64,000 nt of DNA, taken from Bolinopsis microptera. Taxonomy: Eukaryota > Ctenophora > Tentaculata > Lobata > Bolinopsidae. The stretch spans positions 248,001-312,000 of the forward strand of contig NC_087075.1 of assembly GCF_026151205.1 (NCBI RefSeq). Direction: 5' to 3'. Shown piece after piece: positions 1 to 64,000 of the stretch. The translations under genes were made by a program, and so were the position numbers. Positions within the stretch are counted from its first letter, which is position 1. Each line of letters begins with the position of its first letter. The notes below the pieces were generated by a model. That model saw nothing but the letters and a program-made list of their open reading frames with translations. It did no database searches and was not told the DNA's origin.

Positions 1-79
1 ATTAACTTAGTAAAATGGTAACCTGGCCTTCATCCTAATAAATACCCATGTAATGTGACAGAGAAAGGAGTATGGTTCC

Positions 80-1269
80 CAGAGGCACATATTAGGTGCG
101 GTAAAAAAATCGAAATTATGCGGTACCGCACTCGACTATAAAGGTAAAATGTGCGGTAAGGTGCGGTAAATTTTTACCAATTATGCGGCAAATGTGCGAC
201 GATTTTTTCGAAATTTGTGCGGGAATTGTGCGGTTTTCTTTTGCATTTTCTGAAGGACTTTGGAAATTCTAAACGTATAACCGCCGCTCTTATCAAATGT
301 AGGTCTGTTTATGTGTTACTGAGGGTGTAGTTCTTTACTAAGACCATGATTGAACCTATATTGAGATTCAGTTATCTGAGAACAGTGACTTGATCTGGTG
401 GAGATCAGGAGACAGTTATTTGAAGACGCCTCTTGATAGAGTCGATCAGATCCCATGCGTGATCGCAAATATGTGACACGCTTGTTGGCATTGATCGTCA
501 GTACTTGTAAACCATTTGATCCAAGATCCATTAAGCCCACTATAAAGCCAACGCTACAACGAATAGAGCTCATTACCCGATAAAAAGGGCTGCAGGTATG
601 ATCGAAGTACGGTAACGACGAGGGTTCCATAACGGCCTGGGTCACGGTCCCGAAAGGGCCTGGGTCACGGTCCCGAAAGGGCCTGGGTCATGGTCCCGAA
701 AGGGCCTGGGTCACGTGGTACCGGGTCACGTGGCCTAGGCATGAGTTCCAAAAGGGCCTGAGTCAGGGTCACGTGGTAACTGGGTCACGTGGTTTAGGTA
801 TGAGTTCCAAAAGGGCCTGGGTCACGGTCCCGAAAGGGCCTGGGTTAGGGTCCCGAAAGGGCCTGGGTCACGGTCCCGAAAGGGCCTGGGTCAGGGTCCC
901 GAAAGGGCCTGGGTCAGGGTCCCGAAAGGGCCTGGGTCACGTGGTAACTGGGTCACGTGGCCTAGGTATGAGTTCCAAAAGGGCCTGGGTCACGGTCCCG
1001 AAAGGGCCTGAGTCACGGTCCTAAAAGGGCCTGAGTCACGGTCCTAAAAGGGCCCGACTTTTAAATCATTTTGGTTTTTACACTCGAAAATCTTAACGCG
1101 AAAATTTCAAAATTATGCGAAATTACGCGGAAAACGCTAGATTATGCGAAAATATGCAGAAAATTACAAAATGTGCGGAAGTGTGCGGAAAACAATAAAT
1201 TATGCGGAAATGTGCGGAAAACGGTAAATTGTGCGATCCCGCACCCATCGCACCTAATATGTGCCTCTG
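80..1269. mobile_element. Non-coding element with perfect 20-bp terminal inverted repeats
   Basis: Positions 80-99 (cagaggcacatattaggtgc) are the exact reverse complement of 1250-1269. Both subterminal zones (about 95-250 and 1085-1250) are rich in the same atgcgg/tgtgcgg words, and the middle is a minisatellite. The ends read CAGAGG...CCTCTG, which resembles hAT-type termini, but I could not find a matching 8-bp target duplication: the flanks are atggttcc and attattgg. No transposase frame is visible, so I infer a non-autonomous DNA transposon. Confidence 0.6.
625..1050. repeat. GC-rich minisatellite inside the inverted-repeat element
   Basis: Tandem copies of about 24 bp carrying the word cccgaaagggcctgggt, interspersed with a longer variant containing ggtcacgtgg and atgagttccaaaagg. 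The short open frames here are products of the repeat. It fills the centre of the element at 80-1269. Confidence 0.85.
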
Positions 1270-1540
1270 ATTATTGGTTCCTCCCGCTTAACACAGACGC
1301 TTGTAAAGCGAACCCCTGGTTAAGATTTACAGTCATGGTACGATATGGCGCCACGGGAAGTCGAACTGTAGCAGTCACCTAAGGGCAGTCACATCAGCGC
1401 AGAGGATTGCAGCCACCACTCAAACTGCGACCTCCGGCATCGCCCAGACTCGGCCAGGGAGGTTTCTCTCCAAATAGCAGCCCACTCCGCAACATCTGAG
1501 AGCAAGAGCGTCGGCCGCCCCACATAATATCAGCATTCAG

Positions 1541-1868
1541 CTAGAGGAGTAATACAACGTGCACAACTGTGTCCTGACATTAAACCACGCCTATTAAACC
1601 TTGATTGACGATGTCAATCCGTCGAGATCGTTGCTCTGCGAAGCAGAGCAACGATCGTCGAAGCAAGAATGCAAGTTTGCGCGGCGCGTCGAAGCGGCGA
1701 AGTCCTAGAGGAGTAATACAACGTGCACAACTGTGTCCTGACATTAAACCACGCCTATTAAACCTTGATTGACGATGTCAATCCGTCGAGATCGTTGCTC
1801 TGCGAAGCAGAGCAACGATCGTCGAAGCAAGAATGCAAGTTTGCGCGGCGCGTCGAAGCGGCGAAGTC
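1541..1868. repeat. Two tandem 164-bp units with strong hairpins
   Basis: Two near-identical units, 1541-1704 and 1705-1868. Each contains a perfect 14-bp stem closed by a GAA loop (1626-1639 pairs with 1643-1656; second copy 164 bp later). Further short cgaag hairpin-like words follow, and the unit ends in a GC-rich stretch. No coding frame is convincing. Possibly a tandemly inserted small transposon such as a Helitron- or SINE-like unit; the class is not determined. Confidence 0.8.
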
Positions 1869-2712
1869 CTCCAAATTAAACCACATTAAATAATATCGTC
1901 GTTTATGCTAATGATCAGTGCGGAATCTTTTTACTGAAAACTTTATAAATCAGATCTGAATTTGTTTGTTGTTTCCGTTGTTATGAGGACTAATAAGTTT
2001 ATCGCAGGGATGTTTACTCGCCAGTTATTTACCAGGTGGAGCAATTAGTAAACAAAACAAATAAAAAAGAAAAAAAGAAAATGATAGTCACGTTGAAAAC
2101 TGAACAGTGAAAAACGAGCAATTTAGGACAGAACTTTTAATTATATTTATACATAGTAACGTCCGATAAAGTATGTAACATGCTGTCCAAAACCAAAATA
2201 CATAATACGAAGACTTTGTTGTAACTTTGTATAACTATAAAAAGCATCAATAATAATACCTCTCTTTGGATAAAATATACGATAAACAAAGTTTTACAAG
2301 CAACAAATAAAGGATATCATTATCACATGACTCACTAGTCATTACAAATAAAGTTACCTTATCTCCGTTTCTTAAAATAGGTCTGATAAGAAAATGAACC
2401 AGTAAGTAATCAAATCTAGCTGCCTGAAACCCGTGGAGATTTGATTACCATATCTAGACCAGCTGATTTTAATGCTCAATTACGCGGAAATTCTTGGAAC
2501 AAGCCGATTAAACCAGTAAAGAAATCAGGACAGTATAACTACATATATAATATAAATACATATATAATATACTTATATATATAATACAATTATAGGACTA
2601 CGGGTAAAGCGGAGGTGGGCGCCATTATAACTATAAGTATAGGAATAGCGAGGCCATGTCGATCTATTACACTTCAAATAACACCCGCTACTTTGATTTC
2701 CTATCGCCTAAC
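1869..2712. other. AT-rich stretch without recognised genes
   Basis: No open frame, RNA gene or family match recognised. It holds only simple AT microsatellite around 2540-2595 (tatataat words). Confidence 0.5.
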
Positions 2713-2786
2713 CAGTAACTCTAACCCGGCCCTAACCCGGCCCTAACCGGAACCCTAACCCGGCCCTAACCGGAACCCTAACCCCA
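2713..2786 (-). repeat. Degenerate CCCTAA-type telomere-like repeats
   Basis: A short run of ccctaaccc units interrupted by cgg and gga (ccctaacccggccctaac words). It is in the opposite orientation to the long TTAGGG array 420 bp downstream. It looks like a subtelomeric or telomere-derived variant block. Confidence 0.7.
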
Positions 2787-3060
2787 GGTAACCCCTAATA
2801 ACATATAATTATATTTATACTGCCTGGTATGGGGCCATTTTAGTGTTTTCCTTAACGAGGCATTGCCATTGGTTAAACTATTTAAATGCCTATGCAGAGT
2901 CTGAAAGTAAAAACAGAATCTCCTGCATAATGATAAACTACGCAGTTGCGAAAATCCATGGCACCCAAACTTTAAGGTTTTGATTGAATATTGCGATTTT
3001 GAACTTTAAGCGCGGGCAGTTTTTCGCGACTCACGGCTGTGCAACTACTATTAACTTACC

Positions 3061-3150
3061 GGGCCGCGCTCAGACTGTCACTCCGCCGAATCTCTATTAT
3101 GTTTATGAACATGATAGCCTGAGGTCCCCAGATAACTATTGTCATATTAC
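3061..3150. repeat. Direct repeat, left copy, flanking the telomeric array
   Basis: An approximately 85-bp segment starting gggccgcgctcag and running through gaggtccccag. It recurs in the same orientation at 4401-4484 with a few substitutions and a 3-bp length difference. The pair brackets the TTAGGG array and the small palindromic element. Confidence 0.8.
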
Positions 3151-3207
3151 CTGGCACGCCAATTCCAATGGTAAACTTAAAGACTAATTACTAAAATATA
3201 TAGCCTT

Positions 3208-3724
3208 ATAGGGTTAGGGTTAGGGTTAGGGTTAGGGTTAGGGTTAGGGTTAGGGTTAGGGTTAGGGTTAGGGTTAGGGTTAGGGTTAGGGTTAGGGTTA
3301 GGGTTAGGGTTAGGGTTAGGGTTAGAGTTAGGGTTAGGGTTAGGGTTAGGGTTAGGGTTAGGGTTAGGGTTAGGGTTAGGTTAGGGTTAGGGTTAGGGTT
3401 AGGGTTAGGGTTAGGGTTAGGGTTAGGGTTAGGGTTAGGGTTAGGGTTAGGGTTAGGGTTAGGGTTAGGGTTAGGGTTAAGGTTAGGGTTAGGGTTAGGG
3501 TTAGGGTTAGGGTTAGGGTTAGGGTTAGGGTTAGGGTTAGGGTTAGGGTTAGGGTTAGGGTTAGGGTTAGGGTTAGGGTTAGGGTTAGGGTTAGGGTTAG
3601 GGTTAGGGTTAGGGTTAGGGTTAGGGTTAGGGTTAGGGTTAGGGTTAGGGTTAGGGTTAGGGTTAGGGTTAGGGTTAGGGTTAGGGTTAGGGTTAGGGTT
3701 AGGGTTAGGGTTAGGGTTAGGGTT
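3208..3724 (+). repeat. Interstitial telomeric array (TTAGGG)n
   Basis: About 86 nearly perfect copies of the TTAGGG hexamer, with only a few variants (ttagag near 3326, a ggtta contraction near 3380, ttaagg near 3478). Unique sequence lies on both sides, so in this window it is internal, not a chromosome end. The hexamer is the ancestral animal telomere repeat. Confidence 0.97.
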
Positions 3725-4016
3725 GTCATACGTTGTATGACCCGCCGCGCACGAAGTGCGCGGCTCCCCCTGTATCGTCGAAGACGATACACTATAGTGA
3801 AGCTATAGTGACGATACACTATAGTGAAGCGACAGTGGGGGTCACCGCGTGATACAAGGTCCGAGCTAGTAGTCGTTACCAATACGTGCGCGGGGGTTTA
3901 CTTCATATTTACCTCGTGACCCCCACGAAACGGTCGTTTCACTACCTTTATCGCGATCGTTATTACGATACAGGGGAGCCGTGCACTCGTGCGCGGCGGG
4001 TCATAGAACGTATGAT
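3725..4016. mobile_element. Small palindromic element abutting the telomeric array
   Basis: About 50 bp at each end are inverted repeats (left gtcatacgttgtatgaccc; right gggtcatagaacgtatgat), so the whole 292 bp could fold back. The left part contains several GAA-loop hairpins (for example gtatcgtc-gaa-gacgatac). It starts exactly where the TTAGGG array stops. No coding capacity; I infer a MITE-like element. Confidence 0.7.
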
Positions 4017-4400
4017 ACAAGTAATCCACAGTTAAGTAGACCAGCCGCGCATTGTGCACTTCTACAATTGATATTATAAGCTCGGTCTCACCCAAATTAG
4101 CTCGGACGACCTAGTTACACTTACATTTTCATGACGGTAATGGAAATTGTTATAATTTCCTTTTTTTTGGAAAAAGTTGACATTGGCGACGGTCTTCACA
4201 TAGCCATGTGTATACGCGTACTGCAAGCGAGAGGGCTCTGGTCACTGGTTAGAGCAAGCGACGGTCCATTGACTCCATTCTAAATAATACCAAATCTATA
4301 TAACTTCAGAATTATTGCGTTCAATTAAGTAAATATTATTTTTGTATTTTAGTATTCTTAGAATAGTATAAATATGATCATAATCAATAGTTGATTTACT

Positions 4401-4484
4401 GGGCCGCGCTCAGCCTGTCATTCCGCCGAATCTCTATGTTTATGAACATGATAGCCTGAGGTCCCCAGGTAATAGTTGTTATAT
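4401..4484. repeat. Direct repeat, right copy
   Basis: Second copy of the segment at 3061-3150 (gggccgcgctcag ... gaggtccccag), on the far side of the telomeric array and palindromic element. Confidence 0.8.
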
Positions 4485-4593
4485 CAAGCGTTGTTTATTG
4501 TTATATTAAACGTTTATGATAGCCATTTCAAGAATTTGTTGATTTTATTTTCAAAAAGGCCTGAAATTCGGAATTTATTCATTTGTCATTATT

Positions 4594-5550
4594 AGTATTA
4601 CCTTGTAATCCTTGTAATCCTAGTAATCCTTGTAATCCTTGTAATCCTTGTAATCCTTGTAATCCTTGTAATCCTTGTAATCCTTGTAATCCTTGTAATC
4701 CTTGTAATCCTTGTAATCCTTGTAAACCCTTTGTAAATCCTTGTAATCCTTGTAATCCCTTGTTATCCTTGTAATCCTTGTAATCCTTGAATCCTTGTAA
4801 GTCCTTTGTAATCCTTGTAATCTTGGAATCTGTAATCCTTGTAATCCTTGTAATCCCATTGTAATCCTTGTAATCCTTGTAATCCTTGTAATCCTTTTTT
4901 AATCCTAGTAAGCATTGTAATTCCTTGTAATAACCCTTGTATCCTTGTAATCCTTGTAATCCTGTAATCCTTGTAATCCTTGCAATCCCTTTGCAATCCT
5001 TGCAATCCTTTTAATCCTTGTAATTCTTGCAATCTTTGTAGTCTTTGTAATCTTTGTAATCCTTGTATTTAAAACTTGTAATGCTTTGAAATCCATGTAA
5101 TTCCTTGTAATCCTTGTAATCCTTGTAAATCTTGATTCCTTGTAACCTTTGTAATCCTTGTAATCCTTGTTATCCTTGTATCCTTGTAATCCTTGTAATC
5201 CCTTGTAATCCTGTAAATCCGTGCAATCCTTGTATCCATTTAATCCTTGTAATTCTTGCAATCCTTACAATCTTTGTAATCCTTGTAATCCTTGCAAATC
5301 CTGCAATCCTTGTAATCCTTGTAATCCTTGAATCCCTTTTAATCCTTGTATTCCTTTGTAATCCTTGTAATCTTGTAATCCTTGTAATCCTTGTAATCCA
5401 TGTAATCCTTGTAATCCTTGTAAACCTTTGTAATCCTTGTAATCCTGTAATCCCTTGTAATCCTTGTAATCCTGAATCCATGTAATCCTTGTAATCCTTG
5501 TAATCCATGTAATCCTTGTCATCCTGTGAATCCTTTGTAATCCTTACCCA
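4594..5550. repeat. 9-bp minisatellite (taatccttg)
   Basis: About 100 copies of a 9-bp unit, increasingly degenerate after 4900, with insertions and single-base slips. Open frames on either strand here (NPC and GLQ/YKD repeats) are artefacts of the period being divisible by three. Confidence 0.95.
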
Positions 5551-6742
5551 AAAGTAGAACCAAGACAGTCCTCTCAGAACTTTTAATCCATAAAAATTCA
5601 GAATTCCGATCTTTCCTTGTCTGCCAATCTTTCAAATTAAAGTGTTTTTGATAAATAGTTTAGTATGAATTGAAACATTTTTGAAGATGTACCTTTTTGG
5701 TTAAATCGAGGTTCTTTAGATTGACGAGCTTATTAGAAGTAATCTGCTAATATGAAAAAGAGCCAAATGAATATTTTGTTTTTTACTAAACTTATTTGTT
5801 ATTTAAACCGTAGCAGTAAAAAAAATGAAATGATTTTCATATCCGGAAGAGTAAAAGTGGTGGAATGAAAATTCGACATCCAGAACAGTTGAAGTAAAAC
5901 AAAGTGAGCCCCTCCGCGTAACGTGATTATAGCCCCTGGTAACATGACTTGACCACGTGCTGCAGTCGTTCTACTTTTCATATCGTTATGCAACAAGTGC
6001 TCCTTCATAAAACAAGTGCTTCTTTGCAAGCAAACAATAACACTTGTTTGTTTTATCTTTTAATTGCTTTTTGAAAAACACTTCGCTGTCCTTATTATTT
6101 TCGATGCACTTGTGTAAACATTAAATATACAACGAGATTTAACCAATGTTTTTGTGCTTGTTATCGACATCGTGGTCTGTTATTGTTGCAGTTAATTGTT
6201 TAAGTTTCTCTTTTGTAAATGTTTTGACTATCGAACTGATGCACGTGTCGTTGTTTCGACATTAACTTTAAGTAATTTTTAAGATAATCAAATTGAGTCA
6301 AATTCCTTAGCAGACATAATAATGCCGTGGTAAATAAAGGGTGAAGCTGTTGGGGATATGGTAGCTACTGATGTAATACAGCGTTATCACGCGCCAACTA
6401 ACTTAAGTTAATTTGACACCATTTTGGGTTGAATTTTTAGTACTAAGATTAAGAAGTTAGATTTGATTGCTTGTTTGGCGGAACCCTACAAGTGTAAACT
6501 AAGCAATGATACTGATCCTCACACGTGCTGTTATACAGTATATTAACTTTATTTACTTCCAGTTGTATTAAGTTCAACACAGTTTAATATACATATTATA
6601 TACTAGTTTAATATAAGCAGCTTCTCAATAGGGCGCGTGTCGGTTACAACCCCAAATTAATCACAGATTCTCCTACCACGGGCAGAGTTTAACGACGCAC
6701 GCTACGTCACGCACCCTCCACCTCTCTCGCGTTTTTTCATTG
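5551..6742. other. Upstream region of the forkhead gene, no gene recognised
   Basis: AT-rich sequence without convincing coding frames. The last 200 bp before the ATG at 6855 are more GC-rich, with an inverted CCAAT-type word (attgg, 6738-6742) and an X-box just after it. A promoter is inferred here but no TATA box is evident. Confidence 0.4.
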
Positions 6743-6756
6743 GTTACCACAGCAAC
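6743..6756. promoter_or_regulatory. X-box (RFX-type) motif upstream of forkhead exon 1
   Basis: GTTACCACAGCAAC fits the palindromic RFX/X-box pattern GTNRCC-N2-RGYAAC with no mismatch. It lies about 100 bp before the inferred start codon, in the GC-rich upstream zone. Binding is inferred from the motif alone. Confidence 0.5.
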
Positions 6757-6854
6757 ACACGTGGCACTGTGGTTCTAGGAAGCAACGGCCGTTATACGCG
6801 CCACAACCTTCTGTTTTTGTTGTGATTTGAAGGTTTTATCAACAAACAAACAAT

Positions 6855-9800
6855 ATGTCCGGTGCCGGACTCCCAGCTCCTTCTGTCGCTACCTCGTTGC
6901 TCACAACGCACGTTCAGAGGATGGGGTCCGATATCAGCTCCGACATGAGGACGAGCATCAGCTTCAGCAACATCCTGTCAGAAGATCAGGTTAGCAACTC
7001 ATTCTCACTGTTTAGACCTATTAGTAGTATTTATAAGAGTCCTGCAATAATTATTTTGTTAAACAACTCTGTCACTTTTTCAGTGTACATTCAATTTCTT
7101 TACCAATATCCTAACTAATGAAAACTTTACTAGACTACTTTACAACTACTGGTTTTATGTCTAAAGCAAGGTTAAGAAATGTAAATTATTACTCAATTTC
7201 CATCGAGTTTGAGGACAACATAATAACTAACTTGTTTGTTAAAATAGATTTAAATTACATAACGGTACGACAAAAAAACTACGGATACTTTTCTTCACAG
7301 CGATGTTTGAATCACACGCGATCGAGGTGAAAGCATACGTTGACTACCTTATCGGACGTTATTTGACCGGGCAATGCGTGAACCGTGAACGGACATAATA
7401 TTAATTCTGAACGGACATTAAAATAAACGGACATTAAAATGAACGATAGGGCCTATAGCGTCCAATTAATGTCCGTTCAAATAAAGTCTGATAAGGTATT
7501 TGGATATTGACACAGCAGTTTGACGGTGTTTTTTTAGAATCTTTCTGCTGTGGAAATGGAATATGAATCAGAATTCATTGATTTTTCATTCTTCCTTTTC
7601 TTGGGTCTGAAACTGAATCCTGTGCATAAAAATTGTAGTTTAGAGTCGATCTTCCAACTAATTTTCTCGCACCATTGACCTCATCAACGAACAATTCTAG
7701 ACATGAGTCATGACACGAATTTAAAACCTCGTTTAAAAAATTATCAAAAGTAAAAGGACCACCCACTATCCCTAGCACTGACAAGATTTTATTGATAATA
7801 TCTGGCATCAGAAGGTAGATGAATGTTTAACAGGCCTCATCGCATGCTCATTGCTCCTGTTAGCGCTGGACTGTTAACCTCTGACTTTTTGTTTGTTAAT
7901 TCTAACCACCCTCATATATTCACCAATATATTCACCAATACAACACAAGTATACTCTCTCTCTGTGTTATGGTCAACGTATAGCACAGGTGTAACACAGG
8001 TACGACACAGATACAACACAGGTACAACACAGGTATAACACAATATAACACAGGTACAACACAGGTATAACACAGGTATAACACAAGTATAACACAGGTA
8101 TAACACAGGTACAACACAGGTACAACACAGGTACAACACAGGTATAACACAGGTATAACACAGGTATAACACAGGTATAACACAGTATAACCACAGTTAA
8201 ACAGTACAACACAGGTACAACCAGGTACAACACAGGTATAACACAGGTATAACACAGGTATAACACAGGTATAACACAGGTACAACACAGGTATAACACA
8301 GTATAACACAAGTTATAGACACAAGGTATAACACAGCGGTATAAACACAGGTATAAAACAGGTATACACAGGTATAAAACACAAGATACCCACAGGGTGT
8401 AACACAGGTTAACACAGGTACAACACAGGTGACAACACGCGTGTGTGAGGGTAGGGGGGGGGGGGGGGACACAGTTAGTAAGGGGGGGGAGACGCGCGGT
8501 GTATCACAGCGCGTGGTATTAGACACAGGGGAGGCAGGGAGGGGGACACAGAAAGCAACGAGGTACAGAGGGGAGGGGGGGGGGAACACAGGTACAGGGG
8601 GGGGCCAAAGGGTAGCGCGGCCACAGTGGAAGAAGGGGGGGGGGACCGAAGGTATAACACAGGTACAGACACGAGGTATAACACAGGTATAACACAGGTA
8701 TATCTCAGGTTATAACACAGTACAAACACAGGTATAACACAGGTGTAACACAGGTGTAACACAGGTACAACACAGGTGTAACACAGGTACAACACAGGTG
8801 TAACACAGGTGTAACACAGGTACAACACAATAAACACCGAGGTGTGGGCGGAGCACAGGTAGCTGACACTGGTATAACACAGGTATGAACAGGGCAGGGG
8901 TGAGTAAACCAGGAGTGAGACACAGGGATAACACGGTATTACACAGGTATAAAAGCGGGAGGGTTGGAAGCACAGGGGTGAACGACAGGTAGACGGGTAC
9001 TCAGTTAAAACACGAGGAACAACACAGGTATAACACTGGTAAGAACTCTGGGTATGGAGACAGCGAGGTAGCAACACTGGTACAACACATGGGGGGGGGG
9101 GGGGGTACAGGGGGGTAGAGAGGAGGTGGGGTAGGGGGGAGGACAGGGCAGGTATGGAAACGGACGGAGGGGGGGTAGAGTGGGGGGGAGAAAGCAGGTA
9201 CAACACAGGTGAGAAGGGGACACGAGTGGTAGCGGAGACACGGAGGGTATTAACTAAGTTTTATAAGGTAGATAACAGGTTATGAACGGGGATCGAGTAT
9301 AAGGGCAAAGGTAGGTATCACAGGTGTATACAAAGGTAGTGGGAGGGAATAAGGTATTAATACGGGGGTATAAAAAGGGCATATAAGGTAATAAAGGGTG
9401 TAAAACAGGGTAAGAACAGGCTGGTTTGTGGGTACTGGTAGAGAGCGTAGAGGGGGTTGAATATAAAGGGACGTAGCGTATGGGTATAAAAGGGTATTAT
9501 AATGTTTTGCTAAGTTTTAGGGTATATTTGGTTAATAAAGTATATGGGTTAATAAGAAGTGATATGTTTGGGGAGTATAAATTAAAGGGGGGGGGGGGGG
9601 GGGGAAAGAGAGGATGTGAACCTGGAGATATATAAATGTAGAATCATATTGATAATGATAAGGGGGTATAGTATGGATAGATAAAAATAAAATAAGGTTA
9701 GGGAGTATAAGGGGGGGGATAATGATGGTTGTGTAACTGGGAATGTGGAATATAGGGGAATATTGTGAAATAGAGGGAAAAGGGATGGTAATATATTATA

Positions 9801-12800
9801 ATGGAAATAGAAGGAATAGGGGAATAGAGGGTAATAGAGGGAATAGTGGGGAATATGGGGGAATAGTTGGGGAATAGAGGGAATATGAGGGATTAGTGGG
9901 TGAATAGATGGAAAGAGGGAATCAGATAGTGGAATAGAAGGAAATAGAGGATTAGTGGAATAGAGGGAAGAGAGGATTATGAAATTTAAGAATAGGGGAA
10001 ATATAGGAATAGAGGAACTAGAAGGGTAAGGGTATATGGGAATAGATGGAATATGTATGTGGGGAATTAGAGAAATTAGGTAAATAGAGGGGAAGATGGA
10101 ATAGAAGGTAATATTAGGTAATAGGGAAATAATGGGAATAGAGGTTATATTGGAATAGAGGTATTGAGTGGAATTAGAGAGGGAATGAGTATAGTGGAAA
10201 TATGTGGGAAAAGGAATAAGGATAGATGAAAGATTAGAGGGAATAGTGGGAATAGATGGGGAATAGTGGGAATAGAGAATAGTGGAAAAAGAGGGAATAG
10301 AGGATTAGTGGAATAGAGGAATAGTGGAAAGAGAATAGTGGGAATTAGTGGAATAAGGGAATAGAGGGATTAGTGGGAATAAGGAATAGTGGAATATAGG
10401 GAATAGATGTAAAATAGGAATGCTAAGGTAAAATAGTAATAAGAGGTAATATAGGGAATAGAGGGAAATAGAGGGAATAGTGGGAATATGATGGAAATAT
10501 TGGTCACTATCACGTTAATATTTTACTCGCAGGGATTAGTTGTAAATATATGTACTAGTTGGAAAAGATGGCAAAAGAGGTAATATAGCAATCTATGGTA
10601 CTAGCTGTCCACTCTGTACACTCGGGCCAATCTTCCACGATTCTGTTTTTGTCCCACTCTGCCAACTCGTCCCCCATCTGTCCACTCTGTACTATCTGTC
10701 CCATATGTCACAATGGAACTATCTGGTGCCACCAAGCGGTCCCACACTGGCCACTAGGTCACAACTCTGGCACGTGTCTGTCCACGATTCACTTTGTTTA
10801 CCATGTCTATTCAATTTTTTCAATATACTATGGGTAACGGGTATGTATAGCATTTTTCTACTTTTCCTGTTTCCTCTAGTGTTTAAATAACTAAAAATCT
10901 TGTTCCGTTATATTTAAATTGGTCGGCCGAACTTTTATCTTAGAGCTGGCGATCAAGGATGTTATAACGATGCTGGCTCATTCTTTCATAAAGATGGTCA
11001 GGTACCATAAATACTTAAATAGGTTGTCGATTCTGTAATTTCTCTGGTTGATTTGCCACATCAAATCGGATTTAGTTACACCGAAACCCCCTTAGTGACA
11101 AACGTCTAGCACGTGATTAACACAGTGTGCCCGGTTTGCTGCACTTAGTCACATGACATAACTCTTCAAATTTGATTGGCTGTCTTAAACCACGTGTCTG
11201 ATATACTTGATCCTGATTGGCTGATCAGATCTAGGACTACTCGCAGGGGTCCCAGATGTTGTTTGTAAACAAAGTTCAATCTGTAAATTTGATACACCCC
11301 ACACTCCGTACCTCACCGGCTCTACATCACGTGATGTGACCATGTGACTACGCGACCGTTCATTCTGAACTTGTATTTTAAAACTACCACAGCAGCAGGC
11401 AGCTATAAAGACTCAGAGTTGCGTATTTTATATGATATTCAAATTCTCAACATTTTACTTGTAGAAAGCAGTGAAAAGTCGAATTTCGGAATTGCGAAGT
11501 CGAGACCAAATCAAACTCGGACAATTATCAAACTCAAAGTTTTGGGTTTTAGCGAAAAGTGCGGAAATTGTTTAGATAATAGTATTCATTATCCCATATC
11601 TGGCTCCAAGCCAAACATCACCAGCCCGTCTTTGTCATTTGACAGGCTTCCAAACCTTTATATAAAATGACATCCCATTACCCATAAGATAGATTGGGAA
11701 ACTTATCTTCATAATATAAATGACGCGCATCTTAACTGGCTGCACGTGCAATAAGGTACAGATCTGTCGATAGTACACACAATTTAATTAATTTTAATTT
11801 AAGTATTTTACTGACTTTTTGCGCAATTTGACACATTATCGTACGTGGTTTGACGTTTCCTGGACGATATTGGACCAACTTATTGCGGACGTCTTAAATA
11901 CCGGAACTTTTTAACTTCGGAAAAATGGCTTTTATAATGATTTTTGTATGGTCTGGGGACCCCTCCCCTGGTTGATAAGCATTTACCCCCTGGTTGATAG
12001 CATGGTCCCCCCCCCCCCCCTCTGGTGATAACGGAGCATTGTACTTCACAGCCTTTAACCGTACGATACGAATTAGCCTGACCCTACGTCCGATTTCCGG
12101 TCATTTCAAAGATAAAATGAATGAAAAATGTCGTGAAGAAGTATTTGTCGTATTTGACAGTCTTTCTTTGGTAGAATTAAAAGAACGGTATTTTTATCGA
12201 GAGCGGAATATCCTTGTCCTGATGTATCGAGATAGCAGGAAGGCCTGAGAAAGGGCTCATTTCCCAGCCACACCTGGGAATTGAGACGCGCACACGTGCA
12301 CCTCAGAGTCATGTGATCACTGTGTAAAGAGAGTTACAACTAGTCACGTGACCCCCCCCAAAAAAAAAAAAAAAAAAAAAAAAAATACCGGTGTGCTGTT
12401 GGGTGATTGATGTTGGCCAGCTGCCAATCAGTTCACCCAGTTATACACTTCCCTGATATCTACTAAGTATAATCGTATTAATAGATATCGGTTTTTGCCA
12501 TCCCCAAAATTTGTCAGCAGTTTATTTCATCGCTTGAAGTGCTTATGTTTAGCTCATTTCTTACACTTTACGTAATAGTAAACCTCATATAAAGTACTCT
12601 TTCTGAATTATTGTACGATGTTAGAATCGTGTAGTGATTTGTTGTCGAGGGCATTTAGATTAGCCAATCAGGGACCCTCAGGTGAGAAAGTTACATTATA
12701 TACCACTATTTACCACTATATACCACTATTTACCACTACATACCACTATATAACACTATATCCACATATAACCTCTGTATACCCACTATAACACCACTAT

Positions 12801-15800
12801 ATACCCAACTTATACCATATATAGCACCATATACCAACATATTGCCATATACCACTATATATACCACCATATACCATATACCACTATATACCACCATATA
12901 CCACTATACACCACCATATACCACTATATACCACCATATACCACTATATACCATATACCACTATATATACCACCATATACCACTATATACCACTATATAC
13001 CACCATATACCATATACCACTATATATACCACTATATACCACTATATACCACTATATACCACTATATACCATATACCACTATAAATACCACTATATACCA
13101 CTATATACCACTATATACCACTATATATACCATATATACCACTATATACCACTATATAGTCTATACCCACTACTAGTATAAAGTGACAATCTTCCAACTT
13201 ATCAGAGTGATAAAATAATTCTTAAAGCGATGATTTTACAGTATCAGCAACCAACAGTTTAGTTTGCTGGTATTATAGTATCAGCAGTTTAGTTTACTAA
13301 AATTTTTAGTATCAGCAGTTTTAGTTTACTAATATTTTATTCTCAAACAGTTTTAGTTTACTAATATTATAGTACAGCAGTTTAGTTGCTAATTTTTATA
13401 GTATCAGCAGTTTTTAGTTTTAACTAATTATTATAGTACAGAGTTTTGTTTACTAATATTATAGTATCAGCAGTTTAGTTTACTAATATTATAGTATCCA
13501 GCAGTTAGTTTTACAATATTATAGTACAGCAGTTTAGTTACGAATAATTAGTATCAGCAGTTTAGTTTGCTGATATTATAGTAAGCAGCATTTAGTTTAC
13601 TAATATTATAGTCATCAGCAGTTTAGTTTTACTAATATTTTAGTATCACATTAGTTTGCTGATATATAGGTATCCAAAGTTTTAGATTACTAAATATTAT
13701 AGTATCAGCAGTTTAGTTTACTAATATTATAGTATCAGCAGTTTAGTTTGCTGATATTATAGTATCAGCAGTTTAGTTTGCTGATATTTAGTATCAGCAG
13801 TTTAGTTTACTAATACTATAGTATCAGCAGTTTAGTTTACTAATATTATAGTATCAGCAGTTTAGTTTACTAATATTTTAGTATCAGCAGTTTAGTTTGC
13901 TGATATTATAGTATCAGCAGTTTAGTTTACTAATATTATAGTATCAGCAGTTTAGTTTGCTAATATTATAGTATCAGCAGTTTAGTTTACTAATATTATA
14001 GTATCAGCAGTTTAGTTTACTAATATTATAGTATCAGCAGTTAGTTTAACTAATCTTATAAGTACAGCTGTTAGTTGCTGATATTATAGGTATCAGCATT
14101 TAGTTACTATATTATAGTATCAGCAGTTTAGTTTGCTGATATATAGTAATCAGCAGTGTTAGTTTACTAAACTTTTTAGTATCACAAGTTTAGTTTTACT
14201 GATATTATAGTATCAGCAGTTTAGTTTACTAATATTATAGTATCAGCAGTTTAGTTTACTAATATTATAGTATCAGCAGTTTAGTTTACTAATATTATAG
14301 TATCAGCAGTTAGTTTGCTGATATTATAGTATCAGCAGTTTAGTTTACTAATATTATAGTATCAGCAGTTTAGTTTGCTGATATTATAGTATCAGCAGTT
14401 TAGTTTACTAATATTTTAGTATCAGCAGTTTAGTTTACTGATATTATAGTATCAGCAGTTTAGTTTACTAATATTATAGTATCAGCAGTTTAGTTTACTA
14501 TACTAATTATTATAGGATCAGCAGTTTTGTTAACTAATATTAGAGTGATCAGCAGTTTTAGTTCTGCCTATTATTATATTATCAGCAGTTTACTGATTGA
14601 TTAGTTATTTGCTCCTGTTGACTGTACTAGTTGCAGTGTGTTACTGATATAATGATGAATGCTCCTTCACCCTGTAAATATTACTGGTAATTTAATTGTA
14701 TTTGATGCTGAGCCCCTGTGCTCGTGTCCCCGCTGTAAAAGTAAGCCACGTGGGAGCTATTACTGTTTAATTTGTTGCCACTTTAAGTTTAAAACAGAGC
14801 TGAGAAATTCTCATGGTTAAGTTACTGGTGGGTGAGGGTATAGCAGGGTACAGGGTGCTGTGAGAAGATATGGACATGTTCAACAATAACAACATGTTTT
14901 TAAATGAAGTTAACGTATGAGACACTGGCTCCTGCTTACATAAGATCAAAAGATAATTTAAGTGATCTTAGGAGTCAACTGTAGTGAGTTATGACGTCAT
15001 GAATTGAGAATGTAGCGATTATTATTTCCTTATCTCTATGGCAGAATTTTAACTGAATATTAGTATAATATTAACAACATTTCCTTCAGTCCGCTCTAAA
15101 CATCTCCCCACTATTTAAAACTATTCATGTTAACTCACTGACTTAAAAAAAAAAAAAGCGGCCCCCCCCCCCATTTTAGTAATACTGTGTATTCATAATT
15201 TGTTTTTGACAAGCTTTATTCAAGCAGAGATTTAAACTATATCCAAGCAATAAATAAACTCATCGGATAGTTCATTAACGAGCGGTCACCTGATAACCAC
15301 GAGTACACCCCGTGATCCTTTAGACGAATCACGTGATATGCAAATTCTAGAGGAAGGGCACGTGGGCAGTCACACGAGGAGCTGTTCATTGATCGAGCCG
15401 ACTTAGTGTACTTGTTACTAAGTTTTAGTGTCGGAATGCGTGTTTAAATTCCATGCAATTATATCATTATTGCTGGAATACTGGATCACTCAAAGTTGTA
15501 AATTTGCACATTTTAAATTTTATACTGCCACCTTTTTCTAAACATAAAGCATATGATATAGCATACTACCTCAATAAATGTGGCACGTTACCAGCATTCT
15601 CTATCATTTGTTGGAATATATTCAAATAGCTCACTTACACTGCAACTTCTCCCTCCCTCCCTCCCTCCCTCCCTCCCTCCCTCCCTCCCTCCCTCCCTCC
15701 CTCCCTCCCTCCCTCCCTCTCCCTCCCTCTCCCTCCCTCTCCCTCCCTCCCTCCCTCCCTCCCTCCCTCCCTCCACCCCTTCCTCCCTCCACCCCTTCCT

Positions 15801-18800
15801 CCCTCCCTCCCTCCCTCCCTCCCTCCCTCCCTCCCTCCCTCCCTCCCCCCTCCCTCCCTCCCTCCCTACCTCCCTCCCTCCCTCCCTCCCTCCCTCCTCC
15901 CTCCCTCCCTCCCTCCACCCCTTCCTCCCTCCCCCCTCCCTCCCTCCCTCCCTCCCTCCGTCCCTCCCTCCGTCCCTCCCTCCCTCCCTCCCTCCCTCCC
16001 CCCCTCCCTCCCTCCCTCCCTCCCTCCCTCCGTCCCTCCCTCCGTCCCTCCCTCCGTCCCTCCCTCCCTCCCTCCCTCCCTCCGTCCCTCCCTCCCTCCC
16101 TCCCTCTCCCTCCTCTCCCTCCCTCTCCCTCCCTCCCTCCCTCCCTCCCTCCCTCCACCCCTTCCTCCCTCCACCCCTTCCCTCCCTCCCTCCCTCCCTC
16201 CCTCCCTCCCTCCCTCCCTCCCTCCCTCCCTCCCTCCCTCCCCTCCTCCCTCCCTCCCTCCCTCCCTCCACCCCTTCCTCCCTCCCCCCTCCCCCCTCCC
16301 TCCCTCCCTCCCTCCCTCCCTCCCTCCGTCCCTCCCTCCGTCCCTCCCTCCCTCCCTCCCTCCCCCCCTCCCTCCCTCCCTCCCTCCCTCCCTCCCTCCG
16401 TCCCTCCCTCCCTCCGTCCCTCCCTCCGTCCCTCCCTCCCTCCCTCCCTCCCTCCCTCCCTCCCTCCCTCCCTCCCTCCCTCCCCCTCCCTCCCTCCCTC
16501 CCTCCCTCCCTCCCTCCCTCCCTCCCTCCCTCCCTCCCTCCCTCCCTCCCTCCCTCCCTCCCTCCCTCCCTCCCTCCCTCCCTCCCTCCCTCCACCCCTT
16601 CCTCCCTCCCTCCCTCCCTCCCTCCCTCCCTCCCTCCCTCCCTCCCTCCCTCCCTCCCTCCCTCCGTCCCTCCCTCCCTCCCTCCCTCCCTCCCTCCCTC
16701 CCTCCCTCCCTCCCTCCCTCCCTCCCTCCCTCCCTCCCTCCCTCCCTCCCTCCCTCCCTCCCTCCCTCCCTCCCTCCCTCCCTCCCTCCCTCCCTCCCTC
16801 CCTCCCTCCCTCCCTCCGTCCCTCCCTCCCTCCCTCCCTCCCTCCCTCCCTCCCTCCCTCCCTCCCACGACTGTGGCTCAAGCCTCAACCAACGAACTAA
16901 AATGGTGACAATCGTCGCAATATATCACTAAGTGCGGACGAGACCAAAGACCACTGCAAATTAGAGATGAAAGTCAGAATGGAAACGTACGGATTCACGA
17001 ACTTAAATTATAGAGTCTACATATCTGTTTGTTTGAATTAAGGTCTCATAAAGAAAAGCAAACAAGTTTATTTTGTAAACATTGTCAGAGCTATTTACAC
17101 GTTGTTTAGAAAACAAAGTTCGCTCGGTAAACTAAGCTGCGGTTTAATAACGTGCACACTGCACACTCCTACTGCACACCCACACTGCACACCCTTACTG
17201 CACACCCACACTGCACACCCTTACTGTGACAACAGCAATCCTGTTTGTTTCCATGACAACAGCAATCCTGTTTGTTTCCATGACAACAGCAATCCTGTTT
17301 GTTTCCATGACAACAGCAATCCTGTTTGTTTCCATGACAACAGCAATCCTGTTTGTTTCCATGACAACAGCAATCCTGTTTGTTTCCATGACAACAGCAA
17401 TTCTGTTTGTTTCCATGACAACAGCAATCCTGTTTGTTTCCATGACAACAGCAATCCTGTTTGTTTCCATGACAACAGCAATTCTGTTTGTTTCCATGAC
17501 AACAGCAATCCTGTTTGTTTCCATGACAACAGCAATTCTGTTTGTTTCCATGACAACAGCAATTCTGTTTGTTTCCATGACAACAGCAATTCTGTTTGTT
17601 TCCATGACAACAGCAATTCTGTTTGTTTCCATGACAATATTTTACAGTAATCTTGTTTTTTACTTTGATAATGATCAACTTGTTTATCGCTATGACAACA
17701 GTCATCATGTTTCTATATATGACAACAGTACAAATATTTGTTGCTATGACAACGGTAATCTTGTTTGATATATTACAACAGTACAAATATTTGTTGCTAT
17801 GACAACAGTAATCTTGTTTGCTGTATGACAACAGTACAAATATTTGTTGCTATGACAACAGTAATCTTGTTTGTTCCCATTATAAAAGTTTTCATTTCAG
17901 AAGCGTCTCATACTCAAGATGATCTATCAAGCTGTGTTATTACCTCTAACGGAAGTGAGTTATTAATTACCAGATTTACATTTAAAATTATACTTAATAC
18001 ATTATTCAAAAGTTTAAGTGGAGCTAATCGTTGATTTTCAGTTGTAATTTACAAATTTTCATCCTTAAAACCACGGTTGATTTTCATCCTTAAAATCAAA
18101 ATAAATATCTGAATGAAAGTGAAAATGTTATTTCAGATTTTACCAAAACCCATAATTGGGTCTGTCTCCCTTTCCCAAACAAAAGGAGATGATATCAATT
18201 GGAATAACCGTTCTAAAATGCAAAATGATACCGAGAATGAAATGGGTCGCTCGCTTTTCCCATTTCTTCATGGCTTACGAATTTTAATCAGTTTAACTTT
18301 GGGTTTCCGTTTATTACATCGATGACACTCTCTAGAAACCCCTTAGGCCTAGGGTTGCTTTTAGGCCGATACCTAGTACTAATTGGGATAAAGGCGGTAA
18401 TAACTAGTTAGTGTCCAATTAGCTGAGGTTTATCGAATCTTTATTTCCGAGTACTGCCTCTGGGTTGTGCTGCTTAATTTATCACAATTGTAAATGAATA
18501 GAATGGGAAAAGCGAGCGACCGATTTCATTCTCGGAATCATTTTGCATTTGAGAACGGTTATTCCAATTGATATCATTTCCTTTTGTTTGAGAAAGTGAG
18601 ACACTGCAACGTTCCACTCTACCTAAATATGGGTTTTGGTAAAATATAATTTCTTTTTGGTTAATATCAGGGTCCTTGACAAAGTCGAAATGTAAAAACT
18701 TCATTATTCATTAATAAGGGGGTAATTTCAACGATTTCAAAATTGTTCCTTTTAAAACATTTCCTTGTGTTTGAATTAGTATATGTAACATTATTTCAGC

Positions 18801-21800
18801 AAGATACGGGACATGTGATATGCATAATGCAGTATGACAGTAACATTATTTCAGCAAGATACGGGACATGTGATATCCAGTATGACAGTAACATTATTTC
18901 AGCAAGATACGGGACATGTGATATGCAGTATGACAGTAACATTATTTCAGCAAGATACGGACATGTGATATGCAGTATGACAGTAACATTATTTCAGCAA
19001 GATACGGGACATGTGATATGCAGTATGACAGTAACATTATTTCAGCAAGATACGGGACATGTGATATGCAGTATGACAGTAACATTATTTCAGCAAGATA
19101 CGGGACATGTGATATGCAGTATGACAGTAACATTATTTCAGCAAGATACGGGACATGTGATATGGAGTATGACAGTAACATTATTTCAGCAAGATACGGG
19201 ACATGTGATATGCAGTATGACAGTAACATTATTTCAGCAAGATACGGGACATGTGATATGCAGTATGACAGTAACATTATTTCAGCAAGATACGGGACAT
19301 GTGATATGCAGTATGACAGTAAAATTATTTCAGCAAGATACGGGACATGTGATATGCAGTATGACAGTAACCTTATTTCAGCAAGATACGGGACATGTGA
19401 TATGCAGTATGACAGTAAAATTATTTCAGCAAGATACGGGACATGTGATATGCAGTATGACAGTAACCTTATTTCAGCAAGATACGGGACATGTGATATG
19501 CAGTATGACAGTAACCTTATTTCAGCAAGATACGGGACATGTGATATGCAGTATGACAGTAAAATTATTTCAGCAAGATACGGGACATGTGATATGCAGT
19601 ATGACAGTAACATTATTTCAGCAAGATACAGGACATGTGATATGCAGTATGACAGTAACATTATTTCAGCAAGATACGGGACATGTGATATGCAGTATGA
19701 CAGTAACATTATTTCAGCAAGATACGGGACATGTGATATGCAGTATGACAGTAACATTATTTCAGCAAGATACAGGACATGTGATATGCAGTATGACAGT
19801 AACATTATTTCAGCAAGATACGGGACATGTGATATGCAGTATGACAGTAACATTATTTCAGCAAGATACGGGACATGTGATATGCAGTATGACAGTAACA
19901 TTATTTCAGCAAGATACGGGACATGTGATATGCAGTATGACAGTAACATTATTTCAGCAAGATACGGGACATGTGATATGCAGTATGACAGTAACATTAT
20001 TTCAGCAAGATACGGGACATGTGATATGCAGTATGACAGTAACATTATTTCAGCAAGATACGGGACATGTGATATGGAGTATGACAGTAACATTATTTCA
20101 GCAAGATACGGGACATGTGATATGCAGTATGACAGTAACATTATTTCAGCAAGATACGGGACATGTGATATGCAGTATGACAGTAACATTATTTCAGCAA
20201 GATACGGGACATGTGATATGCAGTATGACAGTAAAATTATTTCAGCAAGATACGGGACATGTGATATGCAGTATGACAGTAACCTTATTTCAGCAAGATA
20301 CGGGACATGTGATATGCAGTATGACAGTAACATTATTTCAGCAAGATACGGGACATGTGATATGCAGTATGACAGTAACATTATTTCAGCAAGATACGGG
20401 ACATGTGATATGCAGTATGACAGTAACCTTATTTCAGCAAGATACGGGACATGTGATATGCAGTATGACAGTAAAATTATTTCAGCAAGATACGGGACAT
20501 GTGATATGCAGTATGACAGTAACATTATTTCAGCAAGATACAGGGACATGTGATATGCAGTATGACAGTAACATTATTTCAGCAAGATACGGGACATGTG
20601 ATATGCAGTATGACAGTAACATTATTTCAGCAAGATACGGGACATGTGATATGCAGTATGACAGTAACATTATTTCAGCAAGATACGGGACATGTGATAT
20701 GCAGTATGACAGTAACATTATTTCAGCAAGATACGGGACATGTGATATGCAGTATGACAGTAACATTATTTCAGCAAGATACGGGACATGTGATATGCAG
20801 TATGACAGTAACATTATTTCAGCAAGATACGGGACATGTGATATGCAGTATGACAGTAACATTATTTCAGCAAGATACGGGACATGTGATATGCAGTATG
20901 ACAGTAACATTATTTCAGCAAGATACGGGACATGTGATATGCAGTATGACAGTAACATTATTTCAGCAAGATACGGGACATGTGATATGCAGTATGACAG
21001 TAACATTATTTCAGCAAGATACGGGACATGTGATATGCAGTATGACAGTAACATTATTTCAGCAAGATACGGGACATGTGATATGCAGTATGACAGTAAC
21101 ATTATTTCAGCAAGATACGGGACATGTGATATGCAGTATGACAGTAACATTATTTCAGCAAGATACGGGACATGTGATATGCAGTATGACAGTAACATTA
21201 TTTCAGCAAGATACGGGACATGTGATATGCAGTATGACAGTAACATTATTTCAGCAAGATACGGGACATGTGATATGCAGTATGACAGTAACATTATTTC
21301 AGCAAGATACAGGGACATGTGATATGCAGTATGACAGTAACATTATTTCAGCAAGATACGGGACATGTGATATGCAGTATGACAGTAACGTTATTTCAGC
21401 AAGATACGGGACATGTGATATGCAGTATGACAGTAACCTTATTTCAGCAAGATACGGGACATGTGATATGCAGTATGACAGTAACATTATTTCAGCAAGA
21501 TACGGGACATGTGATATGCAGTATGACAGTAACATTATTTCAGCAAGATACGGGACATGTGATATGCAGTATGACAGTAACATTATTTCAGCAAGATACG
21601 GGACATGTGATATGCAGTATGACAGTAACATTATTTCAGCAAGATACGGGACATGTGATATGCAGTATGACAGTAACATTATTTCAGCAAGATACGGACA
21701 TGTGATATGCAGTATGACAGTAACATTATTTCAGCAAGATACAGGACATGTGATATGCAGTATGACAGTAACATTATTTCAGCAAGATACGGGACATGTG

Positions 21801-24800
21801 ATATGCAGTATGACAGTAACGTTATTTCAGCAAGATACGGGACATGTGATATGCAGTATGACAGTAACATTATTTCAGCAAGATACGGGACATGTGATAT
21901 GCAGTATGACAGTAACATTATTTCAGCAAGATACGGGACATGTGATATGCAGTATGACAGTAACATTATTTCAGCAAGATACGGGACATGTGATATGCAG
22001 TATGACAGTAACATTATTTCAGCAAGATACGGGACATGTGATATGCAGTATGACAGTAACATTATTTCAGCAAGATACGGGACATGTGATATGCAGTATG
22101 ACAGTAACATTATTTCAGCAAGATACGGGACATGTGATATGCAGTATGACAGTAACATTATTTCAGCAAGATACGGGACATGTGATATGCAGTATGACAG
22201 TAACATTATTTCAGCAAGATACGGGACATGTGATATGCAGTATGACAGTAACATTATTTCAGCAAGATACGGGACATGTGATATGCAGTATGACAGTAAC
22301 ATTATTTCAGCAAGATACGGGACATGTGATATGCAGTATGACAGTAACATTATTTCAGCAAGATACGGGACATGTGATATGCAGTATGACAGTAACATTA
22401 TTTCAGCAAGATACGGGACATGTGATATGCAGTATGACAGTAACATTATTTCAGCAAGATACGGGACATGTGATATGCAGTATGACAGTAACATTATTTC
22501 AGCAAGATACGGGACATGTGATATGCAGTATGACAGTAACATTATTTCAGCAAGATACGGGACATGTGATATGCAGTATGACAGTAACATTATTTCAGCA
22601 AGATACGGGACATGTGATATGCAGTATGACAGTAACATTATTTCAGCAAGATACGGGACATGTGATATGCAGTATGACAGTAACATTATTTCAGCAAGAT
22701 ACGGGACATGTGATATGCAGTATGACAGTAACATTATTTCAGCAAGATACGGGACATGTGATATGCAGTATGACAGTAACATTATTTCAGCAAGATACGG
22801 GACATGTGATATGCAGTATGACAGTAACATTATTTCAGCAAGATACGGGACATGTGATATGCAGTATGACAGTAACATTATTTCAGCAAGATACGGGACA
22901 TGTGATATGCAGTATGACAGTAACATTATTTCAGCAAGATACGGGACATGTGATATGCAGTATGACAGTAACATTATTTCAGCAAGATACGGGACATGTG
23001 ATATGCAGTATGACAGTAACATTATTTCAGCAAGATACGGGACATGTGATATGCAGTATGACAGTAACATTATTTCAGCAAGATACGGGACATGTGATAT
23101 GCAGTATGACAGTAACATTATTTCAGCAAGATACGGACATGTGATATGCAGTATGACAGTAACATTATTTCAGCAAGATACGGGACATGTGATATGCAGT
23201 ATGACAGTAACATTATTTCAGCAAGATACGGGACATGTGATATGCAGTATGACAGTAACATTATTTCAGCAAGATACGGGACATGTGATATGCAGTATGA
23301 CAGTAACATTATTTCAGCAAGATACGGGACATGTGATATGCAGTATGACAGTAACATTATTTCAGCAAGATACGGGACATGTGATATGCAGTATGACAGT
23401 AACATTATTTCAGCAAGATACGGGACATGTGATATGCAGTATGACAGTAACGTTATTTCAGCAAGATACGGGACATGTGATATGCAGTATGACAGTAACA
23501 TTATTTCAGCAAGATACGGGACATGTGATATGCAGTATGACAGTAACATTATTTCAGCAAGATACGGGACATGTGATATGCAGTATGACAGTAACATTAT
23601 TTCAGCAAGATACGGGACATGTGATATGCAGTATGACAGTAACATTATTTCAGCAAGATACGGGACATGTGATATGCAGTATGACAGTAACATTATTTCA
23701 GCAAGATACGGGACATGTGATATGCAGTATGACAGTAACATTATTTCAGCAAGATACGGGACATGTGATATGCAGTATGACAGTAACATTATTTCAGCAA
23801 GATACGGGACATGTGATATGCAGTATGACAGTAACATTATTTCAGCAAGATACGGGACATGTGATATGCAGTATGACAGTAACATTATTTCAGCAAGATA
23901 CGGGACATGTGATATGCAGTATGACAGTAACATTATTTCAGCAAGATACGGACATGTGATATGCAGTATGACAGTAACATTATTTCAGCAAGATACGGGA
24001 CATGTGATATGCAGTATGACAGTAACATTATTTCAGCAAGATACGGGACATGTGATATGCAGTATGACAGTAACATTATTTCAGCAAGATACGGGACATG
24101 TGATATGCAGTATGACAGTAACATTATTTCAGCAAGATACGGGACATGTGATATGCAGTATGACAGTAACATTATTTCAGCAAGATACGGGACATGTGAT
24201 ATGCAGTATGACAGTAACATTATTTCAGCAAGATACGGGACATGTGATATGCAGTATGACAGTAACATTATTTCAGCAAGATACGGGACATGTGATATGC
24301 AGTATGACAGTAACATTATTTCAGCAAGATACGGGACATGTGATATGCAGTATGACAGTAACATTATTTCAGCAAGATACGGGACATGTGATATGCAGTA
24401 TGACAGTAACATTATTTCAGCAAGATACGGGACATGTGATATGCAGTATGACAGTAACATTATTTCAGCAAGATACGGGACATGTGATATGCAGTATGAC
24501 AGTAACATTATTTCAGCAAGATACGGGACATGTGATATGCAGTATGACAGTAACAATATTTCAGCAAGATACGGGACATGTGATATGCAGTATGACAGTA
24601 ACAATATTTCAGCAAGATACGGGACATGTGATATGCAGTATGACAGTAACAATATTTCAGCAAGATACGGGACATGTGATATGCAGTATGACAGTAACAT
24701 TATTTCAGCAAGATACGGGACATGTGATATGCAGTATGACAGTAACATTATTTCAGCAAGATACGGGACATGTGATATGCAGTATGACAGTGGCCTTATT

Positions 24801-27800
24801 TCAGCAAGATACGGGACATGTGATATGCAGTATGACAGTAACATTATTTCAGCAAGATACGGGACATGTGATTTGCAGTATGACAGTAACATTATTTCAG
24901 CAAGATACGGGACATGTGATATGCAGTATGACAGTAACATTATTTCAGCAAGATACGGGACATGTGATATGCAGTATGACAGTAACATTATTTCAGCAAG
25001 ATACGGGACATGTGATATGCAGTATGACAGTAACAATATTTCAGCAAGATACGGGACATGTGATATGCAGTATGACAGTAACATTATTTCAGCAAGATAC
25101 GGGACATGTGATATGCAGTATGACAGTAACATTATTTTAGCAAGATACGGGACATGTGATATGCAGTATGACAGTAACATTATTTTAGCAAGATACGGGA
25201 CATGTGATATGCAGTATGACAGTAACATTATTTCAGCAAGATACGGGACATGTGATATGCAGTATGACAGTAAAATTATTTCAGCAAGATACGGGACATG
25301 TGATATGCAGTATGACAGTAACATTATTTCAGCAAGATACGGGACATGTGATATGCAGTATGACAGTAACATTATTTCAGCAAGATACGGGACATGTGAT
25401 ATGCAGTATGACAGTAACATTATTTCAGCAAGATACGGGACATGTGATATGCAGTATGACAGTGGCCTTATTTCAGCAAGATACGGGACATGTGATATGC
25501 AGTATGACAGTAACATTATTTCAGCAAGATACGGGACATGTAATATGCAGTATGACAGTAACATTATTTCAGCAAGATACGGGACATGTGATATGCAGTA
25601 TGACAGTAACATTATTTCAGCAAGATACGGGACATGTGATATGCAGTATGACAGTAACATTATTTCAGCAAGATACGGGACATGTGATATGCAGTATGAC
25701 AGTAACATTATTTCAGCAAGATACGGGACATGTGATATGCAGTATGACAGTAACATTATTTCAGCAAGATACGGGACATGTGATATGCAGTATGACAGTA
25801 ACATTATTTCAGCAAGATACGGAACATGTGATTTGCAGTATGACAGTAACGTTATTTCAGCAAGATACGGGACATGTGATATGCAGTATGACAGTAACAT
25901 TATTTCAGCAAGATACGGGACATGTGATATGCAGTATGACAGTAACATTATTTCAGCAAGATACGGGACATGTGATATGCAGTATGACAGTAACATTATT
26001 TCAGCAAGATACGGGACATGTGATATGCAGTATGACAGTAACGTTATCCCTCTTGCCTCCTCACAAGTAAGTTCTTCTTAATCAACAATAAATTTACCAT
26101 CACTACAATTGAACGGAGTCATTTGCTGTAGCAGCGCTATCTCCTATACCTACCTATGTACCTACCTATATCTCGTACCAATTTATTTTGTATTTGCTTT
26201 CACATAAGTTTTTATCGAGTCTACTCGCGCAACAACGAGCGCAAAGTGGCCTGGCACAAGCATCAACATTCAATAAGGGGACTGTTAAAACAAAATGATC
26301 ATTTTCAAAATCTTTCTTTTTTTGTAAATTATATTAATATTAAATCTAAATGAAAATCTAAATCTTATTGTTATTATCTTAACAGTCACAGGTCATTGTT
26401 GTAACTTAAGATTTTAAATTTGTATTCCTTGTATTCCTTGTATTCCTATTCCTTTACTAACTGAAGACCGACTCCAAGTGTATGGGTGACATTAAATGGT
26501 GTGATGTGTTACTTGTTCAATGACGTCACTACTTGTTTAATGACGTCACTACTTGTTTAATGACCTCACTACTTGTTTAATGACGTCATTACTTGTTTAA
26601 TGACGTCACTACTTGTTTAATGACGTCACTACTTGTTTAATGACGTCACTACTTGTTTAATGACGTCACTACTTGTTTAATGACGTCACTACTTGTTTAA
26701 TGACGTCACTACTTGTTTAATGACGTCACTACTTGTTTAATGACGTCACTACTTGTTTAATGACGTCACTACTTGTTTAATGACGTCACTACTTGTTTAA
26801 TGACGTAACTACTTGTTTAATGACGTCACTACTTGTTTAATGACGTCACTACTTGTTTAATGACGTCACTACTTGTTTAATGACGTCACTACTTGTTTAA
26901 TGACGTCACTACTTGTTTACCTCAGAGCGAAGTGAGCACAGCAGGGACTGATAATACGGATGTAAAGCCGCCCTACAGTTACGTTGCTATGATAGCAATG
27001 GCTATAAGGGACTCTCCAGAGAAGAAGCTAACGTTAAGTCAGATTTATCAGTACATTATCGACAAGTTCCCTTACTACAACAAGAATAAGAAAGGTAAGT
27101 TATTGTAAACGGGATGTTATACACGTAATTACACATAAATCCCTTACTCCTTCGTAAATCTAACAAAGTATGGAATCGACCCTTTAAATAACAGCCCAAA
27201 TTATGGGTTTTGAGGTACATCAACACAAAATTCTGAAGTTAAGAAAAATTTCAAACGATTGTCTACAGACCAGTTTTTGGATTTTGTAATTTCGATATTC
27301 AGAAGTAAAGTTATGACCCGTTGAAAAATATTGATTTCATCATAAAATACACATAAAATTTCAAACACGCCAATAATTCTGACACATTTATCTCTGGTAA
27401 ATTACGAGATTCGAGTTTTTTAATTTCCCTTCCCCTGCTTATTGGGAGTGAGTAAACAATAATCTACCAGGTTCCCGGTATTACGATAACAATAAAACTA
27501 CAATTTACCAGGTTCCCGGTATTACGATAACAATAAAACTACAATTTACCAGGTTCCCGGTATCATGATAACAATAAAACTGTAATCTACCAGGTTCCCG
27601 GTATCACGATAACAATAAAACTGTAATCTACCAGGTTCCCGGTATTACGATAACAATAAAACTGTAATCTACCAGGTTCCCGGTATCATGATCACAATAA
27701 AACTGTAATCTACCAGGTTCCCGGTATTACGATAACAATAAAACTACAATTTACCAGGTTCCCGGTATCATGATTACAATAAAACTGTAATTTACCAGGT

Positions 27801-30800
27801 TCCCGGTATCATGATAACAATAAAAGGGATAAAACTACAATTTACCAGGTTCCCGGTATCATGATAACAATAAAACTACAATTTACCAGGTTCCCGGTAT
27901 TACGATAACAATAAAACTGTAATTTACCAGGTTCCCGGTATTACGATAACAATAAAACTACAATTTACCAGGTTCCCGGTATCATGATAACAATAAAACT
28001 GTAATTTACCAGGTTCCCGGTATCATGATCACAATAAAACTGTAATCTACCAGGTTCCCGGTATTACGATAACAATAAAACTACAATTTACCAGGTTCCC
28101 GGTATCATGATTACAATAAAACTGTAATCTACCAGGTTCCCGGTATCATGATAACAATAAAAGGGATAAAACTACAATTTACCAGGTTCCCGGTATCATG
28201 ATAACAATAAAACTACAATTTACCAGGTTCCCGGTATTACGATAACAATAAAACTGTAATTTACCAGGTTCCCGGTATTACGATAACAATAAAACTACAA
28301 TTTACCAGGTTCCCGGTATCATGACCACAATAAAACTGTAATCTACCAGGTTCCCGGTATCATGACCACAATAAAACTGTAATCTACCAGGTTCCCGGTA
28401 TCACGATAACAATAAAACTGTAATTTACCAGGTTCCCGGTATTACGATAACAATAAAACTATAATCTACCAGGTTCCCGGTAAAATGATAACAATAAAAC
28501 TGTAATTTACCAGTTTTACCAGAACCTACACTTTAATATACTTTAATATGGTTCAAAATTTTGAATGGAGATAATATAGGTATATTAAAGTATATTAAAG
28601 TTTAATATGGTTCCCCCCCCCCCCCCCCCCCCAATAAAACTGTAGTCTACCAGGTTCCAGGTATAATGATCCCAATAAAACTATAATTTACCAGGTTGGC
28701 AGAACAGTATCCGCCATAATCTGTCGCTGAACGAGTGTTTCGTGAAGATTCCTCGGGAAGGAGGAGAGAGGAAGGGGAACTACTGGACCCTGGATCAGAG
28801 TTGTGATGATATGTTTGAGAAGGGAAATTACAGGTGGGACTAGGATCCAATCAATTATATTTTTATTTATGTTAGTCAACAGTTGTGCAGCTGCAGCAGA
28901 ACTAGGATGATGCTACAGAAGACAACTTAGCAAAATATTGACTTTTCCAAGAAAATAATTATAAACCCAATCAGTCTACCTAGTTAACTTTGAAACGTCA
29001 ACTGAACCCAAATGTCACTAGAAATCTAGGGATCACTTGACAATCAAACAGGTTTTCACATTTAAGCTACCTCCCACTTTTAATTTTTGGTGAAAATTAA
29101 AAGTTGGATAATAACGGTGTTGCACTATGCCCTGCTACTAAAGTAACGTGCACGTGTAAACATTACTGGAATAACATTATCATCAGTTTTGTTGTCATTA
29201 CGTAGTGTTTAGTCATTGCTACATTTGATTGGCTGTATCTGAGGTCGGGATGGATATTTCTTGATACGATAAAAACTGACTCTCTAAGATTGAGTAATAA
29301 TGCAACCACGGGCATTTTAGTTAAATATAAAGATATGTTTTTATAGACATTTTTGTCTTGAACACGTCCCGGGCTAACGTACGTACGTGCGTTCCAAAAA
29401 CAAAGGCGCGAGATCTGAGCCTAACCGGTGCAGTTGTAATATGACCTGGGTTCAGTTATCGTTTTGGGATTTAGGCTGACTAGGCACCCGATTAAGCTGA
29501 TTGGGCGCCCTGTTAACAGTGTTGCACCCCGATTCTAAACGATCGCCCAATTTTACAGCCAAACATTTTATCTCAACGTTTATAAAAAAATAGATCTGGT
29601 ACCCTGGTTTAACGCAATTTTATGACTTTAGTGACTTAGTAGCAGAGTATACAGTTATACAATATACACTTCATCCGGAAACCTAAATCATATTTTTGAC
29701 CGACTTTCTCAGAAGGAGGCGGAGAATGAAGCGCCCGATTAGACCCTCTCCATACTCAACACGACTATACGGACACATCAACTTTCCTTACAACCACCAA
29801 GTAAGTACATACTCAACACGACTATACGGACACCTCAACTTTCCTTACAACCACCAAGTAAGTACATACTCAACACGACTATACGGACACCTCAACTTTC
29901 CTTACAACCACCAAGTAAGTATATACTCAACACGACTATACGGACACCTCAACTTTCCTTACAACCACCAAGTAAGTACATACTCAACACGACTATACGG
30001 ACACCTCAACTTTCCTTACAACCACCAAGTAAGTACATACTCAACACGACTATACGGACACCTCAACTTTCCTTACAACCACCAAGTAAGTACATACTCA
30101 ACACGACTATACGGACACCTCAATTTTCCTTACAACCACCAAGTAAGTACATACTCAACACGACTATACGGACACCTCAACTTTCCTTACAACCACCAGG
30201 TACATAAATTATAATTAATTACATAATTAATTATCTACTCCAGTAGCAGGGAGGGGTTGAGTGTGCACTTCGATGTATAGAGTTTTTTGCTACTGAATCG
30301 GGTTAAATAGGTCATTGGTAACTCAAATCACCGAGGGGCGCATTTTGTATCGCTAGTCCCAGTCCTACAGGGCGAAATTTCTAAATTGCCCTCGGGCGAA
30401 AATTTGGGATTTTTGTATCTCGGCTTCTAAAAGACTTAGAGATTTGAATATTGGCTTAAAATAACCGCAATAGCCTTATTTATATACAAGTTATGAAGCA
30501 ATCTAAGGTCTCAAGTGCCTAGTTTTAAAGATATTCACGAAAAACCGTTTTTTGGCTCATCGCAGCCTGAAATACCGGATTATTTTTTATCTCGAGCTAG
30601 AAAGGTCGTAGAAACTTCTCCTATATTGAAAAATATGCGCAATGAGCACATTTATATAAGACTTATGAATCATTATATGCTCTAAAATGCTTATTTGTAG
30701 AGATATTAGCAAAAATCGGTAATTTTGGTTACACCAATACAAATTTGGTAATTCATTTTGTCTTTTTGTTGCAAATATTCACGTTGCAATTTTCAAGATG

Positions 30801-33800
30801 CAGTTTGTTGCTATCGATAGGACTTTATATGCTATTGCATGGTTTTGATACAATCCTTCAGCACCTGACATAGGCAATAGGGGTCACAAACCCTGAAATG
30901 TCAGGAACTGGGCAGTGGCCGAGATAAATATTTGATAATTACTTGGACTCTTGACTCACATACATCTTTTCAACGGTTAGTTAGACATCTTAAACCAGTA
31001 TTGAACGTTGAGTAAAACTTCTGATCCATTTGTAGCTCAAGTGATGTGCCCCAAAACCTCACGCCTGAGTGACAGTGGGCCTTATCGATCATGAGCCGCA
31101 AATCACAATGACTTTGGGCCTCAGAGACAAGGGCATTCGTACTCTTGGCTTAAATTGGCTCTTCGTTAGTATCATCGATCAGGTTTCTAACTTCTATATC
31201 ATCTGCCTGTCCAGTGTCCATCCGTCTCTTTGGGATTCATTATTACTTCAAGTTCAGCCATTTCGCTTCTGTTCAACTGTAGGCGTAATGAGGGACTTGA
31301 GTCCAGCAATAAAGTCAATATCTCTAGATTTAGCAATATCTGGTTTTGCTACTTTTAAGGTAATTGTGTTCAGCAAGCAAGTTTATAAGTTTTCAGTCGT
31401 ACTGCCCCAAAGTATTGGCCCCCAGGGCACCAGTAATGCTGGAGCACTGGTAATGCACATGGTAATTATACTGATTTTTTGCTTATCATTGCTCATTTTT
31501 AAGTTCCTTTTTCAGCAGTCTTCCCTATCATACTGGCAAAAAACAGATTCACCTCCTTTATCTCTAAATATAATTTTGAACCTGGGCTATACAGGTTATC
31601 GAATGTCCACCAACCTCGTGCCCCAATTATTGTCAGCCCCAGGACCTCTCGCACCTGCAACTTTGGGTCCCAAAACTTGAAGAACTTCGGGCCCAACGAT
31701 ACCTGTCCTTCAGTGACTCTGTGCCCCACATAATTCTAATTTATGACTCAATGTAAATTGTAAATGCTAAGATGGACATTCGATAACCTGTAGAGCTCAG
31801 GTTCAAGATTATATTTAGAGATAAAGGAGGTGAATCTGTTTTTATTGCCAGTATGATAGGGAAGACTGCTGAAAAAGGAACTTAAAAATGAGCTATGTTA
31901 AGCAAAAAATCAGCATAATTACCATGTGCATTAACCAGTGCTCCAGCATTACTGGTGCTCTGGGGGCCAATACTTTGGGGCAGTACGACTGAAAACTTAC
32001 AAACTTGCTTGCTGAACACAATTACCTTAAAAGTAGCGAAACCAGATATTGCTAATTGACTTTATTGCTGGACTGAAGTCCCTCATTACGCCTACAGTTG
32101 AACAGAAGCGAAATGGCTGAACTTGAAGTAATAATGAATCTCAAAGAGACGGATGGACACTGGACAGGCAGATGATATAGAAGTTAGAAACCTGATCGAT
32201 GATACTAACGAAGAGCCAATTTAAGCCAAGAGTACGAATGCCCTTGTCTCTGAGGCCCAAAGTCATTGTGATTTGCGGCTCATGATCGATAAGGCCCACT
32301 GTCACTCAGGCGTGAGGTTTTGGGGCACATCACTTGAGCTACAAATGGATCAGAAGTTTTACTCAACGTTCAATACTGGTTTAAGATGTCTAACTAACCG
32401 TTGAAAAGATGTATGTGAGTCAAGAGTCCAAGTAATTATCAAATATTTATCTCGGCCACTGCCCAGTTCCTGACATTTCAGGGTTTGTGACCCCTATTGC
32501 CTATGTCAGGTGCTGAAGGATTGTATCAAAACCATGCAATAGCATATAAAGTCCTATCGATAGCAACAAACTGCATCTTGAAAATTGCAACGTGAATATT
32601 TGCAACAAAAAGACAAAATGAATTACCAAATTTGTATTGGTGTAACCAAAATTACCGATTTTTGCTAATATCTCTACAAATAAGCATTTTAGAGCATATA
32701 ATGATTCATAAGTCTTATATAAATGTGCTCATTGCGCATATTTTTCAATATAGGAGAAGTTTCTACGACCTTTCTAGCTCGAGATAAAAAATAATCCGGT
32801 ATTTCAGGCTGCGATGAGCCAAAAAACGGTTTTTCGTGAATATCTTTAAAACTAGGCACTTGAGACCTTAGATTGCTTCATAACTTGTATATAAATAAGG
32901 CTATTGCGGTTATTTTAAGCCAATATTCAAATCTCTAAGTCTTTTAGAAGCCGAGATACAAAAATCCCAAATTTTCGCCTGAGGGCAATTTAGAAATTTC
33001 GCCCTGTAGGACTGGGACTAGCGATACAAAATGCGCCCCTCGGTGATTTGAGTTACCAATGACCTATTTAACCCGATTCAGTAGCAAAAGACTCTATACA
33101 TCGAAGTGCACACTCAACCCCTCCCTGCTACTGGAGTAATCATAATTATTTACATAATTAATCAAATAATTATTTTCATAATTAATCAAATAATTATTTT
33201 CATAATTAATTACATAATTAATTTTATAATTAATCAAATGATTAATTTTATAGTTAATTAAATGATAAATTCTATAATTAATTACACTTACATGATTAAT
33301 TTTATAATTAATTGCATGATTGTGACTATATAATTGATGATATAACTATGATTACTATATAGTATTCACCTACAGGGGCTATCAGGGAACTGGAAGAGTT
33401 ACAACTACCTGTCAGCCCCCTGGCAGAACAAAGTGTCCCCCCTGAACCTGTACGCGTACAACAACACCACTCCTCGCGTTCAGTCCCTACAACCTCTCCC
33501 TCCTGTAAACCCTCCTCCTTTTAGCATGTCTCCTCCTGAGTACTCAAGGTATTGGGAGTGTGTGACGTCACGTTAAGGAGTGTGTGACGTCACGTGAGGG
33601 AGTGTGTGACGTCACGTTAGGGAGTGTGTGACGTCACGTGAGGGAGTGTGTGACGTCACGTGAGGGAGTGTGTGACGTCACGCGGTCACGTGAGGGAGTG
33701 TGTGACGTCACGTGAGGGAGTGTGTGACGTCACGTGAGGGAGTATGTGACGTCACGTGAGGGAGTGTGTGACGTCACGTGAGGGAATGTGTGACGTCACG

Positions 33801-34403
33801 TGAGGGCTGTGTAATAAGAAGTGAGAAGTGTGTAAATTTACGTAAAGTGTGATGTAAGATATGAAACTGAATTTTAAGCCCTTCACCTTTCAGGCAGTTA
33901 GAAGATCATGATCAGATATCATATAGTTTGCAAATGCTAGCCAATAGACAGACTCCACTTTCAAACATTTCGTTGGTAAGCCACTTGTAGTTTGATATAA
34001 TATGTTCATTTATAACGTAATCATTTTTTGGCCAATTTTTAACCCTCCCTCCTCCGTAATCTGTTTTACACATAGCTTAATTGTGTTAAAATTAAACTAG
34101 CGTAATCATTGAGAACCCCCCCCCCCTCTCAGTGATAACGTAATATGTAAACGAATCCATATATATACGTTTTCAACCAGTTTTCTGCAATGCTCGGTCG
34201 ATATTTCTACGCTTGGAGCAATTTTACTCATCGTTACATAGTTAACCGATAGGCAATATAAAGTGTGTTCATTTCAGAGCAGACAAGAGCCCCAGCTCGG
34301 GTTCTGTGCACCGCCCTACATTACCAGTACTGAGAACAACACATTCGCTCTCAAGACTGAGGACACTTCTTCCGCCTCCTGCAACTTCAACCCTAGCCTC
34401 TGA
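6855..34403 (+). CDS. foxl2: Forkhead transcription factor, FOXL2-like, seven-exon model
   Basis: Nuclear DNA-binding transcription factor. Exons: 6855-6989, 26926-27094, 28695-28833, 29713-30199, 33376-33548, 33894-33975, 34278-34403 (TGA at 34401); every junction is GT-AG and all phases close. Exons 2-3 encode the forkhead domain: [27 protein letters not shown], then [15 protein letters not shown] (recognition helix) and [10 protein letters not shown]-like [10 protein letters not shown]. Exon 4 starts [11 protein letters not shown], the basic tail typical of FOXL2; that tail and the NECF and [12 protein letters not shown] words are why I choose FOXL2. The protein is 436 residues if the last donor of exon 4 is used, 303 if the first is used. 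Exon 1 (45 residues, begins [10 protein letters not shown]) joins in phase but lies 20 kb upstream, so its membership is less certain than exons 2-7. No poly(A) signal was identified. Introns are filled with minisatellites. Confidence 0.88.
7347..7496. mobile_element. 150-bp MITE with TA target duplication
   Basis: The ends are imperfect inverted repeats of about 20 bp (left ccttatcggacgttatttga; right tcaaataaagtctgataagg), flanked by TA on both sides (7345-7346 and 7497-7498). It is in forkhead intron 1. TA duplication suggests a Tc1/mariner-type non-autonomous element; this is inference. Confidence 0.65.
7985..9300. repeat. 10-bp minisatellite (taacacaggt) with G-rich interruptions
   Basis: A tandem 10-bp unit with tataacacag/tacaacacag variants, best preserved at 8030-8330. 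From 8440 it is broken by G runs up to about 20 nt and decays to irregular G-rich DNA. The reverse-strand frames rich in LYLCYTCV are repeat artefacts. In forkhead intron 1. Confidence 0.9.
9301..10560. repeat. Degenerate purine-rich repeat (ggaatagag words)
   Basis: Long strand-asymmetric purine-rich tract made of loosely conserved ggaatagagg units. No coding frame. In forkhead intron 1, continuous with the G-rich decay of the preceding array. Confidence 0.8.
10561..12699. other. Intronic sequence without recognised genes
   Basis: Mostly unique intron sequence of the forkhead gene. It contains homopolymer runs (C at about 12007, A at 12360-12385) and several cacgtg/catgtg words, but nothing I can assign. 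Short open frames show no family similarity I recognise. Confidence 0.5.
12700..13165. repeat. 10-bp minisatellite (taccactata)
   Basis: About 45 copies of a 10-bp AT-rich unit with occasional 2- or 4-bp slips. The open frame within it (TTIYHIPLY words) is an artefact. Confidence 0.95.
13240..14600. repeat. 30-bp minisatellite with tatcagcag core
   Basis: About 45 copies of a 30-bp unit containing tttagtttactaatattata followed by gtatcagcag. Many units have single-base indels at both edges, while the centre (13680-14040 and 14200-14470) is more homogeneous. Confidence 0.95.
14601..15649. other. Intronic sequence without recognised genes
   Basis: Unique AT-rich intron sequence with poly-A/poly-C runs near 15150. 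Nothing identifiable. Confidence 0.5.
15650..16864. repeat. 1.2-kb polypyrimidine microsatellite (CCCT)n
   Basis: About 300 copies of ccct with scattered variant blocks (ccacccctt, ccgt, extra C). The + strand is almost pure pyrimidine over 1.2 kb. Long frames in four of the six readings are artefacts. The variant blocks recur at intervals, indicating higher-order duplication within the tract. Confidence 0.98.
17226..17880. repeat. 27-bp minisatellite carrying an X-box-like word
   Basis: About 15 tight 27-bp copies to 17638, then about five degenerate copies to 17880. Each tight copy contains gtttccatgacaac, which fits the degenerate nematode X-box pattern RTHNYYWTRRNRAC (recalled, not looked up). 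Frames on both strands are open only because 27 is divisible by three. The array ends about 20 bp before a candidate exon. Confidence 0.95.
17901..17954 (+). other. Candidate 54-bp cassette exon in forkhead intron 1
   Basis: Flanked by a strong 3' splice site (a pyrimidine-rich run ending ttcatttcag) and a GAA|gtgagt donor, with a length divisible by three. It could therefore be included between exons 1 and 2 without a frame change, adding [19 protein letters not shown] recognise no homology for that peptide. Another frame ([17 protein letters not shown]) looks more protein-like but does not fit the neighbouring phases. Could be a chance pairing of splice sites. Confidence 0.3.
18129..18660. 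repeat. Inverted repeat, arms about 150 bp
   Basis: 18129-18270 (including accaaaacccat and cgagaatgaaatgggtcgct) recurs in inverted orientation at 18495-18655 with a few mismatches, around a spacer of about 225 bp. It looks like a fold-back element; no target duplication identified. Confidence 0.75.
18789..26050. repeat. 7.3-kb satellite-like array of a 48-bp unit, about 150 copies
   Basis: Extremely homogeneous 48-bp units containing attatttcagcaagatacgg and gtgatatgcagtatgaca. Common variants change one or two bases (accttattt, aaaattattt, acgttattt, acaatattt, gtggcctta). Rare units lose or gain one G in the gggaca word, which changes the open frame and produces the long artefactual frames. 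The array starts at a sequence resembling a 3' splice site (gtaacattatttcag) and its last unit runs into a donor-like CTCACAA|gtaagt at 26066. Confidence 0.98.
26051..26512. other. Intronic sequence between two arrays
   Basis: Unique AT-rich intron sequence with a short tattccttg triplication near 26420. Nothing else recognised. Confidence 0.5.
26513..26919. repeat. 20-bp minisatellite of CRE palindromes
   Basis: About 20 copies of a unit made of tgacgtcactacttgtttaa. All but two retain the full TGACGTCA palindrome, the consensus binding site of CREB/ATF bZIP factors. The last copy leads directly into the acceptor of forkhead exon 2 (acttgtttacctcag|AGC), so the unit includes the sequence just upstream of that splice site. 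Confidence 0.97.
27458..28690. repeat. 41-bp minisatellite filling forkhead intron 2
   Basis: About 30 copies of a 41-bp unit containing tttaccaggttcccggtat and gataacaataaaac. The acceptor of exon 3 is ...tttaccag|GTTGG, so each unit carries a copy of that acceptor and the first exon bases. A larger block of about 336 bp, marked by aaaagggataaaac, is duplicated at 27823 and 28158. Confidence 0.97.
29752..30199 (+). repeat. Eight 57-bp coding repeats spanning the exon 4 splice donor
   Basis: Exon 4 of the forkhead gene ends in eight tandem copies (the last ends at the final donor) encoding [19 protein letters not shown]. Seven copies contain CACCAA|gtaagt and the eighth CACCAG|gtacat. All eight donors leave phase 0, so splicing at any of them keeps the frame with exon 5 and adds 19 residues per retained unit. 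Confidence 0.95.
30237..33138. repeat. 2.9-kb near-perfect palindrome in a forkhead intron
   Basis: The left arm (about 30237-31608) and right arm (about 31772-33138) are inverted copies of about 1.37 kb with very few differences, separated by a 160-bp spacer. The ends read ctccagtagcaggg...ccctgctactggag, with TA on both sides, which could be a TA target duplication. The open frame at 31069-31680 shows no family I recognise. It fills nearly the whole intron between exons 4 and 5 and lies in AT-rich cataattaatt repeats (to about 33330). I infer a fold-back transposon or inverted duplication. Confidence 0.9.
33555..33805. repeat. 22-bp minisatellite with CRE plus E-box
   Basis: About 11 copies of a unit containing gtgtgtgacgtcacgtgagg. 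It merges a TGACGTCA palindrome (bZIP) with a CACGTG E-box (bHLH-Zip) by overlap. It begins within about 7 bp of the donor of forkhead exon 5. Confidence 0.95.
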
Positions 34404-34529
34404 ACACTTGTAGACTCTACTCACCCCTAAAGTAGACTCTACTCACCCCTAAACGGGCCGCGCACGAAAATACTGTGATGGAGCTTTTTGCATGAGACTG
34501 AGATAGTGAGTTGTAGGTTTAAAGGAGCA

Positions 34530-35760
34530 ACTGAAACCTGTAGAGGTAACTGAAACTTGTAGAGGTAACTGAAACCTGTAGAGGTAACTGAAACTTGTTG
34601 AAGTAACTGAAACCTGTAGAGGTAACTGAAACTTGTAGAGGTAACTGAAACTTGTAGAGGTAACTGAAACTTGTAGAGGTAACTGAAACTTGTAGAGGTA
34701 ACTGAAACTTGTAGAGGTAACTGAAACTTGTAGAGGTAACTGAAACTTGTAGAGGTAACTGAAACTTGTAGAGGTGACTGAAACTTATAGAGGTGACTGA
34801 AACTTGTTGAGGTAACTAAAACTTGTAGAGATAACTGGAACTTGTAGAGGGAACTGAAAGTTGTTGTACTTTTGGATAATTGTAGACACTTAGCTGGTTC
34901 TATTTCTGCCCACCTATTATAGAAATGATGACAGTGACTAAAAAACAGTAACTGAAACTTGTAGAGGTGACTGAAACTTGTAGAGGTGACTGAAACTTGT
35001 AGAGGTAACTGAAACTTGTAGAGGTAACTGAAACTTGTAGAGGTAACTGAAACTTGTAGAGGTGACTGAAACTTGTTCATGAGGTAACTAAAACTTGTAG
35101 AGGTAACTGGAACTTGTAGAGGTAACTGAAACTTGTAGAGGTAACTGAAACTTGTAGAGGTAACTGAAACTTGTAGAGGTAACTGAAACTTGTAGAGGTA
35201 ACTGAAACTTGTAGAGGTAACTGAAACTTGTAGAGGTGACTGAAACTTGTAGAGGTGACTGAAACTTGTAGAGGTAACTGAAACTTGTAGAGGTGACTGA
35301 AACTTGTAGAGGTGACTGAAACTTGTAGAGGTGACTGAAACTTGTTGAAGTAACTGAAACTTGTAGAGGTAACTGAAACTTGTAGAGGTAACTGAAACCT
35401 GTAGAGGTAACTGAAACTTGTAGAGGTAACTGAAACAGTGAAACTTGTTGAGGTAACTGAAACTTGTAGAGGTAACTGAAACTTGTAGAGGTAACTGAAA
35501 CTTGTAGAGGTAACTGAAACTTGTAGAGGTAACTGAAACTTGTAGAGGTAACTGAAACTTGTAGAGGTAACTGAAACTTGTAGAGGTAACTGAAACTTGT
35601 AGAGGTGACTAAAACTTGTAGAGGTAACTGAAACTTGTAGAGGTAACTGAAACTTGTAGAGGTAACTGAAAGTTGTTGTACTTTTGGATAATTGTAGACA
35701 CTTAGCTGGTTCTATTTCTGCCCACCTATTATAGAAATGATGACAGTGACTAAAAAACCT
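34530..35760. repeat. 19-bp minisatellite downstream of the forkhead stop codon
   Basis: About 55 copies of taactgaaacttgtagagg. A 100-bp module (tgttgtacttttggataatt through agtgactaaaaaac) occurs twice, at about 34860-34955 and 35668-35760, so the block arose by at least one larger duplication. Reverse-strand open frames of 213 and 239 codons are repeat artefacts. It starts about 125 bp after the stop codon and may lie in the 3' UTR. Confidence 0.95.
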
Positions 35761-37489
35761 TTTCACATATTTTATAGCGAGAACAGTGTTGTGCATTATT
35801 GTGACATATTGATGATATAATGTAGTACAGAGAGGAGACGTACTTTAACTTCGGGTAATGAATGTTGCTTTGACTAGAATCAGGAACAATGTATTCCTTG
35901 GGGCGCATCCGACTTTAACATTTGTTGACAAGCCGGTGAGAGCCGGCCATGGTACAAATGCGGTTAAATGCGTTTACCTGAAAATGAGTGCTTCTCTGAG
36001 ATTTTGTCTAGGATGCAGGGGAGGGGAGTTTTCTACACATTTTTACACCATACATAAAAAAGGCAAAAGTGTAGTGTAAAATACCCTAAAAAGCCTTAAA
36101 AAGTGTAAAAAAGTGAAATTTTTTTCTCAACAAAGGTATGTTTCACCCCTGTTTTGTCCTTTGGAAATTGTACTATGTGAAGACTGATGGGAAAAGATTT
36201 GAGAAAATAATTTGAGTGTAATTTAGTGTTAAAGTGTAATTTAGTGTACCTTTTTTACTGCACTTTTTACTACACCATACACCAAAAATACAAAAGTGTA
36301 GTGACATTTTATAATATTCATATCTATCATAATCCTTAATAATAACAAACAAGTTTGTACTTGTAGTGGATTTAGATTTTTGATTTGGGGGTGGACATCA
36401 ATATGAACGCTATAGGGATCCACAGCACATACTAATAATCTCAGAATGTGTGTGGGTGGGTGCGTGCGCGTATGAATTATACGCGCACGCACCCACCCAC
36501 GCTATAATTTCCAAACAAAAAACGGTTAGAGTTATAGGATTGGTTTTTTCTGTATAGTTTCAACAAAACTCTGACGAAGCCAATAATTAATTTTTTTAAT
36601 CGGCCGGTGCTAAGTGGTTTAATTGATGGTTTTGTACCCCAAATATGATACTAAAGTGTCTCACTTTTTCTTACACTCTCCCCATTAGCTCCCCTAATAA
36701 TAATTACAGCTTTGGTATAATTATATAATTAGGTAATGAGGCAGTTGAGCCCGAGCGTGCTTAATCACTCTACAGTCGATCTTCGAGATTGTTCTATAAG
36801 TCAAGTTGAATCGATGTATTTTCGGACACTGATTTCGAATCACCGAAAAACTGTCTTGATCGTGATATGATTATGATTATGACCGTAGTTAGTCTAATTT
36901 CTCGTTAGGGTTTCAGCACATGCTTTTGTCAAGGATTGTGTTAGGGTTGGGATCAGATTACTAATCTGATTAGAGGGTAATAGGGTTTCGAATAGTCGTT
37001 CAGGGCCAGCTAGAGAACGGGTTGAAAAAGTCACGTGACAGTCGAGTGTAGAGTGAGGATAAGAGTTGGGCGCTCAGAATTAAATTTACTCTAATGCGGC
37101 CGGTTTCGACTGAGAGTTCATGCTTTTGCACTGTTTTAACTTTTGCACCGTTTATAATACTTTTGCAATTCAACTGCGATAGTGAAGTCCCGGGTCACAC
37201 TGTCACTAGTAAGGTACATATTAGTATTACTATCGGATCCGTGCGAGTTTCTATGTAAAATACCGCAGTAAGCAGTAGCAAACAAATTTGTTTTCAAGTT
37301 GAGGCTGAGCGGAGACTGGTCTTACTATTAAGCTATTCCTATGCATACATTCTTAAAGTAAGAATAGTTTTAAAAAGATTAGTACACATTTTATTTATAG
37401 TTGTTGACGCGGTTGACATAGAGTTCAATACAAAGATGACTCAGTTTAAATTTGAAACTGACTAGTCCATAGTCATGATTAAGGTTTGT
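35761..37489. other. Intergenic region between the forkhead gene and a transposon
   Basis: No gene recognised. It contains two related acaccatac/gtgtagtg blocks (36040-36080, 36265-36310), an alternating gtgcgcgtatg/catacgcgcac inverted pair at 36455-36500, and one copy of a dispersed repeat at 36418-36640. Confidence 0.5.
36418..36640. repeat. Dispersed repeat, copy 1
   Basis: The segment cggttagagttataggattg ... aaaactctgacgaagccaa is clearly related to 54347-54570, including the upstream aatgtgtgt word and the downstream aatcggycg word. Non-coding; probably a diverged transposable-element family. Confidence 0.65.
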
Positions 37490-40049
37490 GGGGGGGGGGT
37501 CAACCTCATTTTACCTCATTTTACCTCATCCCAATTTTGCCTTTTTTGGCTGGCCTCATGAGGTAAAATGAGGTAAATCTCGGCAAAAATTTTTAACAGG
37601 TAAAATTCTCTAAATCGTCAATTTAGTCACGAAGGAGTATGGAAGGAGTTCTAAATGTGTACTCCTCTAATATAAACAGTAGGAAATGGTTAACTTTAGT
37701 CGAGGTCTCAGGTCTCTACAATGTCGGAAAGTTCCTGCAGGAATTTGCTCATTGCGCTTGAAGCGCAAGATTCACAGCGCCAAAAGCGAAGGTCGTAGAG
37801 ACATGAGACCTTGACTAAAGTTAACCATTTCATACCATTTCTATAAGAGTATGCCACTTTCAGAGTCCTAAACACACTCCCATATCTCTTAATCGTCAAT
37901 TGTATGAATTTTACATGTTAAAATATATCATCTTTTACTGATATCAATTTAGTTTAACACTGTTAGTTTTTAAAAAGAAAATAATACTTCACACCAAACT
38001 AACACACAATATGAGAATATAAAGAGGAAAGTTTTCTTGGAGACCTGAACCATCAAAATAGTGTACATTGCTGCTGTCATTGTCAAGACTCCAGAATAAG
38101 AGATTAAGAGGGTCTAGTTGTGGGATTATGCTGGATAACAGATATGATAAGTGGTAACATCATACAAAAGAATGTTAGCTTACTAAGGAATTTTCCTCTT
38201 ACCGAATTATACAAGAAGTTAACTAAGTTCCTCCTAGTCCTAAGCATTATCTTGTTTCAGAGGGAATGAGTGATTTAAAAAGATGAGGCCAAAGAGTTAG
38301 TTGTGAAGAAGTCATTTGTACTCTGTAATTTCTAAGCTAATTTTTTTCGATATTTATAGCTATTTACTGATCTTGTTTTGACGTATCAGCAAGAGATCAC
38401 TGGACCTCGTTAGTTGTTAGTCATGTTATGCTGATCCAGTTAGTGACGAGCTATGAAGTAATCATTCGACCTCATTTAATACTGATCCTATCAATGACGA
38501 GCTATGAAGTAATCAGTGGATCTCGTCAATGCTCATCCTGTCCAGACTGTCAGTGACGAGTTATGAAGAAATAAATGAAGACCTCATTAATTCCTTGTTT
38601 CAAGAAGATATTCCTCTGGTAACAACCCCTTCTGGCCTGCTTCTGAACATAATATGAAGATTCGAAAACCTAGTCTACCTAAATTGGAACTTGCTGACTG
38701 CATTGGAAAATGGAGAACAATCGAGAAATGATAATCAGTGCCCGGATATAATCAAAGTTGAATTCGGAATCCAAGGAAAACCTTATATTATCATATTGTG
38801 CGTTAGTTTGGTGTGAAGTAATATGTTCTTTTTTAAACTAACAGTGTTTTAAACTAAATTGATATCAGTTAAAGATGATATATTTTAACAGGTAAAATTC
38901 ATATAATTGACGATTAAGAGCTGTAGGAGTGTGTTCAGGACTCTGAAAGTGGCATACTCTGATAGCAATGGTATGAAATAGTTAACTTTAGTCAAGGTCT
39001 CATGTCTCTACGACCTTCGCTTTTGGCGCAGTAAATCTTGCGCTTCAGCGCAATGCGCAAATTCCTGCAGGAACTTCCCGAGATTGTAGAGACCTGAAAC
39101 CTCGACTAAAGTTAACCATTTCCTACTGTTTATATTATAGGAGCACACATTTAGAACTCCTTCCAAACTCCTTCGTGACTAAATTGACGATTTAGATCAT
39201 TTTACCTGTTAAAAATTGGTGAAAAATATGGGCGTGGCCCAAGTCAGTATTATACGAAACCGTAGACACAAAAAATTGTTTGGTTGTTCCTGATCCTATA
39301 GAGCAACTAATTAGAGGTGATATCTAATTATTTGAACGAAAAGTGGTTTTGTGAACCGCCCTTTATTCTACAGCGAATCATGAACATAGAACATGTACAT
39401 AAGAACTTAGAATTGTATGAAGTATGAGTTTATATGAGTAATTTATTATGAAATAAACTTTCACTATGCAATTTCGACTAAATTCATGTAGATATCCAAT
39501 CCAGTTCCATGCACAACTGTTGTTTACATAATTTGGTCTAGTTAGACACAATTTGTTTCAGAGTGACTCGATAATCGCAATATCAAACTAAGATATTATT
39601 TAAATGGTCCATGTCATGCAATGTGGAAATATCCCCATAAATTGGCAACTGCCAAAAACACTAAAGTTATTGCTAATTCCTTTACAAAACTTAGCAAGTG
39701 CTATTAACAATTTCCTAATGGATCGTGGAAATTGAAATGTTCAATTTTCTTTTCATAAATAATAATTATAATGCGAAGTTTTATTTACCCCAAGTTTGGA
39801 GAGTAAGTAGGTTAAACTGGGAATGCCCCTTCCCAGGGACCACATCACCCCTAATAAACCATTAAATATCATGGGAGACCATGCACAGCCTCGAATTATA
39901 GTATAATGACTTCGAATAAACCTTTTTTGTCTCTAAAAAAAGGCTTAGAAAACTAGATTTATTTACCTCATTTTACCTCATTTTACCTCATCCCAATTTT
40001 GCCTTTTTTGGCTGGCCTCATGAGGTAAAATGAGGTTGACCCCCCCCCC
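37490..40049. mobile_element. 2.56-kb TIR transposon with 8-bp target duplication
   Basis: Flanked by an exact 8-bp duplication aggtttgt (37482-37489 and 40050-40057). The ends are ten G then tcaacctcattttacctcat, inverted at the other end. Subterminal cctcatttta/taaaatgagg words are repeated in both orientations. Inside are nested inverted arms of about 430 bp (about 37585-38025 and 38795-39220). No transposase frame is visible, so it is non-autonomous. An 8-bp duplication is typical of hAT (also P) elements. It shares internal sequence with the element at 49661-50447. Confidence 0.85.
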
Positions 40050-40057
40050 AGGTTTGT

Positions 40058-40770
40058 AAGCCTGCCACGTTAGTGGGTAACTATTGTTGTTACGAATAAT
40101 ACTCTGCTACTCAAGTATATAATAATAGGCTATATTATGAGTATTGTTAATATAGGCTATATGAATATTATGAATATTGTTAATATTTGCTAGTAAGCTA
40201 ATTATCGACTCCTTAGTAGCCGGTCAGTGATCACAACAATATTTTTAGTTATCAGCTCTTATCAGCTTATTACTGGGTATAGCAATATTATATTGATTGT
40301 TAATTTCATTGTATCAGATGATGGCATGTTTAATGAAGCTTTGTTTGCTACGAAGGAGTGCTGCATGCAAGATTTGGAATGTAATTACCTTTTGAAGTAA
40401 ATTTTACATTTTCGGATTTAACTGATTTTACATTGTTTTTTTTTTTTCATTTCGAATCATCAAAACTGTCATGTACAATTCAGGCTGAAAATAAAGCTAC
40501 TGTATGAATTGAAAAACAATTAATTTTAAACAGTATTAAAAACTGTAAAACAATATAACACATATTCCGGAGGTGTTTACAATGATATTGGTACTACTAC
40601 ACTAGTGCACCTCCTAATATTGGTGAAATAATTTAATCAAACTGCTAAACATGGAACTTGTTCAAATTAGGTCAAGATAGCTGGCAAAATCCAGTTTGAC
40701 CACAACTACATAAATAGAGTAACAAGCAAAACATTATAAATATATCCTAAGGATTGAAATAAATATAGAG
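40058..40770. other. Region 3' of GAPDH, no gene recognised
   Basis: AT-rich unique sequence without coding frames. It lies downstream of GAPDH on the - strand. Confidence 0.5.
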
Positions 40771-40776
40771 TTTATT
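40771..40776 (-). terminator. Likely GAPDH poly(A) signal (AATAAA)
   Basis: TTTATT on the + strand reads AATAAA on the - strand, about 190 bp downstream of the GAPDH stop codon. Not verified by transcript data. Confidence 0.5.
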
Positions 40777-40804
40777 TAATCATAACAACACACAATACCA
40801 GCAC

Positions 40805-40964
40805 GTGTTGTGACGTCACAGTTACGTCACAACACGTGGTGCGACGTCACAGTTACGTCACAGTGTTTACTGTTTGGACACAGCACGTGGTGTGACGTCA
40901 CAGTGTTTACTGTTTACTGTTTGGACACAACACGTGGTGTGACGTCACAGTTACGTCACAGTGT

Positions 40965-40976
<12 letters not shown>
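40805..40976. repeat. CRE-containing repeats overlapping the GAPDH stop codon
   Basis: Three to four imperfect copies of cacgtggtgtgacgtcacag plus ttacgtcacagtgtttactg. The tttactgtttggacac word is the reverse complement of the last GAPDH codons (ATG TCC AAA CAG TAA), so the unit includes the end of the coding sequence. Confidence 0.8.
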
Positions 40977-52020
<11,044 letters not shown>

Positions 52021-53144
52021 GTTGTTCAGATGAAGGGAGAAACCTTGCTAAAATAGTTTTACTGTTACTAAAAACTTTATTGACTGAATAATTACTAATA
52101 ATATACATTTTTCATTTGATCTAATAAGTGTCCTCGTATAATAGTTATAACGTGAACTCATTATTAGATATCTCTATATACCTGTCTGGTCCAACTCCTC
52201 TGGCACAATTAAGCGTTTAGTGTGGTTTGCAAAGTTGAGCAATCAAAATTGATAGGGAATTGAAACTTAGAATGCATAAATTCGACACCTAGTGACACAA
52301 TGTGATGAAGTGTTTTTAGCAACTGCTCCTTCATAATATTTTGTACCATTTCTCAAAAAAGTCACACTTTCTGTGGTACACCCTGCTTATACAAATAATT
52401 ATATTTCAAATAATTATAGTTATTTAAATTTTAATAGAGAGATGGTTCAGCTGTTCAGTGGGCAATGTTTTAAATCTGACACAACCGAAACTTGTGTCGC
52501 AGAGATTTAGGACACTATAATTCAGGTAAAGTAGCCTGTACCTCATGTCACTTGGTGAGACATTAGGTAAGTCACAACATACAAACAAGCACAGATTAGA
52601 GATTATAATATATAACTTATACTGACTGAGTATAATACTGAATATTATAGGCTCCACCAATATAATATGTCACAGCAGTCCCGTGAGGATAATACGGTAA
52701 TAGTAATAATAATAATAATACGGTTCCATATTGTACCCCCCCCCCCCCCCCCCCAACCACTCACATCTACAGAACAATAGATAGTGGTGGGGACTGGGGA
52801 GGTACCCAATATTATAGTACACCTCTATATACACTGCACTAGACGCTCCAAACAAAGCGGTCAGGAACGAACTATAATCTGGTGACACACGACGAAATGA
52901 ACAGTCATTATTAAAGCACCCGTAATATTATACCATATTTAAATTTAACCGTGTTTAAAGTAATGTCTAACAGCTAGTTTAATGTAAACTCACACACTGA
53001 TAAACAGGTTTAAGCTGATAAGAAATGTTACACTGGCCTATCTACACCCTATATTAGACTGTACCAGCCCTATTTCACCAGCCCTATTTCACTTAACCAA
53101 ACATTTAAGTGTAAAGACAGTTCCTCTGACCACACCAAATAACA
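52021..53144. other. Upstream region of GAPDH
   Basis: Would hold the 5' UTR and promoter of GAPDH. I see no clear TATA box. It includes a poly-C tract near 52735 and an aataataat microsatellite. No coding frame recognised. Confidence 0.45.
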
Positions 53145-53350
53145 TGTAATAACATGTAATAACATGTAATAACATGTAATAACATGTAATAACATGTAAT
53201 AACATGTAATAACATGTAATAACATGTAATAACATGTAATAACATGTAATAACATGTAATAACATGTAATAACATGTAATAACATGTAATAACATGTAAT
53301 AACATGTAATAACATGTAATAATATGTAATAACATGTAATAACATGTAAT
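53145..53350. repeat. 10-bp minisatellite (aacatgtaat)
   Basis: About 21 near-perfect copies of a 10-bp unit; the only obvious variant is aatatgtaat near 53320. Reverse-strand frames (YYMLLHVIT repeats) are artefacts. Confidence 0.97.
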
Positions 53351-54346
53351 AACCTTTAAACACTCACTACACTTTAAAACCGAACTATCAAGTAAAGGAA
53401 AGTGCAAACTACACACAGAGAGTAAAAATGCAACCTGGGACTTCCTTGCTGTAAAGCTGTACAACAAACTCATTCAATTTAACCCCCAACAAGAATGTAA
53501 CCTGATATCAAGATAACAGAAATATTCGTATAATTACTGGCCATTCAATGGAGAGGAAAAAGAGATTATAATTATACTGATAGTTGATTATAATTAATAA
53601 ATATTGAGCCATTATCCACTTTTGAAAAATATGAATAATCCTATTACCTACAATGATACAGTAAGGAACCAACAGTTCAACACTAGAGGCAATGTTGGGG
53701 GCGGTATCCACAAAGCAAAACCACACCATCTGCCCTATTTTCTGTATTCTGTGCGTGATTTTGAAAATATGTAGAAACTAGTGTAACCCGGCCTATAAGA
53801 TCGCATAGTTTGCGAAGATAAGCTTCAAAATGTTGGCACACTACCAAAAAGAACGTAAGCAACTGATCGCAATCTAGAAATGACAGCTCAGTAAGTGGTA
53901 TTCTCATAGGATGGAGAACCTTCCACCGTCACAACGATTATCCTATAATATTACAAAACACTTTTGAGTACTAACACAATTGGTGGTACAACCAAGCAAG
54001 GAAACTAGATCTGGAACGTTCTAGAACATCCAACAAAACAGTATACAAGATTACTGAGGTCACTTCTAAAGTAACTCAGGTGTTTTCAATGACTAGTGAC
54101 TTGGGGCCACTAATGAGATTGTTCGGGATATTGTCCAGAATGTTCTATACCCTGTACTAGGTATCAAATAGAATTAGACAGAACAAACTTACTGAAGAGG
54201 AGGGATATTTGGTGAGCTGTCTAACTTAGAGATGGGTGTAATGTTATTATAACTTAGAGAGGGGGATAATGCTGTTATAATGCGTTACACACCACCTGCT
54301 CATACTACATTCTAGAATGTTCATTATTCTAGAATTTTCATATTGA
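53351..54346. other. Intergenic sequence
   Basis: No gene recognised. Near 54010-54150 there are several gttctagaa/ttctagaac-type words, but no consistent element. Confidence 0.45.
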
Positions 54347-54570
54347 ATATTCTTCGGAATCAATACTAATAATCCCAAAATGTGTGTCACTGTGTCTGTC
54401 TGTCTGTAGGTAATTTCTGAGCAGTTTAATTAAGACAACGGTAAGAGTTATGTGACTGGTTTTTTCGGTATAGTGCCGACAAAACTCTGACGAAGCCAAA
54501 TGATTAAGGTTTTCAAATCGGTCGTGGTTTTAAAGAAAGCAGTTCTATAGCAATTCTATATTATATTCTT
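54347..54570. repeat. Dispersed repeat, copy 2
   Basis: Related to 36418-36640: both share aatgtgtgt, a cggt(t/a)agagttat word, tggttttttc and aaaactctgacgaagccaa in the same order. Confidence 0.65.
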
Positions 54571-54744
54571 ACCGTTTTCTTGATTAAGCCGTTCGGAAAT
54601 TACACACAATTAATATCTTGCATAACAAGTAATATCTTGCATAATTAGTATAGAACAAACTCTGATGAACGGTAAGTGAGGAAAAGTTTTATTTAGTTAT
54701 TAATAATCAGTATGTGTATATTATATATTATATAATACTGATAC

Positions 54745-57700
54745 GATATGTTGCTCTATGCAACCCGCCATTTACCGGGTGCGAGGGGCCAGCAACTCCT
54801 CCACCTATCGGTACCAAATCGCTAAAGAATCATCACATAAAACTCAAGGACGCTATGTTTGGCCAGGATGACGGCAACTGGGCAAAGCCCTAGGGATCCA
54901 GTGCAGTGGCCTGATGAGAAGTGGGGATTCTCGTTATAACAACAGAGTTATTAGTCAACAGATCACTCACGTTGACACCGACTACAGCAAATCTAACCCT
55001 ATGCACTACAGCAAGAATTCTTTATATTTTGGAATATTTTATCCCTAGTCAGCTCATCTTCACAACCTTATCAACTCAGTCAGAACATTGATGAATACAG
55101 TCTTGACCTTTTAGGGGTTACAGAAACCCATATGCCAGGATCTGGAACTACCCTGCTAGATAATGGTAGTTTACTAATTCACTCTGGTAGGGCAGATGGT
55201 ATTAAGAGACAAGGGGTTGGCATATTTCTTTCCAAAAAAGTAAGGAACTCCCTTATCTCGTACACACCTAGATCTGAGCGGGTCCTGACAGCAAGGTTAC
55301 ACAGCAAACACCTCAACATCTCTGTAGTTGTAGCCTATGCTCCGATTGACGGTGCAGATGACAGTGAGAAAGACCTTTTCATAACGTTTTGTCAGACATG
55401 TAACATGTTTGGTGAACTGCCCCTACATGATCTAAAACTGTTACTGAATGACTTCAACGGAAACGTTACCTCAAACAGATATGGATTCGAGGGAGTCATT
55501 GGTGGGGAATCTCTCCATAGTTCATGGAGCGACAATGGGACTAGACGCATAGATTTCTGTGCAGCTAATCAACTTGTTATTGGTGGAACTCTGTTCCAGC
55601 ATAGAGACATCCACAAGGGTACATGGCGGTCCCCCAACGGTTTAACTGTGAATCAAATAACTTGTTAAATTGGTCAACCATGACTCATTAGCCAGACAAT
55701 CGTGGTCCATGAGGATATGTGGGATAATTTCAAGCAGACAGTTACTGATCATGATGTCAAGCAGACAGTTACTGATCATGATGTCAAGCAGACAGTTACT
55801 GATCATGATGTCTCGATGTAAGTGCAAGCAGACAGTTACTGATCATGATGTCTCGATGTAAGTGCTTGTTTCAAGCAGACAGTTACTGATCATGATGTCT
55901 CGATGTAAGTGCTTGTTTCAAGCAGACAGTTACTGATCATGATGTCTCGATGTAAGTGCTTGGAAAACGATCCCGGAAGGTCAAGGACCGGCACCTTTCT
56001 CAAAACACCAAGGACCTGCTGGTTCAACGGGAAAGGTTTAAACGGAGGGACCCTGCCTCTTACTATTCTAAGCTTAACAAACTAGTTTAAAAAAGCTCTA
56101 AAATCGACACAACAACTGGCCCATTAGAGTAGCAACTGATCTAGAGGAGGCGTCGAAGAATGGTCAACAACGGGAAGTCTGGGATAAGATCAAGAAGATC
56201 TCTGGGAAAGGGAAGAAAAAACAGACCATGACTGTTAGAGATAAAGATGATTACGGATCCACAGATCCAGAAGGAACGGTAGAAGGAGCTCTTTTCGGAG
56301 CTTCTTAACCCCCCATTTTAGTGGTTATTGGAAAGAAGGGAGACACTTCATACTGCAGGGCGACGTCATCTAAGATTCTCCAAATGATTATTCTAAAGAG
56401 AGTGTCTTCTTAGGGAGAATCAGCGTGGGTTCAAACGGAACCGCTCTTGCATTGATCAAATTTATTCAATCCGCACCATTATTCATAACTGTATTGAGTT
56501 TAACATTCCATTATATGTTAAGTTCATTGATTTTAAGGCTACATTTGATTCCATCAGAAGAGAGTTTAAATATGGTCGAGCATGAGACACTATGGGCTTC
56601 CTGAGAAGTATGTCAGAATCTTCCAGGCATTTTTCAACGGAACCATGAGTGCTGTTAGGGTTAATGGTGAAATGTCTGATTGGTTCTCTGTCAACTCGGG
56701 CACTGGCCAGGGATACATCCAGGGTCCTCCCATATTCAATTTCTGTCTAAACTTCGGAACCTTATTAGCTGAGGTTAACAAGGCGATTAGTCACGGGCTA
56801 TCTTGCAAAAGGAATTGAAGACCATGACTGTTAGAGATAAAGATAAAGATAAAGATTATTACACAGATCCAGAAGGAACGGTGGAAGGAGCACTTTACGG
56901 AGCTTCTTAACCCCCCATTATCGGTTGCTAACCTAGATGACCTCGATAGTGTGCCTTCATAACCGAGCTTTGATTACCTTTCCTGTTAGGATGGACCACC
57001 TACTAGAGACATGATTAGATATGCTCTGAAGAAACTTAAGAACTACAAGACTGCAATGGTTGATGAGATAACTAACGAGCAACTAAAGTATGGCGGATAC
57101 GCTCTTGTTGGTCAGCTTGAGCTATTGTTTCAGAAGGTATGGGAAGAAGAGGTGATACCTGATGACTGGCTGAAAGGGTTAATAGGTAGTGGTTATTGGA
57201 AAGAAGTGGTTATTGGAAAGAAGGGATACACTTCATACTGCAGTAATAATAGGGAATAACCCTGAGGGCGACGTCATCTAAGATTCTCCAAATGATTATT
57301 CTAAAGAGATTGGAGTGTCTTCTTAGGGAGAATCAGTGTGGTTCAGACGGAACCGCTCTTGTATTGATCAAATTTATTCAATCCGCACCATTATTCATAA
57401 CTGTATTGAGTTTAACATCCCATTATATTATGTTAACTTCATTGATTTTAAGGCTGCATTTGATTCCATCAGAAGAGAGTTTATATATATGGTCGAGCAT
57501 GAGACACTATGGGCTTCCTGAGAAGTATGTCAGAATCTTCCAGGCATTTTTCAACGGAACCATGAGTGCTGTTAGGGTTAATGGTGAAATGTCTGATTGG
57601 TTCTCTGTCAACTCGGACACTGGCCAGGGATACATCCAGGGTCCTCCCATATTCAATTTCTGTCTAAAATTCGGAACCTTATTAGCTGAGGTTAACAAGG

Positions 57701-58375
57701 CAATTAGTCACAGGCTATCTTGCAAAAGGAATTAAAGGGTGCAGAGGAAAAAGTTGTTATGGACACTGACTATGCCGATGATATGGCAGTGATGGATAAT
57801 ATTGAAGGCGGGTTGCAAGAATCCACCGACCTTATCGCTCACTACAGCACTTATGCTGGGTTGAAGGTCAACACCAAAAAGACACAGTGTATGGTTGTCA
57901 GTAAATGTGCGTCCCAGCGACCCTAAACCGAAGGAGACACTATTGAGTTGACAGTGGAGGGGGAACCTGTTGAACAGGCCAGTAACTTTGTATATCTGGG
58001 TGCCAACATTACTACATCAGTGGGAATGGTACTATCGACCGAGATCTTTACATCAGGATCCAGCGTGCCAATGGCGCGTTCCACCAGCTCTGGAAGATAT
58101 GGAACAGTAGAAGTATAAAAACACTTACCAAGATCCACATAGGCTGGATGGCATGTGTACTCGAGGATGCTGCTAGCTTTACAGGTGTTGACAACATCAG
58201 CCGAGATGCAGTACGACAGTTAGCTCTGAACCGAGTGGAATGGAGGAACCTGTTAGTGTTACACCGTACGGCGTACAAGGGATGTGTGTGATGCAGGAGA
58301 CTGGAGACCTCTTCATGTGGCACTAGTAGTAGTAGTAGTGTAACACATGTATGTATGTATGTAGTTCAATAATCA
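54745..58375 (+). mobile_element. Decayed non-LTR retrotransposon, RTE-like, rearranged
   Basis: An apurinic-type endonuclease fragment lies at about 55090-55667 (LDLLGVTETHMPG, then LLNDFNGNV, RRIDFCAANQLVIGG, RDIHKGTWRSPNG). It is followed by a short tandem repeat (agcagacagttactgatcat, 55725-55960). Reverse-transcriptase fragments then occur twice: 56390-56818 and 57270-57735 (FIDFKAAFDSI, HYGLPEKYVRIFQAFF, GTGQGYIQGPPIF), followed by the catalytic TDYADDMAVMDN at about 57760. Stops and frameshifts break every frame. A leader containing agaccatgactgttagagat precedes both RT copies (56222 and 56818), showing internal duplication. The 3' end is atgtatgtatgtatg, a microsatellite tail as in RTE elements. 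RTE assignment is by resemblance only; the 5' limit is uncertain. Confidence 0.85.
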
Positions 58376-59224
58376 GTAAAAATCACAGGTGTGCTATTTT
58401 ATTTTTATTATGATCAACAATAGACAACAAATTCAATTTTCTGTATACCATTTTAACAGATTCAACTTTAATATAATCTTCAAAATTAGCATAAAATTAG
58501 CATTTGAAAAGAAAAACGGTGTTTAAGATTTTACTTGTACATGTTGGTTGGTGGTTATTTAGTTTACCTTAGATCGATTTATCTTTTAAATTTATCCATA
58601 TAAAGCATAAATTTATAACTACGGTAAATAATACAGGGTGGGAGGATGTTCAAAGGAATTATCAAACTTTCTGGATGTGGGCTAAGTTTTCGGATTAAGA
58701 ATTGCCATCGAAATTGTTTAATTGCTCGATTATCAACCGACAACCGGTCCCTGATTTATTGCTTATTAACGGGGTTCACCCTAATTTGCTTGCGAAACTT
58801 GTTTTCGAAATAGCCAGTTGACCATCAAACTAGGGCTCACCAAACGTTTGAGGAGGACCCCAAACTGCCACTGGTGCCTGTGGTGCACACATGCCCAATC
58901 ATGCCAAATCAACTCAATAGCCCAAAATCCAGATTAAACAAAAATGGCTAAGGTATGAGCCAAAAAAGAGGTATGCCCATATTTGGACATAAGCACCAAA
59001 TTTGTTAGCTTTTGAATCATTTAAATTTGTCAAATTATATAAATATTTTCGAATGAGACCAACTTTATATGAAAGGTTAGCCTAAACTACATAATCTCTG
59101 TGATCTATAGCGTAATATCTGTTGAAATGTGGATACTAAAGCGAATAGACCGCCAAGAATTAACAAAATTGCCCATATTATATATCGGTCCACAATATTC
59201 GCAAAATAAAAGTGAACTTATCAA
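58376..59224. other. Sequence between two LINE copies
   Basis: AT-rich unique sequence; no gene recognised. Confidence 0.5.
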
Positions 59225-60570
59225 AATTCACTTTTATTACTCAGAGAGAATCAGTGTGGTTTCAGGAGAAACCGTTCTTGTATAGATCAGCTGTACTCAC
59301 TTCATTGTATAATACACAATTGTATAGAATTCAACGTCCCTTTGTACATAAACTTTATTGATTTTAAAGCTGCTTTTGATTCAATCAATCGTGACTTTAT
59401 TTGGAAAGCTTTTGAACATTATGGTCTTCCGACAAAATATATCAATGTTTTCAAAGCGTTCTTTAGAGCAACTGAAAGTGCAGTTCGTGTCAATGGAGAA
59501 TTGACAAGATGGTTTGATGTCGATTCGGGGACTGGACAAGGTGATGTGCAAGGGCCCCCTATTTTTAATCTTGTACTTAACTGGGGATTAGAACTTGCAG
59601 AGAAGTTTAAGAATATATCCCGTGGTTTTACACTTCAGTACAGACAAAGTTCCAGACAACCGGAAAAATGTGTCATTGATCTTGACTATGCTGATGACAT
59701 CGCAGGAATGGATGACACTGTTGAAGGACTGCAAGAAACTACGGACAATATTGCGAAATACTGTGGACTTGGGGGTTTAAAAATGAACGCAAAGAAAACA
59801 GAGATCATGGTCATTGGGAAAGATACATCGCAGCACCCACTCCCAGAGAATAGGACCATAGATATAACTGTCGATGGAAACTCTGCAAAGCAGGTCACTC
59901 AATTCACTTATTTGGGTGCCAAAATTACATCAGATGGCAAGATTGATAAAGAAATAAGTGTCAGGATTGGAAAAGCAACCGGAGCTTTTAACCAACTCAA
60001 CAACATTTGGAAGAATAAGAACATAAGCATTAACAACAAAGTGCGAATCTACATCGCAGCTGTTCTTACCATTCTGACCTATGGATGTGAGATATGGAAC
60101 ACGACTCAAGTGCAGACAAGAAGATTGGAGTCTTTCCATCAGTACTGCTTAAGAAGAATCCTGAGAGTGAGGTGGTTCCATCGAGTAAGTAATGAGGATG
60201 TTTTAAGAAGGGCATCGATAACTGCCCTTGCTGACATAATAACAACAAAACGGCTGCGTTGGTTTGGACATGTCAGTAGAATGCCTGAAGATCGGTTGCC
60301 CAACTATTTACTTGAATGGAAACCCAAGCATGGGAAGAGATCAAGAGGCAGGCCTAGGAAGAGCTTAAATGATGTATTCATTGAGGATGCTGAGCAGAGA
60401 TTGGATCGTAATGGACTCACGATTGATTGTATGAGAAGATTAGCTGCAGACCGAAAGGGATGGAGAAATGTTACCCGCCGAAGTTGTATAATACAAAGTA
60501 ATGACGCAGTCGACGCAGACTAATCCTTTTGGATGGAGATCTCGCCATGTAACATGTAACATGTATGTAT
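59225..60570 (+). mobile_element. 5'-truncated non-LTR retrotransposon with open reverse transcriptase
   Basis: An open frame of about 425 codons runs from about 59236 to the stop at 60521 (an internal ATG is at 59342). It carries RENQCGFRRNRSCIDQ, FIDFKAAFDSINRDF, SGTGQGDVQGPPIFN, DLDYADDIAGMDD (catalytic YADD) and LKMNAKKTEIM. The C-terminal part carries TYLGAKITSDG, LRWFGHVSRMPEDRLPNYL and KRSRGRPRKSLNDVF. The endonuclease and any ORF1 are missing, so it is a dead-on-arrival copy, but its frame is intact and so it is younger than the copy at 54745-58375. The 3' end is acatgtaacatgtatgtat, like the tail of the other copy, so they are probably the same or sister families. Confidence 0.92.
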
Positions 60571-61239
60571 CAAAATTGAAATAACTCAATCAGTTTTCAA
60601 TATTTTTGTTTGAAATTTTCGGAATCGATACAGAATCGCATTTTGACCTTATTGTGGGTGGCAATTGTTGATTTAGGCCTTAAACCTTAACTGAAAATTA
60701 TTTATTATCTAATATCTTACCAATTCTAGTACATCCAATAAAATTGGCAAGTGAAAGCAAAATGTCACTAGCACTGTATAGTAACAGTTGAAATAAAATT
60801 GCAAAGGCTTGGCCTGCACTGTGTGTGCTGCTAGAGTGATACTTAAGTTATTTGAATTTACGTATTCGTTTACTATCTGATTACGTATAATTTGATTAAG
60901 TATCAGTGATGACGCCAAGCTCATTGGTCACAGTTTTAATAACTAACGTAAGTCGTCACAAGAGTCAAGACAGTCAAACTTTGGCTTATTCGGGTTATTT
61001 ATATTATCTAGAATTTGATTAACTATGTACAATGTACGTCATACATTATTTATCTGGAACAAATTCATAAATTTGCTCAAGCTATACCCTTCCGGCTTTC
61101 ATTTACATTTAAAGTTAAGTAAGTAGAAACCCCTTCTAAAAATAAAACAGGGCTACAACTAATCAGCAAACAACAATAGTAGTTATCAATAATAGTAGTA
61201 ATCTGTAGTATTCAGGAGATTGTTGGTCTCTTGTTTCCA
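60571..61239. other. Intergenic region 3' of FAM241 homologue
   Basis: AT-rich sequence with no gene recognised; part is expected to be the 3' UTR of the gene at 61240-62975. Confidence 0.45.
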
Positions 61240-62975
61240 TCATCTGTTGTTGTACATCATGAAAGCGAACATAAGAGCCACAAATAGAGCGCCCTGTAAC
61301 CCAAATATTAGACCAGCAACCAAACAGAGGACTAACATTACAGGTTCTATAACCATCTGGGGAGACAACCTGCCAGGGAGTGCAGTGTTACAGTAGTAAC
61401 ACTAGTAATAGTAGTGGTGTTACAGTAGTAACACTAGTAGTAGTAGTGTTACAGTAGTAACACTAGTAGTAGTAGTGTAACAGTAGTAACACTAGTAGTA
61501 GTAGTAGTGTTACAGTAGTAACACTAGTAGTAGTAGTGTTACAGTAGTAACACTAGTAGTAGTAGTGTTACAGTATTAACACTAGTAGTAGTAGTGTAAC
61601 AGTAGTAACACTAGTAGTAGTAGTGTTACAGTAGTAACACTAGTAGTAGTAGTGTAACAGTAGTAACACTAGTAGTAGTAGTGTTACAGTAGTAACACTA
61701 GTAGTAATGGTGTTAAAGTAGTAACACTAGTAGTAGTAGTGTAACAGTAGTAACACTAGTAGTAGTAGTGTAACAGTAGTAACAAGTTAGTAGTAGTAGT
61801 GTTACAGTAGTAACACTAGTAGTAGTAGTGTAACAGTAGTAACACTAGTAGTAGTAGTGTTACAGTAGTAACACTAGTAGTAGTAGTGTAACAGTAGTAA
61901 CACTAGTAGTAGTAGTGTAACAGTAGTAACACTAGTAGTAGTAGTGTTACAGTAGTAACACTAGTAGTAGTAGTGTTACAGTAGTAACACTAGTAGTAGT
62001 AGTGTTACAGTTGTAACACTAGTAGTAGTAGTGTTACAGTAGTAACACTAGTAGTAGTAGTGTAACAGTAGTAACACTAGTAGTAGTAGTGTTAGTACAG
62101 TAGTAACACTAGTAGTAGTGGTGTAACAGTAGTAACACTAGTAGTAGTAGTGTTACAGTAGTAACACTAGTAGTAGTAGTGTAACAGTAGTAACACTAGT
62201 AGTAGTAGTGTTACAGTAGTAACACTAGTAGTAGTATTGTTACAGTAGTAACACTAGTAGTAGTAGTGTTACAGTAGTAACACTAGTAGTAGTAGTGTTA
62301 CAGTAGTAACACTAGTAGTAGTAGTAGTGTTACTGTATTAACACTAGTAGTACTGTAGTGTTAGTAGTAGTACAAACAATAGGATACTACAGCGCAGCCG
62401 CAAAAAGCTAATTTCGAGGTTGGAAACTACAATAGAATTACATTAAAAGATCGAAATTTTGAAGCCAGCTTTTCGCGTCTGAGCAGATAGCAAGCTACAT
62501 TATTATTATATAGAGTTTTTCAACCTTCTAGCAAGAACTAAAATTTGCGTTTCTTTAACATACCTTATCTTTGGTACTCCAGCAAGTTCCAAGCGTTGAT
62601 TAAACTGGAACAAGGGTTCTGGTAGTCCTAGATTGTTCTGTGGTCGAGCCTAAAATACGGGCATTATTTTGCTTCTCTGTGACGTGATAAGCCCAGTTTT
62701 ATTTTGAAAATATAGCGCACAATAGATCATACTTATCGCAAGTTAAATTCTAATTAATTAGGTTAAAAGCTAGAGGTTCTAATTAATTAGGTTAAAAGCT
62801 AGAGGTTAAAATATAAACTCACATCACCCTGAACTTCTGATCCAAGGGAAGCTGTTCTGTTCATTGGTGGAGCAGGGGCAGGGTTATTATTGCGGTGTAC
62901 AGATCCGCGTGATCTGTAACGCACTGCACGCGGGTCGTCGTCTGAAACTACCTCTCCATTGATTATAACCGCCAT
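61240..62975 (-). CDS. FAM241 family small membrane protein, complete
   Basis: Exons in coding order: 62823-62975, 62564-62649, 61240-61369. Phases close (153+86+130 = 369 bp; 122 residues plus TGA). The N-terminus MAVIINGEVVSDDDPRAVRY matches the FAM241 signature of a short hydrophobic start followed by DDDPR; then comes a basic, proline- and asparagine-rich linker. The C-terminal segment VMLVLCLVAGLIFGLQGALF and onward is one hydrophobic stretch, so a single membrane anchor is likely, ending YNNR. Human FAM241B is about the same length with the same layout (from memory). Its biochemical function is not known to me. Intron 2 is filled with a minisatellite that abuts the last acceptor. It lies on the same strand as the COMMD10-like gene, about 550 bp downstream of it. 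Confidence 0.85.
61385..62370. repeat. ~29-bp minisatellite filling FAM241 intron 2
   Basis: About 34 copies built from gtaacactagtagtagtagtg plus ttacagta or taacagta. On the - strand the array ends within about 15 bp of the acceptor of the last exon (ctccctggcag), with the first repeat-like bases (taacactgcac) already part of it. Confidence 0.97.
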
Positions 62976-63525
62976 TGCTTTTAGTTGAGATTGGTATGAA
63001 GATAATGTGTAGCCGCTTTTACATAGCTGGGCAGGTTGTTATAGAGTCAGATAAAACACTACTATGCACATTGGACATGATGACGTAGAGATTATTAATT
63101 AAATCAAGATTTATATTCTAGTTACAGATAAATCATTTAGTCTGTAAATAAATAAAAAATAAATAAAATCAATACAGCACAATTATAGTGAATATCAATC
63201 ACTTATCCAGATATTATGGTAAAGAAGAATTTGAATTCGAGCTGGAAAACAGTAGTTATTTTTTAACACAAACAATACAGTTACAAACATCAATTTATCA
63301 CTGTTACAAAATATTAAAATAAGAATAATACAAATTATCATAAATCAGATGGTCAGCACTAAGATTTCAAGATATTTAGCAATTGTGAGGGGGGCGCCAC
63401 TAGCTGCTGAGCATCAGTGGTAACGAAAAATAAAAACACTCAATCACTATGATTATCAAACATATAATCGTGATGTTTGTATTTCTGCTAATAATTGCTA
63501 ATAAGCAATTATTCGAAACTCTGTC
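62976..63525. other. Intergenic region between COMMD10-like and FAM241 genes
   Basis: Holds the inferred 3' UTR of the COMMD10-like gene and the promoter of the FAM241 homologue. No motif is certain. Confidence 0.45.
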
Positions 63526-64000
63526 TTATGCCAAGTTATCTATTGCTAATTGTATCCTCTCCAGCTCAGAATAAAACTCCGTCAAACTCTCAAAATCAAA
63601 CAAGACATTCTTTGTTTTGCCATCGACCTCAACCTGCAGTACAGCTTCAGTGTTTCTCAACTTTGCACAATCATCTCTTGAAATAGAAACCGAACTGTCC
63701 CACGCCAACTTGCACACTTTTGTGTTAATAGAGGAGGATGACTTCAGGCGTGCAACTATATCCAAAGCATGCGCACCCCAGCTCTCTGAGAAAGTGTTTG
63801 CATGTGCTTCACCAATATACAGAGCAAGGAAGGACTTGACTGCACTGGGTTTAGTGGTAGCGTAGGAAACCTTGCTGAAGAGGTAGTATATGGTATCCAC
63901 AGCTCTCTTGCAAAGTTCCTCGTCTCCCAGACTAGTAGAGAGACGGGATATTTCTTCTGGTGTGATTCCTTCAGCAGGGTAGCTAGAACCTACCTTAGTG
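63526..64000 (-). CDS. COMMD10: COMM-domain protein, COMMD10-like, 3' part (runs off window)
   Basis: COMMD proteins assemble in the Commander complex, which recycles membrane proteins from endosomes. The frame is open from the right edge to TAA at 63526-63528, about 157 residues. The N-terminal part visible (ITPEEISRLSTSLGDEELCK, then AVDTIYYLFSKVSYATTKP) resembles the helical HN region. The C-terminal COMM domain is clear: LAWDSSVSIS with its conserved tryptophan, TEAVLQVEVDG, VLFDFESLTEFYSELERIQ and the end AIDNLA. Compared with COMMD family members as I recall them, the W spacing and the FYSELERIQ end fit COMMD10 best. The 5' exon or exons lie beyond the window. No intron is needed in the part seen. 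Confidence 0.8.
   Translation of the reverse strand, partial: TKVGSSYPAEGITPEEISRLSTSLGDEELCKRAVDTIYYLFSKVSYATTKPSAVKSFLALYIGEAHANTFSESWGAHALDIVARLKSSSSINTKVCKLAWDSSVSISRDDCAKLRNTEAVLQVEVDGKTKNVLFDFESLTEFYSELERIQLAIDNLA

Follow-up and report, generated by a model that had tools for sequence, protein, structure and literature searches.

Minisatellites that span exon-intron boundaries have previously been described as a peculiarity of lancelets, and it has been suggested that new introns may arise from them. A related arrangement occurs in the minisatellite of human IFI6 (6-16), which carries a splice donor in every repeat. In lancelets, the 'mirages' of Branchiostoma Adh3, troponin C, the globins BflGb6 and BflGb9 and PGBD5 are tandem arrays that lie over the 5' or 3' boundary between exon and intron and affect several genes of one genome, with units of 10-72 bp in Adh3 and 60-160 bp in the globins and PGBD5; AG/GT occurs in many units, not in all, and splicing is reported to be normal (PMC3087553, PMC3902484). 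In human segmental-duplication genes, internal tandem repeats with ~30-bp minisatellite units at exon-intron boundaries alter the exon-intron structure and can give rise to introns (PMC2812944). In the model of Rogers, introns are gained through tandem duplication of AGGT-containing exon segments, the copies bringing GT and AG, and a fission-yeast example of such a gain involves 24-bp repeats (PMC4974935).

In this study, we analyzed 64,000 nucleotides of the ctenophore Bolinopsis microptera (NC_087075.1, positions 248,001 to 312,000; hereafter the window), for which the original prediction held that minisatellites are systematically seeded on the exon-intron junctions of four genes. With corrections, the underlying proximity is real: in three genes, array edges lie nearer to splice sites than uniform placement gives.

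Gene models and tandem arrays in the window

Sequence comparison supports the exon structures modelled for FOXL2, GAPDH and FAM241. FOXL2 was rebuilt with GT-AG at its junctions, and a homologue of 264 residues (P0001; 96% identical, with a Pfam Forkhead domain, from a contig no longer than 1,602 bp) matches five of the six junctions of the model; exon 6 of the model closes with eight residues that the homologue lacks, so the true exon 6 donor may differ. The GAPDH model agrees with a Bolinopsis microptera protein at 100% identity over 100% of its length, and the homologue P0122 (336 residues) differs at one residue. The contigs of this homologue (at most 1,079 bp) are mRNA-length and too short for the introns, and they point to normal exon joining of GAPDH. 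Normal joins are likewise present in the mRNA-length contig of the FOXL2 homologue, a 96% relative that possibly has no array in its own gene. The FAM241 model matches PF15378/DUF4605, which we take to be FAM241, over residues 66-120, bridging the last junction at residue 80.

The fourth predicted gene, a nested one, is not supported: none of 1,952 candidates reached E<=0.001, and each of three Pfam matches fell below its curated cut-off. We therefore count three genes rather than four. The 28-bp array at the claimed acceptor of this gene has a unit that includes TTACAG and CTGCAG/GTAGG. A possible further gene, without a Pfam match, lies at 63.5-64.0 kb. Neither the Rfam scan nor the tRNA scan returned a match.

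The predicted arrays themselves were all recovered by TRF (Table 1). Tandem arrays make up 40.5% of the window and ~42% of the introns examined, where they are young and homogeneous with units of 10-57 bp; four of the 16 introns contain no TRF array.

Table 1. Coordinates of gene models and tandem arrays, counted from the first nucleotide of the window
Feature	Position	Strand	Details
FOXL2 coding region	26025..34403	+	7 exons, rebuilt GT-AG model
FOXL2 exons 1-4	26025-26066, 26926-27094, 28695-28833, 29713-29800	+	exon 4 alternatively to 30199
FOXL2 exons 5-7	33376-33548, 33894-33975, 34278-34403	+	
48-bp array	18827..26047	+	TRF; ~150 copies
20-bp array	26510..26919	+	TRF; 20.5 copies; 6 nt upstream of FOXL2 exon 2 acceptor
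41-bp array	27460..28697	+	TRF; interrupted ~28514-28630, resumes through FOXL2 exon 3 acceptor
57-bp array	29751..30202	+	TRF; 7.9 copies; spans FOXL2 exon 4 donor
AT-rich 24-bp array	30203..33321	+	TRF; starts at last-copy donor of FOXL2 exon 4
22-bp array	33554..33806	+	TRF; 5 nt downstream of FOXL2 exon 5 donor
GAPDH coding region	40966..52020	-	9 exons, GT-AG junctions
~50-bp array	40802..40978	-	TRF; includes GAPDH stop codon and last 12 coding bases
24-bp array	41243..42132	-	TRF; 3 nt downstream of GAPDH exon 8 donor
28-bp array	44467..46313	+	TRF; 66 copies; claimed acceptor of putative nested gene
11-bp array	47614..48131	-	TRF; fills GAPDH intron 4 except for 12 nt at the acceptor and 30 nt at the donor
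31-bp array	48476..49059	-	TRF; 7 nt downstream of GAPDH exon 3 donor
30-bp array	49507..50899	-	TRF; 16 nt upstream of GAPDH exon 2 acceptor (intron 1)
29-bp array	61384..62372	-	TRF; 14 nt upstream of FAM241 last-exon acceptor

Proximity of array edges to splice sites

The distance from a large array to a splice site is 0-16 nt, and all five acceptor-side arrays start 0-16 nt from the AG; eight of 17 arrays lie more than 30 nt from any splice site. Contact is mostly one-sided, the array of GAPDH intron 4 alone coming near both intron ends. Three arrays are split by inserts. The 41-bp array ends, according to TRF, 181 nt from the FOXL2 exon 3 acceptor, and diverged copies resume beyond a short insert; the score of these residual copies (92) was reached by one of 2,000 random stretches, which is probably the same place left unmasked. 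An inverted-repeat element (30236-33138) splits the AT-rich 24-bp array, which resumes at 33141-33321 and whose flank score was reached by none of 4,000 random stretches, and a terminal-inverted-repeat element (49661-50447) splits the 30-bp GAPDH array.

As a null, each array was placed uniformly inside its own intron with intron and array lengths fixed. Every count excludes GAPDH intron 6, which holds four arrays and the putative nested gene, and the 57-bp array was likewise excluded, except in one alternative unmerged run. Among the 17 unmerged arrays, eight lay within 16 nt of a splice site, compared with 2.89 expected (P=0.0003), and the threshold-free Fisher P was 0.0051; for the 11 of at least 100 bp it was 0.0032, ranging from 0.0014 to 0.016 when any single array was dropped. 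Merging, that is, rejoining the three split arrays, placed 10 of 14 within 16 nt, compared with 3.44 expected (Fisher 0.00065), and all nine of those of at least 150 bp, compared with 2.44 expected (Fisher 0.0002), the 16-nt cut-off and the merging both having been picked post hoc on data already seen. The sample is three genes in one window, and arrays of one gene may share a history. That random intronic placement would not give the pattern was borne out (Fisher 0.0002-0.005), and of the ten junction cases originally listed nine hold by position, the acceptor of exon 4 of the nested gene being unverified.

Exon bases and splice-like signals in the repeat units

The unit clearly includes exon bases at the FOXL2 exon 4 donor, where it consists of the last 50 bp of the exon plus the donor GTAAGTA. 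It probably does so at the GAPDH exon 3 donor, with ~10 exon bases: the 31-bp unit reads CATATCACAG/GTACG and the donor CACATCACAG/GTACG, which agree over the junction at 14 of 15 bases, a score that none of 4,000 random non-array stretches equalled, the score of the exon part alone being reached by 58 of 4,000. The case is marginal at the FOXL2 exon 3 acceptor, TTTACCAG/GTT, which the 41-bp array crosses. Counting the probable GAPDH case, boundary-spanning units occur at donors in two genes, and the sole acceptor case has three exon bases. Thus, of four units said to contain a junction plus exon bases, one stands clearly and another probably, a third is marginal and that of the nested gene is unverified. 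For six arrays, in FOXL2 introns 1 (the 20-bp array) and 5, GAPDH introns 1, 4 and 8 and FAM241 intron 2, the 25 adjoining exon bases match the unit at background, as set by the other junctions. In GAPDH intron 8, the 24-bp unit is in addition similar to the exon 9 acceptor, which lies at the opposite intron end; 4 of 4,000 random stretches reached this similarity.

Two arrays lie on edges that are not splice sites. The 48-bp unit comprises TTATTTCAG, which is acceptor-like, as well as the FOXL2 start codon and the first 18 coding bases; exon 1 holds 23 bases of this array, and the unit matches 22 of 23 coding bases, a score that none of 4,000 random stretches reached. At the GAPDH stop codon, 13 of 13 bases match the ~50-bp unit (equalled by none of 4,000). 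We rejected the 48-bp array as a maintained coding repeat: of the 148 spacings between copies, seven are out of frame, the reading frame is closed 698 codons upstream, and among 140 full-length copies all but one of the 36 substitutions (35) change the amino acid.

Under a weight matrix trained in part on these same junctions, donor-like sites show a mild enrichment in sense units (Fisher 0.015, versus 0.19 for antisense), with high scores for the FOXL2 57-bp unit (p 0.002) and the GAPDH 31-bp unit (p 0.010). AGGT occurs in four of 13 sense units, compared with 1.40 expected, and in one of 13 antisense units. No enrichment of acceptor-like signal was found over the units (Fisher 0.126), and the units are unrelated to each other. 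In the copy-divergence gradient (11 rows), the junction end is about as homogeneous as the far end; with copies alike at both ends, no direction of growth is visible.

Origin of the arrays and relation to known systems

We lean, with modest confidence, towards regarding these arrays as mirage-type minisatellites in a ctenophore, with edges set mostly by constraint in a way that resembles seeding. Short tandem duplications would arise throughout these genes, and slippage or unequal exchange would then enlarge them. Duplication over an exon edge may be tolerated because one intact edge remains in use and the extra copies are removed or ignored, so that surplus copies would end up inside an intron or untranslated region. 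A duplication internal to an intron may enlarge until it reaches the minimal splice signal, ~3-7 nt at donors and 0-16 nt at acceptors, and there be halted by selection; beside an acceptor, the branch point and some of the pyrimidine tract would then have to come from the array. In support of this, the gaps are about the size of splice signals on both sides, array edges are enriched at splice sites relative to the intron-internal null, and units with exon edges are found at two donors (FOXL2 exon 4, GAPDH exon 3) and at the FOXL2 start and GAPDH stop codons. The normal exon joins in the contigs of the GAPDH homologue agree with this reading, and since the relatives P0001 and P0002 have a single copy of the FOXL2 exon 4 segment, its additional copies appear to have been gained in this lineage. 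Six arrays without exon similarity, together with the lack of polarity, are what would be expected if most arrays were stopped by a junction rather than born there. One-sided contact counts against constraint, since halting at both sides should make two-ended contact common. Because neither the start nor the stop codon is a splice site, what the arrays seem to share is a coding edge of any kind rather than a link to splicing.

An unlikely alternative is that duplication starts at junctions, for example through AG/GT microhomology or breaks at exon-intron borders, and that units later drift away from exon sequence. The contact of every merged array of at least 150 bp, the exon bases in the FOXL2 exon 4 and GAPDH exon 3 units, the resemblance of the GAPDH intron 8 unit to the exon 9 acceptor and the excess of AGGT agree with it, and the donor-like and AGGT enrichment would favor a real junction origin more often than the exon matches show. 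However, six arrays lack exon similarity above background, divergence shows no gradient away from the junction, and the start- and stop-codon arrays are also present. The original claim of seeding is partly supported, in that some units hold a splice site with exon bases, but it is not supported as a general rule, and selective tolerance, which had been offered as the other option, is the better fit. Plain packing, by which short introns in a window that is 40% array would bring edges close to splice sites at random, is improbable and was rejected as an explanation of the whole pattern; several introns are nearly filled and individual p values are as high as 0.61 (GAPDH intron 4) and 0.26 (merged FOXL2 AT-rich array), yet the null fixes intron and array lengths and the excess persists with either treatment of split arrays and when single arrays are dropped.

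It is more improbable still that the arrays are kept for a positive function, either because they provide signals for splicing, such as branch points, pyrimidine tracts and many U1 sites, or because they serve as splicing enhancers. Given the usual distance of the branch point from the AG, it should lie inside the acceptor-side arrays, and the FOXL2 57-bp and GAPDH 31-bp units have high donor-like scores, but acceptor-like signal is not enriched over the units, a quarter of the introns splice without a TRF array and the units share no sequence. For the FOXL2 exon 4 array only, a doubtful alternative is a coding minisatellite of eight translated 19-residue repeats in which the last copy is the true donor: 57 is divisible by three, all seven spacings are exactly 57 bp, the frame is open with no stop, and both donors keep the phase. 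Against this, P0001 and P0002, both relatives, have a single copy of the segment, and each internal copy carries the strong donor CAA/GTAAGT (score 8.0).

Boundary minisatellites may be a recurring route of intron growth. Their occurrence in a comb jelly, with a quantitative excess of array edges at splice sites, would point to a process that recurs across distant animals, and the origin of long and new introns would become testable in a chromosome-scale, repeat-rich genome. More tentatively, and with less than even likelihood, the edges of ctenophore coding segments could be genome-wide hot spots where minisatellites arise or come to rest, with duplicated splice sites a standing supply for intron growth and gain, convergent with lancelets.

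The boundary minisatellite structure itself is not new, being known from lancelets (PMC3087553, PMC3902484). As in those mirages, the unit spans the boundary at FOXL2 exon 4, probably at GAPDH exon 3 and marginally at FOXL2 exon 3. In contrast to the lancelet arrays, the Bolinopsis arrays belong to another phylum, most abut a splice site without including exon bases, two lie on a start or stop codon, and copies reach 66-150. The human segmental-duplication repeats are recent and variable and lie in duplicated primate genes, whereas the Bolinopsis genes are conserved and apparently single-copy. IFI6 differs in being a single gene with a short unit. Compared with the model of Rogers, the Bolinopsis arrays lie in or beside introns and show intron growth only, not the gain of a new intron.

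Rebuilt genes and their repeat content

Exon models with GT-AG junctions could be rebuilt for three of the four genes in which the original prediction had placed arrays, namely FOXL2, GAPDH and FAM241. The rebuilt GAPDH shows 100% identity, along its whole length, to a protein that bears the name of Bolinopsis microptera, a lobate ctenophore in NCBI taxonomy, and differs by one residue from its homologue P0122 (336 aa), which derives from four contigs, none exceeding 1,079 bp; the GAPDH exons are therefore already joined there. We take the source tag of these contigs, 'lgn', to denote Logan assemblies of public reads. For FOXL2, two homologues from relatives were compared, P0001 (264 aa; contig not exceeding 1,602 bp), with 96% identity and 8 residues short where exon 6 ends, and P0002, with 69% identity; the exon 4 segment is single-copy in both. 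The FAM241 model matches Pfam DUF4605 (E=2.3e-11) across its last junction. For the fourth gene, nested in GAPDH intron 6, comparison with 1,952 candidates yielded no homologue reaching E<=0.001, and the Pfam matches all fell below the cut-off. It is thus an unverified, putative gene, despite the frequency of nested intronic genes in the ctenophore Hormiphora (PMC8527503).

Tandem arrays identified by TRF occupy 40.5% of the 64-kb window; in Hormiphora the share of the genome marked by TRF is 13% (PMC8527503). No TRF array was found in 4 of the 16 introns, and three arrays are split by inserts (Table). Beyond its insert in FOXL2 intron 2 the 41-bp copies are present again and, by eye, that insert looks like a small transposable element.

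Table. Genes, arrays, inserts and other features (window coordinates)
Feature	Position	Strand	Description
FOXL2	26025-34403	+	rebuilt gene
GAPDH	52020-40966	-	rebuilt gene
FAM241	62975-61250	-	rebuilt gene
48-bp-unit array	18827-26047		7.2 kb, ~150 copies; terminates inside FOXL2 exon 1
Insert in 30-bp array, GAPDH intron 1	49661-50447		terminal inverted repeats perfect over 25 bp; element ends hold 10-bp sub-repeats
Insert in AT-rich array, FOXL2 intron 4	30236-33138		inverted repeat, 1,084-nt arms, 100% complementary
Insert in 41-bp array, FOXL2 intron 2	28514-28630		short, AT-rich, with C run
19-bp array	34529-35676		just 3' of FOXL2 stop codon; unit contains donor-like AGAGGTAACT
48-bp array in putative nested gene	43225-43803		frame open; 11/11 spacings exactly 48
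Inverted-repeat segment	37489-40050		2.56 kb between 31-nt perfect inverted repeats; further inverted repeats nested inside
TAGGGT x86 array	3209-3724		usual animal telomere repeat; not at window end
164-bp unit	1541-1870		two identical copies
Open frame	59216-60523		435 aa; reverse transcriptase domain (RVT_1, E=1.5e-21)

Distance of arrays from splice sites

Each array in a verified intron was set against the same array placed uniformly in that intron, by how far it lay from whichever splice site was closer; the base set was 17 TRF arrays, excluding those of GAPDH intron 6. Eight of the 17 lie within 16 nt of a splice site, against 2.89 expected (P=0.0003), and four within 7 nt, against 1.36 expected (P=0.029). 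The 16-nt cut-off and the rejoining of interrupted arrays are post hoc choices; the conservative figure is the threshold-free Fisher combination across the unmerged arrays (P=0.0051), and on this figure the predicted proximity to junctions, beyond random intronic placement, holds for the arrays of the three genes taken together. Counting FOXL2 intron 4 from its first 57-bp copy gives 9/18 within 16 nt (2.92 expected; Fisher 0.0002), and the 11 unmerged arrays of at least 100 bp give Fisher 0.0032 (0.0014-0.016 with any one removed). With interrupted arrays rejoined, 10/14 fall within 16 nt (3.44 expected; Fisher 0.00065), a count matched in 0/100,000 simulations; the figures are 9/9 for rejoined arrays of at least 150 bp (2.44 expected; Fisher 0.0002) and 8/12 when the two of the 14 that extend into an exon are removed (3.13 expected; Fisher 0.0089).

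Exon bases and splice-like signals within units

When 13 units were aligned to 35 junction windows, exon-side scores stood out only at the FOXL2 exon 4 donor (48), the FOXL2 start (50) and the GAPDH coding end (26). The prediction that units include the junction together with exon bases is borne out at the FOXL2 exon 4 donor, where the unit carries 50 exon bases, but not in six intron arrays (FOXL2 introns 1 and 5, GAPDH introns 1, 4 and 8, FAM241 intron 2), whose unit-exon matches do not exceed background. At two further junctions the case is marginal or probable. Diverged 41-bp copies cross the FOXL2 exon 3 acceptor, yet only GTT is shared with the exon. At the GAPDH exon 3 donor 14/15 bases match across the junction, a score seen in 0/4,000 random non-array stretches, whereas the exon portion alone is equalled in 58/4,000 and its exon-side score (15) ranks behind one unrelated exon. 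In GAPDH intron 8, where the array lies near the donor, the unit is similar to the acceptor that closes the same intron (a score reached by 4/4,000 random stretches).

The 48-bp FOXL2 unit includes the start codon, with 22/23 coding bases matching, and the array at the GAPDH 3' end contains the stop codon and the last 12 coding bases; 0/4,000 random stretches equalled either score. Each 48-bp unit also has an acceptor-like site, and the reading frame is not maintained across the array. Given the trans-spliced leaders described for Hormiphora (PMC8527503), this array could be a source of many start exons.

With a small weight matrix built on the junctions of the 16 introns, donor-like sites are mildly enriched in sense units (Fisher 0.015, versus 0.19 antisense); this is weak evidence, because the matrix includes the junctions that the arrays resemble. 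For ten other arrays the values were 0.19 on one strand and 0.78 on the other, and acceptor-like sites were not enriched in sense units (0.13). AGGT occurs in 4/13 sense units (1.40 expected) and 1/13 antisense.

Probable limits to array growth and comparison with other systems

Where arrays approach splice sites, the gap is 3-7 nt at a donor and 0-16 nt at an acceptor, roughly the length of the splice signals themselves. Few units hold exon bases, arrays also occur at start and stop codons, and no divergence gradient runs along the arrays; therefore, we think that most arrays are bounded by constraint, growing until stopped by the minimal splice signal, and that a minority began as, or absorbed, duplications across an exon edge. 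Under this reconstruction of the order of events, arrays would expand by slippage or unequal exchange, and extra copies would be tolerated through splicing. That the FOXL2 57-bp array is instead translated could be argued from its frame, intact in all copies; the single copy in relatives speaks against this, without settling it. Contact with a splice site on one side only is unexplained by constraint, and leaves room for tandem duplication starting at the junction.

Human repeats at exon-intron boundaries can form introns (PMC2812944), and AGGT duplication has been modelled as a route to intron gain (PMC4974935). A search of open-access literature on minisatellites or tandem repeats and introns in ctenophores, and of papers citing the lancelet work, mostly at the level of listings and with text from PMC8527503, PMC12221973, PMC3087553 and PMC3902484, gave no such report for a ctenophore. 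Arrays that span exon-intron boundaries are of a known kind: such repeats in lancelet Adh3, globin, troponin C and PGBD5 genes are named 'mirages' (PMC3087553, PMC3902484), their first description being attributed to Canestro et al. 2002, and the FOXL2 exon 4 array, with probably that at the GAPDH exon 3 donor, resembles them as a tandem repeat spanning the boundary of exon and intron.
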